Of a stretch of 64,000 bases of DNA, positions 1 through 64,000 are shown piece by piece. Within the stretch, counting starts at the first letter, position 1. Every line of letters starts with the position of its first letter. A model generated the notes under the pieces. The model had not been told where the DNA came from. It saw only the letters and a program-made list of their open reading frames with translations, and ran no database searches. The stretch is taken from NCBI RefSeq assembly GCF_014205335.1, contig NZ_JACHNH010000001.1:2722501-2786500 (forward strand), in the 5' to 3' direction. Origin of the DNA: Amorphoplanes digitatis. Lineage in GTDB: Bacteria; Actinomycetota; Actinomycetes; Mycobacteriales; Micromonosporaceae. The translations under genes were made by a program, and so were the position numbers.

Positions 1-624
1 GGTCCGCGTACCGTCGCGGTCGTGCTGTCCGGTTCCCGTGACGACGGGACGGCCGGCGCCGCCGTGGTCGCGGAGCACGGCGGCACGGTCATCATTCAGG
101 ATCCGGACGACGCCCTGCACCCCTCCATGCCCCGTAGCGTGCTCGAGCACGTCGGGCGGGCGCAGGCCTGCCGCACCGAGAAGCTGGGTCAACTGATCTC
201 CGAGACCGTGTCCAAGCTGGTGGACCACGGTGCGGCCGCCGACGAGCTGGTGCGCCAGGAGGCGGTGGTGGACGATCTCGCCGCGGGCCGGCCGGCCGGG
301 TTCGCGTGCCCCGCCTGCCACGGCGGACTCTTCGAGATGGCCGGCGAGCCCACGCCGCGCTACCAGTGCTGGGTCGGGCACACCTGGTCGCCGGAGAGCC
401 TGCTCGAGGAGCAGGCGGCGGCGTTCGAGGGCGCGCTGTGGATGGCACTGCGCAGCCTCGAGGAGAAGGCCGCCCTCGCCCGGCGCATGGGCCGGGACGC
501 CCGGCTACGGCAGCATCAGGCCACCGTCGAGAGGTACGAGGAGACGGCGCTGGAGGCGACGCGGGCCGGCGAGCTGATCCGCGAGCTGATCCGGCGGCTG
601 GACCGGGCTCCCGTGGAGGCATGA
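1..624 (+). CDS. cheB: CheB-type protein-glutamate methylesterase, 5' end outside window
   Basis: The frame is open from base 1, so only the C-terminal part is present. The first residues include LSGSRDDGTAGA, which matches the CheB motif around the third catalytic-triad residue (the Asp of DDG). CheB enzymes demethylate or deamidate chemoreceptor glutamyl residues in the cytoplasm. Downstream of the catalytic domain is a cysteine pair (CPAC) and a QCWVGHTWSPESLL segment followed by a helical tail of about 70 residues. This extension is common in CheB proteins that lack a receiver domain and may be a small metal-binding or dimerisation unit. The gene lies 43 bp upstream of a CheR-type methyltransferase on the same strand, the usual partner. 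Family assignment is firm; whether a receiver domain exists upstream cannot be seen. Confidence 0.88.
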   Translation, partial: GPRTVAVVLSGSRDDGTAGAAVVAEHGGTVIIQDPDDALHPSMPRSVLEHVGRAQACRTEKLGQLISETVSKLVDHGAAADELVRQEAVVDDLAAGRPAGFACPACHGGLFEMAGEPTPRYQCWVGHTWSPESLLEEQAAAFEGALWMALRSLEEKAALARRMGRDARLRQHQATVERYEETALEATRAGELIRELIRRLDRAPVEA

Positions 625-667
625 TGGCGCGGACGATGACGAGGCGGCCCTCGCGGCGGCCGGTACG

Positions 668-2542
668 GTGAGGACCGTGACGCAGCCGGATCCTCAGTTC
701 GAGCAACTCCTGCTGTACCTCAAGGAGTCGCGGGGCTTCGATTTCACCGGGTACAAGCGGTCCAGCCTGATGCGGCGCGTCGGCCGGCGGATGGCTCAGG
801 TGTCGGTGCCGGACTACGCCGAGTACCTGGACTACCTCGAGGTGCATCCGGAGGAGTTCACCGCGCTCTTCAACACCATCCTGATCAACGTGACCAGCTT
901 CTTCCGCGACGTGGAGGCCTGGGACCACCTGCGTACGGAGGTGATACCGGCGCTGCTCGCGGCCAAGGAGACCGGCGCACCGATCCGGGTGTGGAGTGCC
1001 GGCTGCGCCTCGGGCGAGGAGGCGTACAGCCTGGCGATCATGTTGTCGGAGATCCTCGGTGTCGACGAGTTCCGGCACCGGGTCAAGATCTACGCCACCG
1101 ACGTCGACGAGGAGGGGCTCACCGCGGCGCGGCACGCCTCGTACTCCGAGCGTGACCTCGCCGGGATGCCGCCCGAGCTGCTGGAGCGCTACTTCGAGGC
1201 GTCGGCGAACAGGCACGTCTTCCGCAAGGACCTGCGCCGGTCGGTGATCTTCGGCCGCAACGACCTCGTGCAGGACGCGCCGATCTCCCGGATCGACCTG
1301 CTCGTGTGCCGCAACGCCCTGATGTACTTCAACGCGGAGACCCAGTCGCGGATCCTGTCGCGGTTCCACTTCGCCCTCGGCCGCGGTGGGGTCCTCTTCC
1401 TCGGCAAGGCGGAGATGCTGCTGAGCCACGCCAACCTGTTCACCCCGATCGACCTCAAGCGCCGGATCTTCCGCAAGGTGCTGCCGGCGCACGCCACGAC
1501 CGGCGGCTACCTGAGCGAGATGCCGCCGGCCCTGGCGCGTGACGAGCTGGTCGGGCTGGATCGCCTGCGCGGCGAGGCGTTCACCGCGAGCCCGGTGGCC
1601 CAGGTCGTGTTGACCTCGGACGGGCTGGTGGCGCTCTCCAACCGGCAGGCCGAGACGATGTTCGGCGTGTCGACCAAGGACCTCGGCCGGCCGTTCCGCG
1701 ATCTCGACCTGTCGTACCGGCCGGTGGAGCTGCGCGGGCTGATCGAGCAGGCGCAGGTGGAGCGGCGCATGCACCGGCTCACCGACGTGGAGTTCCTCCG
1801 CGCGCCGGGCGAGACGGTGCACCTCGAGGTGCAGATCAACCCGCTGGTGAACAACGACGCCAGCCTGCTCGGTGTCTCGCTGATCTTCCTCGACGTGACG
1901 GCGGCGTACCGCCTCCAGGAGGACCTGGAGCACGCCAACCGGCAGTTGGAGACCGCGTACGAGGAGTTGCAGTCGACGAACGAGGAGCTGGAGACCACAA
2001 ATGAGGAGCTCCAGTCCACGGTCGAGGAGCTGGAGACGACGAACGAGGAACTCCAGTCCACGAACGAGGAGCTGGAGACCATGAACGAGGAGCTCCAGTC
2101 GACGAACGACGAGCTCCAGTCGATCAACGACGAGTTGCGCGACCGCACCGGCGAGCTGGACACCGCCAACGCCTTCCTCGAGGCCATCCTCACCAGCCTG
2201 CGGGCCGGCGTCGCGGTCGTCGACCAGGACATGCACCTACAGGCGTGGAACCGGCGCGCCGAGGATCTGTGGGGGCTGCGCCGGGACGAGGCCGTCGGCC
2301 AGCACCTCCTGAACCTGGACATCGGCCTGCCGACCGATCAGCTGCGACCGGCCATCAAGCGGGTACTCACCGGCGAGCCCCAGCCGCAGGAGCTGACGCT
2401 GCCGGCGGTGAACCGGCGCGGCCGGGCCATCGACGTGCGCGTCGTCTGCTCGGCCCTGGCCCGCGACAACGGCTCGGCGCTCGGCGTCATCCTCGTCATG
2501 GACCCCACCGGCGACGACGGGCAGCCTCTCACGGCACCGTGA
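668..2542 (+). CDS. cheR: CheR-type MCP methyltransferase with coiled coil and PAS domain
   Basis: 624 residues. The N-terminal 270 residues form a CheR methyltransferase: the helical CheR_N part with a YKRSSLMRR stretch, then the SAM-binding part with VWSAGCASGEEAYSLAI and the DLLVCRNALMYF motif. A PAS-like segment follows (about 290-410). Next is a long coiled coil (about 420-500) made of repeated EELQSTNEELETTN-like units, and then a second PAS domain (about 505-610). This CheB/CheR-PAS arrangement is typical of alternative sensory systems rather than flagellar chemotaxis. The start is a GTG at 668; a second GTG at 677 is possible. The 3' end overlaps the convergent glycosidase gene by 14 bp. 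No histidine kinase domain is present, unlike CheB-CheR-PAS-kinase fusions. Confidence 0.92.
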   Translation: MRTVTQPDPQFEQLLLYLKESRGFDFTGYKRSSLMRRVGRRMAQVSVPDYAEYLDYLEVHPEEFTALFNTILINVTSFFRDVEAWDHLRTEVIPALLAAKETGAPIRVWSAGCASGEEAYSLAIMLSEILGVDEFRHRVKIYATDVDEEGLTAARHASYSERDLAGMPPELLERYFEASANRHVFRKDLRRSVIFGRNDLVQDAPISRIDLLVCRNALMYFNAETQSRILSRFHFALGRGGVLFLGKAEMLLSHANLFTPIDLKRRIFRKVLPAHATTGGYLSEMPPALARDELVGLDRLRGEAFTASPVAQVVLTSDGLVALSNRQAETMFGVSTKDLGRPFRDLDLSYRPVELRGLIEQAQVERRMHRLTDVEFLRAPGETVHLEVQINPLVNNDASLLGVSLIFLDVTAAYRLQEDLEHANRQLETAYEELQSTNEELETTNEELQSTVEELETTNEELQSTNEELETMNEELQSTNDELQSINDELRDRTGELDTANAFLEAILTSLRAGVAVVDQDMHLQAWNRRAEDLWGLRRDEAVGQHLLNLDIGLPTDQLRPAIKRVLTGEPQPQELTLPAVNRRGRAIDVRVVCSALARDNGSALGVILVMDPTGDDGQPLTAP

Positions 2543-5500
2543 AGGACGACGTGTACGGCTCGCGGATCGGCACGCCGCCGGGCCCGGTGCTGCTCACCTG
2601 CGCCACCGTGAGCGTGTACGACCCGGGCGCCAGCGCGGCCGCCGGCGTCCACACCAGCGTCCCCGGCACGGGCTCGGCGACCGTGCCCGGCACCGCGCCG
2701 CCCGGACCGGTGATGGTGATCGAGCCGGTGTAGTCGGCGCCGGCGGGCTGGACGTCGCGCTGGAACACGACGGTCGCCGCGCTCGCCGTCGCGGTGGCGG
2801 AGACGACGAGCGGGTCGCGCCAGAACTGGATGGCCAGGTGGGTGTCGGGCACGCCGGGCTCGCCCCACTCGGTGGAGGTGTCGTCGACGAGCATGGTGCG
2901 GGTGATGCCGCCGTCCACCGTGACGCTGCGGTTGTTGGTGCCGACGATCGAACCCCAGTCCTCGACGGTCTCCCAGGTGCCGCGGGTGTACTTGTACTGG
3001 ATGTCGGTGCCGTCCAGCACCGTGACGGTGGCCTCCCAGATGCCGCCGCCGCGGTCGGTCATCGCCTGCTTGCCCGGATCCCACGGACCCAGTTCGGTGA
3101 TGTTGCCGGGCACGTACAGCGTCGCCCCGGCCGGCGTGCCGGGCGGCGCCAGCACCCGCCACGTCACCGCGACCGGCCGGACCGGCACGCTCAGCGCGGC
3201 GGGCAGGCTCACCGCGCCGCCGTCCGGATTGCGGTACGCCAGGTGGGCGACCACGTCGGCGGTGCGCGGCGACGGGCCGGACGGCGTGACGTCGTACGTG
3301 ACGGTGAACGTGCCGCCGGGTGCCAGCGACGACGCGGTGGCCGGCGTTCGCGGTGTGATCACCCAGCCCGCCGGCGCGGTGACCGTCGCCGACAGCGCCC
3401 GGATCGCGCCGGGGCCGTCGTTGCGGGCGGTCGTCACCAGGCGGCTGGTCGCGCCGGACTGCAACCCGTCCGGTGCGGTGAAGGTCAGGTCGACGGCCGG
3501 CTGCCGCGCCACGGTCAGCGGTTCGCCGTCGTGCGTGACGGTCACCGCCCGGGTGCCCGCCGTGGCCGGTACCTCCACGACGAGCAGGCGCTTCCCGGCG
3601 TCGTACGCGAAGGGCGCGGCACGCCCGGCGACGGTGACGACGCGCGGGCGGGAGACCCCGGCGAACTCGACCGTGTACCGGCGGGCCGCCGGGGCGCCCG
3701 GGTAGGCGCCGGCGACCGGGCCGACGATGAGCGCCGGGCGGCGGCCCTCGTCGTAGCGCACCGGGATCCGGGCGTACCGGCCGTCGCGGTAGCCGAGGCC
3801 GTCGCCGGCGTCGTCGTAGACCGTGGTGCGGCCCGAGGCGTGCGGGTAGACGGTGAGCCGGAGCCGGTCGGGCGGCTGCGCGGCGACGTTGGCGGCCGGC
3901 TGCGCCCGGGCCACGATGCCTCCGGCGCGGACGTACACCGGCAGGCGGTCCGGCGTCGCGGCGACCGTGCGGGTGCCCGGGCCCCGCAGCGTCTCACCGG
4001 TGAAGAAGTCGGTCCAGGTGCCCGGCGGGAACCACACCGGCGTGGTGGTGCTCAGCCCCGGCGCGGTCACCGGCGCGACCAGCAGCGAGTCGCCCAGCAT
4101 GTACTGGGTGTCGTGGCGGTACGCCTCGTCGAGCTCGGGCCAGTCGAGGTACAGCGCCCGGGCCATCGGCAGCCCGGTGTCGTAGGTCTGCCGCGCCGCC
4201 GTGTACAGGTACGGCACCAGCGACTCGCGCAGGCGCAGGAAGTCTGCGGCCGGCCCGCCGACCGCGTCGGTGTACTCCCACGGCAGGCGGTCGCCGTGGT
4301 CGGAGTGCAGCCGCAGGATCGGCTGGAACGCGCCGAGCTGCACCCAGCGCAGGTAGAGGTCGCCGGGCAGATGCTTGCCCGCGAAGCTGCCGATGTCGTG
4401 GCTGACGTACGACACCCCGATGCTCGCCTCGGCCGGCGTCATCGCGGCGGCGAACCGCAGGCTCTCCCAGTCCGGCCGCGTGTCGCCGGTGAAGTGCACG
4501 GTGCTGCGGTGCTCGGCCCACGGCCCGGACGGGCCGGGCGTCGTGTACGCGGGGAAGGACGCGCCGATCCGCGACAGCGAGAAGCCGCGCTGCCCGCGCC
4601 GCTCACCGTCGCGGCGGTACAGCTCGTTGACCCAGCTGTCCGCGGTCACGCCCGGCGTGCCGGCGACGCTGTCGTCGCAGCAGTAGTCCAGCCACCATTG
4701 CCGCACGCCCTGTTCCTCGAACGGCCGGTGCAGCTCGTCGTACGCCGCGGCCTGGTCCGGATCGGTCCAGTCGAAGCGGTACGGGTTCGGCGCGAAGCTG
4801 CTCGCCGCCCGGGTGAGCTTGCCCTTCGCGGTGGCCTGCGCCTGCGCGAAGCGCGGATCGTCGCCGGAGATCGCGGCGTGCACGTTGAGCGTCGCGGCGA
4901 TGCCCTGGCCGTTCAGGCCGTCGAGGAACTTCTCCGGATCCGGGAACAGGTCGTTGTTCCAGTTCCAGCCGGCCCACTGGTTCGGCGCCTTCCAGTCCGT
5001 GTCGATCACCAGCGAGTCGAGCGGCACCTCGTGCTCGCGGAACGCGGGCAGCAGCGAGTCCTCGTAGTCCGCGGCGCTGTACGCCTGATATTTGGAGAAC
5101 CAGGTGCCGAAGGCCCACTTCGGCGGTAGCAGGGAAGGCCCGGTGAGCGTGCGCAGGTCGGCCAGCCCGCGCCGGTAGTCGTGGCCGTAGCCGAACAGGT
5201 AGCCGTCCTGGTAGGCGCCGGCGTGCGCCGGCCGCGCCGCGACCCAGTCGCCGTCGCGCACCGCGGTGGCGGTGTCGTCGAGCAGGTGCCAGCCGCCGCG
5301 GTTGAGCATGCCGGGGTGCAGCTTGATCTGCTCGGCCGGGCCGGCCTGCCCCGCGTAGTAGTCCAGGCCGCGGTACCAGCCGCCGAGCGTGTCGTCGCGC
5401 GCGGGCGACCCGAACTCCGGGTGCACGCTCGTCGCCCGTCCGCCGACGCGCAGCTCCAGCGTGGTGTTCGCGGGCGTCACCGGCCCGCTGCCGAGCCGGT

Positions 5501-5810
5501 ACCGCAGCGTCACCGCGCTGGTGCGCACCCGCAGCTCGCCGCCGCGGGTCGAGGCGGCGAACCAGGTGCGCCCGGGTGCGCGGTCGACGGCGTTGAACGT
5601 CGGGCGGTTCTCGAACGCGTCGTCCTGCGCGTACTCCAGGCGCAGCAGCGTCGGGGTGAGCACCTGCACCCGCAGGTGGCCCGCCCGGACGGTCTGGCCG
5701 TGTACGTCCGGCGCCGGCGGCGCGGCGAGGGCCGCGCCGGGCGCCGCGGTCAGGAGCAGCAGGACGGAGAAGAGGCCCGCCAAGCGGGCGCCACCGATAT
5801 GCCTCGACAC
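2529..5810 (-). CDS. Secreted GH31 family glycosidase with C-terminal CBM20 starch-binding domain
   Basis: Start chosen at a GTG at 5810: on the minus strand AGGGGG lies 5 nt upstream, and the protein then begins with a signal peptide (SRHIGGARLAGLFSVLLLLTAAPGAALA). A longer frame to 5876 lacks both. The protein has 1093 residues. The GH31 catalytic barrel shows the nucleophile region WWLDYCCDD (about residue 375) and the acid/base-side motif SHDIGSF (about 470). Beta-sandwich and bacterial alpha-galactosidase-type NEW3-like segments follow. At about 880-975 is a CBM20 domain (PGNITELGPWDP, then a YKYTRGTWETVEDW stretch). Known GH31 activities include alpha-glucosidase, alpha-xylosidase and transglucosidase; CBM20 suggests starch or other alpha-glucan. 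Exact specificity is not determined. Its 3' end overlaps the cheR-like gene. Confidence 0.9.
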   Translation of the reverse strand: MSRHIGGARLAGLFSVLLLLTAAPGAALAAPPAPDVHGQTVRAGHLRVQVLTPTLLRLEYAQDDAFENRPTFNAVDRAPGRTWFAASTRGGELRVRTSAVTLRYRLGSGPVTPANTTLELRVGGRATSVHPEFGSPARDDTLGGWYRGLDYYAGQAGPAEQIKLHPGMLNRGGWHLLDDTATAVRDGDWVAARPAHAGAYQDGYLFGYGHDYRRGLADLRTLTGPSLLPPKWAFGTWFSKYQAYSAADYEDSLLPAFREHEVPLDSLVIDTDWKAPNQWAGWNWNNDLFPDPEKFLDGLNGQGIAATLNVHAAISGDDPRFAQAQATAKGKLTRAASSFAPNPYRFDWTDPDQAAAYDELHRPFEEQGVRQWWLDYCCDDSVAGTPGVTADSWVNELYRRDGERRGQRGFSLSRIGASFPAYTTPGPSGPWAEHRSTVHFTGDTRPDWESLRFAAAMTPAEASIGVSYVSHDIGSFAGKHLPGDLYLRWVQLGAFQPILRLHSDHGDRLPWEYTDAVGGPAADFLRLRESLVPYLYTAARQTYDTGLPMARALYLDWPELDEAYRHDTQYMLGDSLLVAPVTAPGLSTTTPVWFPPGTWTDFFTGETLRGPGTRTVAATPDRLPVYVRAGGIVARAQPAANVAAQPPDRLRLTVYPHASGRTTVYDDAGDGLGYRDGRYARIPVRYDEGRRPALIVGPVAGAYPGAPAARRYTVEFAGVSRPRVVTVAGRAAPFAYDAGKRLLVVEVPATAGTRAVTVTHDGEPLTVARQPAVDLTFTAPDGLQSGATSRLVTTARNDGPGAIRALSATVTAPAGWVITPRTPATASSLAPGGTFTVTYDVTPSGPSPRTADVVAHLAYRNPDGGAVSLPAALSVPVRPVAVTWRVLAPPGTPAGATLYVPGNITELGPWDPGKQAMTDRGGGIWEATVTVLDGTDIQYKYTRGTWETVEDWGSIVGTNNRSVTVDGGITRTMLVDDTSTEWGEPGVPDTHLAIQFWRDPLVVSATATASAATVVFQRDVQPAGADYTGSITITGPGGAVPGTVAEPVPGTLVWTPAAALAPGSYTLTVAQVSSTGPGGVPIREPYTSSFTVP

Positions 5811-5911
5811 GACGACCCCCTGAGCGCGTAACAGGAACGTCACAGAGTTACGCGAGCGTCGCCCCGCCGAACTCACTGTGTCAATAGGACGGTGTCTGTT
5901 TGGGCAGCAAA

Positions 5912-5940
5912 GCCCGGCCCCGGGTGCACCGGGGCCGGGC
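5912..5940 (-). terminator. Strong GC hairpin downstream of the protease gene
   Basis: A perfect 12-bp inverted repeat (GCCCGGCCCCGG and its complement) encloses a 5-nt loop, 20 bp past the protease stop codon. It lies between the protease and the next minus-strand gene. There is only a short T-rich run after it on the minus strand, as is usual for high-GC actinomycete terminators. Confidence 0.75.
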
Positions 5941-5960
5941 CGTGGCCTGCGTGATTCGGG

Positions 5961-7145
5961 TCAGTTGGAGAGGGTTGCGGTGTAGAGCAGCCGGTTCGGC
6001 GAGCCGCTGCCCGGGCTGGTCACCAGCCCGGTGGTGGCGGCGGCGACGATCGCGCTGTTTGTGGTCGCCACCGACGCGCCGGGGTGTGCGGCGAGGTAGA
6101 GCGCGGCCGCGCCGGCGACGTGCGGCGAGGAGAACGAGGTGCCGCTGCCGGTGTAGGTGGCGGTGTTGCTGGTGCGCCAGGCCGAGGTGATGTCGACGCC
6201 GGGTGCGAACAGGTCCAGCACGGCGCCGTAGTTGGACCAGGACGCCCGGGCGTCGGTGCGGCCGGTGGCGCCGACGGTCAGCGCCTCGGTGACCCGGGCG
6301 GGCGAGGTGTTCGCGGCGTTCACCCCGGAGTTGCCGGCCGCGATCGCGTACGGGATGCCGGCGCTGATGGACCGCCTGACCGCGGCGTCCAGGGTGGAGC
6401 TGGCGCCGCCGCCGAGACTGAGGTTCGCGACCGACCGGCCGGGCACCGCGTTGGCGGTGACCCAGTCGATGCCGGCGATGACCCCGGCGGTGGTGCCCGA
6501 CCCGTTGTTGTCCAGGACGCGGACGCCGACGACGTTCGCGCCCTTGGCGACGCCGTAGGTCCGGCCGACGGCGACCCCCGCGACGAACGTGCCGTGCCCG
6601 TTGCCGTCCTGCGCCACGTTGTCGCCCTCGACGGCGTCGTAGCCGTAGCTCGCCCGGCCGCCGAAGTCCTGGTGGCCGACGGTGATGCCGGTGTCGACGA
6701 CGTAGACGGTGACGCCGGCGCTGGGTCCGTAGGTGTACGTCTGGCTCAGCGGCAGGTTCCGCTGGTCGGCGCGGTCCAGGCCCCACGGCGCCGCGGTCTG
6801 CGTGTCGCTGATCCGCACGGCCTGGTCGGCCTCGACGGAGGCCACCGCGGGGTCGGCGGCCAGCCGCGCGGCCTGCCGGGGGCTCAGCCGCGCGGTGTAG
6901 CCCTCGATCGCGTGGCCGAAGACGCGGCCGACGGTGCCGCCGTAGCGCTGGGCGAGCCGGCCGGCGCGGGCCGCGTCGACCTGCGTGCCGTCCTTGAGCA
7001 CGACGAGGTAGCTGCCGGCGACCGCGGAGGGGCTGTCGGCGTGCAGGACCGTTCCGGTCGGCTCGGCGGCGATCGCGGGCGCCGCGCCGGCGACGGCGAG
7101 CGCGGTGCCGGCGAGCGCGGCGGCGAGGGTGGCGGTGTGACGCAT
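5961..7145 (-). CDS. Secreted subtilisin-like serine protease (S8) with I9 propeptide
   Basis: Start set at the ATG at 7145, which has AGGAGG 6 nt upstream and opens a signal peptide (MRHTATLAAALAGTALAVAG). An in-frame extension to 7271 is non-coding in character. The protein has 394 residues. An inhibitor-I9 propeptide (about 45-110: YLVVLKDGTQVDAARAGRLA onwards) precedes the catalytic domain. Catalytic triad: Asp in VYVVDTGI (about 148), His in NGHGTFVAG (about 183), Ser in SGTSFSSPHVAG (about 337). It ends shortly after the catalytic domain with no extra C-terminal domain. A terminator hairpin follows. Expected to act outside the cell in peptide scavenging. Confidence 0.93.
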   Translation of the reverse strand: MRHTATLAAALAGTALAVAGAAPAIAAEPTGTVLHADSPSAVAGSYLVVLKDGTQVDAARAGRLAQRYGGTVGRVFGHAIEGYTARLSPRQAARLAADPAVASVEADQAVRISDTQTAAPWGLDRADQRNLPLSQTYTYGPSAGVTVYVVDTGITVGHQDFGGRASYGYDAVEGDNVAQDGNGHGTFVAGVAVGRTYGVAKGANVVGVRVLDNNGSGTTAGVIAGIDWVTANAVPGRSVANLSLGGGASSTLDAAVRRSISAGIPYAIAAGNSGVNAANTSPARVTEALTVGATGRTDARASWSNYGAVLDLFAPGVDITSAWRTSNTATYTGSGTSFSSPHVAGAAALYLAAHPGASVATTNSAIVAAATTGLVTSPGSGSPNRLLYTATLSN

Positions 7146-7227
7146 GTGTTCCTCCTGGCCTTCGGCGTCCGGGTGACGCCTGAGGAAGACGCTAGGCAGG
7201 AACCATTGATTGATGATCAACGATACG

Positions 7228-8394
7228 TTAGGGCTTTGCGAAGCCGAGACTCGGCGCCACCGCATTGACATGCCAGTCGCCGACGAGGCGCTCCTTGTAG
7301 ATCCGCGGGTTGTGCGAGGCGATCGTGCGTGCGTTGCGCCAGTGCCGGTCGAGCTGGGTGTCCGCGTCGAGCGCGGACGAGCTGAGCGCGTCGTACAGCA
7401 GCGTGGTGGCCTGGAGCACCAGCTCGGTGACGGCGACCTGCGCCTCGTAGACGACGACCGTCGCCGCGTGCACCCCCTCGGGGTCGATGCCGGCTATCGC
7501 CTCGTCCGCGACGGGATCGAGCGCGCGGGCCGCGGTGAGCACCGCGGCCTCGGCGGCGTAGGCGTACGCGGCGACCTTGCCGACGACCGCGAGGACCTGT
7601 GCGTCCTCGCGGGCGGTCGCCCCGACGCCGTGCCGGTACGCCCTGGTGCGGTTGCGGACGGCCGCGACGAGGTCGCGCTGGGCCGCGCGGGCGATGCCCG
7701 CGAGCGTCGCGAGGTGCACCAGCTGGTAGACCGCGTCCTGGTAGGGCGCGCGTTCGAGGAACGGGAAGGTGCCGACGTCGTCGACGGCGACCCCGGTGAA
7801 GCGGGCGGTCCCGCTGCCCGTGGTGCGCTGGCCGATGCCCGGCCAGTCGTCGACGACCTCCACGCCGGGTGCCGTCGCGGGCACGACGGCGATGACATGC
7901 TCGTCGCCCCGCTTCGCCGCGACGCTGATCCAGTCCGCGAAGAGGCTGCCGGTGCTGTAGTACTTCGTCCCGGTGAGCAGGCCGGCCTGCGACAGCACGG
8001 TGTTCTGCTCGCCGAAATCGGTGCCCCGCTCCGACCAGGCGCCGCCGACCACGGCCCCGCCCGCGATCACCTTGCGCCAGTGGTCGTTGCTGCCGTCCGC
8101 CGCGGGTTGCAGCCGGTCCTCGACGAACGCGATGTGGTTGCGCCAGATCTGCGGCAGGTTGGAGTCGGCGGCGCCGAGGTGGATCAGCACCTCGAAGAAC
8201 GTGGCCAGGCTCACGCCGCGCCCGTGCTCGCCGGGCGGGCAGCGCAGGGCGCCGAACCCGGCCTCCGCCAGCGCCCGCACCTCGTCGCGGGGCAGCGTCC
8301 GCCCGCGCTCCCGCGCGGCCGCGGTGTCGCCGATCTGCTCGAGGATCGGAGCGAAGCGTTCGAGCAGTTCGGCGGTGGTCTGTGCCTCGGTCAT
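7228..8394 (-). CDS. Acyl-CoA dehydrogenase-like flavin monooxygenase (DszC/SfnC type)
   Basis: 388 residues with the acyl-CoA dehydrogenase fold, but of the branch that uses reduced flavin and oxygen. DszC oxidises dibenzothiophene sulfur and related enzymes act on organosulfur or nitrogen compounds. Visible family traits are NLPQIWRNHIAFVE near the N-terminus, the GTKYYSTGSLFADWISV strand, VVDDWPGIGQRTTGSGT in the middle, and DRHWRNARTIASHNP at the C-terminus. There is no acyl-CoA catalytic base in an obvious position. SD GGGAG precedes ATG 8394. It is 29 bp downstream of the LysR gene and probably co-transcribed with it. A second, divergent family member is encoded at 17396-18607. The substrate is unknown. 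Confidence 0.85.
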   Translation of the reverse strand: MTEAQTTAELLERFAPILEQIGDTAAARERGRTLPRDEVRALAEAGFGALRCPPGEHGRGVSLATFFEVLIHLGAADSNLPQIWRNHIAFVEDRLQPAADGSNDHWRKVIAGGAVVGGAWSERGTDFGEQNTVLSQAGLLTGTKYYSTGSLFADWISVAAKRGDEHVIAVVPATAPGVEVVDDWPGIGQRTTGSGTARFTGVAVDDVGTFPFLERAPYQDAVYQLVHLATLAGIARAAQRDLVAAVRNRTRAYRHGVGATAREDAQVLAVVGKVAAYAYAAEAAVLTAARALDPVADEAIAGIDPEGVHAATVVVYEAQVAVTELVLQATTLLYDALSSSALDADTQLDRHWRNARTIASHNPRIYKERLVGDWHVNAVAPSLGFAKP

Positions 8395-8423
8395 GACTCT
8401 CCCTGTGCCGGATGGGTCGGTGG

Positions 8424-9338
8424 TCAGGCGGTGCGGGCGGGCAGGGGCCGCCCGGCCCGCTCGCGCAGGTGTGTCAGCAGCTGGAGCACGGCCGGCTGCA
8501 CCCGGGTCTGGCGGCGGTGCAGCGCCGTCATGGTGATGACCGTGGTGTCGCCGACCAGCGGCCTGGTCACGATCAGCCCGGCACGTTCGAGCGGATCACC
8601 GAGCACGCTGTAGTCGGGCAGGACGGTGAGCCCGATGCCCTCGGCGACCATCATCTTGCCCATCTCGGCGCCGTCGGTGGAGTGCCAGGCGGCCGGCAGA
8701 TCGGAGCCGAAGAGCCGGTGCGCGAACCGGTACATCAGGTAGCCGGAGCGCATCGCGACGAAGCGCTCCCCGCGCAGGTCGTCGGCCGAGACCGCGGCCC
8801 GCGCTGCGAGGGGGTGCCCGGCCGGCAGGACCGCCGCGGGGCGGCCGGCGAGCAGGGCGGTGGCCTCCAGGTCGGGCGGCACGTCGTCGCCGTCGAGCAG
8901 GTTGACCAGGCCGAGGTCCAGGTTGCCCTCGGACAGCGACACGTGGATCTCGTCCTGCTGGAGGTTGCGCACCTCGACGGCGGAGCGGCCGTTCTCCGCC
9001 TGGAAGGCGCGCAGGGCGGGCAGGACGAGCGAGGCCGTGCCCGCGTTGACGGTGCCGATCCGCAGCAGCCGCCGGGTCGCCAGCTGGTCGCCGGCGGCGG
9101 CCTTGAGCCGCTCGACCGACTCCAGCACGTCGACGATCGGCTGGAGCAGTTCGCGGCCGGCGAGGCTGATCCGCGCGCCGGAGCGGTGCCGGTCCAGCAG
9201 GGTGACGCCGAGCTCGCGTTCGAGCTTGCGGATGGCCTCGCTGATGGCCGGCTGGGAGACGTGCAGCTGGTCGCTGGCGCGGCGCAGCGAGCCGTAGCGG
9301 GTGACGGCGGCGAGGTACTCGAGCTGCTCTATGCGCAT
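8424..9338 (-). CDS. LysR family transcriptional regulator
   Basis: 304 residues from the ATG at 9338 (GGAG 7 nt upstream). The N-terminal winged helix is clear: MRIEQLEYLAAVTRYGSLRR, then ASDQLHVSQPAISEAIRKLE. It is followed by a LysR substrate-binding domain with an RIGTVNAGTASLVLPALRAF start. It is transcribed away from the flavin monooxygenase operon beginning at 9468, the usual LysR arrangement, and upstream of the DszC-like gene at 7228-8394. It is therefore the likely co-inducer-responsive regulator of the whole locus. By analogy with CysB/Cbl/SfnR-controlled systems the signal may be sulfur status, but nothing in the sequence proves it. Confidence 0.92.
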   Translation of the reverse strand: MRIEQLEYLAAVTRYGSLRRASDQLHVSQPAISEAIRKLERELGVTLLDRHRSGARISLAGRELLQPIVDVLESVERLKAAAGDQLATRRLLRIGTVNAGTASLVLPALRAFQAENGRSAVEVRNLQQDEIHVSLSEGNLDLGLVNLLDGDDVPPDLEATALLAGRPAAVLPAGHPLAARAAVSADDLRGERFVAMRSGYLMYRFAHRLFGSDLPAAWHSTDGAEMGKMMVAEGIGLTVLPDYSVLGDPLERAGLIVTRPLVGDTTVITMTALHRRQTRVQPAVLQLLTHLRERAGRPLPARTA

Positions 9339-9467
9339 TGCTGACTCCGGAGGGTGATCGGGGGCGGCGTGGGGGCGATCGGTAACGCCTTCCATTCGAC
9401 GTCTTGCGCTGCCATAACCCACAAAGCCTATATTCCCCGTAGGGATTAAGTCGATCCGGAGATGCGC
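9339..9467. promoter_or_regulatory. Divergent promoter region with an imperfect dyad (candidate LysR site)
   Basis: This is the only spacer between the LysR gene and the divergent monooxygenase operon. It is locally AT-rich around CATAACCCACAAAGCC and TATATTCCCCGTAGGGATTA (about 9412-9448). ATTCCC-CGTA-GGGATT forms an imperfect dyad there. LysR proteins generally bind T-N11-A dyads in such regions. Exact -35/-10 boxes cannot be assigned with confidence. Confidence 0.45.
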
Positions 9468-10856
9468 ATGCCTGATAGACCACTGCATTTCGCCGCGTTC
9501 GTGATGAACACGGCGAGCCATATCATCCAGGGGACCTGGCGCCGCCCGACCGCGCGCCAGGCCGACTTCAACCGGCTCGACCTCTGGGTCGACCTCGCGA
9601 AGACCCTCGAGCGCGGCGGGTTCGACGCGATCTTCTTCGCCGACGTCGTCGGGCTGTACGCGCCCTACCGCGGCGACGAGCGCAAGTACGTCGAGGTCGG
9701 CCTCCAGGTACCGAGCAACGATCCGTCGGTCCTGGCCAGCGCCATCGCGTACGCCACCGAGCACCTCGGCATCGCGTTCACGGCCTCCATCCTCCAGGAG
9801 CACCCGTTCAACTTCGCCCGCCGGATCTCCACCCTCGACCACGCCAGCGACGGCCGGGTGGCGTGGAACATCGTCACCAACTACCTGCCCAACGCCTCGC
9901 GCAACTTCGGGCACGACGGCCTGACCAAGCACGACGAGCGCTACGCCTGGGCCGACGAGTACGTCGACGTCGGGTACAAGCTGTGGGAAGGATCATGGGA
10001 GGAAGACGCGCTGCTCCAGGACCGGGAAACCGGGGTGCACGCGGACTACGACAAGATCCACCGGATCGATCACGTCGGCCCGCGCTACCGGGTGGAGGGC
10101 CCGCACCTGGTCAGCCCGTCGCCGCAGCGCACGCCGCTGCTCTTCCAGGCCGGCGCCTCCGAGGCGGGCCGCACCTTCGCCGCGAAGAACGCCGAGGCGG
10201 TCTTCATCGTGGCGCCCAACGTCGAGGCCGCGGCCCGGGACACCGCCGACATCCGGGCGCGCGCCGTCGCGCACGGGCGCGCGCCGGACGACCTCAAGTT
10301 CTTCCAGGGGCTGCACTTCGTCGTCGGCTCCACCGAGGAGGAGGCGAGACGCAAGAGCGACGAGCTCGATCAGTGGATCGACTACGACGCCCAGCTCTCG
10401 CACATGTCCGGCGCGGTCGGCATCGACTTCGGCCACGAGGACCTCGACCGGCCCGTCGGTGAGCTGAAGACCGAGGGCGTCCAGTCGATCCTCGGCTGGA
10501 TCAAGGACCTGGTGACCGACCGGGAGCCGACCCTGCGCGACGTCGCGCACTACACCTCGCACAACGGCCGGATCACCGGAACGCCCGAGCAGATCGCCGA
10601 CCGGCTCGCGCAGTGGCGCGACGCCGGCGTCGACGGGATCAACGTGGTCAACGCCGAGATCCCGGGCAGCTACGTGGAGTTCGTCGACCACGTCATCCCG
10701 GTGCTGCGCGAGCGCGGCCTGGCCCGGCGCGAGTACGTCGAGGGCACGCTGCGCCACAAGCTCTTCGGCCGCGGCGACCGGCTGCCCGACACCCATCCCG
10801 CCGCCCGCTACCGCGGCGCGTTCGCGCCCGTCGCGGCCGGGGGAGACCGGTCGTGA
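9468..10856 (+). CDS. DszA/NtaA/SnaA-family FMNH2-dependent monooxygenase
   Basis: Luciferase-like (LLM) flavin monooxygenase of the NtaA/SnaA/DszA group. Family marks are FAAFVMNTASHIIQGTWRRP at the N-terminus, FDAIFFADVVGLY, VAWNIVTNYLPNASRNFGHD, YKLWEGSW, and a C-terminal RGDRLPDTHPAARYRG tail. Two ATGs (9462, 9468) are possible; GGAG ends at 9461, so 9468 has proper spacing. DszA oxidises dibenzothiophene sulfone, NtaA nitrilotriacetate and SnaA pristinamycin IIB; all need reduced FMN from a partner reductase, here probably the protein at 19774-20280. The stop overlaps the next start (GTGA). Substrate unknown. Confidence 0.9.
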   Translation: MPDRPLHFAAFVMNTASHIIQGTWRRPTARQADFNRLDLWVDLAKTLERGGFDAIFFADVVGLYAPYRGDERKYVEVGLQVPSNDPSVLASAIAYATEHLGIAFTASILQEHPFNFARRISTLDHASDGRVAWNIVTNYLPNASRNFGHDGLTKHDERYAWADEYVDVGYKLWEGSWEEDALLQDRETGVHADYDKIHRIDHVGPRYRVEGPHLVSPSPQRTPLLFQAGASEAGRTFAAKNAEAVFIVAPNVEAAARDTADIRARAVAHGRAPDDLKFFQGLHFVVGSTEEEARRKSDELDQWIDYDAQLSHMSGAVGIDFGHEDLDRPVGELKTEGVQSILGWIKDLVTDREPTLRDVAHYTSHNGRITGTPEQIADRLAQWRDAGVDGINVVNAEIPGSYVEFVDHVIPVLRERGLARREYVEGTLRHKLFGRGDRLPDTHPAARYRGAFAPVAAGGDRS

Positions 10857-12256
10857 GCACGAAGAAGCGCCTCATCCTCAACCTCTTCGAGATGAACTGC
10901 GTCAGCCACATCACCCACGGGCTGTGGCGGCTGCCCGGCAACAACCGCGAGCGGTTCAACGACATCGAGTACTGGACCGAGCTGGCCGTGCTGCTCGACG
11001 AGGGCGGCTTCGACGCGGTCTTCCTGGCCGACGTCGTCGGCACCTACGACGTGTTCCGCGGCTCGGCGGCCACCGCGATCCGCGAGGGCCTCCAGATACC
11101 CAACAACGACCCCGCGTCGGTGGTGCCGGCCATGGCGGCGGTGACCAGACACCTCGGCTTCGGCATCACCTTCTCCACGACCTACGAGCCGCCGTTCGCG
11201 TGGGCACGCCGGGCCAGCACCCTCGACCACCTCACCAAGGGCCGGGTGGGCTGGAACATCGTCACGTCGTACCTGCCCAACGCCGCCCGCAACTTCGGGC
11301 ACGACGGCGAGGTCGAGCACGACAAGCGGTTCGAGATCGCCGACGAGTACCTCGACGTCCTCTACAAGCTCTGGGAAGGCTCGTGGGACGACGACGCGAT
11401 CGTCGCCGACCGCGAGGGCAACGTCTTCGCCGACGCCTCGCGGATCCGCCCGATCCACCACGAGGGCCAATGGTTCAAGGTGGAGGGGCCGCACCTGCCC
11501 TCGCCCAGCCGGCAGCGGACCCCGGTCCTGTTCACGGCGACCGCCAGCGCGGCGGGCACGAAGTTCGCCGGCAAGCACGCCGAGGTCGTCTTCACCGGCG
11601 GACCCACCGAGGAGAGCCTGCGCAAGACCATCGCCGGCATCCGGGAGGCGGCCGTCGCGGCCGGCCGGCGGGCCGAGGACGTCCGCTTCGTCAGCATCGC
11701 CGGTGTGATCGTGGCGCCGACCGAGTCCGAGGCAAAGGCCAAGCTCGCGCACTACCAGGAGCTGGCCAGCCGGGACGGCTACCTGGCACACACCAGCCTG
11801 CCCTGGGACCCGACCGCACTGCCGCCGGAGGCGAAGCTCAAGGACGTCACCGACACCGAGGGCGGGGTCGGCCGCTGGCGGGTCTTCGACCCCGAGCAGA
11901 CCGTCGGCGAGTTCCTCGGCGGCTTCGGCGACCTGGGCCGCCAGCCGCTGCTCGCCGTCGGCGACCCCGAACAGGTGGCCGACGAGATCGAGCGCTGGCT
12001 CGACGAGGTCGGGCTCGACGGGATCAACCTGCTCCAGTACCACTCGCCCGACACCGCCCGCGACTTCATCGAGTACGTCGTGCCCGTCCTGCGGCAGCGA
12101 GGCCGCCTGCGCCGCGACTACGACGAGCACGAGACCCTGCGCGACCGCATCTTCGGCGCGGGGGACCGGCTGCCCGACCGGCACCACGCCGCCCGCTACC
12201 GCGGCGGGGCGAACCTGCCGGTCAGCGGCATCGCCGACCCCGTACTCAGCGCCTGA
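10853..12256 (+). CDS. Second DszA/NtaA-family FMNH2-dependent monooxygenase
   Basis: 467 residues starting at a GTG at 10853 that overlaps the previous stop; GGGGGAG lies about 9 nt upstream. A longer frame to 10613 is antisense-like shadow sequence. It is a close paralogue of the preceding gene (ILNLFEMNCVSHITHGLWR, FDAVFLADVVGTYDVFRG, VGWNIVTSYLPNAARNFGHD, YKLWEGSWDDDAI, GDRLPDRHHAARYRGG), so a tandem duplication followed by divergence is likely. Tandem paralogues usually indicate two related substrates or successive oxidation steps. It is translationally coupled to the first copy. Confidence 0.9.
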   Translation: MSTKKRLILNLFEMNCVSHITHGLWRLPGNNRERFNDIEYWTELAVLLDEGGFDAVFLADVVGTYDVFRGSAATAIREGLQIPNNDPASVVPAMAAVTRHLGFGITFSTTYEPPFAWARRASTLDHLTKGRVGWNIVTSYLPNAARNFGHDGEVEHDKRFEIADEYLDVLYKLWEGSWDDDAIVADREGNVFADASRIRPIHHEGQWFKVEGPHLPSPSRQRTPVLFTATASAAGTKFAGKHAEVVFTGGPTEESLRKTIAGIREAAVAAGRRAEDVRFVSIAGVIVAPTESEAKAKLAHYQELASRDGYLAHTSLPWDPTALPPEAKLKDVTDTEGGVGRWRVFDPEQTVGEFLGGFGDLGRQPLLAVGDPEQVADEIERWLDEVGLDGINLLQYHSPDTARDFIEYVVPVLRQRGRLRRDYDEHETLRDRIFGAGDRLPDRHHAARYRGGANLPVSGIADPVLSA

Positions 12257-12279
12257 CACCCCTGGAAGGAAATACACAC

Positions 12280-13914
12280 ATGACCAGATTGAGACGACGC
12301 GCGGCCCTGGCCGGCGCCGCCCTGCTCGCCGGCGGCGCGCTGGCCGCGTGCGGCGACAACGCCGGCACGGCCGGCGGCGGCACACCGACCACCGGCGGCA
12401 CGATCATCTACGGCCACGTGCAGGAGCCGCCGTGCATCTTCGGCGGCTGGATCCAGCAGGCGTACATCTCCCGCCAGGTGCTCGACGGGCTCGTCGCCAT
12501 GGCCGACGACGGCGGCATCAAGCCGTGGCTGGCCACCGAGTGGAAGGCGTCGCCGGACGGCACGAAGTACACCTTCACCCTCAAGGACGGCGTGAAGTTC
12601 ACCGACGGTACGCCGGTCGACGCCGCGGCGGTCGCCTGGAACTTCGACTACTGGGAGAACCACGGCGGCAACAGCACCGCGAAGGTGTCAATCGACCCGT
12701 ACTACAAGGCCGCCAAGGCGCTGGACGCCACCCACGTCGAGATCAGCCTGAACAAGCCGTACCCGCCGTTCCTTCCGCTCATCACGCAGGGCTACTTCGG
12801 CATCCAGTCGCCGACGGCGTTCAAGAGCCGTACCGAGAAGGAGAACTGCGAGAAGCCGATCGGCTCGGGCGGCTTCGTGGTCAAGGAATGGAAGCACGGC
12901 GAGGAGGTCGTGCTCACCAAGAACCCCGCGTACGCGTCCTGGCCGGCCACCGCCAAGCACGAGGGCCCGGCGATCGTCGACGAGGTGCGCTGGAAGTTCG
13001 TGGCCGACGGGGTGTCCCGGTACGCCTCGCTGAGCACCGGCGAGTCGCACGTCGTCTACGAGGTGCCGACGGTGAACTGGAAGGACGCGGAGTCGAAGTA
13101 CCAGACCATCCGCTACATCACGCCCGGCAAGCCGGTGTCCTTCTACATCAACACCAAGGTCGGGCCGTTCAGCGACAAGCTGGTCCGCCAGGCGTTCGCC
13201 TACGGCGCGGACCGGAAGTCGGCGGTCGAGGCGGGCTTCCACGGCGTGATCCCGTACGAGGGGAACCCGGCGGTCAGCCAGGCCACCCCGGGCTATGACG
13301 CCGAGGTCGCCAAGGCGTACGCCTACGACCCCGCCAAGGCCGGCCAGCTGCTCGACCAGGCCGGCTGGACGGCGCGCAACGCCGCCGGGGTCCGCACTAA
13401 GAACGGCGCGCCGCTGACCATCAAGCTCGTGTACGGCGCCGGGTTCATCTTCACCCAGGAGGGCTCGACGGTCCTTCAGGTGCTCCAGGAGCAGTGGAAG
13501 CAGATCGGCTTCGAGGTCAAGCTGATCCCGGCGACGCAGGCCGAGCTCTGGGGCGGCAAGTACTCCGACCCGAGCACCTTCGACGCGACGCCGTCGTACT
13601 GGACCAGCCCCAGCTCGGCGATCCTGTGGATCGTCTGGCGCCCGTCCACGCCGGACAACCCGAACTTCAGCAACCGGTCCTTCTTCAACAACGAGACGCT
13701 GTCGCAGACCATCCAGCAGGCCAACACCGAGGCGGAGGCCGCGAAGGCGAACGCGCTGTACGGGCAGGCACAGAAGATCATCCAGGACGACGCGGCGGGC
13801 ATCGGGCTCTACACCCAGAACTCCACGTATGCGGTCGCCCGGAACCTCAAGGACGTCTGGCTCGAGAAGAGCCAGGGTGAGCCGGTCTTTTCCGACGCCT
13901 ACTTCACCAAGTGA
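12280..13914 (+). CDS. ABC transporter substrate-binding lipoprotein (SBP_bac_5 family)
   Basis: 544 residues from the ATG at 12280, with GGAAGG upstream. An N-terminal lipoprotein signal is visible (RRAALAGAALLAGGALAACG, lipobox Leu-Ala-Ala-Cys), so the mature protein should be anchored outside the membrane. The body is a peptide/nickel/opine-type cluster C binding protein: LKDGVKFTDGTPVDAAAVAW and GSGGFVVKEWKHGEEVVL are typical. Genes for two permeases and a double ATPase follow directly, making a complete importer. In this setting the cargo is more likely a small organosulfur or organonitrogen compound than a peptide, but that is inferred only from the neighbouring oxygenases. Confidence 0.92.
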   Translation: MTRLRRRAALAGAALLAGGALAACGDNAGTAGGGTPTTGGTIIYGHVQEPPCIFGGWIQQAYISRQVLDGLVAMADDGGIKPWLATEWKASPDGTKYTFTLKDGVKFTDGTPVDAAAVAWNFDYWENHGGNSTAKVSIDPYYKAAKALDATHVEISLNKPYPPFLPLITQGYFGIQSPTAFKSRTEKENCEKPIGSGGFVVKEWKHGEEVVLTKNPAYASWPATAKHEGPAIVDEVRWKFVADGVSRYASLSTGESHVVYEVPTVNWKDAESKYQTIRYITPGKPVSFYINTKVGPFSDKLVRQAFAYGADRKSAVEAGFHGVIPYEGNPAVSQATPGYDAEVAKAYAYDPAKAGQLLDQAGWTARNAAGVRTKNGAPLTIKLVYGAGFIFTQEGSTVLQVLQEQWKQIGFEVKLIPATQAELWGGKYSDPSTFDATPSYWTSPSSAILWIVWRPSTPDNPNFSNRSFFNNETLSQTIQQANTEAEAAKANALYGQAQKIIQDDAAGIGLYTQNSTYAVARNLKDVWLEKSQGEPVFSDAYFTK

Positions 13915-13921
13915 GGCGGCG

Positions 13922-14866
13922 ATGAACCAGGTGTGGCGGATCGCGGTCAAGGTGGCGGCGTCGGTCGCCGTCATCCTGGCCGCCGCCTCGGTCACCTTCT
14001 TCGCCCAGCTGGCGGTGCCGGGCGACCGGGCGACGGCGCTGATGAACCTGCAAACCGGGCAGGAGAAGCTGTGGACGGCCGAGGAGCTGGCGCCGCTGAA
14101 CGAGAGGTTCGGCTTCGACGACCCGATCCTCGTGCAGTACCTGCACTACCTGACCGGGCTCTTCCAGGGCGACCTCGGCACGTCGTACACGCAGAAGCGG
14201 CCGGTGGCCGACGTGATCGGCGGGCAGTTGCCGCCGAGCCTGATCCTGACCGTCGCGGCGCTGGCGGTCGCCTGGCTGCTGGCGCTCGGGATGACCCTGC
14301 TGACGGTCAAGCGTGGCCGGTTCCTCTCCGGCCTCGGCAGCGCGTGGGAGGCGCTGACGGCCAGCCTGCCGCACTACTGGGTCGGCGTCGTCCTGCTCGT
14401 GGTCTTCGCGGTCCAGCTCCGGATGTTCCCGATCATCGGGGGCACCAGCGCGTGGGGCTCGGTCCTGCCGGTGCTGACGCTCGCGATACCGCTCGCCGGA
14501 TTCCTCGGCCAGGTGACCCGCGACGAGTTCGTGCAGGTGCTGCGGCAGCCGTTCGTGACGACGGCACGCAGCCGGGGGATGTCCGACCTGGGCGTACGGC
14601 TGCGGCACGTGCTGCGGCACGCGGTACTCCCGGCGATCACGCTCTCCGGGTGGGCGCTCGGCGCGCTGGTCTCGGGCGCCGTCATCACCGAGAACATCTT
14701 CGGCCGGCCGGGAATCGGGCAGGTGCTGGTCACCGCGGTCAACACCCGCGACCTGCCCACCGTGTCGGGCATCGTGCTGGTGGTCGCGGCCATCTACGTG
14801 GTGGCCAACCTGCTGGTCGACCTGGCCTACGCGGTGGTCGACCCGCGGCTGGCGGGTGCGCGATGA
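13922..14866 (+). CDS. ABC transporter permease, DppB/OppB type
   Basis: 314 residues from the ATG at 13922, 5 bp after the binding-protein stop; an upstream in-frame start inside that gene is rejected. N-terminal TM helix (VAASVAVILAAASVTFFAQL), a large periplasmic loop with FGFDDPILVQYLHYLTGLFQ, then the permease core with further helices. The EAA-type cytoplasmic loop is visible as ARSRGMSDLGVRLRHVLRHA, the contact with the ATPase. The stop overlaps the next start (ATGA). Confidence 0.92.
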   Translation: MNQVWRIAVKVAASVAVILAAASVTFFAQLAVPGDRATALMNLQTGQEKLWTAEELAPLNERFGFDDPILVQYLHYLTGLFQGDLGTSYTQKRPVADVIGGQLPPSLILTVAALAVAWLLALGMTLLTVKRGRFLSGLGSAWEALTASLPHYWVGVVLLVVFAVQLRMFPIIGGTSAWGSVLPVLTLAIPLAGFLGQVTRDEFVQVLRQPFVTTARSRGMSDLGVRLRHVLRHAVLPAITLSGWALGALVSGAVITENIFGRPGIGQVLVTAVNTRDLPTVSGIVLVVAAIYVVANLLVDLAYAVVDPRLAGAR

Positions 14867-15720
14867 GCGTGCTCTCCTGGCCGCTGACGGCCCGGTCGCT
14901 GCCGTGGCGCGACCGGCTGCCCTCCCTCGGCACGGCGCTGTCGCTGCTGGTCGTCGGGCTCGTGCTGGTCGCGGCGATCGCGCCCGGCCTGCTCACCGAC
15001 CGCAGCCCGACGGCGATCGACCTGCACTCGACCCTGCTCGCGCCGTCCTGGCAGCACCCGTTCGGCACCGACGACGCCGGCCGGGACCTGCTCACCCGGG
15101 TCATTCACGGCTCGCGCCAGTCGCTGGCGATCGGCCTCGGCGCGACCGCGCTGGCGTTCCTGATCGCCGCCGTGCTGGGGTTCACCGCGGCGCTGTCCGG
15201 CGGCGTGGTCGACGCGGTCATCACCCGCGTCATCGAGGTCGCCTTCGCCTTCCCGGCGCTGCTGCTCGGGCTGCTGGTCATCACGATCCGCGGGCCGTCG
15301 CTGGCCACCGAGATCGTCGCGGTCGGCATCGGGTCGGCGCCCGGCTACGCCCGGATGGTCCGGGGCCAGGTGCTCGCGGTACGCCAGGCCGGCTTCATGG
15401 AGGCGGCGTCGGCGCTCGGGCACCGGCGGTTCCCGATCTGGCGCCGGCACCTGTTCCCGAACGCCATGCGGCCGCTCGTCGCGGTCGTCACCCTCGGCAT
15501 CGGCCAGTCGATCGTGTGGGCCTCCGGGCTGTCGTTCCTCGGCCTCGGCGTGCCGCCGCCGAGCCCGGAATGGGGTGCGCTGCTCGACGCGGGCCGCCTG
15601 CACATCACCACCTCCTGGTGGCTGGAGATCCTGCCCGGCCTGGTGATCGTCCTGGTCGCGCTCTCGGTGACCGCGCTCGGCCGTACCCTGCAGAACAGAC
15701 TCGGAGGAGCCTCCCGATGA
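14863..15720 (+). CDS. ABC transporter permease, DppC/OppC type
   Basis: 285 residues. It begins with a TM helix (LGTALSLLVVGLVLVAAIAP) followed by HPFGTDDAGRDLLTRVIHGS, a hallmark of DppC-type permeases. The EAA loop is ASALGHRRFPIWRRHLFPNA and the C-terminal core contains LSFLGLGVPPPSPEWGALL. It overlaps the upstream permease and the downstream ATPase gene by 4 bp each, so the whole importer is translationally coupled. Confidence 0.93.
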   Translation: MSVLSWPLTARSLPWRDRLPSLGTALSLLVVGLVLVAAIAPGLLTDRSPTAIDLHSTLLAPSWQHPFGTDDAGRDLLTRVIHGSRQSLAIGLGATALAFLIAAVLGFTAALSGGVVDAVITRVIEVAFAFPALLLGLLVITIRGPSLATEIVAVGIGSAPGYARMVRGQVLAVRQAGFMEAASALGHRRFPIWRRHLFPNAMRPLVAVVTLGIGQSIVWASGLSFLGLGVPPPSPEWGALLDAGRLHITTSWWLEILPGLVIVLVALSVTALGRTLQNRLGGASR

Positions 15721-17399
15721 CCACTCTGGACTACCGGGAAGACCTGCTGGACCGCCGCGACGGCGATCCCGGCGCGGCCCTGCTGCGCGTCGAGAACCTG
15801 CGGGTGTCGTTCGGGGGCACCGAGGTCGTCAAGGGCATCTCGTTCACCGCCCGGCCGGGCGGCTGCCTTGTCATCGTCGGCGAGTCCGGGTCCGGCAAGA
15901 GCGTGACCGCCCGCACCCTGGTCGGCCTGACCGGCGCCGGCAGCCGGGTCAGCGCGGACCGGATCGACCTCGCCGGCACCGACCTGCTGCGCACCTCCGA
16001 GCGGGCCTGGCGCGGCGTGCGCGGCAGCCGGATCGGCTTCGTCCTCCAGGACGCCCTCGTCTCGCTCGACCCGCTCCGCCGGGTCGGGCACGAGGTGGCC
16101 GAGCCGCTGCGGCTGCACGGCTGGGGCACCCGCGCCGGCCGGTCCGCGAAGGCGATCGAGCTGCTCGGCTCCGTCGGCGTGCCGGAGCCGGAGGTGAAGG
16201 CGGCGCAGCGGCCGTACGAGCTCTCCGGCGGACTGCGCCAGCGGGCCCTGATCGCCTCGGCGATCGCGCTGGCGCCACCGCTGCTGATCGCCGACGAGCC
16301 GACCACCGCGCTCGACGTCACGGTGCAGGCGCAGGTGCTCGACCTGCTCGCCGCCTCGAAGGAGCGGGGCACCTCGATCATCCTGATCAGCCACGACCTG
16401 TCCGTGGTGGCCCGGATGGCCGACGAGGTCGCCGTCATGCGCGACGGCGAGATCGTCGAGCACGGCCCCGCCGAGCAAGTGCTGCGCGATCCGCGGCACG
16501 AGTACACCCGCAAGCTGCTCGACGCGATCCCGTCCGAGCACACCCGGGGCGCCAGCCTCACCCGCCCGGCCGCCGGCGCCGCGCCGGCGCCGCGTACCCG
16601 CCGGCCGGTCGAGACGGACCGGCCCGTCCTGCAAGGCCGCAACCTCGCCAAGGTCTTCCGCGGCCCCGACAAGGTGGACCGCCGAGTGGTCGACGACGTC
16701 TCCTTCGACCTGTACGGCGGGGAGACGCTCGGCGTCGTCGGCGAGTCCGGCTCCGGCAAGACCACCCTGGCCCGCATGGCGCTGGCCATCCTGGCCGCCA
16801 CCGAGGGCGAGGTGCTGCTGAACGGCGAGCCGTGGTCGGCGCTGTCGCCGGCCCGGCGCCGCCCGCTGCGCAAGCAGATCGGCGTCGTCTATCAGGACCC
16901 GCTCAGCTCGTTCGACCCGCGCTGGTCCGTCGGCCGGGTCCTCGCCGACGCGCTCGCGACCGCCGCCCGGCCGCCGAGTTCGAGGGCGGAGGCGCGCGAG
17001 CGCTCCGTACGCCTGCTCGAACAGGTCGGCCTCCACGAGCGGCACCTGAGCGCGGCGCCGCTGCGCCTGTCCGGCGGGCAGCGGCAGCGGGTCGCCATCG
17101 CCCGGGCGCTGGCGCCGCAGCCGTCGATCCTGGTCTGCGACGAGCCCGCCTCGGCGCTCGACGTCTCGGTGCAGGCGCAGGTGCTGGACCTGCTCACCGA
17201 CCTACAGGACGAGCTCGGCGTGAGCTACCTGTTCATCTCCCACGACCTGGGGGTCATCCATCACATGAGCGACCGGATCCTGGTCATGAAGGACGGCCGG
17301 GTCGTCGAGCACGGCACCGCCGCCGACGTCTTCGAACGGCCGCAGCACCCGTACACGCGCCGGCTGCTCACCGCCGTGCCGCGGCTGGGGTCGGCGTGA
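15717..17399 (+). CDS. Fused double ATPase of Dpp-type ABC importer (DppD-DppF fusion)
   Basis: 560 residues containing two complete nucleotide-binding domains in one chain. Domain 1: Walker A GESGSGKSVTA (about 55-65), signature LSGGLRQR, Walker B LLIADEPTTALD. Domain 2: Walker A GESGSGKTTLA (about 340-350), signature LSGGQRQRVAIARAL, Walker B ILVCDEPASALD. A linker of roughly 40 residues rich in Ala, Pro and Arg joins them. The signature of domain 1 has Leu in place of the usual Gln (SGGLRQR). In most bacteria the two ATPases are separate DppD and DppF proteins; such fusions are common in actinobacteria. SD GGAGGAG precedes ATG 15717. The stop overlaps the next gene (GTGA). Confidence 0.93.
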   Translation: MTTLDYREDLLDRRDGDPGAALLRVENLRVSFGGTEVVKGISFTARPGGCLVIVGESGSGKSVTARTLVGLTGAGSRVSADRIDLAGTDLLRTSERAWRGVRGSRIGFVLQDALVSLDPLRRVGHEVAEPLRLHGWGTRAGRSAKAIELLGSVGVPEPEVKAAQRPYELSGGLRQRALIASAIALAPPLLIADEPTTALDVTVQAQVLDLLAASKERGTSIILISHDLSVVARMADEVAVMRDGEIVEHGPAEQVLRDPRHEYTRKLLDAIPSEHTRGASLTRPAAGAAPAPRTRRPVETDRPVLQGRNLAKVFRGPDKVDRRVVDDVSFDLYGGETLGVVGESGSGKTTLARMALAILAATEGEVLLNGEPWSALSPARRRPLRKQIGVVYQDPLSSFDPRWSVGRVLADALATAARPPSSRAEARERSVRLLEQVGLHERHLSAAPLRLSGGQRQRVAIARALAPQPSILVCDEPASALDVSVQAQVLDLLTDLQDELGVSYLFISHDLGVIHHMSDRILVMKDGRVVEHGTAADVFERPQHPYTRRLLTAVPRLGSA

Positions 17400-18607
17400 C
17401 GAGCCCCGGGACGCTGGCGCCCAGCGCCGTTCCGCGGCTCGCGCCGGCCGAGGCGGTCACGCTCGCCGCGGGGCTCGCCGCCGGCTTCGCCCGCGACGCG
17501 GCCGAGCGCGACGCGCACCGCGTCCTCCCGCTGGCCGCGCTGGACCTGCTCAGCGGGTCCGGCCTGCTGGCGATCACCATTCCCACCCGGTACGGCGGTG
17601 CCGGCCTGCCCGTGGAGACCGTCGTCGAGGTGATCCGGCTGCTGTCGGCCGCCGACCCGAACATCGGCCAGATCCCGCACAGCCACTTCGTCTACGTCAA
17701 CCAGCTACGCCTGCAAGGCACCGAGGCGCAGCAGCGGCGGCTGTTCGGCGAGGTGCTCGCCGGCCGGCGCTTCGGCAACGCGCAGTCCGAGGCCGGCACC
17801 AAGCACGTGCGCGACATCCGGACCACGCTGACCGCCGCCGCGCCCGGGCACTGGCGGCTCAACGGCGACAAGTTCTACGCCACGGGCGCGCTGCTGGCGC
17901 ACCGGATCCCGGTGCTGGCACACCTGGGTCTCGACGGCCCGCTGCACGTCGCCTGGGTGGACCGGCACGCCGAGGGCGTCGAGGTCGTCGACGACTGGAA
18001 CGGCCTGGGCCAGCGGACCACCGCCAGCGGCTCCGTGCTGCTGCGCGACGTCGCGGTGCCCGACGAGCTCATCACGCCGTTCGCGGTCACCTTCGACGGC
18101 CCGCAGACCTACGGCGCGTTCGCGCAGGTGCTGCACGCGGCGATCGACGCCGGCATCGCCCGCGCGGCGCTCACCGACGCCGCGGCGTTCGTGCGCGAGA
18201 AGAGCCGCCCCCACCCGGACGCGAAGGTGGAGCGGGCCGCCGACGATCCCCTCGTGGTGCGGGCGTTCGGGGAGATCGAGCTGGCCGTGCGGGGGTCCGA
18301 GGCGCTGCTGGGCGAGGCGGCCCGGGCCATCGACCGGGCCGACGGCGACCTGACGGCGGATTCCGCGACCGCCGCGTCCCTCGCCGTCGCCGCGGCGCGG
18401 GCGGCCACCACACACGCGGCCCTCGAGGCGAGCAGCCGGCTGTTCGAGGTGGCCGGCACCCGCTCCGCCGCCGCCGGGCTCGGCCTGGACCGGCACTGGC
18501 GCAACGCCCGCACGCACACCCTCCATGATCCCGCCGCCTGGAAGATCCAGCACCTCGGACGCTGGGCCGTCGACGGAACCCCACCCCCCAACCACGGACA
18601 GGTGTGA
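17396..18607 (+). CDS. Second acyl-CoA dehydrogenase-like flavin monooxygenase (SfnB/DszC type)
   Basis: 403 residues from the GTG at 17396 overlapping the ATPase stop. The acyl-CoA dehydrogenase fold is shown by PTRYGGAGLPVETVVEVIRL, NAQSEAGTKHVRDIRTTL, the GDKFYATGALLAHRIPVLA strand, VEVVDDWNGLGQRTTASGS and a C-terminal DRHWRNARTHTLHDP. The last two motifs are shared with the gene at 7228-8394, marking both as members of the oxygenase branch rather than true dehydrogenases. Family members include SfnB and related organosulfur proteins. It lies between the importer and the SsuD homologue in one operon. Confidence 0.86.
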   Translation: MTSPGTLAPSAVPRLAPAEAVTLAAGLAAGFARDAAERDAHRVLPLAALDLLSGSGLLAITIPTRYGGAGLPVETVVEVIRLLSAADPNIGQIPHSHFVYVNQLRLQGTEAQQRRLFGEVLAGRRFGNAQSEAGTKHVRDIRTTLTAAAPGHWRLNGDKFYATGALLAHRIPVLAHLGLDGPLHVAWVDRHAEGVEVVDDWNGLGQRTTASGSVLLRDVAVPDELITPFAVTFDGPQTYGAFAQVLHAAIDAGIARAALTDAAAFVREKSRPHPDAKVERAADDPLVVRAFGEIELAVRGSEALLGEAARAIDRADGDLTADSATAASLAVAAARAATTHAALEASSRLFEVAGTRSAAAGLGLDRHWRNARTHTLHDPAAWKIQHLGRWAVDGTPPPNHGQV

Positions 18608-18610
18608 GCC

Positions 18611-19777
18611 ATGACCGATCTGAAGTTCCACTGGTTCCTGCCCACCAACGGCGGCGACGGCCGAAACATCGTCGGCGGCGGACACGGCACCCCGGCCGGC
18701 TCGGGCGGGCGGCCCGCCTCGGTCGCCTACCTCGGCCAGATCGCCCGGTCGGCCGAGCAGCTCGGCTTCGAGGCGGCGCTGACACCGACCGGCGCCTGGT
18801 GCGAGGACGCCTGGATCACCACCGCGATGCTGAGCAGCGTCTCCGAGCGGCTGAAGTTCCTCGTGGCGTTCCGGCCCGGCCTGGTGTCGCCGTTCCTTGC
18901 CGCGCAGATGGCCGGCACCTTCCAGAACCTCTCCGGCGGCCGGTTGCTGCTCAACGTGGTCACCGGCGGCGAGAGCCACGAGCAGCGGATGTACGGCGAC
19001 CACCTGGACAAGGACGCCCGCTACGAGCGCTGCGGCGAGTTCCTCGACATCGTCCGCGCGCTGTGGTCGGGCAAGCCCGTCGAGGTCGAGGGCAAGTACT
19101 ACCACCTGTCCGACGCGGTCCTGTCCCAGCGCCCCGATCCGCTGCCGGGCGTCTACTTCGGCGGGTCGTCGCCCGCGGCGCTCGACGTGGCGGCCCGGCA
19201 CGCCGACGTCTACCTGACCTGGGGCGAGCCGCCCGCCGCCGTCGGCGAGAAGGTGCGCCGGGTGCGTGAGCTCGCCGAGCGGCAGGGCCGGGACCCCGCC
19301 TTCGGCCTGCGGGTGCACACCATCGCCCGGGACACCGCCGAGGAGGCCTGGGCCGAGGCCGGCCGGCTGCTGGCCGGCATCTCCGACGAGCAGATCCGCG
19401 AGGTGCAGGCCGGGCTGCGCCGCAGCGAGTCCGAGGGCCAGCGGCGGATGCTCGACCTCAACGGCGGCTCCCGGGACTCGCTGGAGATCCATCCGAACCT
19501 GTGGGCCGGCGTCGGGCTGGTGCGCGGCGGCGCCGGCACCGCGCTGGTCGGCAGCCACCGGCAGATCGCGGACCTCGTCGAGCAGTACGTCGAGGTGGGC
19601 GTCACGGAGTTCGTGCTATCCGGGTACCCGCACCTCGAGGAGGCGTACCGCTTCGGCGAGGGCGTGCTGCCCGAGCTGTCCCGCCGCGGGCTCTGGCGGC
19701 ATCCGGCGCCCGGCCGGCAGGCGGCCGCCGCCGTGCCGTTCGGCGCCGCCCCGACCGCGGGGGCGGGTGCCGCGTGA
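18611..19777 (+). CDS. ssuD: SsuD-type FMNH2-dependent alkanesulfonate monooxygenase
   Basis: 388 residues, close to the 381 of E. coli SsuD. Strong family stretches are HWFLPTNGGDGR, TPTGAWCEDAWI, LKFLVAFRPGLVSPFLAAQM, YFGGSSPAALDVA, YLTWGEPPAAVGEKV, and near the C-terminus NLWAGVGLVRGGAGTALVG and VLSGYPHLEEAYRFGEG. SsuD cleaves the C-S bond of sulfonates with reduced flavin and oxygen, releasing sulfite and an aldehyde. This gene is the best evidence that the locus serves organosulfur use. It is 3 bp from the upstream gene, and its stop overlaps the flavin reductase start (GTGA), placing reductase and oxygenase in a coupled pair. Confidence 0.93.
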   Translation: MTDLKFHWFLPTNGGDGRNIVGGGHGTPAGSGGRPASVAYLGQIARSAEQLGFEAALTPTGAWCEDAWITTAMLSSVSERLKFLVAFRPGLVSPFLAAQMAGTFQNLSGGRLLLNVVTGGESHEQRMYGDHLDKDARYERCGEFLDIVRALWSGKPVEVEGKYYHLSDAVLSQRPDPLPGVYFGGSSPAALDVAARHADVYLTWGEPPAAVGEKVRRVRELAERQGRDPAFGLRVHTIARDTAEEAWAEAGRLLAGISDEQIREVQAGLRRSESEGQRRMLDLNGGSRDSLEIHPNLWAGVGLVRGGAGTALVGSHRQIADLVEQYVEVGVTEFVLSGYPHLEEAYRFGEGVLPELSRRGLWRHPAPGRQAAAAVPFGAAPTAGAGAA

Positions 19778-20280
19778 CCACCCTGCGCACCAACCAGGAC
19801 CTGTCGCACGAGCGGCTGCGCGAGGTCTTCGGCATCTTCCCCAGCGGCGTGGTGGCCGTCGCCGCCCTCGTCAACGGGGTGCCGGTCGGCCTGGCGGCGA
19901 GCTCGTTCACCTCGGTGAGCCTCGATCCGCCCCTGGTGTCGTTCTCCATCGCCAACAGGTCGAAGACGTGGCCCGACCTGCGCCGCGCGGAGCAGCTCGG
20001 CGTCACCATCCTGGCCGACCACCACTCCGCGGTGGCGCGCCAGCTGGCCGGCGCCGTCGACCGGCGGTTCGACGGGCTGTCGCTGACCGCGTCGGCGCAG
20101 GGCGCGGTCACCCTCGACGACGGCCTGGCCCAGTTCGACACCACCGTCCACGACGAGGTGCTCGCCGGCGACCACACCATCGTGCTGCTGCGCCTGCGCG
20201 CGGTCCGCCACGCCGGGCGGGCCGACCCCTCGCCGCTGGTCTTCCACCGCAGCCGGTTCGGCCGTCTTCAGCCCGGCTGA
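19774..20280 (+). CDS. Flavin reductase domain protein (NAD(P)H:FMN oxidoreductase)
   Basis: 168 residues from the GTG at 19774; the longer frame upstream is a shadow of ssuD. It has the flavin-reductase-like split-barrel fold: GIFPSGVVAVAALVNGVPVG, then LAASSFTSVSLDPPLVSFSI, and SKTWPDLRRAEQLGVTILAD. This is the HpaC/DszD-like family, not the unrelated SsuE family. Being last in an operon with an SsuD homologue and two DszA-type oxygenases, it is the likely source of reduced flavin for all of them. Confidence 0.9.
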   Translation: MTTLRTNQDLSHERLREVFGIFPSGVVAVAALVNGVPVGLAASSFTSVSLDPPLVSFSIANRSKTWPDLRRAEQLGVTILADHHSAVARQLAGAVDRRFDGLSLTASAQGAVTLDDGLAQFDTTVHDEVLAGDHTIVLLRLRAVRHAGRADPSPLVFHRSRFGRLQPG

Positions 20281-20318
20281 TCCTCGCCGCCGGTCGGATC
20301 GGCTCCTCGCCGCCGGTC
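20281..20318. repeat. 15-bp direct repeat after the flavin reductase
   Basis: TCCTCGCCGCCGGTC occurs at 20281-20295 and again, perfectly, at 20304-20318, 23 bp apart, in the short spacer between the flavin reductase stop and the LuxR-type gene stop. No function is evident. Confidence 0.6.
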
Positions 20319-20925
20319 AGATCAGCCCGAGCTCGCGGGCCCGGCGGATCGCCTCGCCGCGCCGGGTCGCCGCCAGCTTGCGCAGCACGCCGCGGATGTG
20401 CGTCCGGACGGTGTTCACGGACACGAACATCGCCTGGGCGATCTCCTCGGTGGAACGCAGCTGGCTGAGGTATCCGAGCACCTCGCCCTCCCGGGCGGTC
20501 AGGGCCTCGAAGACCGGGGCCGTTGCCGTCGGCGGCGCCGCCTCGGCGGTGCCGAGCCAGGCGTGCCGCTCGGCGAGCGCCGGCTCCTCCCGGAGCAGGC
20601 GGCGCACCGGGGCGGGCGCCTCCAGCAGCGACCGGCGCAGCCGCTCGGGCTTCGCCGCCCGCAGCGCCCGCAGCAGGGCCTGGTGCGCGCGATCGGGGTT
20701 GTTGTCGGCCAGCTCCGCGCCGGTCGTGATGAGCCAGCAGTCGACGCGCACGTCGAGGGGCAGGCGCGGGCTGCGCAGCAGGGCCGCCACGCGATCGCGG
20801 GCGGTGCGGCCGTCGCCCGCGGCCAGCGCCGCGCTCGCCTGTGCGAGCACGTGGCGCGGGGTGCGGCCGCCCGGCCCGGGTGGCCGGCCGGCGTCGAGCA
20901 GGGAGTCACGGGCGACCCGGAGCAC
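20317..20925 (-). CDS. LuxR-type HTH regulator, probably 5'-truncated LAL/MalT-like
   Basis: A C-terminal LuxR helix-turn-helix is clear (LTAREGEVLGYLSQLRSTEE, then VSVNTVRTHIRGVLRKLAAT). It is preceded by about 130 residues of helical sequence (WLAEVLRVARDSLLDAGRP onwards) that resembles the end of the tetratricopeptide-like region of large LAL/MalT regulators. Those proteins run to about 900 residues with a P-loop ATPase, and nothing of that is here. Coding-like third-position bias in this frame stops near 20945. The frame stays open to 21156, but that part is not gene-like. The GTG at 20925 gives 202 residues but has no good SD. It could be a genuine short regulator or the remnant of a deleted larger one; I favour a remnant. 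Confidence 0.6.
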   Translation of the reverse strand: MLRVARDSLLDAGRPPGPGGRTPRHVLAQASAALAAGDGRTARDRVAALLRSPRLPLDVRVDCWLITTGAELADNNPDRAHQALLRALRAAKPERLRRSLLEAPAPVRRLLREEPALAERHAWLGTAEAAPPTATAPVFEALTAREGEVLGYLSQLRSTEEIAQAMFVSVNTVRTHIRGVLRKLAATRRGEAIRRARELGLI

Positions 20926-20961
20926 CTCGGCCAGCCAGGGTGGCCACGGGCCGGCCCGCGG

Positions 20962-21117
20962 GTGCGGGCGCTGTTCGAGGGCGTCGACGGCCTGCGCCAG
21001 CTGGCCGTGCGGGGCCGGCGACTGTTCACGCCGACCGAGGTCGCCCTCTGCATCCTGATCGTGGCCGCCGGAATCACCGGCGTCGTCGGCCTCTGGACCG
21101 GTTTCATCGCCATCTGA
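20962..21117 (+). CDS. Tiny membrane-peptide frame, possible gene remnant
   Basis: A 51-residue frame (GTG at 20962; another GTG at 21010 would give about 36 residues) ends in one strongly hydrophobic helix: ALCILIVAAGITGVVGLWTG followed by FIAI and a stop. Third codon positions are nearly all G or C here, which is not so just upstream. There is no convincing SD. It begins almost where the minus-strand LuxR-type coding signal ends. It may be a genuine single-TM peptide or the last segment of a membrane-protein gene cut by a rearrangement. I do not recognise a family. Confidence 0.35.
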   Translation: MRALFEGVDGLRQLAVRGRRLFTPTEVALCILIVAAGITGVVGLWTGFIAI

Positions 21118-21139
21118 CGCGACAGGGGATCGATTGCGT

Positions 21140-22264
21140 CTACCTCGACCGGGCATCGGCCGGGGCGAAGGCGACGATCTTCTCCAGGAGGGCCTTGGTG
21201 AAGACGCGGCCGCCGCCGACGGCGACGTCGCCGACGCTGGGCCGGCCCCAGATCCGGACCCGGCTCAGTACGGCGCCGTTCGAGGCGCGCATCGCGATCA
21301 GGTACGCCGCGCCGCGCCGGGTCGGCGATTGCTGGAAGTAGACGACGCCGCCGTCGACGGTGAGCGTCGTCCGTGGATGGATCGCGCTCCACCAGCGGCG
21401 GCGGCCCGTCAGGTCGTAGGCCGCGAGGCGCTGCCCCGAGGTCGTGAAGATCCCGTATCGGCTGGGGTAGGCGGCGGTGTATCCGGCGTCCTCGCCGGCC
21501 CACGCCGGGCTGCCGTCCGTGACCCGGTAGGCCCGCAGCGAGCCGTCCGCGACGTAGGCGTGCGTGTCGTCCACCGCGATGCCGCCGCCCTCGGCGGGCC
21601 GCGACCACAGCCGCTCGCCGGTGCCGGTGTCGAGGACGGTCAACGTGTCGGTCCGCACGGCCACCTGGCCGGCGGCGGCGGCGAGCTTGAGGTATCCGCC
21701 GGGCAACCGGTACGACCAGGCCGGGCGCCCGTCGTCGGCATGCCAGGCGAAGACGGTGTTGTGGTCGCACTCGACGTCGCACCCGGACTTGGACGCGGTG
21801 ATCAGGTAGGCGCCCGCCCGCAGCGGCGGATGCGGGAACAGCTCGCCGGGCTGGTTCCGGCTCCACAGCACCCGGCCGTCCGGGTGGAAGGCCCACAGCC
21901 GCGTCTCCTCGCGGAAGGTGGTGACGAAGAGCGAGCGCCCGTCCGCGACCGGCGGATACCCGGCGATCGACTCGACCGCGCCGGTGGCGAACGGCAGGCG
22001 CCGCCCGGTGCCGGCATCGCGGCGCACCACCCGGATGAGCGAACGGAGCTTCTCCGGGTCGGCGACGCCCTCGACGTGGTAGGTCGAGCCGGCCAGATAG
22101 ACCGGCGCGGTCTGAATACCCGCGGCGGCGGGACCGGCGGCCCAGGCCAGGCGCAGCCGGGCGGCTCCGGCGGCGTCGGGCCCGGTGGCCGGAGCCGCAC
22201 CGGCGGGTGCGGCTCCGGCGACGAGGGTCAGGCAGGCGACGGCCGCCGCCGCGATCTTGTACAT
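21140..22264 (-). CDS. Exported PQQ-like beta-propeller repeat protein
   Basis: 374 residues from the ATG at 22264, with a signal peptide (MYKIAAAAVACLTLVAGAAP). The body holds repeated blade-like units: GRSLFVTTFREETRLWAFHP, VFAWHADDGRPAWSYRLPGG, TLTVLDTGTGERLWSRPAEG, DTHAYVADGSLRAYRVTDGS. Each has the A/V-W tail typical of PQQ-type eight-bladed propellers. No quinoprotein catalytic residues are evident, so it is probably a binding or scaffold protein on the cell surface rather than a dehydrogenase. It lies downstream of the hydrolase on the same strand, separated by a possible terminator. Function unknown. Confidence 0.82.
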   Translation of the reverse strand: MYKIAAAAVACLTLVAGAAPAGAAPATGPDAAGAARLRLAWAAGPAAAGIQTAPVYLAGSTYHVEGVADPEKLRSLIRVVRRDAGTGRRLPFATGAVESIAGYPPVADGRSLFVTTFREETRLWAFHPDGRVLWSRNQPGELFPHPPLRAGAYLITASKSGCDVECDHNTVFAWHADDGRPAWSYRLPGGYLKLAAAAGQVAVRTDTLTVLDTGTGERLWSRPAEGGGIAVDDTHAYVADGSLRAYRVTDGSPAWAGEDAGYTAAYPSRYGIFTTSGQRLAAYDLTGRRRWWSAIHPRTTLTVDGGVVYFQQSPTRRGAAYLIAMRASNGAVLSRVRIWGRPSVGDVAVGGGRVFTKALLEKIVAFAPADARSR

Positions 22265-22277
22265 GGTCGTAGGATCG

Positions 22278-22316
22278 CCGCCCGCGCGGGAAACGACCCG
22301 AGGGCGCGCGGGGCGG
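22278..22316 (-). terminator. Candidate hairpin after the Liv-linked hydrolase
   Basis: CCGCCCGCGCG (22278-22288) pairs with CGCGCGGGGCGG (22305-22316) with a one-base bulge and a 16-nt loop, directly after the hydrolase stop on the minus strand. No T-tract. It may separate the liv-hydrolase operon from the propeller gene. Confidence 0.35.
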
Positions 22317-23678
22317 TCACCCGGGGAGGTGCCGATCGTTGACGAAACGGCCCGGCCGGTGGTGGACGAAGGCGGGGGTGTCGCCCAGGCCGAGGGCGCC
22401 GGCGTCGGCCTGGAGGTGCCGGGCGGTGGCGGCGGCGTCCCAGCGGCCGGTGACCGCGCGGTGCTCGACGGCCCGGACGGCGGCGATGATCTCGCTCGGG
22501 GTGAAGGCGCAGTGGCCGCGGCGGTTCACGTAGGCCTGGCGCAGCAGTCCGCGGTCGCCGGCCGCGCGCACCTGGCGGGCGTACCGCTCCTCGACCTCGA
22601 CGGGTGCGAGCTGGTCGTAGAGGGTGTGCATTGTCAGGTTCGGCACGTCGAGGTGCCCGCTGAGCGTCGAGGTGCGGGCCAGGGACCGGACCGCGGGCGG
22701 GTCGGCGCGGACGGCGGCGTTCCGGGTGAGGTCGGCGAGGTCGGCGCGCAGGTCCAGCCCGGCGGTGCGGTAGAGGGCGCGGACGGTGTCGCGGTGCGGG
22801 GAGCGGGCCATCAGCGCCGCGTAGTCGACGCCGGTGTTCCAGGAGGCGTTCCCGCCGGCGGAGAGCTCGATGAAGTACCGCGACGGCATGATGAACGGCA
22901 GCGTCGCGACGAGCCACTCGTACTGGGCGGCGGCGATGCCCTCGGCGTCGCCCGGCGCGGGCGGCTCGGCCTGGCCGCCGGACCAGGTGGGCATGTTCAG
23001 CAGCGCGGTGGCCAGCGCGACCCGGGCGCGTCCGGCGGCATCGGCCCGGGCGGCGGTGGCGGTGGCGGACAGCTGGGCCGCCGCCGCGGCGCCCTCGGCG
23101 GGCGCGGTGTAGCCGACGAGCTTGGCCGGCTGTTCGGGGCGCAGCAGCCGGTTGAGCGCGTATTCGCCGTCGAGCTGGTAGTTGTTCAGGTCGATGCCGC
23201 CGGCCATGAGGCCGCAGGTGGAGACGGCGCCGTCGAGCCGGTGCCCGCCGATCTGGGCCTCCTGGCCGCTGACCAGGCCGCCCATCGAGGTGCCGAGGGC
23301 GAGGGTGAGGCGGGGGCGGCCGATGATCCGGGTGATCGCGGCGAGGCTCTCGAACTGGTCGCGGGTGGCGCTCTTCAGCGCCCAGAGGGAGCCGTTCGGG
23401 TCGTACGAGGAGCCGACGAGTGCGTAGCCGCGGTCCAGCATGGCCTGCTGCACCGCGGGGCTCGGCGCGTCGGCGGCCGCGAGCGTGCCGAAGCCGTGGC
23501 TGTACAGCACGAGGGTGCCGTTCCAGTCGGCGGGCACGTCGGCGACCCAGCTGCCGCCGTCGCGCAGGACGCCGGTGTGGTGGGTCGTGGTGGCCGGTGC
23601 GGCGGTGGCGATGCCGGGCGAATGCCCCGCGATGAGGGTGGCGGCGAGCAGGAGAGCGGTGGCGAGTCTTCGGATCAC
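22317..23678 (-). CDS. Exported alpha/beta hydrolase
   Basis: Start set at the GTG at 23678, which has GGAGG upstream and begins a signal peptide (VIRRLATALLLAATLIAGHS); the longer frame to 23720 lies inside the permease gene. The protein has 453 residues. An alpha/beta hydrolase fold is shown by the oxyanion strand GTLVLYSHGFG, nucleophile elbow GTSMGG, a late acidic segment (HTLYDQLAPVE) and a catalytic-type His in RRGHCAFTP. It starts 2 bp after the livM stop, so it is translationally coupled to the amino-acid/amide importer operon. An esterase or amidase that releases the importer's substrate outside the cell is a reasonable guess; specificity is unknown. Confidence 0.82.
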   Translation of the reverse strand: MIRRLATALLLAATLIAGHSPGIATAAPATTTHHTGVLRDGGSWVADVPADWNGTLVLYSHGFGTLAAADAPSPAVQQAMLDRGYALVGSSYDPNGSLWALKSATRDQFESLAAITRIIGRPRLTLALGTSMGGLVSGQEAQIGGHRLDGAVSTCGLMAGGIDLNNYQLDGEYALNRLLRPEQPAKLVGYTAPAEGAAAAAQLSATATAARADAAGRARVALATALLNMPTWSGGQAEPPAPGDAEGIAAAQYEWLVATLPFIMPSRYFIELSAGGNASWNTGVDYAALMARSPHRDTVRALYRTAGLDLRADLADLTRNAAVRADPPAVRSLARTSTLSGHLDVPNLTMHTLYDQLAPVEVEERYARQVRAAGDRGLLRQAYVNRRGHCAFTPSEIIAAVRAVEHRAVTGRWDAAATARHLQADAGALGLGDTPAFVHHRPGRFVNDRHLPG

Positions 23679-23680
23679 GG

Positions 23681-24655
23681 TTACCTCCGGGTTCGGACGG
23701 GGCGGTGCCACGGCCACCACTTCCGCAGGGCCGGCACCAGGCCGTGCGGCAGGAAGAGCACGACGAGCACGAGCAGGACCGCGTAGACGGCGTACGAGAG
23801 CACGCTTGGCGCGTAGCTCGGCATGCCGGGGCGGGTGCCGAAGTCGGTGAGCAGCTGGACCAGGAGCGTGACGGCCGCCGCGCCGAACAGGCCGCCCCAG
23901 ATGGTGCCGAGCCCGCCGACGACGGCCATCACGACGAACTGCACCGAGAGCAGGACCGGGAACGAGCCGGGCGCGAGGTAGCCGACGTAGAAGGCGTAGA
24001 CGCCGCCGGCCAGGCCGGCGAAAGCGGCCGAGACCGCGAAGACGAGCAGCCGGTACCGGCCGACGGGCACCCCGCTGGCCGCGGCGGCGGTCTCGCTCGT
24101 GGCGAGGGCCCGCAGCCCCCGGCCGGTGCGCGAGGACATCACGTTGTGCGCCACCACCATCGTGACGGCGACGCCGGCCCAGGTGAGGTAGGCGTAGTCG
24201 ATGTCCCGGTCGAGCTCGACCCCGGCGATCGAGAGGTGCGGGATGCCTTGCAGGCCGATGGCACCGCCGGCCCAGGTGGCGTCGCCGAGCAGGGACAGCA
24301 GGATGAGTTGCAGCGCGAGGGTGGCGAAGGCGAGCTGGTGGCCGCGCAGCCGCAGGATCGGCACGCCGACGACGAGCGCGACCGCCGCGGCCACGGCCGG
24401 CGCGGCGAGCAGGCCCAGCAGCGTCGGCCCGCCGTGCACGCCGATCAGCCCTGCCGCGTACCCGCCGAGGGCGTAGAAGGAGGCCTGCCCCAGCGACACC
24501 TGGCCGGCGTAGCCCATCAGCATCGACAGGCCGATGGTGACCATGGCGGCGAGGCCGAGCAGGACGTAGAGGGTCAGGTGGTCGTCGCGCAGCGCCAGCG
24601 GCAGCGCCAGCGTGGCGGCTGCGGTCAGCACCGTGCCGGGCCGCGGTGTCGTCAC
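23681..24655 (-). CDS. livM: Branched-chain-type ABC permease LivM
   Basis: 324 residues from the GTG at 24655, overlapping the livH stop. Multiple TM helices and the LivM hallmarks MGYAGQVSLGQASFYALGGY and AGLAGGVYAFYVGYLAPGSF are present, with VVMAVVGGLGTIWGGLFGAA towards the C-terminus. It forms the membrane channel of a HAAT-family importer with LivH. Frames running through to 25468 are out-of-context extensions within livH. Confidence 0.93.
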   Translation of the reverse strand: MTTPRPGTVLTAAATLALPLALRDDHLTLYVLLGLAAMVTIGLSMLMGYAGQVSLGQASFYALGGYAAGLIGVHGGPTLLGLLAAPAVAAAVALVVGVPILRLRGHQLAFATLALQLILLSLLGDATWAGGAIGLQGIPHLSIAGVELDRDIDYAYLTWAGVAVTMVVAHNVMSSRTGRGLRALATSETAAAASGVPVGRYRLLVFAVSAAFAGLAGGVYAFYVGYLAPGSFPVLLSVQFVVMAVVGGLGTIWGGLFGAAAVTLLVQLLTDFGTRPGMPSYAPSVLSYAVYAVLLVLVVLFLPHGLVPALRKWWPWHRPVRTRR

Positions 24656-25512
24656 GCCGTCTCCTCCTGGATCATCGGGCGGCGGGCGGCCTGTGCGATC
24701 AGCACGACGAGCATCAGCAGCAGCGCCACCTCGCTCTGGTACGAGGTGCTCAGGTAGCCCGCCACCATCGCCTGCGCCACGCCGAGCAGCAGTCCGCCGA
24801 GCAGCGTGGCGGCCGGCCGGGTGAGATCGCCGAGGATTGCCGCGGCGAAGCCGCTGACCACCAGGACGACGTCGCCGTCGAAGGTGACCTGCTGCACCGG
24901 GGTGACGAGCACGCCGGCCAGGCCGCCGAGCGCGCCGCCGATGACGAACGAGAGCAGGCCCATCCGCCGCACGTCGATGCCGACGATCCGGGCGGCGTAC
25001 GGGTTCGCGGCCGAGGCGGTCAGCGCCTTGCCGAGGTCGGTGCGGGCGAACAGCAGCGCCATGGCGAGGAAGACCAGCGCCGAGGCGGCGATGATCAACA
25101 GGTAGTGGCTCTGCACCCGGGCGCCGAGCACGGTGACCGACGCGGGCAGCCCGGGGAACGAGCGCGGCTGATCGCCCCAGATGAGGATCTCCACCGCGTA
25201 CGCGAACACCGCGACCCCGAGGGTGACGATGAGCGCCGACTGCGGGCTGGTGCCCGGCTTGCCGATCGCGGTCAGGCCGACCAGCAGCCCGACGAGTCCG
25301 GCCAGCGCGACGGCGAGCGCCTCGGCCAGGCCGTGCGGCACGCGCGCGCCCAGCAGCGACGAGACGGTCATCGCGGCGATGACCGCGAACGCGCCCTGCG
25401 CGAAGTTGACCACCCGGGTGACCCGGTAGATGACCACCAGGCCGCTGCCGATCAGCGCGAACGCGCACCCCACGCCGAGCCCCGTGATCAGGTACTGGAG
25501 AAAGGCGCTCAT
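24652..25512 (-). CDS. livH: Branched-chain-type ABC permease LivH
   Basis: 286 residues from the ATG at 25512, which overlaps the livF stop (ATGA). Starts MSAFLQYLITGLGVGCAFAL, with the typical YRVTRVVNFAQGAFAVIAA segment. The EAA-like loop LTASAANPYAARIVGIDVRR and GALGGLAGVLVTPVQQVTFD follow. The preceding 36 residues of the open frame belong to livF in another frame. Confidence 0.93.
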   Translation of the reverse strand: MSAFLQYLITGLGVGCAFALIGSGLVVIYRVTRVVNFAQGAFAVIAAMTVSSLLGARVPHGLAEALAVALAGLVGLLVGLTAIGKPGTSPQSALIVTLGVAVFAYAVEILIWGDQPRSFPGLPASVTVLGARVQSHYLLIIAASALVFLAMALLFARTDLGKALTASAANPYAARIVGIDVRRMGLLSFVIGGALGGLAGVLVTPVQQVTFDGDVVLVVSGFAAAILGDLTRPAATLLGGLLLGVAQAMVAGYLSTSYQSEVALLLMLVVLIAQAARRPMIQEETA

Positions 25513-26177
25513 GCCGCGCCGCCCAGGTAGGCCGCGACCACGGCCGGGCTGGACGCGAGCTCCGCGGCGGAGCCGTGCGCGACCAGCCGGCCGGCCTCCA
25601 GCACGTACGCCCGCGAACACAGCTCCAGCGCGAGCCGCGCGTTCTGCTCGATCAGCAGCACCGCCAGCCCCTCCTCGGCGTTGAGCGCCCGCAGATGTGC
25701 GGCGAGGCCGGCGACGACAAGGGGCGCGAGCCCGAGCGACATCTCGTCGATGACCAGCGCCCGCGGGCGGCCCATCAGGGCCCGGCCCAGCGCCACCATC
25801 TGCTGCTGGCCGCCGGAGAGCAGGCCCGCGCGGCGCCGCCGGACGGGCTCCAGCTCGGGCAGGATCGCGTAGATCCGGCCGGTGCTCCGGTCGCGGTCGC
25901 GCCAGGCGCCCAGCCGCAGGTTGTCGTCGACGGTCAGGCTGCCGAACATCTGCCGGCCCTCCGGCACGTGCGCCAGCCGCCCGGTGACCGTTACCCGGCC
26001 GGACGCCGGCGACAGGATGCCGGAGAGCGTGTTGACCAGGGTGGACTTCCCTGCGCCGTTCGGCCCGATGAGCGCCACCATCTCCCCGGCCCGCACGCTG
26101 AGGCTGACCGCGTCCAGGGCCACCGCCGCCCCGTACCGCACGGTCAGCTCCTCCACCTCGATCACGGGGTCACTCAT
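25509..26177 (-). CDS. livF: Branched-chain-type ABC ATPase LivF
   Basis: 222 residues. Walker A GPNGAGKSTL, Q-loop region VPEGRQMFGSLTVDDNL (the VPEGR...F motif is diagnostic of LivF), signature LLSGGQQQMVALGRAL, Walker B ALVIDEMSLGLAP. It overlaps the upstream livG by 8 bp and the downstream livH by 4 bp. Confidence 0.94.
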   Translation of the reverse strand: MSDPVIEVEELTVRYGAAVALDAVSLSVRAGEMVALIGPNGAGKSTLVNTLSGILSPASGRVTVTGRLAHVPEGRQMFGSLTVDDNLRLGAWRDRDRSTGRIYAILPELEPVRRRRAGLLSGGQQQMVALGRALMGRPRALVIDEMSLGLAPLVVAGLAAHLRALNAEEGLAVLLIEQNARLALELCSRAYVLEAGRLVAHGSAAELASSPAVVAAYLGGAA

Positions 26178-26952
26178 GCCCGTCCGCTCCGAGGTAGGCG
26201 TCGATGACGCGCTGGTCGGCGCGGATCGCCCGCGGCACGTCCTGCGCGATGACCCTGCCCAGGTCCAGGACCGTTATGCGGTCGGCGAGGCCGGTGACGA
26301 ACGCGACGTCGTGCTCGACGAGCATCATCGTCAGCCCGCCGGTCCGCAGCTCCGCGATCAGCTCGGCGAGCGCGGCCCGCTCGGCGGCGCGCAGCCCGGA
26401 CGCGGGCTCGTCGAGCAGCAGCAGCCGCGGCTGCCCGCAGAGCGCCCGGGCGACCTGGAGCGCACGCTGCTGGCCGAGCGGCAGCGCCTCGGCCGGACGG
26501 CCGGCCCAGTCGGCGAGGCCGACCCGGGCCAGCGCCTCGCGGGACCAGGCCAGGATCCGGCGCTCGTCGCGGGAGTGCCGGGGCAGGCGCAGCACCGCGC
26601 TGAGCGCGCCGGCCCGGGTCGCGGCGTGCGCGCCGACCATGACGTTCTCCAGCGCGGTCATGCCGCGGAACAGCCGCGCGCCCTGGAACACCATCGCGAT
26701 CCCGGACCGGGCCCGGCGGTGCGGCGCGGCGCGGTCGATCCGGGCGCCGTCGTATGCGATGGTGCCGGAGCTGGCCCGCAGATGACCGCCGATCAGGCTG
26801 AACAGTGTGGACTTGCCGGCGCCGTTGGGGCCGATGACGCCGTGTGTCTCGCCCCGCGTGACGTCGACGTCGACGTCGCGCAGGGCGTACACGCCGCCGA
26901 ACCTGCGGGAGACGCCCGCGACGCTCAGCAGTACGGGATCCGGGGCCGTCAT
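26170..26952 (-). CDS. livG: Branched-chain-type ABC ATPase LivG
   Basis: 260 residues from the ATG at 26952, which overlaps the binding-protein stop. Walker A GPNGAGKSTLF, a GIAMVFQGARLFRGMTALEN stretch typical of LivG, Walker B LLLLDEPASGL and an H-loop VEHDVAFV. The signature motif is degenerate: LPLGQQRALQVARAL replaces the usual LSxGxxR and has no Ser-Gly-Gly. LivG proteins often have LSYGQQR here, so the P for S change in the first part is a mild oddity. Confidence 0.92.
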   Translation of the reverse strand: MTAPDPVLLSVAGVSRRFGGVYALRDVDVDVTRGETHGVIGPNGAGKSTLFSLIGGHLRASSGTIAYDGARIDRAAPHRRARSGIAMVFQGARLFRGMTALENVMVGAHAATRAGALSAVLRLPRHSRDERRILAWSREALARVGLADWAGRPAEALPLGQQRALQVARALCGQPRLLLLDEPASGLRAAERAALAELIAELRTGGLTMMLVEHDVAFVTGLADRITVLDLGRVIAQDVPRAIRADQRVIDAYLGADGHE

Positions 26953-28139
26953 CCGTTGGCGAGGCCGGCGAGCTGGGTGGTGGCCCAGTCGGTCGCCGTG
27001 AAGGCGCCGCCCTTGACCACGTTTATCGAGATGTATTTCGCCGACAGTCCGGAGTGGTCGGTGTCGCTGTACCGGTACGTGCCGTTCGGGGTCAGCAGGG
27101 TCAGGCCCGCCAGCGATTTCTGGATCTTCTCCGGGTCGGTGGAGTCCGCGTTCTGGATGGCGGCGGCCAGCAGCTTCGTGCCGGAGTAGCCGTCGGCGGC
27201 GAACTGTGGCGGCGCGTAGCCGTACTTCTGGGTGAACGGCACGGTGAGGTCGTTGACGGCCTGCTTCTGCGGGCCGTCGGGCAGTGCGTCGCCGACGACC
27301 GCCAGGGAGCTGGCCACGAAGATGCCCTCGGCCGCCGGCCCGGTCGGCTTGAGCCACAGGGTGCTGGCCTGCGCGCCGGTGAACATCAGGGGGATGTCGA
27401 GGCCGGCGCTGGCGTACTGCTTCGCGAAGGCCACCGACGGCGCGCCGGTCGCCCACACCACCAGCGCCTGCGCGCCGGAGGACCGGACGTGGTTGAGCAC
27501 CGCGCTGAACTCGGTCGTCGTGGTCTGGAACTGCTCGGTGGCGACCAGCGTGATGCCGTACTGGGCCGCCTTGGCCTGCGTGCCGGCGAAACCCGCCATC
27601 GCGTAGGAGCTCTTGGTGTCGTAGGCGATCGCGACCTTCGTGTACTTCTGCGCCTGGTAGTACTGGAGGATCCGGTCGGCGTAGGTGCCCGACGTCGCGG
27701 GAACCACGAACACGTACGGGTGCACGGGGTTGACCTGCTCGTCCGCCGGGGTCAGCGACACATAGGGGATCTTCTCGCGATCGACCTGCGGGATGGTCGC
27801 CAGGGCCGAGTTGGAGAACGGCGAACCGAGCACACCCACCACGCCGTCGTCGGTGAGCTGGTTGAACGCGAGCACCGACTGATCCGGCGCGCTCTTGTCG
27901 TCCCGCACGGTCAGCTCGACCGTGCGTCCGAGCAGGCCGCCCTTGTCGTTGATCTGCTGGACCGCCAGCTCGACGGCCTTGCGGTCCTCGCTGCCCAGCG
28001 GCGCGTAGTTCCCGGTGAGCGAGGTGATCAGGCCGACTTTGACCGGGCCGCTGTCGCTGTCGCCCGAGGAATCGCCGCCGCACCCGGCGGCGGCCAGCGC
28101 CGCCACCAGGCCGATGAGGACAAAGGTTGGACGTCGCAC
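26949..28139 (-). CDS. livK: Branched-chain-type ABC substrate-binding lipoprotein LivK
   Basis: Start set at the GTG at 28139, preceded by GGAGG with a 5-nt spacer; the ATG at 28166 would put extra charged residues before the signal. The protein has 396 residues. Lipoprotein signal RRPTFVLIGLVAALAAAGCG, then a type I periplasmic-binding fold: VKVGLITSLTGNYAPLGSED, LLGRTVELTVRDDKSAPDQS, GVLGSPFSNSALATIPQVDR. Family members bind branched-chain amino acids, amides, urea or aromatic acids. The divergent PaaX-type regulator and the downstream hydrolase hint at an amide, ester or aromatic-type substrate rather than leucine itself. Confidence 0.91.
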   Translation of the reverse strand: MRRPTFVLIGLVAALAAAGCGGDSSGDSDSGPVKVGLITSLTGNYAPLGSEDRKAVELAVQQINDKGGLLGRTVELTVRDDKSAPDQSVLAFNQLTDDGVVGVLGSPFSNSALATIPQVDREKIPYVSLTPADEQVNPVHPYVFVVPATSGTYADRILQYYQAQKYTKVAIAYDTKSSYAMAGFAGTQAKAAQYGITLVATEQFQTTTTEFSAVLNHVRSSGAQALVVWATGAPSVAFAKQYASAGLDIPLMFTGAQASTLWLKPTGPAAEGIFVASSLAVVGDALPDGPQKQAVNDLTVPFTQKYGYAPPQFAADGYSGTKLLAAAIQNADSTDPEKIQKSLAGLTLLTPNGTYRYSDTDHSGLSAKYISINVVKGGAFTATDWATTQLAGLANG

Positions 28140-28252
28140 GAGTACCTCCAGGCGAGGGCTGCGCATTGACGAGGATTGGGCCCAAGTTAGGCTTATTCTG
28201 AACGGCAGTCAAGAAAATGCCCATCATCTTGCGCGCGACGGGAAGGTACGAA
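28140..28252. promoter_or_regulatory. Divergent livK / PaaX-type promoter region
   Basis: 113 bp between the two divergent starts carry the promoters of both units. It is clearly more AT-rich than its surroundings around 28185-28220 (GTTAGGCTTATTCTGAACGG and CAAGAAAATG). PaaX-type repressors bind next to the promoters of the genes they control, so an operator is expected here. I cannot delimit a clean palindrome. Confidence 0.5.
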
Positions 28253-29086
28253 GTGAGCAGCCAGGATCCGGATCCCGAGCCGCCCGCGCTGCGTCCGCAG
28301 ACGCTGGTACTCACCCTGTTCGGCGAGTACGTCCTGGGCCGATCCGTGTGCGTCTACTCGGGCAGCCTCGTCGACGCCGCGTCGCGTGTGGACGTCGCCG
28401 AGCACGCGGCCCGGTCGACGCTGACCCGGATGGTCAACCGTGGACTCCTGCGCCGCCGGCGCAGCGGCCGGCGGATGTACTTCGGTCTCACCGAGCGCTC
28501 CGAGCGGATCCTGCTGGACGGCCGGCGCCGCGCCCTGGAGACCGGCGCGGTCAACCACGACTGGGACGGCACCTGGACCCTGCTGGCCTTCTCGCTGCCC
28601 GACGCCTGGCAGCGCCAGCGGCGTGACCTGCGGTCGCAGCTGGTGTGGGCGGGGTTCGGGCCGTTGCAGGGCGGACTGTGGATCGCGCCCGGCGGGCCGG
28701 ACGTCGCGCCGATCGTGGCCGGGCTGGGGCTCGACGCGCACGTCCGGGTCTTCCGGGCGCACGCGGACCAGCTGACCGACGTCGCGCAGATCATCCGCGA
28801 CGCCTACGACGTCGACGGCATGGCGCGGCAGTACGACGACTTCCTCGCGCGGTGGGAGCGCGTCGCCGGCCCCGTGCCGTCGCCGGACCCGTTCGCGGCG
28901 AAGCTGCGCCTGGTCGCCGACTGGCTCCAGCTCGTCCGCCGCGACCCGCACCTGCCGTTCCAGCACCTGCCCGAGGACTGGCCGGCCCTGCACGCGCAGA
29001 AGGTCTTCACCCACCTCGACGACGCGCTGCGCCGTCCCGCCGCCGAGATCGCCGAGCGGGTGCTGGACATGATCGCCGACGACTAG
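28253..29086 (+). CDS. PaaX-family transcriptional regulator
   Basis: 277 residues from the GTG at 28253 (GGAAGG 6 nt upstream); an in-frame ATG at 28217 is the alternative. PaaX architecture: N-terminal winged helix with LRPQTLVLTLFGEYVL and RSTLTRMVNRGLLRRRRSGR, a central domain with NHDWDGTWTLLAFSLPDAWQ and the GLWIAP motif, and a C-terminal domain with LVRRDPHLPFQHLPEDWPAL. PaaX represses phenylacetate genes and is released by phenylacetyl-CoA. This homologue probably controls the divergent liv operon. Its TAG stop overlaps the convergent MarR stop within CTAG. Confidence 0.88.
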   Translation: MSSQDPDPEPPALRPQTLVLTLFGEYVLGRSVCVYSGSLVDAASRVDVAEHAARSTLTRMVNRGLLRRRRSGRRMYFGLTERSERILLDGRRRALETGAVNHDWDGTWTLLAFSLPDAWQRQRRDLRSQLVWAGFGPLQGGLWIAPGGPDVAPIVAGLGLDAHVRVFRAHADQLTDVAQIIRDAYDVDGMARQYDDFLARWERVAGPVPSPDPFAAKLRLVADWLQLVRRDPHLPFQHLPEDWPALHAQKVFTHLDDALRRPAAEIAERVLDMIADD

Positions 29087-29502
29087 GTCAGCGCCTGCCA
29101 GCCGCCGATCAGGGACTGGCGGAACTCGGCCGCCTGCTCCGGCGTCAGCTTGGAGATCATGCGGTCCTCCAGCTCGCGTACGGGCGCGGCGAACGAGGCG
29201 AGCAGCCGCTGCCCCTCGCCGGTGAGGTGGATCCGCAGCTCGCGGCGGTTGGCGGCGTCGCGTTCGCGCCGGATGAGGCCGCGGTTCTCCAGCGCGCGCA
29301 CCATGTCGGCGATGGACTGCGCGGTGACGAACGAGTCGCGGGCGAGCTGGGCCGCGGACAGGCCGTCGTGGCGCTCCAGCACGGTGAGGGCGGTGTACTG
29401 CAACGCGGTGATGCCGGCGCCGCGTACGAGCTCCTCGAGGCGGGCCCGGACCGCCAGCTCGAGCTGCTTGACGAGGTACAGCAGGGATGGGCCGGGGCGC
29501 AT
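29083..29502 (-). CDS. MarR-family transcriptional regulator
   Basis: 139 residues. The winged helix-turn-helix is seen in GITALQYTALTVLERHDGLS, SFVTAQSIADMVRALENRGL and RRERDAANRRELRIHLTGEG. It is divergent from the SDR-amidohydrolase-MaoC-ligase operon and separated from it by two copies of a palindrome. MarR proteins usually repress themselves and the divergent genes and are released by a small ligand, here most likely a substrate or CoA thioester of that pathway. It converges on the PaaX-type gene with a 4-bp overlap. Confidence 0.92.
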   Translation of the reverse strand: MRPGPSLLYLVKQLELAVRARLEELVRGAGITALQYTALTVLERHDGLSAAQLARDSFVTAQSIADMVRALENRGLIRRERDAANRRELRIHLTGEGQRLLASFAAPVRELEDRMISKLTPEQAAEFRQSLIGGWQALT

Positions 29503-29522
29503 GGCGCCAGGCTAGCCGATTG

Positions 29523-29535
29523 ACAGGAATCCTGT
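29523..29535. promoter_or_regulatory. MarR operator copy 1 (13-bp palindrome)
   Basis: ACAGGA-A-TCCTGT, a perfect palindrome of 6-bp arms around one central A, centred at 29529, 20 bp upstream of the MarR start. The same core recurs 34 bp away. Confidence 0.8.
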
Positions 29536-29552
29536 TCATCGCAACACTCGAC

Positions 29553-29573
29553 ATCGACAGGAATCCTGTCGAT
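29553..29573. promoter_or_regulatory. MarR operator copy 2 (21-bp perfect palindrome)
   Basis: Perfect palindrome with 10-bp arms (ATCGACAGGA and its complement) around a central A at 29563. It contains the core of copy 1. The centres are 34 bp apart, about three helical turns. It lies between the divergent MarR and SDR genes, 45 bp upstream of the SDR start. Confidence 0.85.
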
Positions 29574-29618
29574 TGAATGGCTCGCGCCGGGCGCGGTTTC
29601 CGTGAGAGGTTGATGGGC

Positions 29619-30527
29619 ATGGATCTGAGCGGCAAGGTCGCCGTGGTCACAGGGGCGGGCCGGGGACTCGGCCTGGGCTACGCGAAGGCGCTCGCCGCGG
29701 CCGGCGCCGCCGTGGTGGTGAACGACGTGACACCGGCGGCGGTCGAGGCGGCGGTCGCGGAGATCACCGCGGCCGGGGGAGCCGCCGTCGGGGTGACCGC
29801 CTCGGTGTCCGACTCCGGGAGCGCCGAACGGCTGGTCGCCGCCGCCGTGGAGGCGTACGGCCGCCTCGACGTCCTGATCACCAACGCCGGCATCCTGCGC
29901 GACCGGGTCCTCTGGAAGATGACCGACGAGGACTTCGACGCGGTCGTCGGCGTCCACCTCCGGGGCACCTTCACCTGCGCCCGCGCCGCCGCGATCCGGA
30001 TGCGCGAGCAGGGCGACGGCGGCCGGATCATCCTGATCTCCTCCCCGGCCGGGCAGCGCGGCAACTTCGGGCAGACCAACTACGCCGCGGCCAAGGCCGG
30101 CATCGCCGCGATGGCCCGCACCTGGGCGCTCGAACTGGAGCGCAGCCGGATCACCGTCAACGCGGTGGTTCCGGTCGCGGCCACCGAGATGACCAGGACC
30201 ATCCCGGCGTTCGCCGGCGTGATCGAGGAGGCGGAGCGCACCGGCGCGCCGTTGCCCGCCTGGCTGCGCCGCGAGGAGGGCCTCGGCACGGTCGACGACG
30301 TCACCGGCCTGATCGTCTTCCTCGCCTCGGACGCGTCGAAGGGCGTCACCGGCCAGGCGATCGGCGTCGGCGGTGACCGGCTCGCGCTCTGGGCGCACCC
30401 CCGGGAGAAGGCCGTCGCCTTCGCCGACGGCGGGTGGACCGCCACGGCGATCGCCGCCGGCTGGGATGCCGGCGTGGGCTCCGAGCCCGAGACGTACGGA
30501 ATCCCGGCGCCGCGGGACCGGTCATGA
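29619..30527 (+). CDS. SDR-family NAD(P)-dependent oxidoreductase (3-hydroxyacyl-type)
   Basis: 302 residues from the ATG at 29619 (GAGAGG 9 nt upstream; the ATG at 29613 is equally possible). Cofactor motif TGAGRGLG, NAG motif at LITNAGI, catalytic Ser in LISSPAGQRG and Tyr-x-x-x-Lys in NYAAAKAG. The C-terminal 40-50 residues extend beyond a classical SDR. The overall form resembles the dehydrogenase domain of peroxisomal-type multifunctional beta-oxidation enzymes. With a MaoC hydratase and an acyl-CoA ligase in the same operon, oxidation of a hydroxyacyl-CoA is likely. The next gene's start overlaps its stop. Confidence 0.88.
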   Translation: MDLSGKVAVVTGAGRGLGLGYAKALAAAGAAVVVNDVTPAAVEAAVAEITAAGGAAVGVTASVSDSGSAERLVAAAVEAYGRLDVLITNAGILRDRVLWKMTDEDFDAVVGVHLRGTFTCARAAAIRMREQGDGGRIILISSPAGQRGNFGQTNYAAAKAGIAAMARTWALELERSRITVNAVVPVAATEMTRTIPAFAGVIEEAERTGAPLPAWLRREEGLGTVDDVTGLIVFLASDASKGVTGQAIGVGGDRLALWAHPREKAVAFADGGWTATAIAAGWDAGVGSEPETYGIPAPRDRS

Positions 30528-31408
30528 ACCTCGACGAGCTCGCCGCGATCGACGTGCACACGCACGCCGAGGTCGGCAGGGACGGGCAGGGCTCGCTGAG
30601 CCCCGCGCTGCTCGGCGCGTCGGCCGGCTACTTCAAGGCGCAGGGCAACCGGCAGCCGACCATCGACGAGACGGCCGCCTACTACGCCGAGCGCGCGATG
30701 GCGGCGGTGGTCTTCACCGTCGACGCCGAGCACGCCACCGGCCACCCGCGGATCGCCAACGAGGAGATCGCGGAGGGCTGCGCGGCGCACCCGGACACGC
30801 TGATCGCGTTCGCCAGCATCGACCCGCACAAGGGCCGCGCCGGCGTCCGCGAGGCCCGGCGCCTGGTCGAGCGCCACGGCGTGCGCGGGTTCAAGTTCCA
30901 CCCCAGCCTCCAGGGCTTCGCGCCGGACGACCGGCTCGCCTTCCCGCTCTACGAGGCGATCGAGGAACTCGGCGCGGTCGCGCTCTTCCACACCGGGCAG
31001 ACCGGGATCGGCGCCGGCGTGCGCGGTGGCGGCGGCATCCGCCTGAGGTACTCGAACCCGATGCTCGTCGACGACGTCGCGGTGGACTTCCCGGACCTGC
31101 GGATCATCCTGGCCCACCCGTCCTTCCCCTGGCAGGACGAGGCCCTCGCCGTCGCCACGCACAAGCAGCACGTACACATCGACCTCTCCGGCTGGTCGCC
31201 CAAGTACTTCCCGCCCCAGCTGGTCCGGTACGCGAACAGCCTGCTCCAGGACAAGGTGCTGTTCGGCTCCGACTACCCGCTCATCACGCCCGACCGCTGG
31301 CTCGCCGACTTCGCGGCGCTCGACATCAAGCCCGCGGTCCGCCCCAAGATTCTCAAGACGAACGCCGCACGGCTGCTCGGCCTGTCTGCAAAGGAGAACG
31401 CGGAATGA
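30524..31408 (+). CDS. Amidohydrolase-family metal-dependent hydrolase or decarboxylase
   Basis: 294 residues, TIM-barrel amidohydrolase-2 family. Metal-binding residues are visible in DVHTHAE (residues about 10-16), RGFKFHPSLQGF, IILAHPSFPW and LFGSDYPL. This subgroup includes ACMSD-like decarboxylases and 4-oxalomesaconate-type hydratases or hydrolases. Its place in a CoA-dependent catabolic operon suggests ring-fission product or beta-oxidation processing. It is coupled to both neighbours by 4-bp overlaps. The exact reaction is not identifiable. Confidence 0.86.
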   Translation: MNLDELAAIDVHTHAEVGRDGQGSLSPALLGASAGYFKAQGNRQPTIDETAAYYAERAMAAVVFTVDAEHATGHPRIANEEIAEGCAAHPDTLIAFASIDPHKGRAGVREARRLVERHGVRGFKFHPSLQGFAPDDRLAFPLYEAIEELGAVALFHTGQTGIGAGVRGGGGIRLRYSNPMLVDDVAVDFPDLRIILAHPSFPWQDEALAVATHKQHVHIDLSGWSPKYFPPQLVRYANSLLQDKVLFGSDYPLITPDRWLADFAALDIKPAVRPKILKTNAARLLGLSAKENAE

Positions 31409-31863
31409 CCACCACCGTGAAGGGGCTCGACGGACTCAAGGGCCTCGTCGGCCAGGATCTCGGCCACAGCGAATGGCTGGAGATCACCCAGGACCGGGTG
31501 CTGACGTTCGCCGACGCCACCGGCGACCACCAGTGGATACACGTGGACGTCGAGCGCGCCAAGGCCGGACCGTTCGGCGGCCCGATCGCGCACGGCTACC
31601 TCACCCTCTCCCTGGTCATCCCGCTCTTCGGCGAGCTGCTCGCGGTCGAGGACGTCAAGATGGGCGTCAACTACGGTCTGGAAAAGGTCCGCTTCCCCAG
31701 CCCGGTCAAGGTCGGCTCCAAGATCCGCCTGGGCGCGACGGTGGTCAGCGTCGAGGAGGTGGGCCGCAACTGCGTGCAGAGCACCTTCGACTTCACCGTC
31801 GAGGTCGACGGGCTCAGCAAGCCCGCGTGCGTCGCCCGGCCCATCTACCGGCACTACGCCTGA
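31405..31863 (+). CDS. MaoC-family (R)-specific enoyl-CoA hydratase-like protein
   Basis: 152 residues of single hotdog fold with the hydratase-2 motif: FADATGDHQWIHVD with the catalytic Asp and His, followed by GPFGGPIAHGYLTLSL. SD AAGGAG precedes the ATG, which overlaps the amidohydrolase stop. It would hydrate an enoyl-CoA, giving the hydroxyacyl-CoA used by the SDR encoded upstream. Confidence 0.93.
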   Translation: MTTTVKGLDGLKGLVGQDLGHSEWLEITQDRVLTFADATGDHQWIHVDVERAKAGPFGGPIAHGYLTLSLVIPLFGELLAVEDVKMGVNYGLEKVRFPSPVKVGSKIRLGATVVSVEEVGRNCVQSTFDFTVEVDGLSKPACVARPIYRHYA

Positions 31864-31867
31864 GACC

Positions 31868-33340
31868 ATGCTCGGCTCGTGGCCGGCGCGCCGGGCGGCG
31901 ATGTCGCCCCGGCGCACCGCGCTGATCTTCGAGGACCGGCGGACCACGTACGCCGAACTGCACGCACGCACCACCCGCCTCGCCGCCGCCCTGCGCGGCG
32001 CCGGCGTGCGCCGCGGCGACCGGGTCGCCTACCTCGGCCCCAACCATCCGGCGTTCGTCGAGACCATGTTCGCCGCGTACGCCCTCGGCGCCGTCTTCGT
32101 GCCCCTGAACTACCGGCTCACCGCCCCGGAACTCGACTTCCAGCTACGGCACAGCGGCGCTTCGGCGCTGATCGTCGCGCCGGGCATGCCGCCGGTCTCG
32201 GCCGGCACGACGGTGACCCTGGCGGAGTACGAGCGGTTCCTCGCCACCGGCGGCCCGGCACCCGCACCCACGCCGGCGGACATGGACGACGTGGCCTGCA
32301 TCCTCTACACCTCGGGCACCACCGGAACGCCCAAGGGCGCCACCCTCACCCACGCCAACATCGTCTGGAACTGCTACAACCTGCTGGTCGGCGTCGACGT
32401 GATCAGCGACGACGTCGTCCTGATCAGCGCGCCGCTGTTCCACGTCGCCGCGCTCAACCAGTGCCTGCTGCCGGCGCTGCTCAAGGGCGGCACCTCGGTG
32501 ATCATGCCGAGCTGGGACGCGGACGACTGCCTCGACCTGATCGGCCGGCACGGGGTGACCTGGATGTTCGGCGTCTCCACCATGTTCGCCGGGCTCACCC
32601 GCTCACCCCGCTGGGACACCGCCGACCTGTCGTCGGTGCGGGTCCTGCTCACCGGCGGCGCGTCCGTTCCGGAGGCGCTGATCCGCCGCTATCAGGAGCG
32701 GGGGCTGGCGTTCTGCCAGGGCTACGGCATGACCGAGACCGCGCCCGGGGCCACGTTCCTGGAGGCCCGGGAGAGCCGCGAGCACGTCGGCTCGGCCGGC
32801 CCGCCGGTCTTCTTCGCCGACGTGCGCTGCGTGCGGCCGGACCTGACGGACACCGAGCCCGGCGAGCCGGGCGAGGTGCTGGTCCGCGGCCCGAACGTCA
32901 CCCCGGGCTACTGGGACGACCCGGCGGCCACCGCGGCGGCGTTCGTGGACGGCGACTGGTTCCGCTCCGGCGACGTGGCCACCGTCGGCGCCGACGGGCA
33001 CTTCCGCATCGTCGACCGGACCAAGGACATGTACATCTCCGGCGGGGAGAACGTCTACCCGGCCGAGGTCGAGGCGGCGATCTTCGAGCACCCGGCGGTC
33101 GCCGAGGCCGCCGTGGTCGGCGTACCGGACGAAAAGTGGGGCGAGGTCGGCCGCGCGTTCGTGGTCCCGGCGCCGGGACGGCACCTCACGCCCGCCGAGG
33201 TGCCGGCGTTCCTCAGGGGCCGGCTCGCCGGCTACAAGATCCCGGCGTACGTGGACGTCGTGGACGACCTGCCGCGTACCGGATCGAACAAGGTCCGCAA
33301 GGGCGAGCTGCGCGCGTTGCCGCTGCCCACCCGGGACTGA
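31868..33340 (+). CDS. Acyl-CoA ligase (FadD-like, ANL superfamily)
   Basis: 490 residues. AMP-binding motifs in order: P-loop ILYTSGTTGTPKGATLTHAN (about 140-160), YGMTETAPG (about 290), SGDVATVGADGHFRIVDRTK (about 370-390), SGGENVYPAEVE, and the C-terminal lysine region RTGSNKVRKGELR (Ser-Asn instead of the usual Gly before the Lys-Val). It activates a carboxylic acid as its CoA ester, probably the entry step of this operon. It lies 66 bp before NRPS1 but is separated by a hairpin. A role in priming NRPS1 with an acyl group is possible but less likely than catabolism. Confidence 0.91.
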   Translation: MLGSWPARRAAMSPRRTALIFEDRRTTYAELHARTTRLAAALRGAGVRRGDRVAYLGPNHPAFVETMFAAYALGAVFVPLNYRLTAPELDFQLRHSGASALIVAPGMPPVSAGTTVTLAEYERFLATGGPAPAPTPADMDDVACILYTSGTTGTPKGATLTHANIVWNCYNLLVGVDVISDDVVLISAPLFHVAALNQCLLPALLKGGTSVIMPSWDADDCLDLIGRHGVTWMFGVSTMFAGLTRSPRWDTADLSSVRVLLTGGASVPEALIRRYQERGLAFCQGYGMTETAPGATFLEARESREHVGSAGPPVFFADVRCVRPDLTDTEPGEPGEVLVRGPNVTPGYWDDPAATAAAFVDGDWFRSGDVATVGADGHFRIVDRTKDMYISGGENVYPAEVEAAIFEHPAVAEAAVVGVPDEKWGEVGRAFVVPAPGRHLTPAEVPAFLRGRLAGYKIPAYVDVVDDLPRTGSNKVRKGELRALPLPTRD

Positions 33341-33360
33341 CCGGCAACACGAGTTGCCGG
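33341..33360 (+). terminator. Short hairpin between the CoA ligase and NRPS1
   Basis: CCGGCAAC-ACGA-GTTGCCGG, a perfect 8-bp stem with a 4-nt loop starting at the first base after the ligase stop. There is no T-tract. It may end the catabolic operon and mark the left border of the NRPS locus. Confidence 0.5.
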
Positions 33361-33382
33361 TCGGCCTGCCTGGAGCCGGGTA

Positions 33383-33402
33383 CGGATCGGCGGCACGATC
33401 CG
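33383..33402. promoter_or_regulatory. Dyad just upstream of the NRPS1 start
   Basis: CGGATCG and CGATCCG form a perfect 7-bp dyad separated by 6 nt, ending 4 bp before the NRPS1 GTG. It could be an operator or an mRNA hairpin over the ribosome-binding region, where no good SD is seen. No regulator is assigned. Confidence 0.4.
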
Positions 33403-33406
33403 ACGG

Positions 33407-36400
33407 GTGAAGGTGTCTTCTCTCGAAGCGGCCCTGCCCCTGACCCCGCTCCAGGAGGGGATGCTGTTCCACGCGCTCTACGACGACGAGGGCGTCGACG
33501 TCTACGTGGTGCAGGTGTCGCTGCGGCTGGACGGTGCGCTGTCGCCGGACCGGCTGCGGTCGGCCGCCGAGGAGCTGCTGCGGCGGCACTGCGCGCTGCG
33601 GGCCGGTTTCCACACCCGGGAATCGGGGGAGCCGGTCCAGCTGATCCGCCGCGACGTCGCTCTGCCCTGGGCCGAACTGGACCTGCGCGACGTCGCACCG
33701 GCCGAGCAGGAGCGGCTGCTGGGCCGGCGGCAGACGGCCGACCGGGCCGAGCCGTTCGACATGGCCCGCCCGCCGCTGCTGCGCCTCACCCTGGCGCGGC
33801 TGGCGGACGACCGGCACATCCTCGTCCTGACCTGGCATCACATCCTGCTCGACGCGTGGTCGCTGCAACTGGTCCTGCGCGACCTGGTCGCGCTGTACGA
33901 GGGCGAGGAGCTGCCGCCGGCGGTCCCGTTCAGCCGGTATCTGGCCTGGCTGGCCGGCCAGGACCGGGAGAAGGCCGGGCTCGCCTGGGCCGAGGCGCTG
34001 CGCGGGGTGGCGGAGCCGACGCTGGTGGCGCCGGTGAAGCCGGCGACCGGGCCGGCGACGATGGCCGGGCTGGTCGCGGCCGAGCTGTCGCGGGAGGCGA
34101 CGGCGGCGCTGACCGGGTCCGCGCGGTCCACCGGGCTGACCGTCAACACGATCGTGCAGGTCGCCTGGGCGCTGCTGCTGTGCGGCGTGACCGGTCGCGA
34201 CGACGTGATGTTCGGGCAGGCGGTGTCGGGCCGGCCCGCGGATCTCGACGGGGTGGCCGACATCGTCGGCCTGCTGATCAACACGGTGCCGGTCCGGGTG
34301 CGGCTCGATCCGGCCGAGACCCTCGCCGGGCTGCTCGAACGGGTACAGCGCGAGCAGGCCGAGCTGATCACGCACCACCATCTCGGCCTGGCCGCCGTCC
34401 AGCGGCTGGCCGGGCTCAGCGAGCTGTACGACACCGCGGTCATGTTCGCCAACGCCCCCGCGGACTCCTCCGGCGGCGCGGCGCACCGGCTCCGGATCAG
34501 CGCGGAGACCGAGTCGGAGGCCGAGCGGACCGGCGCCACCCACTATCCGCTCAGCCTGACCGCGGTACCCGGGCCGCGGCTGCACCTGGCACTGAGCTAC
34601 CGGGCGGAGTTCTTCGACCGGGACACCGTCGAACGGTTCGCGCGGCGCCTGGTGATGCTGCTGGAGACCTGCGCCGCGGACCCGGCCACGCCGGTGGGCC
34701 GGGTCGGGTTGCTGCCGGAGGCGGAGCTGGCCCAGGTCGTCCGGGAGTGGAACGACACCGGCGTGCCGCTGCCGGAGTCGACCCTGCCGGAGCTGTTCGA
34801 GGCGCAGGCCGCGCGGACACCGGAGGCGACGGCCGTGGTCTTCGAGGGCGAGCGCCTCACCTACGCCGAGCTGGCCGGGCGCGTCGACCGGCTCGCGCGC
34901 GTCCTGCGCGCCCGTGGGGTACGGCCGGGCGACGCGATAGCGGTCGCCGTTCCCCGCTCGATCGAGTTGATCGTGGCCGTGCACGCGGTCGTGGCGGCGG
35001 GCGCGGCGTATGTCCCGCTCGATCCCGAGTACCCGGCGGGGCGTACCGCCGGCATCCTCGCCGACGCGGACCCGGCCCTGCTGATCACCACCGGGACCGT
35101 CGCGGCCGGGCTGCCCCGCTCGCCCGTGCCCCGGCTGCTCCTGGACGCACCGTTGCCGGACGCGCCGGACCGCGCGGCGGCGGCCCGGTGGCCCGCCGGG
35201 CCGGCCTACATCATGTTCACGTCCGGCTCGACCGGGCGCCCCAAGGGCGTCGTGGTGAGCCACGCCGCGATCGTCAACGCGCTCCGCTGGATGCAGGGCC
35301 GGTTCCCGCTCGGCCCGGGCGACCGCATGCTCCAGAAGACCCCGTCGGGGTTCGACGTGTCGGTGCCGGAGCTGTTCTGGCCGTTGCAGACCGGAGCCAC
35401 GCTCGTGGTGGCGGCCCCCGGCGGGCACCAGGACCCGGCCTACCTGGCCGGGCTGATCCAGCGCGAGTCGGTCGACACCGTCCAGTTCGTACCGTCGCTG
35501 CTCGGCGTGTTCCTCCAGGAGCCGGCGGCCGCGGCGTGCGACAGCCTGCGCCGGGTGTTCTGCATCGGCGAGCCGCTTCCGCCGGAGACCGTCAACCTGT
35601 TCCACGAGCTTCTCCCGGCCGGCCTGCACAACCTGTACGGCCCGACCGAGGCGGCCGTGCAGGTGACGCACTGGCCGTGCCGGCCGGTGCCCGCGGGCGC
35701 CGGTGTGCCGATCGGGAGACCGGTGTGGAACACCCGGGTGTTCGTGCTCGACGCGGCGCTGCGGCCGGTGGCGCCGGGCGTCGCGGGAGAGCTGTACCTC
35801 GCCGGGCGGCAGCTGGCCTCCGGCTACGCGCATCGGCCGGCGCTGACCGCGGAACGCTTCGTCGCAAGCCCGTTCGGCGCGGCCGGCGAGCGGATGTACC
35901 GCACCGGCGACATCGTCCGGTGGTCGCCCGGCGGTGACCTGGAATACCTCGGCCGGGCCGACCACCAGGTCAAGATCCGCGGCATGCGGGTGGAGCTCGG
36001 CGAGATCGAGGCGGTGCTGGCCCGGCACCCCGGCGTCGCGCACGTCGCCGTCGTGATGCGCGAGGACCGGCCGGGCGCGAAGCGGCTGGTGGCCTACGTG
36101 GTGCCGGCCGGGCCGCCGGCCGAACCTGGCGAGCTGACCGCGCACGCCGCCGCGACCCTGCCCGGCTACATGGTTCCCGCCGACATCGTCGAGCTGGCCG
36201 AGCTGCCGCTGACCGCGAACGGCAAGCTGGACCGCGCGGCCCTGCCCGCGCCGGCCGTCGCCCGGCCGGGCGGGCGCCCGCCGCACGGGCCCGTCGAGGA
36301 GCTGCTCGCCGGCCTGTTCGCCGAGGTGCTCGGGCAGGCCGGCGCCGGCGCCGAGGACAGCTTCTTCGACCTGGGCGGCGACTCGATCATGTCGATCCAG

Positions 36401-39400
36401 CTGGTCGCGCGGGCCCGCCGCGCCGGTTGGGCGCTGACACCCCGCGACGTCTTCACCCACCGGACGGTCGCCGCGCTGGCCCGGGTCGCCCGGCCCGCGG
36501 CGGCCGCGGCGGCCGAGCACCGGGACGCCGGGATCGGCGACCTGCCGGCCCTGCCGGTCCTGCACTGGCTGAGCGGGCTCGCCGGGCCGGTCGACGACCT
36601 CCACCAGTCGGCGGTGCTGCGGGTACCGGCCGGGATGGACCTGGGCGGCCTCACGGCGGCGGTGCAGGCGGTGCTCGACCGGCACGACGCGCTGCGGATG
36701 CGGTGGACCGCAGCGCCGGGGCCGCGGTGGGCGCTGGACATCGGCCCGCGCGGCTCGGTGCGTGCCGCCGAGTGCGTACGCCGGGTGGACGCGGCCGGCC
36801 TCGCCGGTCCCGCGCTCCGGACGGCGGTCGCGGCCGAGGCGACCCGGGCCCGCGCGGAGCTGTCACCGGGCGAACGGCGGATGCTGCGCTGTGTCTGGCT
36901 CGACCGCGGGCCGCGGAGCGGCGGACGCCTGCTGATCCTGGCGCACCACGGTGTCGTCGACGAGGTGTCTTGGCGCATTCTCGTTCCCGACCTGCGGGCC
37001 GCGTTCCAGGACGAGCCTCGGCTCCTCCCGGTGCCGTTCTCGCTGCGTACCTGGTCGCACCGGATGGCGGCGGCGGCGACGGAGCCGGACCGGGTCGCGG
37101 AGGCGGCACTGTGGACGGAGGTGCTCCGCGGCGGCCCCGGCGACGCCCTGCCGGCGGCCGGGCCGCAGGACGTGTTCGGCGCGGCGCGCAGCCTGTCCGT
37201 CCGGCTCGGCCCGGCGGACACCGCCGCACTGCTCACGGCCGTGCCGGCAGCCTTCCGCGCGGACGCGGAGGACGCCATGCTGACGGCGCTCGCCATGGCG
37301 GTCACCTCGTGGCGGCCCGGCCCGGCCGGCGGCGTGCTCGTCGACGTCGAGGGGCACGGCCGGCAGGACCTGCCCGGCGGCGCCGACCTGTCCCGTACCG
37401 TCGGCTGGTTCACCACCCTGCACCCGGAGCGCCTCGACCCTAAACTGCCCGGCTGGGAGCGGGCCGGGCCCAGCGACCCGCGCCTCGGCGCCGCGCTGAA
37501 GCGGGTCAAGGAGCAGCGCCGCCGGCTGCCCGATCGCGGCCTCGGCTACGGCCTGCTGCGCTACCTCAACCCGCGGACCGCGGCGGTGCTCGCCGCACAC
37601 CCGGCGCCCCGGATCGGCTTCAACTACCTGGGTCGCGTCGCGGGCGACGACGGCGCGGACTGGTCGCCGGCGCCCGAGTCGGACGCCGCCGGGCCGGGCG
37701 CCGGCCCGCGCCTTGCCATGCCGCACACCCTCGGCGTGACCGCCGCGATCGAGGACGGCCCGGACGGGCCGATCCTGACCGCCGCGTTCGCCTGGCCGGA
37801 CCGGCTGCTGACCGTCCATGACGTACGCGCGCTCGGCGAGGCGTGGCTGTCCGCCCTGCGCCTGCTCGGTGCGCACGCGGCGCGGCCCGGTGCCGGCGGT
37901 CTCACCCCGTCCGACGTCCGCCCGGCCGAGGTGGGCCAGGAGGAGCTGTCCCGGTGGGAGGCGTCCCTCGGCGGGCGGGGCCTCGCCGACGTGCTGCCGC
38001 TCACGCCGCTTCAGGAGGGGCTGCTGTTCCACGCCCGCTACGACCGCGCGGTCCCGGACGTCTACCACCTCCAGCTGGTGCTGGAGCTGGACCGCGCGCC
38101 GCGGGTGCCCGCGCTGCGCGCCGCGTGCCAGGCGCTGGTGGACCGGCACGCCGCGCTGCGCGCGGCCTTCCCGGTGCGCGCGGTGGGCGCGCCCGTCCAG
38201 CTCATCCCGGCCACGGTGACCGCGCCGTTCCAGGAACACGACCTGCCGGGACCGGACGGGCTGACCGGCTTCCTCGACGCGGACCTGCTCCGCCGGTTCG
38301 ACCCGGCCCGGCCGCCCCTGCTGCGGTTCGCGCTGCTGCGGCTGGGCGGTGACCGCCACGCGCTGGTGCTCACCCTGCACCACCTGCTGGCCGACGGCTG
38401 GTCCCTTCCGCTGCTGCTGCGCGAGCTCGGCGAGCACTACGCGGGCGACGCCACCCGCCCGGCGCCCCCGCCCGTGCGGCTCTTCCACGAGTGGCTGGCC
38501 GGGCAGGACACGGCCGCCGCGGAGGCGGCCTGGCGGGCGGCGCTCGCCGGGCTCGAAGCGCCGACGCTGATCGCGCCCGGCGGCGACGCGGCCGGGCTGC
38601 CCACCCTGCCCCGGCGCCGCACCGCCGACCTGCCCGCCGAGCTGACCGGCCGGATCGCCGCGCGGGCCCGCGCCTGCGGCCTCACGGTGAACACCGTGCT
38701 CCAGGGCGCCTGGGCCGTGGTGCTCGGCGCGCTCACCGGCCGCCGCGACGTGGTGTTCGGCGCCACCGTCTCGGTGCGCCCGCCCGAGCTGCCCGGCGCC
38801 GAGGAGATGGTCGGGCTCTTGATCAGCACGGTGCCGGTGCGGGTCCGGTTGACGCCGGGCGCCGGCCTGGCCGGCCTGCTGGCCGAGGTGCAGGCGGAAC
38901 AGGCGGCCCTGAACCGGTACGCCTATCTGGGGCCGGGGGCCGTGCAGCGGCTCGCCGGGCTGGGGCCGCTCTACGACACGTCGATGGTCTTCGAGAACTT
39001 CCCCGACGCCGCCGCCGACCCGGCGCCGGGCGACGAGCGGCTGCCGGTGGCCCAGTTCTCCGGGCGGGACGCCTACCACTACCCGCTCAAGCTGCTGGCG
39101 GCGCCGGGCGAACGGCTCCGCCTGGAGATCAGTCACCGTCCCGAGCTGGTACCGGACCCGCTGGCCGCCGAGGCGATGGACCGGTTGACGGCCGTCCTCG
39201 AAGGATTCGCCGCCGACCCGCACCGGCAGCCCGACCCCGGGCCGGCGGTCGTGGACCGGGTCGGCGAGCTCGCCGGGGAGGTCCTCGGCGCCGGCCGGCT
39301 CGGCGCCGGCGCCGACTTCTTCGCCGCGGGTGGCGACTCCCTGCTGGCGCTGCGGCTGGCCGGGCGGATCCGCGAGGTACTCGGCGCGGACGTCGACCCC

Positions 39401-39472
39401 GCCCTGATCTTCCGGCGCCGGACGCCGGCCGGCATCGCGGCCGGCCTCGCCGCCCCGCCGGTACCGCGCTGA
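33407..39472 (+). CDS. Nonribosomal peptide synthetase NRPS1: C-A-T-E-C-T
   Basis: 2021 residues. C domain (about 1-440; [16 protein letters not shown], active-site HHILLDA at 144-150, Ala replacing the usual Gly). A domain (about 460-950; [33 protein letters not shown]). T domain with Ser993 in [12 protein letters not shown] domain (about 1040-1480; [10 protein letters not shown] at 1180, [20 protein letters not shown]). A second C domain (about 1500-1900; [21 protein letters not shown] at 1658) is followed directly by a T domain with Ser1978 in [10 protein letters not shown]. The second module has no A domain, so its residue must be loaded in trans. The E domain predicts a D-configured first residue. 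A-domain pocket residues by eye are D-V-P-Q-F-I-L-V-Q, matching no code I know. The GTG start has a weak SD. Starting with a C domain suggests an acyl starter or an upstream partner. Confidence 0.93.
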
Positions 39473-39507
39473 CCGGGCCTTTTCGGGCGGCAATTGGCGC
39501 TGCCGGA

Positions 39508-39535
39508 TTGCCCGGCAGTTGCCGGATGCGTTGCC
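39508..39535 (+). repeat. Three TTGCC direct repeats upstream of the SDR gene
   Basis: TTGCC occurs at 39508, 39519 and 39531, spacing 11 and 12 bp, within ATTGCCC, GTTGCCG and GTTGCCT. They lie in the 119-bp gap after NRPS1, the longest spacer in the plus-strand NRPS operon. Helically phased heptamers are the kind of site bound by SARP activators, but no SARP gene is in the window. Confidence 0.35.
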
Positions 39536-39591
39536 TGGGCCGCGGTCCGGGCCACTGACACCATCGGAATTCGGTGAAGCGGAGGAAAACC

Positions 39592-40329
39592 ATGCGAACC
39601 ATCGTGATTTCGGGTGCGTCCAGCGGAATCGGAAACGCGACCGCGAAACGATTCGCCCGGGCCGGTGACCGCGTTTACAACCTCGATATCAAGCCGCCGG
39701 AAACGGATTCCGCCGCCGGCACCTGGATCGAGACCGACGTGGCCGACTGGTCCGCCGTCGACCGGGCGGTCGCCCGGGTCGACGAGGCGCACGGCGGTAT
39801 CGACGTGGCGATCGCCAACGCCGGCATCAGCATCCGGCACGGCGTCCTGGAGATCGCCGAGACGGACGCCCGCCGGGTCGTCGACGTCAACCTGCTCGGT
39901 GTGCTGGCGATGTGGCGGTCGGCCGCACGCCGGATGGCCGGCCGGGGCGCGGGCGTGCTGCTGGCCACCGCCTCGGTCAACGGCCACCGCGGATACCCGG
40001 GTTACGCCGACTACAACGCCACGAAGGCCGGCGTCGCGGCGCTCTGCCGCACGTTCGCGATGGAGCTCAGCCCGGCGATCCGGGCGGCCTGCGTGTCACC
40101 GGGCGCGGTGCTGACGCCGATGCAGCTCGCCGAGTACACCCCGGAGATGCTGGTCGCCGTCAACGCACGCATCCCGGCCGGCCGGCACGCGGATCCGGAC
40201 GAGATCGCCGCCGCGTTCTTCTATCTGGCGTCGCCCGAGGCCCGCTTTCTCACCGGCCAGGAAATCGTCATCGACGGTGGCGAGATCGCAGGTGCCACCA
40301 CCAGCGAATTCAACCGGAGGATCGCGTGA
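39592..40329 (+). CDS. SDR-family oxidoreductase within the NRPS operon
   Basis: 245 residues from the ATG at 39592, with GGAGG 5 nt upstream; earlier in-frame ATGs are out of register with it. Classical SDR: SGASSGIGNA cofactor loop, IANAGIS, catalytic Ser in LLATASVNGHRG and Tyr-Asn-Ala-Thr-Lys in GYADYNATKAG, and DPDEIAAAFFYLASPEARFL near the end. It is coupled by a GTGA overlap to the 2-oxoglutarate oxygenase. A reasonable role is oxidation or reduction of a side-chain hydroxyl or keto group on an amino-acid precursor. Free versus carrier-bound substrate cannot be told. Confidence 0.87.
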   Translation: MRTIVISGASSGIGNATAKRFARAGDRVYNLDIKPPETDSAAGTWIETDVADWSAVDRAVARVDEAHGGIDVAIANAGISIRHGVLEIAETDARRVVDVNLLGVLAMWRSAARRMAGRGAGVLLATASVNGHRGYPGYADYNATKAGVAALCRTFAMELSPAIRAACVSPGAVLTPMQLAEYTPEMLVAVNARIPAGRHADPDEIAAAFFYLASPEARFLTGQEIVIDGGEIAGATTSEFNRRIA

Positions 40330-41342
40330 GAGACACGCTACGAAAAGACCGGTACATCATGTCCGCCGAGGAGGCGTGCGCGCTAGCGGGCGCCGTCGAT
40401 GAGCTCCGGGCGGGCGGGAGCTCACCGGCCGGACCCGACTTCTACGACCGGCACCCGTCCAGTCATGAACTGCTGCCGGCCGGGCTGTCCCGGTTCCTCG
40501 ACGAGTTCCGCCGCGACGGGAACGTGCCGGTGTGCGAGGTGCGCGGCTTCCCGGTCGACGACGCCGCCGTGGGACCGACCCCCGACCACTGGGATCTGCG
40601 GGACGGGCTCGAATCGACCGCCGAGCTCGACATCGCCGTGGCGATGTGCGCCTCGGCACTCGGCGAGCCGTTCGCCTGGGCGACCCTCCAATGTGGCCGG
40701 CTGGTGCAGGACGTCTTCCCGATCCGCGGCGACGAGCGGCGCGAGAGCGGCCACGGCAGCGACGCGTTCCTCCAGTTCCACACCGACGACGCGTTCCGGC
40801 CGGACTCGTGCGACTACATCCTGCTCTTCGGGGTCCGCAACCACGACGCGGTGCCGACGTACGTCTCCGCGGTGCGCGACGTCGAACTCGGCGACGACGA
40901 CCGGCGGGTGCTGTCCGAGGCGCGGTTCCACATCATCCCGGACGACGAGCACATCCGGCAGCTCGAACTGCGCGCGCCCGGCGACCCCGCGCTGCGCAAG
41001 GCGATCGAGATGCGCGACCGGCCGGCGCCGGTCCCGGTGCTGTTCGGCAACCCGTTCGAGCCGTGCATCCGGCTCGACGCGCCGTACATGAGCTGCGTCG
41101 GCGACGATCCGGCCGCGCGGCGGGCGCTGGACGCGCTCGCGGCGGAGCTGCACCGGGTCCGGCGGCCCCTGGTCGCGGCTCAGGGCACCCTGCTGATCCT
41201 GAACAACCGCAGCGTCGCGCACGCCCGGGAGTCGTTCACCGCGCGCTACGACGGCACCGACCGCTGGCTCCGGAAGATCATCGTCTCCCGCGACCCGGGC
41301 GAGGTCCGCAAGCCGGTCTCCGCCGACCGGGTCCGGCTGTAG
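40326..41342 (+). CDS. Fe(II)/2-oxoglutarate-dependent amino-acid hydroxylase, VioC/AsnO-like
   Basis: 338 residues from the GTG at 40326, with GGAGG 5 nt upstream and a 4-bp overlap with the SDR gene. Clavaminate-synthase-like fold: iron ligands His152 and Asp154 in QFHTDDAFRP and a distal His299 in NNRSVAHARESF, with the 2-oxoglutarate-binding Arg in the RYDGTDRWLRK segment. VioC (arginine), AsnO (asparagine) and related enzymes usually have His-x-Glu at the first site; Asp is accepted in the wider superfamily. These enzymes beta- or gamma-hydroxylate free amino acids later used by an NRPS. Substrate not determinable here; arginine-like substrates are attractive given the methyltransferase at 57030. 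Confidence 0.88.
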   Translation: MRDTLRKDRYIMSAEEACALAGAVDELRAGGSSPAGPDFYDRHPSSHELLPAGLSRFLDEFRRDGNVPVCEVRGFPVDDAAVGPTPDHWDLRDGLESTAELDIAVAMCASALGEPFAWATLQCGRLVQDVFPIRGDERRESGHGSDAFLQFHTDDAFRPDSCDYILLFGVRNHDAVPTYVSAVRDVELGDDDRRVLSEARFHIIPDDEHIRQLELRAPGDPALRKAIEMRDRPAPVPVLFGNPFEPCIRLDAPYMSCVGDDPAARRALDALAAELHRVRRPLVAAQGTLLILNNRSVAHARESFTARYDGTDRWLRKIIVSRDPGEVRKPVSADRVRL

Positions 41343-41381
41343 TACGCCGCCCCGCCGCCCGACCCGTTCCGAAAGGACTCC

Positions 41382-44300
41382 ATGATGGACGTGCGTGAGG
41401 CGCTGCTGTGCGAGCTGTTCGCCGAGGTGCTGGACGCGCCCCGGCCCGGCATCCACGACAGCTTCTTCGAGCTGGGCGGCGACTCGGTCAGCTCCGTGCG
41501 GCTGGTTGCCGCGGCCCGGGTCCGCGGGCTCGTGCTCGAATACCGCGACATCTTCATCGGCGAGACGGTCGCCGCCCTGGCCCGGGCCGCCACCGAGGCG
41601 GTGCCGGAGGCCGGCGCCGATGCCGGTGGCGGGCCGCTCGTGGTGCTCGACGACGAGGACCGGACGGCGATCGAGGCCCGGTACCCGGGCGCCGAGGAGG
41701 TCCTGCCGGCGGCTCCGCTGCAAGAGGGTTTGCTCTTCCACGCGCTGGCCACCGCGAGCGCGGCCGACCCGTACGTGATCCAGGCGCCGCTGGAGTTGTC
41801 GGACGCGGTCGACCCGGTGCGGCTGCGGGCCGCGCTGGACGGCCTGGTCGCCCGGCACGCGAGCCTGCGCGCGGCGTTCCTGGTGCGCCGCGAGGGCGGC
41901 GCGGTGCAGGTCATCGCGGAACACGCGACCGTCGGCTGGCGGGAGACCGACCTGCCGGACCTGGCCGGGTTTCTCGCGGCGGACCGGCTGGTGCCGTTCG
42001 ACGCGGCGGTGCCGCCGCTGCTGCGGGCGACGCTGGTCCGGCTTCCGGCGGGGCGCCGGGTGCTGGTGCTGACGAGCCACCACATCCTGTGGGACGGCTG
42101 GTCGATGGCGCGGGCGCTGGCCGACCTGGCCGCGCTGTACCGGGGCGAGCCCGCGCTGCCGGACCCGGTGCCGCTGCGCGACTACCTGGCATGGCTGGCC
42201 GGGCAGGATCGCGACGCGGCCGTCGCGGCGTGGGGCCGGGCGCTCAACGGGCTGGACGGCGCGACGCTGGTGGCGCCGGGCGCGGGCCCGGCCAGGGGCG
42301 TGTTGCCCGCGCGGGTCGCGGGCGGTCTGGGCGAGCGGGCCTCCGCACGGGTGGCGGCCGTGGCCCGGGCGAAGGGCCTGACGCTCAACACGGTGGTGCA
42401 GGGCGCGTGGGCGCTGGTGCTGGCGCAGCTGACGGGTCGCTGGGATGTGGTGTTCGGGTCGACGGTGTCGGGCCGGCCGGCGGAGTTGCCGGGCGTGGCG
42501 GACATCGTCGGGCTGCTCATCAACACGGTTCCGGTGCGGGTGCGCATCGATCCGGCGGAGCCGTTGGATCGGCTGCTTGCCCGGGTGCAGGCCGAGCAGG
42601 CGGCGCTGACCGCGTTCCATCATGTCGAGCTGCCGGTGGTGCGGCGCGAGTCCGGCCTCGGCGAGCTGTTCGACACCACCATCGCCTTCGAGAACTTCCA
42701 CCAGGCCGAGGCGCCCGGCGACCTGTGGGACACCGGGGTGCTGCGCGGGGAGGACCCGGCGCAGGAGGGCTTCACCCACTACCCGTTGAGCCTGGCCGTG
42801 ACGCCGGGCGCGGAGCTGCGGTTCGACGTCAGCTACCGGCCGGATGTGTTCGAGGAGTGGTTCGCCCGGGGCGTGGCCGAGCGGCTGGGCGGCGTCCTCG
42901 AGGCCTTCGCGGCCGATCCCGGGCGGCTCGCCGGGTCCGTTGAGCTTCTGTCGGCCGCGGAGCACTCGTTGCTGGCGAGCTGGAACGACACGGACCGCCC
43001 GCTGCCGGACGCCACCGTGGTGGAGCTGTTCGAGCGGCAGGTCCGCCTCACCCCCGACGCGGTGGCGTTGGTGCACGAGACCGGTGAGGTCACCTACGCC
43101 GAGCTGAACGCGCGGGCGAACCGCTTGGGCCGGACGCTGGTGGCGGCGGGTGTGGGCGCGGAGAGCCGGGTCGGCTTGGCGTTGCCACGGGGCGTGGACT
43201 GGGTGGTCGCGGTCCTGGCGATCCTGAAGGCGGGCGGTGCGTACGTGCCGGTGGACCCGTCCTGGCCGTCCTCCCGGGTGGAGAGCCTTCTGGCTGACAC
43301 CGTCCGCGTTATCTCCAATGTGGATCAGCCGGATATGGGGGACGCGTCGAACCTGGGATGCCGGATCGTGCCGGGGAACCTGGCGTACGTGATGTTCACG
43401 TCCGGCTCGACGGGCCGGCCGAAGGGTGTCGAGGTCACCCACGCCGACATCACCGCACTGGCCCGGGACAGCCGGTTCGAGGCCGGTCATGAGCGGGTGC
43501 TGGTGCACTCCGCATTGGCGTTCGACGCCTGGACGTACGAGCTGTGGGTGCCGCTGTTGTCGGGTGGCTGCGCGGTGCTGGCTCCGAACGGGCCGCTGAC
43601 CCCGGCGGGAGTCCGGGGTCACGGCCTCACGGCACTGTTCCTGACGACGGCGTTGTTCCATCTGTTCGCCGCCGATGACCCGGAGTGTTTCGCCGGGTTG
43701 CGGGAGGTCTGGACCGGCGGTGAACAGGTGGACGCCGAGGCCGCCGCCAAGGTCCGCGCAGCCTGTCCGAATCTGACCATTGTGGACGTCTACGGGCCGA
43801 CGGAGACGACGACGTTCGCGACCGCGCAGGTGGTCGCCCCGGGTCGCCCGGTCCCGGTGCCGTTGCCGATCGGCCGTCCGCTGGACAACACCCGGGCGTT
43901 GGTGCTGGATGGGGCGTTGCGGCCGGTGCCGCCGGGCGTGGTCGGCGAGTTGTATCTGGCCGGTGCCGGTGTCGCCCGTGGCTATCTGGGCCGGCCCGGG
44001 CTGACCGCGTCACGGTTCGTGGCAGGCCCGGCCGGTGCGCGGATGTATCGCACCGGTGATCTGGTGCGGTGGACGGCGGCGGGGGAGTTGGTGTTCGTCG
44101 GCCGGGCCGATCAGCAGGTGAAGATCCGTGGTCATCGGATCGAGCCGGGTGAGGTCGAGACCGTGCTGCGTGCCCATCCGGGGGTGGCGCAGGCGGTGGT
44201 GCTGGCGCGAGAGGGCCGTCTGGTCGCCTACGTGGTCGGCGAGGTGGACGGTCTGCGGGAGCACGCGGCGGGTCTGTTGCCGGACTATCTGGTTCCTGCG

Positions 44301-47300
44301 GCGTTCGTGGTGCTCGACCGGCTGCCGCTGACCACGACCGGGAAGGTGGACCGGCGGGCGCTGCCCGCGCCCACATTCGCCGGCAGCCGTGAACACCGTC
44401 CGGCGGGCACACCGCGGGAGGTGGTCCTGTGCGGGCTGTTCGCCGAGGTGCTCGGTGCGGCCGAGGTCGGCGCTGACGATGATTTCTTCGAGTTGGGCGG
44501 TGACTCGATCACCGCGATCCGCCTGGCCGGCCGGGCCCGGGAGGCCGGGCTCGTCCTGAGCCCCCGCGACGTGTTCACCGCGAAGACCGTGGCCGCGCTC
44601 GCGCGGGTGGCCACCGCACCGCAGGCCGCCGCCGAGGCCGTCAACGGCCCGCTGATCGTGCTCGACGACGAGGACCGGGCGGCGGTCGAGGCCCGCTTCC
44701 CGGCGGCCGGTGAGATCCTGCCGGCCGCACCGCTCCAGCACGGCCTGCTCTTCCACGCGCTCTACGACCGCGGCGACGGCCCGGCGGACCCGTACGTCGG
44801 CCAGATCCCGCTGATGCTGTCGGGCCCGGTCGACCCGCATCGGTTGCGGGCCGCGGTGGAGGGACTCGTCGCCCGGCACGCGAGCCTGCGCGCCGGTTTC
44901 GCGGTCTGCCCCGGCGGCGCGGTGGTGCAGGTCGTGGCGGACCGGGTGACGGTGCCGTGGCGCGAGCTCGACCTGTCGGCGAATCCCGGCGGGCTCACCG
45001 CGATGCTAGCGGCGGACCGGCTGGTGCGCTTCGACCCGGCGGCACCGCCGCTGGTGCGCGCGACGCTGGCGCGGCTCGCCCCGGATCGCTTTGCCTTCGT
45101 GCTGACCAGCCACCACCTGCTGTGGGACGGCTGGTCGATGGCGCGGGCGCTCGGCGACCTCTTCGCGCTGTACCGGGGCGAGTCCGGACTGCCGCCGGCG
45201 GTGCCGTTCCGCGACTACCTGGCGTGGCTGGCCGGCCGGGACAGGACGGCGGCCCTGGCGGCGTGGCGCCGGGCCCTCGCGGGCCTGGACGGCCCGACCC
45301 TGGTGGCGCCGGGCGCATCGGCGGGCGCCCTGCCCGCGCGGATCGCCGCCGGCCTGGGCGAGCGGGCGTCGGCCGGGGTGGCGGCCGTGGCCCGGGCGAA
45401 GGGCCTGACGCTCAACACGGTGGTCCAGGGCGCCTGGGCGCTGGTGCTGGCGCAGCTGACCGGCCGCTGGGACGTGGTGTTCGGGTCGACCGTGTCGGGC
45501 CGGCCGGCCGAGCTGCCGGGCGCGGCGGACATCGTCGGGCTGCTCATCAACACGATCCCGGTGCGGGTACGCATCGACCCGGCCGAGCCGCTGGACCGCC
45601 TGCTCGCCCGGTTGCAGGCCGAGCAGGCCGCGCTGACCCCGCACCACCACGTCGAGTTGCCGGCCCTGCGGCGCGAGGCCGGGCTCGGCGAACTGTTCGA
45701 CACCTCCACCGTCTTCCAGAACGCGCCGTGGAACGACGACGTCCTGCGCGGCGCCGGGCTCGACGTCGGCGTCCTCGACGACGATGCGCGCGGCTTCACC
45801 CACTACCCGCTGAGCCTCGACGTGCTGCCCGGCGCGGACCTGCGGCTGGAGCTCAGCTACCGCCCGGACCTGTTCGACGAGGGTTTCGCCCGGCAGGTGA
45901 CCGGCGGCCTGCGCCGGGTCCTGGAGACCTTCGCGGCCGACCCCGGCCGGCCCGCCGGCCACGTCGACCTGCTGCCGGCCGCCGACCGGACCCGGCTGCT
46001 CTCGGACTGGAACGACACGGCCCGCCCGCTCCCGGACGACACCGTCGTCGACCTGTTCGAACGTCAGGTCCGGGCCACCCCGGACGCGACCGCGCTGGTA
46101 CACGACACCCTCGCGCTCAGCTTCGCCGAGCTCAACGCCCGCGCGAACCGGGTCGCCCACCGGTTGATCGGCCTCGGCGCCGGCACCGACGACCTGGTGG
46201 CGGCGCTGCTGCCCCGGTCGGCGGACGCCGTCGTGGCAATCCTCGGCGTGCTCAAGGCCGGCTGCGCCTACCTGCCGATCGAGCTGTCCTGGCCGGCCGA
46301 GCGCATCCGCGCCCTGCTCGCCGACGTCGCCCCGGCGGTGGTGCTGACCGGCGGCGACGCGCCGGAGGCCGGCGGCGCCACCGTCCTGCCCGTCGAACGG
46401 GCCACGGCCGACGGGCCCGCGGACGACCCCCGGACGCCGCTGCGGCCGGGGCACCTCGCCTACGTGATTCAGACCTCCGGCTCGACCGGCCGGCCGAAGG
46501 GCGTGGCGGTCACCCACCGCAACGTCGTGGCCATGTTCCACGCGCAGAACGACGGGTACATGCGCGCGGCCGCCGCGGGCCGCCGCCTGCGGGTCGCGCT
46601 GACGTTCGGGCTGGGCTTCGACGCCGCCTGGGCCGACCTGCTGCGGATGATGGCCGGCCACGAACTCCACCTCATCGGCGAGGAGCTGCGCGGTGACGCG
46701 CAGGCCCTTATCGCGTACGGGAGAGAGCACGCCGTCGATTCGCTCAGCGTGCCGCCGCTGCACGCCCGGCAGCTGCTGGACGCCGGCCTGCTGAGCGCGC
46801 CGGGGCACCGGCCGAGGCTGCTGTCGCTCGGCGGCGACAAGGTCGACGAGTCGCTGTGGTGCGACCTGGCCGCGACCGGCGCCGAGGTCTACAACTTCTA
46901 CGGCCCCACGGAGTGCACGGTGGACTCCACCTGCGCCCACATCACGAGCGGGACCGGCACCTCCATCGGCCGCCCGATGGGCAACAAGCAGGCGTACGTG
47001 CTGGACCCGGCTCTGCGCCCGGTGCCGCCGGGCGTGACCGGGGAGCTGTACCTGGCCGGCGAGGGGGTGGCCCGGGGCTATCTCGGCCGGCCCGGGCTGA
47101 CCGCCGCCCGGTTCGTGGCCTGCCCGTTCGGCCCCGCCGGCGCGCGGATGTACCGCACCGGCGACCTGGCCCGCTGGACCGTGGACGGCGAGCTGGACTT
47201 CCTCGGCCGCGCCGACCACCAGGTGAAGATCCGTGGGTACCGGATCGAGCCGGGCGAGATCGAGACGGTGCTGCGTGCTCACCCGGCCGTCACACAGGCG

Positions 47301-50300
47301 GTGGTGCTCGCGAGGGAGGGACGCCTGGTCGCCTACGTGGTCGGCGAGGTGGAGGGCCTGCGGCGGCACGCGGCCGCGCTGCTGCCGGACTACATGGTGC
47401 CGGCCGCGTTCGTCGCGCTCGACCGGTGGCCGCTGACCAGCACGGGGAAGATCGACCGGCGGGCACTGCCCGCGCCCGCGTACGGCGCCGGCCGGGTACA
47501 CCGCCCGGCACGCACCCCGCGCGAGGAACTGCTCTGCGGGCTGTTCGCACGCGTGCTCGGCGTCGCCGAGGTGGGCATCGACGACGACTTCTTCGAGCTG
47601 GGCGGCGACTCGATCGTCGCCATCCAGCTGGTCACCCGGGCCCGGCAGGCCGGGCTCGCGTTCAGCCCGCGCGAGGTCTTCGCGGGCCGGACCGCCGCGG
47701 CGCTCGCCGCGCTCGCCGGCGAGGTACGCGACGACGCCGGGACACCGGCCGGGCCGCTCGTGGTGCTCGCGGACGACGAGCGGGCGGCCGTCGAGGCCCG
47801 CTACGAGGCCGTCGAGGAGATCCTGCCGGCCACGCCGCTGCAACAGGGCCTGCTGTTCCACAGCCTGTACGACGAGACCGACACCGACCCCTACCTCGTG
47901 CAGGACGCGCTGCTGCTCGCAGGCGAGCTGGACCCGCGCCGGCTGCGGGCCGCGGTCGACGCTCTGGTCGCCCGGCACGCGAGCCTGCGTGCGGGATTCG
48001 TGGTGTGCCGCGGCGGCGACGTCGTCCAGGTCGTGGCGGACCGGGTGACGGTGCCGTGGCGTGAGCTCGACCTGTCGGACGACCCGGGCGGACTGGCCCG
48101 GGTGCGGGAGGCCGACCGGGCCGAGCGCTTCGACCCGGCGGTGCCGCCGCTGATGCGGGCGACGCTGGCGCGGCTGGCGGCCGACCGGCACGTGCTGGTG
48201 CTGACGAGCCACCACCTGCTGTGGGACGGCTGGTCGATGGCGCGGGCGCTCGGCGACCTGTTCGCGCTGTACCGGGGCGAGCCCGCGCTGCCGGATCCGG
48301 TGCCGCTGCGGGACTACCTCGCTTGGCTGGCCGGACGGGACCGGAACGAGGCGCTGGGTGCGTGGCGGCAGGCGCTTCTCGGCCTGGACGGGCCGACCCT
48401 GGCGGCCGCGGGTGCGGACCTGCCGGCGGGGGTCTCGCCGGCGCGGGTGGCCGGAGGCCTGGGTGAGCGGGAGTCCGCGCGCGTGGCGTCCGCGGCCCGG
48501 GCCAGGGGCTTGACGCTCAACACGGTGGTGCAGGGCGCGTGGGCCCTGGTGCTGGCGCAGCTGACGGGTCGCTGGGATGTGGTGTTCGGGTCGACGGTGT
48601 CGGGCCGGCCGGCCGAGTTGGCGGGCGCGGCGGAGATCGTGGGTTTGTTGATCAATACGATTCCGGTGCGGGTGCGCATCGACCCGGCCGAGCCGTTGGA
48701 CCGACTGCTGGCGCGGGTGCAGGCCGAGCAGGCCGCGCTGATCCCGTTCCACCACCTCGACCTGCCGGCGGTGCGGCGGGAGGCCGGCCTCGACGACCTG
48801 TTCGACACCACCATCGCGTTCCAGAACGCGCTCTGGGGCGTCGAGTCGATGAGCTTCGGCGACCTCACGGTCGCGCCGCTCGGCAACGAGGACAGTGGTT
48901 TCACGCACTATCCGCTCAGCATGATCGTGACGCCGGGCGCGGAGCTGCGGTTCGAGATCAGCTACCGGCCGGACGTGTTCGACCGGCACCTGGTCCGGCG
49001 GGTGGCCGACCGGCTCGGCGGTGTCCTGGAGGCCTTCGCGGCCGATCCCGGCCGTCTCGTCGGCCGTCTTGATCTTTCGTCCGCGGACGAGCGGTCGTTG
49101 CTGGCGGGGTGGAACGACACGGACCGCCCGCTGCCGGACGCCACGGTGGTGGGGCTGTTCGAGCGGCAGGCGGCGCTCACTCCCGACGCGATCGCGGTGG
49201 TCCACGGGAAGGACGAGGTCAGCTACGCCGAGCTCAACGCGCGGGCCAACCGGATGGGCCGGGCACTGGCCGCCGCGGGTGTCGGCGCGGAAAGCCGGGT
49301 CGGGCTCGCGTTGCCGCGAGGCGTGGACTGGGTGGTCGCGGTCCTGGCGATCCTGAAGGCGGGCGGCGCGTACGTGCCGGTGGACCCGTCCTGGCCGTCC
49401 TCCCGGGTGGAGAACCTGCTTGCCGACACCGTCTGCGTTGTGGACCGCGGCTGGCCGGATACCGGGGACGCGTCGAACCTCGGGTTCCCGGTCATGCCGG
49501 GGAACCTTGCCTACGTGATGTTCACGTCCGGTTCGACCGGCGGGCCGAAGGGTGTCGAGGTCACCCACGCCGATGTCGCGGCCTTGGCGCGGGACGGCCG
49601 GTTCGGGGCGGGTCATGAGCGGGTGCTGGTGCATTCGGCGTTGGCGTTCGACGCCTGGACGTATGAGTTGTGGGTGCCGCTGTTGTCGGGCGGCTGCGCG
49701 GTGCTGGCTCCGAACGAGCCGCTGACTCCGGTGGTGGTGCGGGAGCTCGGGGTTACGGCGTTGTTCCTGACGACGGCGTTGTTCCATCTGTTCGCCGCCG
49801 ATGACCCGGAGTGTTTCGCCGGGTTGCGGGAGGTCTGGACCGGCGGTGAACAGGTGGACCCCGAGGCCGCCGCCAAGATCCGCGCAGCCTGTCCGAATCT
49901 AACCATTGTGGACGTCTACGGGCCGACGGAGACGACGACGTTCGCGACCGCCCACCTGGTCGCCCCGGGTCGCCCGGTCCCGTCGCCGTTGCCGATCGGC
50001 CGTCCGCTGGACAACACCCGGGCGTTGGTGCTGGATGGGGCGTTGCGGCCGGTGCCGCCGGGCGTGGTCGGCGAGTTGTATCTGGCCGGTGCCGGTGTCG
50101 CCCGTGGCTATCTGGGCCGGCCCGGGCTGACCTCGTCACGGTTCGTGGCCTTCCCGGGCGGTGGCCGGATGTACCGCACGGGTGACCTGGTGCGGTGGAC
50201 CGTGGACGGGGATCTGGTGTTCGTCGGCCGCGCCGACCAGCAGGTGAAGATCCGTGGTCACCGGATCGAGCCGGGTGAGGTCGAGACCGTGCTGCGTGCT

Positions 50301-50840
50301 CACCCGGCCGTGGCGCAGGCGGTGGTACTGGCGCGAGAGGGACGCCTGGTCGCCTACGTGGTCGGCGAGGTGGAGGGCCTACAGGAGCACGCGGCGGATC
50401 TTTTGCCGGACTATCTGGTCCCTGCGGCGTTCGTGGCACTCGACCGGCTGCCGCTGACCACGACCGGGAAGGTGGACCGGCGGGCCCTGCCCGCCCCGGT
50501 ATACGCCGGCAGCCGTGAACATCGGCAGGCGGGGACCGCGCGGGAGGTGCTGCTGTGCGGGCTGTTCGCCGAGGTGCTCGGTGCGGCCGAGGTCGGCGCC
50601 GATGATGACTTCTTCGAGCTGGGCGGCGACTCGATCACCGCCATTCGCCTGGCCGGCCGGGCCAAGGAGGCCGGGCTCGTCCTGACTCCTCGCGACGTGT
50701 TCACCGCGAAAACCGTCGCCGCGCTCGCATCCGTGGCCGTCGAGATCGAGCAGGACACGGGCCAGGATGCCCCACCCGAACCGCTCGTCACGCTCAGCGA
50801 CGAGGAGCGGGCGGAGATCGAAGCGCTGTGGGCCGAATGA
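41382..50840 (+). CDS. Nonribosomal peptide synthetase NRPS2: T-C-A-T-C-A-T-C-A-T
   Basis: 3152 residues. An N-terminal T domain without an A domain (Ser35 in [11 protein letters not shown]) is followed by three C-A-T modules. C active sites: HHILWDG (233), HHLLWDG (1244), HHLLWDG (2277). T serines: 1042, 2077, 3084. Each A domain has a TSGSTG loop and a GKxDRRAL C-terminal lysine motif. Pocket residues by eye: A1 and A3 both D-A-Y-F-W-G-V-T-F, close to the Ile-type code DAFFYGITFK; A2 D-A-A-S-S-G-F-V-D, unassigned. All C domains begin LPAxPLQxGLLFH, a D-donor-type signature, although only NRPS1 shows an E domain. There is no release domain. The protein ends in [18 protein letters not shown], which looks like the first residues of a T-C linker. 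ATG 41385 is an alternative start. Confidence 0.94.
42373..44602 (+). repeat. Module-1 copy of a near-identical NRPS2 C-A-T segment
   Basis: This stretch, from the C-domain [20 protein letters not shown] through the whole A domain to the end of the T domain, recurs at 48505-50728. In the A and T regions the offset is exactly 6126 bp (2042 codons), with long runs of identical DNA including third positions. The least similar part is around 43280-43370. Confidence 0.88.
48505..50728 (+). repeat. Module-3 copy of the near-identical NRPS2 C-A-T segment
   Basis: Partner of 42373-44602. A-domain pocket residues are the same in both copies. The A domain of the intervening module 2 is clearly different, so the identity reflects duplication or gene conversion between modules 1 and 3 only. 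C-domain sections are shared more widely. Confidence 0.88.
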
Positions 50841-50871
50841 CGCAGACCGAATCGAAGGGCAGGAGAAACCC

Positions 50872-51084
50872 ATGACAAACCCGTTCGAGAACGAGGACCA
50901 GTCCTACCTCGTCCTGGTCAACGACGAGGGCCAGCACTCGCTCTGGCCCGGCTTCGCCGAGGTGCCGGCCGGCTGGACCGTCGCACACGGCCCGGGCCCG
51001 CGCGACGCCTGCCTCGGGTACGTCGACGAGCACTGGACGGACATGCGCCCGAAGAGCCTGATCGCGGCCATGAAGGCACGATGA
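50872..51084 (+). CDS. mbtH: MbtH-family NRPS accessory protein
   Basis: 70 residues from the ATG at 50872 (SD AGGAG). Full family pattern: [33 protein letters not shown], and [17 protein letters not shown]. MbtH proteins bind A domains and raise their solubility and activity. It lies 31 bp after NRPS2 and overlaps the next gene by 4 bp. It may serve all A domains of the locus. Confidence 0.97.
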
Positions 51085-51776
51085 AACCGACAGTGTTGAT
51101 CTGCCTGCCGTTCGCCGGGGCGGGCGCCTCGTTCTTCCGCAAGTGGCGGCGGTCGGCACCGGCGGGCCTGACGATCCTGGCCGTCCAGCTCCCCGGCCGG
51201 GAGGAGCGGTTCGCCGAGCCGGCGCACACCGACGTCGGGTCGGCGGCCGCCGCCCTCTGCCCCGCGCTGGTACCGCAGCTCGACGGGGCCGGCCGGGTGG
51301 TGCTGTTCGGCCACTCGCTCGGCGCCGAGCTGGCCTACGAGCTCACCTGGCGGCTCGTCGAGCGCGGCGTCGCCGTCGACCGGCTCGTCGTCAGCGGCGC
51401 ACCCGGCCCCCGCGATCGCGGCTTCGAACGGGTCGGCCACCTGGACGACGACGGCTTCATCGACGGGCTGCGCCGGGTCACCGGCTACGTGCACGGCGCC
51501 CTGGACCACCCCGGGATGCGCGAGATCGTGCTCCCGGTGCTGCGCGCCGACAACCGGATGCACGAGTCCTACGTCTCGGAGCACGACGGGCCGCTGCCGG
51601 TGCCCATCACATCGGTGCGGGGCCGGCGCGACGAGCTGGTGAGCGCCGCCGAGGCGCGGCAGTGGTCCGCCGAGACCGACGCGGGCTTCCGCTACGCCGA
51701 GGTCGACGGCGGCCACATGTATCTGACCGACTCGCCCGGCAGCGTCCTCGCCACGGTGGTGGGCCATGACGCGTGA
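51081..51776 (+). CDS. Type II thioesterase (first copy)
   Basis: 231 residues. Typical external thioesterase: [15 protein letters not shown] at the N-terminus, [11 protein letters not shown], nucleophile elbow GHSLGAE (Ser near 79), an Asp in RGRRDELV and His in VDGGHMYL. These enzymes remove wrong or stalled groups from T domains. The nucleophile is Ser, not the Cys of SyrC/CmaE-type aminoacyl shuttles. It overlaps mbtH by 4 bp and the P450 by 11 bp. Confidence 0.94.
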
Positions 51777-53040
51777 CAGATGCCCGATCCTGTCCGGCGC
51801 GCCGGACCTGGTGGACCCCGCCGTCCACTGCGGACCCGAGGCGCACGCACTGTTGCGGCGGCTGCGCGCCGAGGACGGCCTGCACTGGCAGCAGGTGGAC
51901 GCCGGCCGGGGCTTCTGGTCGGTCACCACCTACGCCGAGGCCGACGCCGTGCTGCGGGACACCCGGACGTTCACCTCCGAACGCGGCACGCTGCTCGATC
52001 TGCTCGGCACCGACGACCCGGCCGGCGGTCACCAGCTCGCCGTCACCGACCCGCCGCGGCACACCCGCCGCCAGGCGCGGCTCAAACGGGCGCTGACCAT
52101 CAAGGCGGTCGAGCGGCAGCGGGGCAGGATCCGCCCGCTGATCGTCGAGCTGCTGGCGCCGCTCGGCGACGGCGGCGTCTTCGACTTCGGCGCCGCGATG
52201 CTGGCGCTGCCGATGTGGGTGACCGGCACCATCATGGGCCTGCCGCGCGCCGACTGGGACTGGCTGACCCGGATCACCACGATGTGCATCGCCGCCGACG
52301 ACCCGGAGTACCAGCTCGCCGGCGGCCGGGAGGTCACCCTGAAACGTGCGCACCTCGAGCTCTTCGGCTACTTCCAGGACGTGGTGCGGCACCGCGCCGA
52401 GAACCCCGGCGACGACCTGCTCAGCGCCCTGCTGGCCACCCGCTTCGAGGGCAGGGAGATGACCCTCGGCGAGGCCGTCTCCAACTGCTACAGCCTGCTG
52501 CTGGGCGCCAACGTCACCACGCCGCACGCGCCGAGCTTCGTACTGGCCGAGTTCATCGGGACCGACGTGCTCGCCGACTGGGCCGCGCACCCCGAGCTCA
52601 ACCGACAGGGCTGCGCCGAGGCGCTGCGCTGGGCCTCCCCGGTCAACCACGTGATGCGGTACGCCACCACCGCGACCGTGGTGCGCGGCACGCCGATCGC
52701 CGCCCGGGACGCCGTGGTGGTGTGGCTCGGCTCGGCCAACCGCGACGAGCGGGTGTTCCCCGGCGCGGACCGGTTCGACATCCGGCGCCGGCCGAACAAG
52801 CACCTGGCGTTCGGCATCGGCCCGCACTACTGCGTCGGGCACAGCGTCGCGAAGGTGAGCCTCGACGTCCTCTTCACCGAGCTCCTGGGCCGCTACCAGG
52901 ACTTCGCGCCGGCGGGCCGGCCGGAGCGGCTGCTGTCCACCTTCGCGTCCGGCTACAAGCACGTACCGATCACCGCCCGCCCACGACGCGGCGGGCGCAA
53001 ACCTGGAGGCTCCCTTGTCGGACGAAATCGCGGTGCGTGA
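51766..53040 (+). CDS. Cytochrome P450, probably acting on carrier-bound amino acid
   Basis: 424 residues. Heme loop FGIGPHYCVGHSV with Cys about 356, EALRW (ExxR) near 285, and an I-helix segment LLLGANVTTPHAPSF in which the usual acidic residue before the Thr pair is missing. It is followed at once by a free carrier protein and a free A domain. This P450-PCP-A cassette is used in several NRPS pathways (for example novobiocin NovH/NovI) to beta-hydroxylate an aminoacyl-S-PCP. The last 26 bp overlap the carrier-protein gene, so its C-terminal tail (GRKPGGSLVGRNRGA) is dictated partly by the overlap. Confidence 0.92.
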   Translation: MTRDRCPILSGAPDLVDPAVHCGPEAHALLRRLRAEDGLHWQQVDAGRGFWSVTTYAEADAVLRDTRTFTSERGTLLDLLGTDDPAGGHQLAVTDPPRHTRRQARLKRALTIKAVERQRGRIRPLIVELLAPLGDGGVFDFGAAMLALPMWVTGTIMGLPRADWDWLTRITTMCIAADDPEYQLAGGREVTLKRAHLELFGYFQDVVRHRAENPGDDLLSALLATRFEGREMTLGEAVSNCYSLLLGANVTTPHAPSFVLAEFIGTDVLADWAAHPELNRQGCAEALRWASPVNHVMRYATTATVVRGTPIAARDAVVVWLGSANRDERVFPGADRFDIRRRPNKHLAFGIGPHYCVGHSVAKVSLDVLFTELLGRYQDFAPAGRPERLLSTFASGYKHVPITARPRRGGRKPGGSLVGRNRGA

Positions 53041-53257
53041 CGGCGCCGGCCGGATCGAGCTGGTGCGCGAGCTCTGGCTGGAGGTCCTCGGCCTGGACGA
53101 GGTCGCGGACGATGTCAACTTCTTCGAGGTGGGCGGCGACTCGCTGCGCCTGGTCGCGCTCGTCGAACGGATCCGGGCGCGGGCCGGGCAGCCGGTGCGG
53201 ACCATGGACGTGCTGCGCGCCAACACTGTACGGGCGCAGGCAGAGCTGATCGGATGA
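53015..53257 (+). CDS. Free-standing peptidyl carrier protein
   Basis: 80 residues starting at a TTG at 53015, chosen because GGAGG lies 5 nt upstream and the protein then matches a full T domain. Phosphopantetheine site Ser43 in FFEVGGDSLRLVALV. It overlaps the P450 gene by 26 bp and the A-domain gene by 4 bp. It should be loaded by the downstream A domain and present the residue to the P450. Confidence 0.92.
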   Translation: MSDEIAVRDGAGRIELVRELWLEVLGLDEVADDVNFFEVGGDSLRLVALVERIRARAGQPVRTMDVLRANTVRAQAELIG

Positions 53258-54750
53258 CCTCGCTGGACGGGCTCTTCCGGGCCACCGCCCGCAGGTTCCC
53301 GCAGCGGGTCGCGGTCCGCGACGGCACGGCCGAGCTGACGTACGCGCAGCTCGCCGCGGCCGCCGCCGAACAGGCGCGCGAGCTGCGCCGCGCCGGGGTG
53401 ACGCCCGGTGACACGGTCCTGGTGGGGCTGGCACCGTCGGTGGCCGAGGCGGTCGCCGTGCTCGGCACGGTCTGGGCCGGCGCCGCCTACGTCGGCGCCG
53501 ACCTGAGCCTGCCGGCCGCGCACCTGGCCCGCATCGTCGCCCGGTGCGCACCGGCCGCGGTCCTGGCCGGCGACCGGCCGGCCGTGGTGCGGAACATCCC
53601 GGCGGTCGCCACCTGGGAACCGTCGTGGGCGGGCGGCGCGGAGCCGCCGGTGGCGCCCGATCCGGAACGGCTCGCCTACGTGGCCTTCACCTCGGGCAGC
53701 AGCGGCGAACCCAAGGGCGTCTGCATCCCGCACCGGGCCGTCCTGCGGCTGGTCCGCGGCGCTCACTACGCGCGGCTCGGCCCGGGCGAGCGGATGCTGC
53801 GGCTGTCCCCGCTCGCGTTCGACGCCTCCACGCTGGAGCTGTGGGGCGCGCTGCTGACCGGGGCGACGCTCGAGGCGTACCCCGGCGCCCTGCCGGCGCC
53901 CAGCGAGCTCGGCGAGTTCCTGATCGACCGGGAGGTGACCGTCGCCTGGCTCACCGCGGGCCTGTTCCGGCTGTTCGTGGACTTCGCACCCAACGCGCTG
54001 GGCGGGCTGCGGCAACTGCTGACCGGCGGCGACGTGGTGCCGCACGAGCACGCGGCCCGGCTGCTCACCCGCCATCCCGGCCTGACGATCACCAACGGCT
54101 ACGGCCCCACCGAGAACACCACGTTCACCACCACCCACTCGATCTCCCGCCCGGAGGAGGTCGACGGCCCGCTGCCGATCGGCACGCCGGTGCCCGGCAC
54201 CCGGGTGTACGTGCTCGACGAGTCGGCGCGGCCGGTGCCGCCGGGCGAAGTCGGCGAGCTCTACGCCGCCGGCGACGGACTCGCGACCGGCTACCTGCGT
54301 GACCAGGCCGAGACGCGGCGGCGGTTCGGGCGCTTCTCGCCGGACGTACCGGAGCGCCTCTATCGCACCGGCGACCTGGTGCGGCGCGATCCGGCCGGCC
54401 GGCTGCACTTCCTGGGCCGCGCCGACGATCAGATCAAGCTCCGCGGCTACCGGGTCGAGCCGGGCGCGGTGCGCGCGGCGATCCTGGCCCACCCGGGAGT
54501 CCGTGACGCGCTGGTCTTCGCCACCGGGACCGACAGCGCCGACAAGCGACTGGTCGCCGCGGTGGTGCCGGCCGGCACGTACCCGCTCGACCCGGCCGTG
54601 GTCCGGTCCATGCTGGCCGACCGGCTTCCGGGCTACCTGGTGCCGACCCTGTGGGCGGTGGTCGACCGGCTGCCGGTGACCGCCAACGGCAAGGTGGACC
54701 GCCAGGCGCTGGCCGCGGTGGCCGGACACGCGGGGCAGGACAGGCCCTAG
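53254..54750 (+). CDS. Free-standing NRPS adenylation domain
   Basis: 498 residues with no C or T domain attached. Motifs: [82 protein letters not shown]. Pocket residues by eye are D-A-L-W-L-G-G-T-F, which agrees well with the classic valine-type code DAFWIGGTFK. It is expected to charge the adjacent carrier protein with Val or a similar branched residue for P450 hydroxylation, and may supply one of the A-less modules of NRPS1 or NRPS2. The stop codon shares CTAG with the convergent ftsX stop. Confidence 0.93.
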   Translation: MTSLDGLFRATARRFPQRVAVRDGTAELTYAQLAAAAAEQARELRRAGVTPGDTVLVGLAPSVAEAVAVLGTVWAGAAYVGADLSLPAAHLARIVARCAPAAVLAGDRPAVVRNIPAVATWEPSWAGGAEPPVAPDPERLAYVAFTSGSSGEPKGVCIPHRAVLRLVRGAHYARLGPGERMLRLSPLAFDASTLELWGALLTGATLEAYPGALPAPSELGEFLIDREVTVAWLTAGLFRLFVDFAPNALGGLRQLLTGGDVVPHEHAARLLTRHPGLTITNGYGPTENTTFTTTHSISRPEEVDGPLPIGTPVPGTRVYVLDESARPVPPGEVGELYAAGDGLATGYLRDQAETRRRFGRFSPDVPERLYRTGDLVRRDPAGRLHFLGRADDQIKLRGYRVEPGAVRAAILAHPGVRDALVFATGTDSADKRLVAAVVPAGTYPLDPAVVRSMLADRLPGYLVPTLWAVVDRLPVTANGKVDRQALAAVAGHAGQDRP

Positions 54751-55610
54751 ACGCGGAGGTAGAAACGGAGGGTGATCCAGGCGGTGACCGCGCTGACGGC
54801 GGCGCCGACCACCGCCATCAACGGCAGCATCAGCCACACGTCCCCGTTCTGAATCGGGATCAGCGAATGCAGCCGGCCGTCGATCAGGATGGTCTTGCCG
54901 GCGAACAGCGCACCGAAGCCGAGCACCGCACCCACGACGCCGGCGACCATCGCCTCCAGCACGAACGGCGCCTGAATGAACCAGTTCGACGCGCCGACCA
55001 GTCTCATGACGGCCACCTCCTGGCGCTTGCTGTAGGCCGCCAGCTGGATCGTGTTGCCCACCAGCAGCAGCGCGGCCATCGCCATCACCGCGGCGACGGC
55101 CAGCGCGAGCAGTTGGATCGCGGCGAAGATGTCGAACACCTTCTCCAGCAGTTGCCGCTGGTCGATGATCTGGTCGACGCCCGGCCGGGTGCCGAACCGG
55201 GCGGCGAACTCCCGGTAGCCCTCGGGGTCGCGAAGCTTGACCCGGAAGGATGCCGGCAACTGCTCCGGCCGAACGGTCGCGATGAGGTCGGGCGATTCGG
55301 ACCACATCTCCCGGAACCTGGCGAACGCCTCCGCCTTGCTCTCGTAGATCGTTTCCCGCACCATCGGGCTGGAACGCAGTGCGGCGCCGAGGCCGTCGCG
55401 CTGGGCGTCCGTCGCGTCCCCGTTCAGGAACACCTTGACCTCGACGTTGCCGTAGTAGAGGTCCTTCATCCGGTCGACCTGTGCGTACAGCAGCACGCCG
55501 GCGCCGAGCATGGTGAGCGACACCGCCAGCGTGATGATCATGGCGATGGTCATTGTGGCGTTGCGCCACAGGCCGATCAGGACCTCGTTGAGGACGTACT
55601 TGACCCGCAT
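54747..55610 (-). CDS. ftsX: FtsX-family cell-division ABC permease, without adjacent ftsE
   Basis: 287 residues. Cytoplasmic N-terminus and TM1 (TMTIAMIITLAVSLTMLGAG), the extracellular domain (about 50-165) with VEVKVFLNGDATDAQRDGL and FRVKLRDPEGYREFAARFGT, then three helices with YSKRQEVAVMRLVGASNWFI, the FtsX signature. FtsX with its ATPase FtsE activates cell-wall hydrolases. In actinobacteria ftsX normally sits beside ftsE; here it follows a 7-TM protein gene and a GntR gene, 15 bp after the latter, inside a peptide biosynthesis locus. It may be a second, cluster-associated copy, possibly for self-protection, or the only copy relocated. The window cannot decide. Confidence 0.92.
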   Translation of the reverse strand: MRVKYVLNEVLIGLWRNATMTIAMIITLAVSLTMLGAGVLLYAQVDRMKDLYYGNVEVKVFLNGDATDAQRDGLGAALRSSPMVRETIYESKAEAFARFREMWSESPDLIATVRPEQLPASFRVKLRDPEGYREFAARFGTRPGVDQIIDQRQLLEKVFDIFAAIQLLALAVAAVMAMAALLLVGNTIQLAAYSKRQEVAVMRLVGASNWFIQAPFVLEAMVAGVVGAVLGFGALFAGKTILIDGRLHSLIPIQNGDVWLMLPLMAVVGAAVSAVTAWITLRFYLRV

Positions 55611-55625
55611 GGGGGCTCCTTCCGC

Positions 55626-56009
55626 TTACGGCAAGCCGTCCAAGGCCTGGTGTACGGTCGCGACGATCTCGGGACGTCCGGCGCCGAGGGCCCGCGCACG
55701 CCGCACGAAGTCCTCCGCCGCGCGGAGCAGGGCGGACGCCTCCCCGGTCCCGGCCGCGGGGAGGTCGGCGACCCGGGTGCCGCGTCCCCGGCGTGACTCC
55801 ACCAGTCCGGCGACCTCCAGCTCCCGATAGGTACGCGCGACCGTGCCGACGGCCAGGCCGAGGTCGCCCGCGAGCTGGCGCAGCGGTGGCAGCCGCTGAC
55901 CGCGGGCGAGCACACCGTCGTTGATCAGTGCGGCGAGTTGCCGGCGTAGCTGCTCATAGGGGGGTGTCGGGTCGGTGGACCGCACCGTCAGCGCCGGAAG
56001 GTCGGTCAT
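55626..56009 (-). CDS. GntR-family regulator, YtrA-type (short)
   Basis: 127 residues from the ATG at 56009 (AGGAG 7 nt upstream; the upstream frame is not coding). The N-terminal GntR winged helix is clear: PPYEQLRRQLAALINDGVLA, GQRLPPLRQLAGDLGLAVGT, VARTYRELEVAGLVESRRGR. The C-terminal part is only about 50 residues, as in the YtrA subfamily, which pairs with membrane or ABC proteins. Its start overlaps the 7-TM gene stop. It probably binds the dyad at 56952-57007 upstream of that gene. Confidence 0.92.
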   Translation of the reverse strand: MTDLPALTVRSTDPTPPYEQLRRQLAALINDGVLARGQRLPPLRQLAGDLGLAVGTVARTYRELEVAGLVESRRGRGTRVADLPAAGTGEASALLRAAEDFVRRARALGAGRPEIVATVHQALDGLP

Positions 56010-56956
56010 GCCGATCTCCTGCCGGTCAGCCGGGCCGACGGCAGCACCAGGAAGGCGCCGCACCAGGCGGCGGCCACGAACGCCACGAGCGCCAGCGCCG
56101 ACAGTGCGGGCCCCGCCGACGCCCACAGCGGCTCATCGCAGATCTGCGCGAGCGACATCATCGCCATGCCCGCGGCGGCGGCGACGCCCATGAAGGGCAC
56201 GAGCACGAGTACGCCGGCGGCCGCCGTGACGACCTCGGCCGAGCGCCGCCGCGAGACGTCGTCGACGCGGAGGGCGTCGGCCGACGGCGGGCGTCGCACC
56301 GCGCGGCGCAGCGCGAGACCGGCCAGCGCCAGTCCGCCGAGAACCACGACGAGGCCGGGAACGGTGTAGTAGGCGCCGGGCCAGAGCCACTCGGACACCT
56401 GTGGGGACCCGTCCGCGGCGCAGGCCGACGCCTGGGTCGTGGCGTTCCATCCCCGCGAGGCGCCCACGGCCGTGGTGAAGGTCGCCAGCGCGAAGAGGGC
56501 GACCGTCGCGACGCAGACGAGCACGCCGAGCACCGGTGGCACATAGTCGAGGTGCCGGCGGATCCGCAGCTCGGCACGGCGCACCTGCCCCGACTGCGCC
56601 GGCATGCACAGCTCGCCGATCAGCGCCCCGGCCAGCACGCTGCCGACGAACACGGGCGCCGCGACCATCGCACCGCGCGCCGATTCACTCGCCGACATCG
56701 CGGCGACGGCGCCGATGGCGCCGACCAGCATGCCCGCCCACCGCCACCTGCCGGTCCGGACCACCGCGCGGCTGTCCCCGCCGACCGGCGTCCGCGTGCG
56801 GCCCGCCGGCACGGCGTCGTCCGCGTCGAGCGCGTCGTCCCAGCCGGTCGCGGCCGGCGGGCGAAGCGGCCACAGGAAGCGAATCACGATCAGGGCGCCG
56901 GTGGTCAGGGCGAGCATCACCGTGATCGTCAACGCCAGTATGGGTACGTACCACAT
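56006..56956 (-). CDS. Integral membrane protein, about seven helices
   Basis: 316 residues from the ATG at 56956, with GGAGG 8 nt upstream. Hydrophobic segments are at about 3-28, 75-95, 98-118, 135-162, 195-218, 245-275 and 282-305. I do not recognise a transporter signature. It is encoded first in a membrane protein - GntR - FtsX unit, the gene pairing typical of YtrA-regulated operons that respond to envelope stress or peptide antibiotics. The SD and start codon lie inside one arm of a long perfect palindrome. Confidence 0.75.
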   Translation of the reverse strand: MWYVPILALTITVMLALTTGALIVIRFLWPLRPPAATGWDDALDADDAVPAGRTRTPVGGDSRAVVRTGRWRWAGMLVGAIGAVAAMSASESARGAMVAAPVFVGSVLAGALIGELCMPAQSGQVRRAELRIRRHLDYVPPVLGVLVCVATVALFALATFTTAVGASRGWNATTQASACAADGSPQVSEWLWPGAYYTVPGLVVVLGGLALAGLALRRAVRRPPSADALRVDDVSRRRSAEVVTAAAGVLVLVPFMGVAAAAGMAMMSLAQICDEPLWASAGPALSALALVAFVAAAWCGAFLVLPSARLTGRRSA

Positions 56957-57007
56957 CGCAGTGCCTCCTTGTATCAAGTAGTTGATACAAGGAGGCACTG
57001 CGATGTG
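56952..57007. repeat. 56-bp perfect palindrome (26-bp arms, 4-nt loop) over a ribosome-binding site
   Basis: Left arm 56952-56977, loop GTAG at 56978-56981, right arm 56982-57007; all 26 positions pair. The inner part, TTGTATCAA and its complement TTGATACAA around the loop, looks like a YtrA/GntR operator half-site pair. In minus-strand mRNA the 3' arm holds AAGGAGG and the ATG of the membrane-protein gene, so the 5' arm is an exact anti-SD. It also sits 22 bp after the methyltransferase stop and could act as a terminator. Confidence 0.9.
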
Positions 57008-57029
57008 TCAACACAAGTCGCGATCGGTG

Positions 57030-58067
57030 TCAGTGCTTCCTGGACAGCAGCAGGCCGAACTGGAGGCCGGTCGAGTCGGCCCGGGGGTCCGGGTGGGCGG
57101 TGGCCTCCGCGGTCAGGCCGAGCCGGTCGAACAGGTCGTCCCACCAGGCGCGGGTCTCCAGGCGCTGCTCGGTGGCCGCGTGGATCAGGAAGTAGGGGTT
57201 GTAGAAGGCGAGGGCCAGGCCGTGCGTGCCGAGCACCGGGGCGAGCGGCTGGTGGTCCATCTCGACGACCAGCCAGCGCGCCTCGGGGTAGCGCTCGAAC
57301 GTGCCGGCCAGCAGCTCCTCGACCGCCGCCGGCCCGGCCTGCTGCATGAACTCCTGCAACACGAACGCGGTCATGAAGCAGACGCCCTGCCCGCCGGCGG
57401 GCAGGTCGAGCTCCAGGGCGTCGGTCGCCTCGCCCCGGGCCAGCCGCATCCGGTCCTCCAGGCCCAGCTCGGCCCGCCGGCGCTCGCCGAGCACGATCGA
57501 GCCCTGGTTCGGTTCGACGCCGATGCCGCGCAGACCGGGCCGGGCCACCAGCAGGTCCATCAGGAAGCTGCCGTCGCCGCAGCCCAGGTCGACGATGGTG
57601 TGCGGCGGGTCGGCGGCGGCGTTCAGCAGCTGCTCGACAAGGGGCAGCGCGTCGTAGGCGCCGATGCCGCAGCTGCCGGCGCCGACCTTCGTGGTGTTGC
57701 GCGACGCGTACCGGGTGCCGTCGCGCAGCACGTCGCCGAGCTGCTCCATGGTCGGTGCGTAGCCGCCGACCAGCATCTCGTACCAGGGTGCGAACGTGCG
57801 CACCTCGCGGCCCTTCGCGCTCAGCGACCAGCCGCCGGACTCGTGCACGGTGTAGCCCTCGTTGCGCAGGTAGCGCAGCAGCGTCGCGGTGCGCACCGGG
57901 TCGAGACCGAGCCGCTTGGCCAGGTCGTCGGACTGCTGGCCGGGATCGTCCGCGAGGGCCGCGAGGACACCGAGGTCGAGGGCGTGATGCAGGGCCTGTG
58001 CCAGGAAGAACTGCCGGACCGGTTGGATGTGCTCGATCAGCCGGCGTTCGAAGTCGTCGGTCAGCAT
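57030..58067 (-). CDS. SAM-dependent 2-keto-acid C-methyltransferase-like protein
   Basis: 345 residues. An N-terminal helical and winged-helix dimerisation part (HIQPVRQFFLAQALHHALDL, then DPVRTATLLRYLRNEGYTVH) precedes a class I SAM domain with IVDLGCGDGSF (about 158-168). The layout and the HIQPVRQ-type start resemble 2-ketoarginine methyltransferase MrsA and, more loosely, MppJ, which beta-methylate 2-keto acids before transamination. An aminotransferase gene lies directly upstream with a 7-bp overlap, giving exactly such a pair. I infer synthesis of a beta-methyl amino acid; arginine versus another keto acid is uncertain. An O-methyltransferase is the main alternative. Confidence 0.82.
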   Translation of the reverse strand: MLTDDFERRLIEHIQPVRQFFLAQALHHALDLGVLAALADDPGQQSDDLAKRLGLDPVRTATLLRYLRNEGYTVHESGGWSLSAKGREVRTFAPWYEMLVGGYAPTMEQLGDVLRDGTRYASRNTTKVGAGSCGIGAYDALPLVEQLLNAAADPPHTIVDLGCGDGSFLMDLLVARPGLRGIGVEPNQGSIVLGERRRAELGLEDRMRLARGEATDALELDLPAGGQGVCFMTAFVLQEFMQQAGPAAVEELLAGTFERYPEARWLVVEMDHQPLAPVLGTHGLALAFYNPYFLIHAATEQRLETRAWWDDLFDRLGLTAEATAHPDPRADSTGLQFGLLLSRKH

Positions 58068-59101
58068 TCGGTGTCCCTTTCGTCAGGAGTGAGGCTTCTC
58101 AGTCGGGTGAGCGCGGCGGCGAGCCGGTCCTGGTCCTCCCAGGACCCGACGCTGATCCGGAGCCAGCCGGGCAGGCCGAGCGGGGCGCAGTCCTTGACCC
58201 GGATCCGGTCCTCGGCGAGCCCGTCGACGAGCGCGCCCAGCGCGCCGCGCGGCCGGGCCAGGACGAAGTTCGCCTCGGTCGTGCGTACGTCCGCGAACAG
58301 GCCGCTGCCGCGCAGCGTGGCGCAGAGCGCGGGCCGGGCCGCGCGGACGTGCGCGGCGAGCCGGTCCAGGAACTCCGGCTCCTCGAGCAGCCCGGCAACG
58401 GCGTTCAGGCTCACCGCGTCGATCGGCATGAAGCGGCGCAGCGGGGTGAGCCGGGCGATCGCCGGTGCCGCCCCGATCAGGCAGCCGATCCGGATGCCGG
58501 CCAGCCCGGCGGCCTTGGCGAAGCTGCGGTAGACGAGCAGCCGCGGGTCGGTGCCGGCGCCGGCCGCGCCTCCGCGGCCGGGCAGCACCCCGGTGCCGGA
58601 GGAGAACTCCTGGTAGGTCTCGTCGAGGAACACGTAGGCGGCGGTGGCCCGGACCGTTTCGATCCACTCGGTCCGCAGCAGGTTGCCGGTCGGGTTGCCG
58701 GGCTGGGCGAGAAAGACCATGTCGCCGGCGCCGGGCGCCGGGTCGAGGTCGCCGGGCAGCCAGTCCGGGCCGAGCGGGATCGGCCGGAACGGCTTGCCGT
58801 TCGCCTCGACCCGGTCCCGGTAGCCGTCGAAGCCGGGCTCGACACCCCAGCCGCGGTCGGCGAGCGTCAGCGCGCAGTCGACCGCCTCGTCGACGCCGGC
58901 GGTCAGCAGGACCGAGTCGGTGGCGACGCCGAAGTGCTCGGCGGCCCGCGCCGTGACCTCCTCCATGAGCCCGCGCGGATAGCGGTGCAGCCGGTCGGCG
59001 GCGTCGATGACGCGCTTCACCGCGCTCACCGGCGGGCCGATCGGGCTCTCGTTCCAGTCGAGCAGGGCGTCCAGGTCGGCGGACGGATGGGCGGCTACCA
59101 C
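58061..59101 (-). CDS. PLP-dependent aminotransferase, HisC-like (class I/II)
   Basis: 346 residues from the GTG at 59101, with AGGAGG 5 nt upstream. Fold type I aminotransferase: WNESPIGPPVSAVKRVIDAA, the PGNPTGNLL loop, FLDETYQEFSS, the PLP lysine near 194 in RSFAKAAGLAGIRIG, and an Arg in WLRISVG near the C-terminus that binds the substrate carboxylate. Closest in form to histidinol-phosphate aminotransferases, but placed between a thioesterase and a keto-acid methyltransferase, so it probably interconverts an amino acid and its 2-keto acid for NRPS precursor supply. Confidence 0.88.
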   Translation of the reverse strand: MVAAHPSADLDALLDWNESPIGPPVSAVKRVIDAADRLHRYPRGLMEEVTARAAEHFGVATDSVLLTAGVDEAVDCALTLADRGWGVEPGFDGYRDRVEANGKPFRPIPLGPDWLPGDLDPAPGAGDMVFLAQPGNPTGNLLRTEWIETVRATAAYVFLDETYQEFSSGTGVLPGRGGAAGAGTDPRLLVYRSFAKAAGLAGIRIGCLIGAAPAIARLTPLRRFMPIDAVSLNAVAGLLEEPEFLDRLAAHVRAARPALCATLRGSGLFADVRTTEANFVLARPRGALGALVDGLAEDRIRVKDCAPLGLPGWLRISVGSWEDQDRLAAALTRLRSLTPDERDTEC

Positions 59102-59103
59102 AA

Positions 59104-59850
59104 TTACCTCCTGAGGTGGTCGGCGACGCCGAGGAAGCCGGTCAGGGCGTCGCCGACGGCCGCGTGATTGGCGGGGTCGAGCAGGAAGAAGTGCGCGCCG
59201 GGGAAGACGGCGACCGTGCAGGACCCGCTGGTGCGGGCCGCCCAGGCGGACAGCTCCGCCGGATCGACGTACGGGTCGTCGGTACCGCCGAGCGCGAGGA
59301 TCCGGGCACGCAGCGCGCCGGATCCGGCCTGCCGGGTCGCCTCCACGTCGAGGGCGGTGTCGTGCCGGAAGAGGCGGATCAGGTGGTCGCGCCAGTAGGC
59401 GTCGGCCAGCAGCTCCGGGGCGGTGTTCCCGGCCGCCGCGAGGAACGCGGCGATCTCGTCGTCGGTCAGGCCGTGCAGGGCGCCGAGCGGTACGCCGTGC
59501 GGCTTGCGCCCGCTGATCACCAGCCCCTCGCAGGCCGCGGGTGCCGAGGAGGCCACGGCCATCGCGAGGGCCGCGCCGAGGCTGTGGCCGAGCAGGACGG
59601 TCGGCAGCGGGTCGCGGGCGGCGAGGTCACCGGCCACCCCGGCGGTGACCTCGGCGAGGGTGGTCCCGGGCGGCTCGTCGAAGCGGCGCTCCCGGCCGGG
59701 CAGCGCGACGCCGAGCAGCTGCACCGGGTCCGGCAGCCGGGCGAACAGGCCCCGGAACGCGGTCGGCCCGGCCGCCGCGTACGGAAACACCACCAGGCGG
59801 TACGCGAAGTCCGTGCCGCCGCGGCGCAGGGGGAAGAGCCAATCCGTCAT
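59104..59850 (-). CDS. Type II thioesterase (second copy)
   Basis: 248 residues. RLVVFPYAAAGPTAFRGLFA, LGVALPGRERRFDEPP, nucleophile elbow GHSLGAALA (Ser near 90), Asp in GGTDDPYVD and His in FPGAHFFLL. A second external thioesterase in one locus suggests one per operon, perhaps each matched to its own carrier proteins. Its ATG overlaps the upstream methyltransferase stop and its TAA is 2 bp from the aminotransferase start. Confidence 0.92.
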   Translation of the reverse strand: MTDWLFPLRRGGTDFAYRLVVFPYAAAGPTAFRGLFARLPDPVQLLGVALPGRERRFDEPPGTTLAEVTAGVAGDLAARDPLPTVLLGHSLGAALAMAVASSAPAACEGLVISGRKPHGVPLGALHGLTDDEIAAFLAAAGNTAPELLADAYWRDHLIRLFRHDTALDVEATRQAGSGALRARILALGGTDDPYVDPAELSAWAARTSGSCTVAVFPGAHFFLLDPANHAAVGDALTGFLGVADHLRR

Positions 59851-60944
59851 GGCCGGACCCGCGCCGCGATCGTCACCGGCTCCACGGCCACCACGTCACG
59901 CGCGGCGAGCGCGTCGAGCAGTTCCCCGGACCGCGCACCGTACGCGAGCAGGCTGTGCCCCGGCAGCCGGCGGCGCCGCAGCTGCTCGCGGGTCACGCTG
60001 AGCTGCGGCGCGTCGATCGGGGTGACCGTCACGTCGTGGCCGCCGGCCCAGTCCCGGACCGCGGCGGCCGCCGAGGAGTACCGCCGCGGCACCTCGACAA
60101 GCGCCTGCACGTAGGCGGTCCCGCCGGGCCGCAGTATCCGGGGCGCCGCGTCCAGGGTCTGCCGGACCAGCCGGTCCGCCGTGGACTGGCCCCACTCGCT
60201 GTCCTCGGTGGACCGGATCCGGGGCAGCGTCGGTGTGTTGAAGATCAGAGCTCCGAACCGGTCGTCGCCGGGCACGGTGAACGAGGCGATGTCCGCCACG
60301 GCGAAGCCGGCCTCGACCCCGTTGAGGACGCCGTTCCACCCGGCCAGCCGGGCGCAGCGCGGGTTGGGGTCGATGCCCGCGACGGTCCCGCACCGCGCGG
60401 CGGCGTTGACGGCCAGGAAGCCGCCCCCGCACCCGACGTCGAGCAGCGTGTCGTCGATCCGGTCGACGGTGGCCAGCGCCAGCAGGCTCGACGCGTGCGG
60501 CGGCATCACCAGGCCGGGCCCGGTGTTCGCCCGGACCTGCTGCGGCCCGGTACAGGTGAACAGCTGGTCGGAGACGAAGAACCGGGACCGGTACGGGGTG
60601 ATCGACACGGTGCCGCGGTAGCCGTCCCCGGCCGTCGCGAGCAGGCCGAGGTCGCGCAGCAGCTCGATGAGTTCCCGGTCGAGGCCCCCGCGTACCAAGT
60701 CGGCGGGAACCCGCGCGTTGAGGATGAAGAGCCAGGTCAGGACGGCTACCGGGCCCGGCGGTACCGGGCCGGCGAAGAACGCGTAGCGCGCCGGGTCGCC
60801 CAGCAGGTGTTCCGGGCTCGGCGCGCCGAGCAGGCCCGCGGCCCGGTCCGCGTCGAACCCGGCGCCGCGCAGGTGCCCGGCCAGCGCCCGCAGGCCCGCC
60901 GGGCAGGTCAGCTCGGCCGGGAGCTCGGCGAGGTCCGGCCTCAT
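59847..60944 (-). CDS. SAM-dependent methyltransferase (HemK/RsmC-like core), substrate unknown
   Basis: 365 residues. The N-terminal 150 residues are helical without a recognised family. A class I methyltransferase core starts at LLDVGCGGGFLAVNAA (about 165), with an acidic GIDPNPRCARL strand end and FNTPTLPR where HemK/RsmC-type enzymes carry Asn-Pro-Pro-Tyr. That loop binds planar amide or amino groups, which hints at N-methylation. It is coupled by 4-bp overlaps to a free carrier protein and a thioesterase, so a carrier-bound or peptide substrate is plausible. Confidence 0.72.
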   Translation of the reverse strand: MRPDLAELPAELTCPAGLRALAGHLRGAGFDADRAAGLLGAPSPEHLLGDPARYAFFAGPVPPGPVAVLTWLFILNARVPADLVRGGLDRELIELLRDLGLLATAGDGYRGTVSITPYRSRFFVSDQLFTCTGPQQVRANTGPGLVMPPHASSLLALATVDRIDDTLLDVGCGGGFLAVNAAARCGTVAGIDPNPRCARLAGWNGVLNGVEAGFAVADIASFTVPGDDRFGALIFNTPTLPRIRSTEDSEWGQSTADRLVRQTLDAAPRILRPGGTAYVQALVEVPRRYSSAAAAVRDWAGGHDVTVTPIDAPQLSVTREQLRRRRLPGHSLLAYGARSGELLDALAARDVVAVEPVTIAARVRP

Positions 60945-61186
60945 CCGGCAGCGCCGCCGTTACGGTGCACGACCGTGGCGATCTCCCGCAGCACGCGGTG
61001 CTTGTAGACGTCGTCCGGGCTCAGCACGCCCGCGCCGTACCGCTGCTCGGCGCCGGCGACGAGCCGCAGCACCCCGATCGAGGTGCCGCCGATCACGAAG
61101 AAGTCGTCGCCGCCGTCGCCCGGGTCGAGGCCGAGGTCGCGGCACGACCCCACGGCCCACCGCTCGATTTCGTCCAACTTGCTCAT
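60941..61186 (-). CDS. Second free-standing carrier protein
   Basis: 81 residues with the carrier-protein pattern DDFFVIGGTSIGVLRLV; Ser36 is the phosphopantetheine site, with Thr in place of the usual Asp before it (GGTS). The change from GGDS to GGTS is known in siderophore and trans-acting carriers. Its start overlaps the NRPS3 stop and its stop overlaps the methyltransferase start. It has no A domain of its own in the window; the NRPS3 A domain or the free A domain could load it. Confidence 0.88.
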   Translation of the reverse strand: MSKLDEIERWAVGSCRDLGLDPGDGGDDFFVIGGTSIGVLRLVAGAEQRYGAGVLSPDDVYKHRVLREIATVVHRNGGAAG

Positions 61187-64000
61187 GCCGCCGTTACCTC
61201 CCGCTCGTTGTGCGCCGCGCCGGCCCGCAACCGGGCGGCGAGGGCGCTGATCGTGGCGCAGATGTAGAGGTCGGCGATCGACACCGGGTGCCCGGCGAGC
61301 GTCTCGCCGAGGATGGTGTGCACCCGGACCAGCGCCAGCGAGTCGCCGCCGACCTCGAAGAACCAGTCGTCGCGGCCGAAGTCGCGGTGCCCGAGAACGT
61401 CACGCCAGGCGGTGGCGATGATCTCCTCGAGGCTGTCGGCGGAGGGCGGGCCGCCCTCGTCGCCGCGGGGTGGAGAGCCCGGCGGGCCGGCGATCTCCAG
61501 GAGCCGGGCGTAGTCGACCTTGCCGTTCGGGTTCACCGGCAGCTCGTCGACGACCGCCCACCGCCAGGGCAGGGCGTGGCCGGGCAGGTGCCGGGCGGCG
61601 AAGTCGCGCACCTCGTCGGGCCGGGGTGCGCGGCCGGCCGGCACGAGCGCGGCCAGCAACTGCTTGTCGCCGTCGGCGAGCGGCACCACGGCCACGGCCG
61701 CGTCCCGGACGTCGGGGTGCCGGCGCAGCACGGCGGCGACCTGGTCGGGCTCCACCCGGAACCCGCGGATCTTGACCTGCCGGTCGCACCGGCCGAGGAA
61801 CACCAGGTTGCCGCCGGAGTCCCAGCGCACCAGGTCGCCGGTGCGGTAGAGGCGGCGGCCGTCGCCGCGGCCGAACTCACCGAACGCCGCAGCGGTCTCG
61901 GCCGCCCGCCCGGCGTAGCCGAGCGCCAGGCCGTCGCCGTAGGCGAACAGCTCGCCGACCGCGCCCGGCGGCAGGTCGCGGCCGTCCGGGTCGAGGACCA
62001 GGACGCCGGTGCCCGCGATCGGTCTCCCGATCGGCACCGCGTGCGCCGCGACGGACACCGGGTCGTCGAGGTGGTGGACGGTGGTGAACGTGGTGTTCTC
62101 GGTCGGCCCGTACGCATTGGTGACGCGCAGGCCCGGGCAGGCGCGCAGGATCTCGGCCACCGCGCCCGGCGGCAGGGCCTCGCCGCCGGTGACGAGCTGG
62201 ACGACACCCCGGAACCCGTCCGGCCGGTAGTCGGCGGCCAGCCGGAGCAGGCCGGTGGTGAGGAACAGGCCGGTGATCGCCCGGTCGCGCAGGAACGCCG
62301 CCAGGCCGTTCGGGGTGGGGCTGCCGGCGAGCACCTCGACGGTACCGCCGGCGAACAGCGGCGCGAAGATCTCCAAGGTGGACGCGTCGAACGCCAGCGG
62401 TGCGAGCCGGGCGAAGCGGGCCGCCGCGCCGGGCGACAGGAACCCCGGCTCGTGCAGCAGCCGGACCACGGCCCGGCACGGGATCATCGCGCCCTTCGGC
62501 AGGCCGGTGGTCCCCGACGTGAAGGCGATGTAGGCGACCCGGTCCGGGTCCCCGGCGGCGGGGACCGGCGGGACGGCGCCCGCGGTGGCGTGCGGGTCGA
62601 CCACCGGGATCGTCCGCCGCCCGTCCGCCGCCGCGCCCAGGCCGGCGAGCCGGTCCGGCTCGCCGAGTACCACCCGCGCGCCGGCGGCGTCCAGCATCGC
62701 CGTCACGATGGCGGTCGGGGTGTCCGGGTCGATGCCCACGTAGGCCGCGCCGATCCGGAGGATGCCGAGCACCGCCACGATCTCCTCGGCGCAGCGCCCC
62801 ACGGCGAGGCCGACCCGGTCGCCCACCCCGGCACCGGCGGCGACCAGCACGGCCGACTGGGCGGCGGCCGCCGCCATCAGCTCGCGATAGGTGAGCGTGC
62901 GGGCCGGATCGGCGTCGCGGACGGCCGTCGCGTCCGGGTCGCGCGCGGCGACCTCCTCGATCAGCTGCCACAGGCCGCGTGTGGCGTCGGCGTCCGGTCC
63001 CGGCTCCCACGCGTCGAGGCGGCGGCGCTGGGCGGCGCCGATCGTGCGCACCGCGGCCAACGGCCCGCCGGGCGCCGCGGCCATCTCGGCAAGGGCCCGG
63101 TCGAAGCCGGCCGCCAACTCCATCGCCTCCGCCGGGGACAGCACCGAGGTGGCGTACTCCAGCTCCAGCGTGGGCGCCGGCCGCCAGGCCAGCACGTGCA
63201 GCATGGCGTCGTAGGCGGTGCCGCCGGTGTGCCCGAGGCGTACGTCGAACCGCGTCCCGCCGGCCGTCAGCACGCCGGGCAGCAGCTCGTCGTGCGCGCC
63301 GAAGGCGACCTGGACCAGCGGGTTGCGCGACCGGTCGCCGCGGCCCGCGCCGAGCGCGGCGACGATGTCCTCGAAGGCGGCGCCGTCGAAGCCGGACGAC
63401 TCCCGGGTCGCCCGGCCGGTGCCGCGCACGTAGTCGGCGACCGTGCCGCCGGGCGGTACCTCGCAGGCGACCGGGGCCAGCCCGGTCGGCCCGCCGATCA
63501 CCCGCATCTCGGTCGCGGTCGTCCTGGCGGCCGTCGGCACGCCGACCAGGAGCCGGGTCACCGCGGCCCGGCGCGCCACGGTCAGCGCCCACGCGGCCAG
63601 CAGGACGACGTTGCGGCTGACACCCAGCGACCGTGCCAGCGCCGCGCAGCCGGCGGCGGCGTCCCCGGTCAGCGTGAACGGCAGCCGGGCGCCGGCGTAG
63701 TCGCGGACCTCCGGGCGCACCAGGTCGCTCGGGATCTCCACCACGGTGGGCCAGCCGGCGAGCATCGCGGCGCGCCGGCCGGCCAGGTCCGGCCCGGCGG
63801 TGGCCAGCGACTCCATGCCCGGCTCCGGCTCGCCGCCGGGATCCGCCGGTGACCGGTCCCGGTAGCCCGCGGCGATCTCCCGCCACAGCAGGCCCGCGCT
63901 CCAGCCGTCCAGGATCACGTGGTGTGCGAGGACGGACAGCACCGACCGCCCCGGCGCCACCCGGGTCAGCACGAACACGACGGGCGGCCGTTCGTACGGG
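61183..64000 (-). CDS. Nonribosomal peptide synthetase NRPS3, C-A-T, N-terminus outside window
   Basis: The frame is open through base 64000, so the start lies to the right. Visible: most of a C domain (AHHVILDGWSAGLLW), an A domain ([64 protein letters not shown]) and a C-terminal T domain (FFEVGGDSLALVRVH). The C domain reads like the L-donor class, unlike the D-donor-like C domains of NRPS1 and NRPS2. Pocket residues by eye: D-A-L-F-V-G-A-T-F, a hydrophobic pocket related to that of the free A domain; no firm assignment. There is no thioesterase domain after the T domain. Confidence 0.93.
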   Translation of the reverse strand, partial: PYERPPVVFVLTRVAPGRSVLSVLAHHVILDGWSAGLLWREIAAGYRDRSPADPGGEPEPGMESLATAGPDLAGRRAAMLAGWPTVVEIPSDLVRPEVRDYAGARLPFTLTGDAAAGCAALARSLGVSRNVVLLAAWALTVARRAAVTRLLVGVPTAARTTATEMRVIGGPTGLAPVACEVPPGGTVADYVRGTGRATRESSGFDGAAFEDIVAALGAGRGDRSRNPLVQVAFGAHDELLPGVLTAGGTRFDVRLGHTGGTAYDAMLHVLAWRPAPTLELEYATSVLSPAEAMELAAGFDRALAEMAAAPGGPLAAVRTIGAAQRRRLDAWEPGPDADATRGLWQLIEEVAARDPDATAVRDADPARTLTYRELMAAAAAQSAVLVAAGAGVGDRVGLAVGRCAEEIVAVLGILRIGAAYVGIDPDTPTAIVTAMLDAAGARVVLGEPDRLAGLGAAADGRRTIPVVDPHATAGAVPPVPAAGDPDRVAYIAFTSGTTGLPKGAMIPCRAVVRLLHEPGFLSPGAAARFARLAPLAFDASTLEIFAPLFAGGTVEVLAGSPTPNGLAAFLRDRAITGLFLTTGLLRLAADYRPDGFRGVVQLVTGGEALPPGAVAEILRACPGLRVTNAYGPTENTTFTTVHHLDDPVSVAAHAVPIGRPIAGTGVLVLDPDGRDLPPGAVGELFAYGDGLALGYAGRAAETAAAFGEFGRGDGRRLYRTGDLVRWDSGGNLVFLGRCDRQVKIRGFRVEPDQVAAVLRRHPDVRDAAVAVVPLADGDKQLLAALVPAGRAPRPDEVRDFAARHLPGHALPWRWAVVDELPVNPNGKVDYARLLEIAGPPGSPPRGDEGGPPSADSLEEIIATAWRDVLGHRDFGRDDWFFEVGGDSLALVRVHTILGETLAGHPVSIADLYICATISALAARLRAGAAHNEREVTAA

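Follow-up and report, generated by a model that had tools for sequence, protein, structure and literature searches.

The window, by which we mean the whole 64,000-nucleotide stretch of Amorphoplanes digitatis DNA analysed here, encodes two NRPS proteins separated by an SDR and an oxygenase gene. The operon ends in a cassette of a type II thioesterase (TE), a cytochrome P450, a free carrier (T) and a free adenylation (A) domain. The features are given below, with C for condensation and E for epimerase domains.

33407..39472, + strand: NRPS1, C1-A1-T1-E1-C2-T2, predicted second, terminal subunit
37988..39229, + strand: C2, condensation domain of the post-E (DCL) clade (Pfam; homologous loci; tree)
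39257..39442, + strand: T2, A-less last carrier with no docking tail behind it (Pfam; carrier class; tail matrix)
39574..40329, + strand: SDR oxidoreductase (Pfam)
40326..41342, + strand: VioC/GntD-like Fe(II)/2-oxoglutarate oxygenase (profile searches, Pfam, homologues)
41382..50840, + strand: NRPS2, T3-C3-A3-T4-C4-A4-T5-C5-A5-T6, predicted first subunit
41382..41597, + strand: T3, A-less N-terminal carrier of the class preceding E or DCL-type C domains (motifs; carrier class)
50784..50837, + strand: donor docking tail of NRPS2, 18 residues (tail matrix)
50872..51084, + strand: MbtH-like protein (Pfam on a longer frame from 50767; gene call)
51081..51776, + strand: type II TE with Ser elbow GHSLG (Pfam; elbow reading; tree)
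51766..53040, + strand: cytochrome P450 that probably beta-hydroxylates an amino acid bound to a carrier (Pfam, homologues)
53015..53257, + strand: free carrier protein (Pfam; TTG start with GGAGG just upstream)
53254..54750, + strand: free A domain, pocket DALWLGGTF (Pfam; pocket alignment)

Both NRPS proteins contain a carrier that lacks its own A domain. In NRPS1, Pfam finds three Condensation-family, one AMP-binding and two PP-binding stretches, the middle Condensation-family domain being the epimerase E1 (TIGR01720 and a 10-residue motif). Across 37907-39472 it detects a Condensation domain (residues 28-441) followed by PP-binding (451-512), with no AMP-binding stretch and too little space for an A domain. 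The earlier note had read NRPS1 as ending in C-T without an A domain, and both the motifs and this HMM search of the C-T region bear that reading out. The C2 motif is intact; C1 has HHILLDA against the pattern HHxxxDG. In all 19 non-self loci of the C2 search (one per genome) the homologous C domain lies directly 3' of an E domain. In NRPS2, the five AMP-binding stretches seen by Pfam are fragments of three A domains. As T3 begins at residue 1 and the upstream gene ends 39 bases away, no A domain is hidden before it, and the claim that NRPS2 opens with an A-less carrier also holds on domain calls and gene spacing. The GGDS serine is retained in both T2 and T3, and the A3/A5 code is DAYFWGVTF. 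For A1 and A4 the pocket alignment yielded no code, and one A1 position was displaced relative to a reading by eye.

The end of the operon likewise proved to be as first described, with a P450, a free carrier and a free A domain confirmed by Pfam and gene calls. The pocket of the free A domain, Val-like by its code, is identical in 4 of 6 close relatives, and a fifth differs by a single L to I substitution. In the PDB, the P450 is matched best, after two CYP125MRCA entries, by 4l0e (194 bits) and 3mgx (176 bits), presumably P450sky and OxyD, to which it is related in sequence. P450sky and OxyD act on carrier-bound amino acids. Both thioesterases in the window have a Ser elbow, in agreement with the nucleophiles read previously; the cassette TE pairs GHSLG with the His motif GGHMY, and it lacks the Cys nucleophile that characterizes the SyrC/CmaE shuttles. 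The GHSxG Ser elbow and catalytic His of the LgnA type are present, but also occur in hydrolytic TEIIs and so are not diagnostic.

The SDR and Fe/2-oxoglutarate oxygenase genes between NRPS1 and NRPS2 were missing from the earlier note. The oxygenase falls below the curated equivalog cut-offs (GntD 314.8 against 345; VioC 250.3 against 418.6), and its profile scores mark it as a different or broader member of the VioC/GntD superfamily, not the arginine-type equivalog. Homologues at 1e-20 occur in 90 of 354 family genomes, its own included. Oxygenase and SDR are kept together in 6 of 14 fetched neighbourhoods, with the SDR 72-75% identical, and the annotation of all 14 lacks an NRPS1/NRPS2 pair. 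An orthologous pair that would permit a direct check of protein order was likewise absent among the matches listed.

Protein order was read from docking tails and domain classes. Our docking reference comprised 10 related Micromonosporaceae clusters (28 rows, with 3 broken ORFs and 1 edge row set aside), in which 15 subunits bear a docking tail, 12 by a strict pattern and 3 looser ones by eye. The subunit next after a tail opens with a C domain in 15/15 cases, as NRPS1 does, and all 9 terminal subunits are tail-less, as is the end of NRPS1. The end of NRPS2 has a tail matrix score of 28.1, reached by 0 of 2000 shuffles, and that of NRPS1 scores 2.3, reached by 837 of 2000; the three looser tails, which stand outside the matrix, score 25.9-30.7, and the next best score among fetched NRPS ORF ends of the same genome is 14.0.

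Domain classes point the same way. C1 lies within the DCL clade alongside 14/14 post-E C domains (support 99), apart in the tree from the C domains with which the first subunits of clusters L176 and L186 begin; for this reason we also judged it unlikely that the acyl-CoA ligase encoded upstream (31868-33340) serves C1 in lipo-initiation. On a scale for the 'T before E' class, T3-T6 score between 22.8 and 33.8 bits. All 10 held-out carriers located ahead of a DCL-clade C domain with no E are likewise positive (4.7 to 43.5 bits), and T2 scores -22.9. This classification puts T3 and T6, but not T2, among the carriers that feed DCL-type C domains. The docking tail and the N-terminal head, together with the classes of C domains and carriers, agree on a likely order of NRPS2 before NRPS1, which places an A-less carrier at each end; on the same grounds, the earlier proposal that the A-less carriers abut at the NRPS1/NRPS2 interface is probably wrong.

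With NRPS1 acting before NRPS2, T2 and T3 would abut and the hydroxylated residue would enter there, by T2 to T3 transfer or at a tandem-carrier site. Such an order matches the genes, of which NRPS1 is first, and resembles loci L044, L045 and L046, where a C-T protein lies immediately 5' of a T-C-A-T protein, as previously proposed for the window. The A domain and P450 of these loci are homologous to the window's, as are those of L047, scored only for its T-C-A-T start, and of L112, which is fragmented; the L044-L046 C domains present in the tree, none of them from L044, lie outside the DCL clade. However, NRPS1 lacks the donor tail and NRPS2 the C-first head that this order calls for, C1 stands apart from first-subunit C domains in the tree and would have to be served by some other donor, and C3 would face a carrier of the wrong class, so that we consider it unlikely. 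Three further observations count against the order NRPS2 then NRPS1: all 15 reference tails stand behind E domains and the NRPS2 tail behind a T; C1, C3, C4 and C5 are all DCL-type yet NRPS2 has no E domain, which leaves donor stereochemistry without an explanation; and the C1 motif departs from HHxxxDG.

The surroundings of related cassettes suggest how the A-less carriers may be filled. Of 20 loci with a homologous P450 cassette, 14 also encode an A-less C-T or T-C protein, compared with 2 of 20 control NRPS loci (p 0.0002); after merging by cluster type the counts are 8 of 14 and 2 of 20 (p 0.006). The association was noticed in the same cassette loci before counting, and the controls, chosen as the best-scoring C domain per genome, may favour ordinary modules. 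L112 (fragmented frames) and L048 (no P450) were left out, and the T-T flag of control L240 did not enter the A-less count, since the protein looks by eye like a PKS hybrid. This co-occurrence and the P450 matches to 4l0e and 3mgx support the view that the P450/T/A cassette supplies an A-less carrier in trans. Thus, the idea that the hydroxylated residue passes to T2 or T3 gains support as regards trans supply, but not as regards a meeting of the two.

In 13 of the 19 cases from the wider cassette family, the P450 is adjoined by a TE with a Cys elbow, a candidate shuttle, and no P450 cassette with such a TE appears among the open-licence PubMed Central papers listed by literature searches. The window's own branch has a Ser TE or no TE beside the P450, and the window TE falls outside a 20-member P450-linked Cys-elbow clade, in a separate Ser clade (100/99). 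The detoxin/rimosamide papers listed yielded no product class name for L044-L047.

Domain order, tail, domain classes, cassette conservation and A-less co-occurrence were computed directly. We propose, with a probability of roughly 0.55, a two-protein line running from NRPS2 to NRPS1 with A-less first and last sites, one or both filled in trans by the TE-P450-T-A cassette. NRPS2 would start on the naked carrier T3 and make three extensions, and its docking tail would deliver the growing peptide to NRPS1 at its leading C domain. NRPS1 would add and epimerise one residue (A1-T1-E1) and then the last residue on the A-less C2-T2. The free A domain would load Val or a Val-like residue onto the free T, the P450 would hydroxylate it there, and the Ser TEII would hand it on, in the manner of LgnA, to T3, T2 or both. 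Protein order, substrate, delivery and receiving end are what we infer.

The window has the A-less-module layout of the WS9326A/rotihibin kind, with C-T without A between or after and a stand-alone A in the operon. Papers on those systems describe A-less C-T modules, a stand-alone A-T and a TEII proposed as shuttle (PMC7539972, PMC8552735, PMC8748450, PMC10956176). The window shares the C-T without A, the separate A protein and the TEII, but its A and T are separate proteins, its cassette includes a P450, and its two A-less sites lie on two proteins. In legonindolizidine biosynthesis, the Ser77 TEII LgnA is reported to shuttle aminoacyl groups (Thr) between carriers (PMC8748450). The LgnA/LgnB/LgnD system resembles the window in having a Ser-elbow TEII and a line in which a residue must move to a different carrier, although LgnB is a fused A-T. 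Since a Ser TE is reported to shuttle, Ser does not exclude transfer, which partly answers the puzzle raised by the Ser nucleophiles; the Cys-elbow TEs bear on it in the wider family, not in the window's branch. In bripiodionen, a TEII 36% identical to LgnA was deleted without effect and the A-T protein itself is proposed for transfer (PMC10956176), which counts against Ser TEII transfer in the window.

The position of the window TE outside the Cys clade also counts against such transfer, and the enzyme may be just hydrolytic. It would then release free beta-hydroxy-Val from the free T for re-activation by an NRPS2 A domain (A3/A5), with the A-less carriers loaded otherwise, for example by an NRPS2 A in trans. 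Hydrolytic release is the model given for echinomycin Qui18/Qui15/Qui14 (PMC3578932) and is proposed for polyoxypeptin PlyC/PlyQ/PlyR/PlyS (PMC3943440), sets with the same four activities (A, PCP, P450, TE) as the window and, for polyoxypeptin, a free A and a free PCP. Those models differ from our proposal, and all six modules of the polyoxypeptin line are described as having A domains. Release would leave both A-less carriers without a source and sits poorly with their co-occurrence with the cassette, and we regard it as possible but doubtful.

Other systems share single features with the window. Syringomycin has a halogenase where the window has a P450, and SyrC/CmaE use a Cys nucleophile where the window has Ser. 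In SyrB1/SyrC and CmaE (coronamic acid), a residue is likewise modified on, or moved via, a separate carrier, and the last module of SyrE has no A domain (PMC8949500, PMC8748450). The stand-alone A-T of ramoplanin/enduracidin is similarly described as serving in trans a module without a working A (PMC8949500); it has a 300-residue N-terminal extension, whereas the free A of the window starts at the A domain.

Decay could also have removed the A domains of T2 and T3, leaving a shorter product or none. The NRPS1 C2-T2 query matched at 1e-60 in 147 of 354 family genomes, its own included, and some listed matches reach query residues 457-482, beyond the start of T2. On re-reading, the six longest-reaching partial matches all proved to lie in ordinary C-A-T modules, and no second C2-T2 end was found among the matches listed for the 354 genomes, which would fit decay. 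However, open frames, intact carrier serines and C2 motif, and the A-less proteins of the 14 cassette loci make decay very improbable.

More tentatively, and with misgivings, we suggest that a branch of P450 hydroxylation cassettes may have lost an ancestral Cys-elbow shuttle. In L044-L046 the replacement would be fusion of the hydroxylation carrier with the line, giving C-T before T-C-A-T. In L043 and the window it would be a Ser TEII carrying beta-hydroxy-Val to A-less carriers, which in the window would lie at both ends of a line in reverse gene order.

If the proposed line is correct, two naked carriers do not meet and that puzzle falls away: both ends are loaded in trans, and predicting the product from gene order leads astray. 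A candidate rule is that this P450 cassette often signals a nearby A-less carrier; in most cases a Cys-elbow TE accompanies it as the candidate shuttle, and one cassette branch has a Ser TE or none. Applied to unread clusters, such a rule would aid the prediction of hydroxylated residues.

The two proteins and the genes that follow them read as below, in window coordinates and with domains numbered across both proteins.

33407-39472: NRPS1 (C1-A1-T1-E1-C2-T2), with three Condensation-family stretches, one AMP-binding domain and two carriers
41382-50840: NRPS2 (T3-C3-A3-T4-C4-A4-T5-C5-A5-T6), with a carrier at residue 1, then three C, three A and three more T domains
Downstream, in order: MbtH, type II thioesterase (TE), P450, free T and free A, with few-base overlaps from MbtH onward; the last four are the cassette

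The absence of A domains at the two ends, read from the sequence alone in the earlier note, held under domain searches: the NRPS1 end (37907-39472) contains Condensation 28-441 and PP-binding 451-512 and no A domain, and NRPS2 opens on an A-less carrier from residue 1 onward. GGDS is intact in both A-less carriers (T2 and T3), as is the C2 motif HHLLADG; C1 has HHILLDA, and the middle Condensation-family domain of NRPS1 is an epimerase (TIGR01720, with a 10-residue motif). Because the gene finder's NRPS1 start at 33461 would truncate the first C motif, 33407 was retained. The free A pocket is DALWLGGTF, which we take to be a Val code; A3 and A5 share DAYFWGVTF, and A4 has DAASSGFVD. A3 (42972-44381) and A5 (49137-50531) are 88% identical in protein and 90% in DNA, and T4 and T6 share 90% identity; NRPS2 modules 1 and 3 look like products of recent duplication or conversion. 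The free A gene shares its last 4 bases with an FtsX-like gene on the minus strand (54747-55610).

The earlier note had NRPS1 passing to NRPS2, with T2 and T3 abutting; we prefer the order NRPS2 to NRPS1. Docking was judged against ten NRPS clusters that span several proteins and come from the same family, Micromonosporaceae (20 stretches, from genomes with C2-like C domains). Among their 28 NRPS ORF rows, including three broken ORFs and one row cut at a stretch edge, 12 end in a strict donor tail and three more in a looser version assigned by eye. A C-first subunit comes next after all 15 tail-bearing subunits, and nine terminal subunits have no tail. On a position matrix built from the 12 strict tails, the NRPS2 end scores 28.1, higher than any other place in the protein, and 0 of 2,000 shuffles of its final 45 residues reach this value; the score at the NRPS1 end is 2.3, reached by 837 of 2,000. 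For comparison, the range is 25.9 to 30.7 for the three looser tails, which are outside the matrix, and 42.6 to 51.6 for the training tails; the next best NRPS ORF end after NRPS2 in the loci fetched from the same genome reaches 14.0. Additionally, the NRPS1 N-terminus (22 residues) resembles the heads of receiving subunits.

Carrier classes point the same way. Profiles from 36 carriers preceding E domains and 33 preceding other C domains separated their training sets fully (36/36 and 33/33). By E-minus-C score in bits, T1 (+40.9), T3 (+22.8), T4 (+23.3), T5 (+33.8) and T6 (+25.5) lean to the E class, and T2 (-22.9) and the free T (-7.8) to the C class. Held-out carriers preceding a C domain of the post-E type (DCL clade) without an E domain leaned to the E class in 10 of 10 cases (4.7 to 43.5). 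Thus, T6 suits C1 and T2 is unsuited to C3, which tells against T2 and T3 meeting. In a quick tree without bootstrap of 94 C domains and a sample of 8 E domains, the DCL clade (45 members, support 99) holds all five window C domains, all 14 post-E C domains from elsewhere, 16 first-in-protein and 10 after-T C domains; those opening two first subunits (L176 1408-10701 and L186 6617-19051, fetched for comparison like all L-numbered loci) fall outside. As a counterpoint, the C domains of NRPS2 belong to this post-E clade although the protein lacks an E domain. Eight of the 10 after-T members belong to a single cluster type (L170, L172, L178, L180), so post-E-type C domains without E exist elsewhere. 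With C3, C4, C5 and C1 in the DCL clade and T3-T6 in the pre-E class, and with no E domain in NRPS2 (41382-50840), the stereochemistry of these residues is unexplained.

The free A domain has at least six close relatives at 60-70% identity (L043-L048), and a further, fragmented one (L112). L043 keeps the TE (63%), P450 (73%), free T (70%) and A (70%) in the window's order. In L044, L045 and L046, a C-T protein whose carrier resembles the free T is followed by a T-C-A-T protein whose A domain resembles the free A; in L047 the models scored only the T-C-A-T start. DALWLGGTF recurs in L043-L046; L047 has DALWIGGTF and L048 DALFMGCVV. Counting the window's own genome, a P450 homologue is present in 20 of 354 family genomes (1e-110) and 5 of 394 class genomes (1e-120); neighbourhoods were fetched for 20 of the 25 listed places outside that genome.

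The A-less pattern was first noticed while annotating cassette loci and then counted in those same loci: 23 were scanned (L043-L047 and L204-L223, minus L210, which seems to duplicate L047, and L211, which is short). Three lack any C domain (L208, L214, L223), and a C-T or T-C start is present in 14 of the remaining 20 (L044-L047, L204, L205, L207, L209, L212, L213, L215, L216, L219, L222). The controls, NRPS loci L224-L243, are the top listed C-domain match in each of 20 genomes rather than a random module draw; two of the 20 have an A-less carrier (L236, L238; Fisher p 0.00024). When loci judged similar by eye are merged, the counts become 8 of 14 for cassette loci and 2 of 20 for controls (p 0.006). 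This association favours delivery in trans. T2 resembles relatives' C-T acceptors and T3 resembles T-C starters, and both are candidate acceptors of the cassette residue.

Two further gene sets are of note. An SDR and a VioC/GntD-like oxygenase (39574-41342), which may make a modified arginine-type residue, are paired in six Micromonosporaceae loci (L142-L144, L146-L148), with an A4-like A domain nearby in four. Beside the operon, a second cluster (minus strand of 57030-64000, with L011) includes a free A (DAFWIGGTF) and a free T of its own, an A-less C-T opening a C-T-C-A-T protein, and, named by eye, a TE following it, an AurF-like protein and acyl-CoA enzymes.

By family precedent, the free A would load the free T, where the P450 would hydroxylate the residue: Qui18 loads Trp, and Qui15 hydroxylates Trp only when carrier-bound (PMC3578932). 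Three routes for hand-over are on record: hydrolysis (echinomycin, barbamide, and proposed for polyoxypeptin); shuttling by SyrC, CmaE or, with Ser77, LgnA; and TE-free transfer by pacidamycin PacP/PacH (PMC8748450 for both shuttling and this transfer), also proposed for bripiodionen, where TEII deletion was without effect (PMC10956176). A-less modules loaded in trans, shuttling by TEIIs and P450 cassettes each have precedent (literature consulted: PMC3943440, PMC8949500, PMC8748450, PMC10956176, PMC8552735, PMC6920865, PMC7539972 and PMC3578932); among the open-licence papers listed, we found none uniting P450 cassette, Cys-elbow TE and A-less carriers.

Both window thioesterases are Ser-type, as the earlier note had it, and all seven TE homologues of the genome (1e-5, two within the window) have Ser elbows. 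The ordinary Ser TE of the cassette leaves hydrolysis a plausible route beside delivery in trans. Elsewhere, where a TE homologue lies no more than 200 bases from a P450 with 45% identity or more, the elbow is Cys in 13 cases (L204-L207, L209, L212, L214, L216-L220, L222) and Ser in six (L043, L044, L046, L047, L208, L210; that of L043 from a tblastn region, the gene call being short). The Cys protein is 1.3 to 5.5 kb from the P450 in L213, L215, L221 and L223, and in L045 no TE adjoins the P450. The Cys proteins group in a clade of 20 members (support 100/100; 16 labelled by pattern, four by alignment), the Cys variant L047 19348 being too short for the tree. The window TE clusters with the Ser TEs of L043-L046 (100/99).

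The P450s of the window and L043-L047 make up a single branch (98) of the P450 tree, nested among those of Cys-TE loci; labels are per locus, and L208, L213, L215, L221 and L223 are counted as Cys despite a non-adjacent Cys TE. From this nesting, a Cys-elbow partner was probably ancestral and lost once. Members of the Cys-elbow clade (GHCGSAL and kin; for example, L209 11167-11958), found in L204-L223 loci with P450/A-T cassettes, are candidate aminoacyl shuttles.
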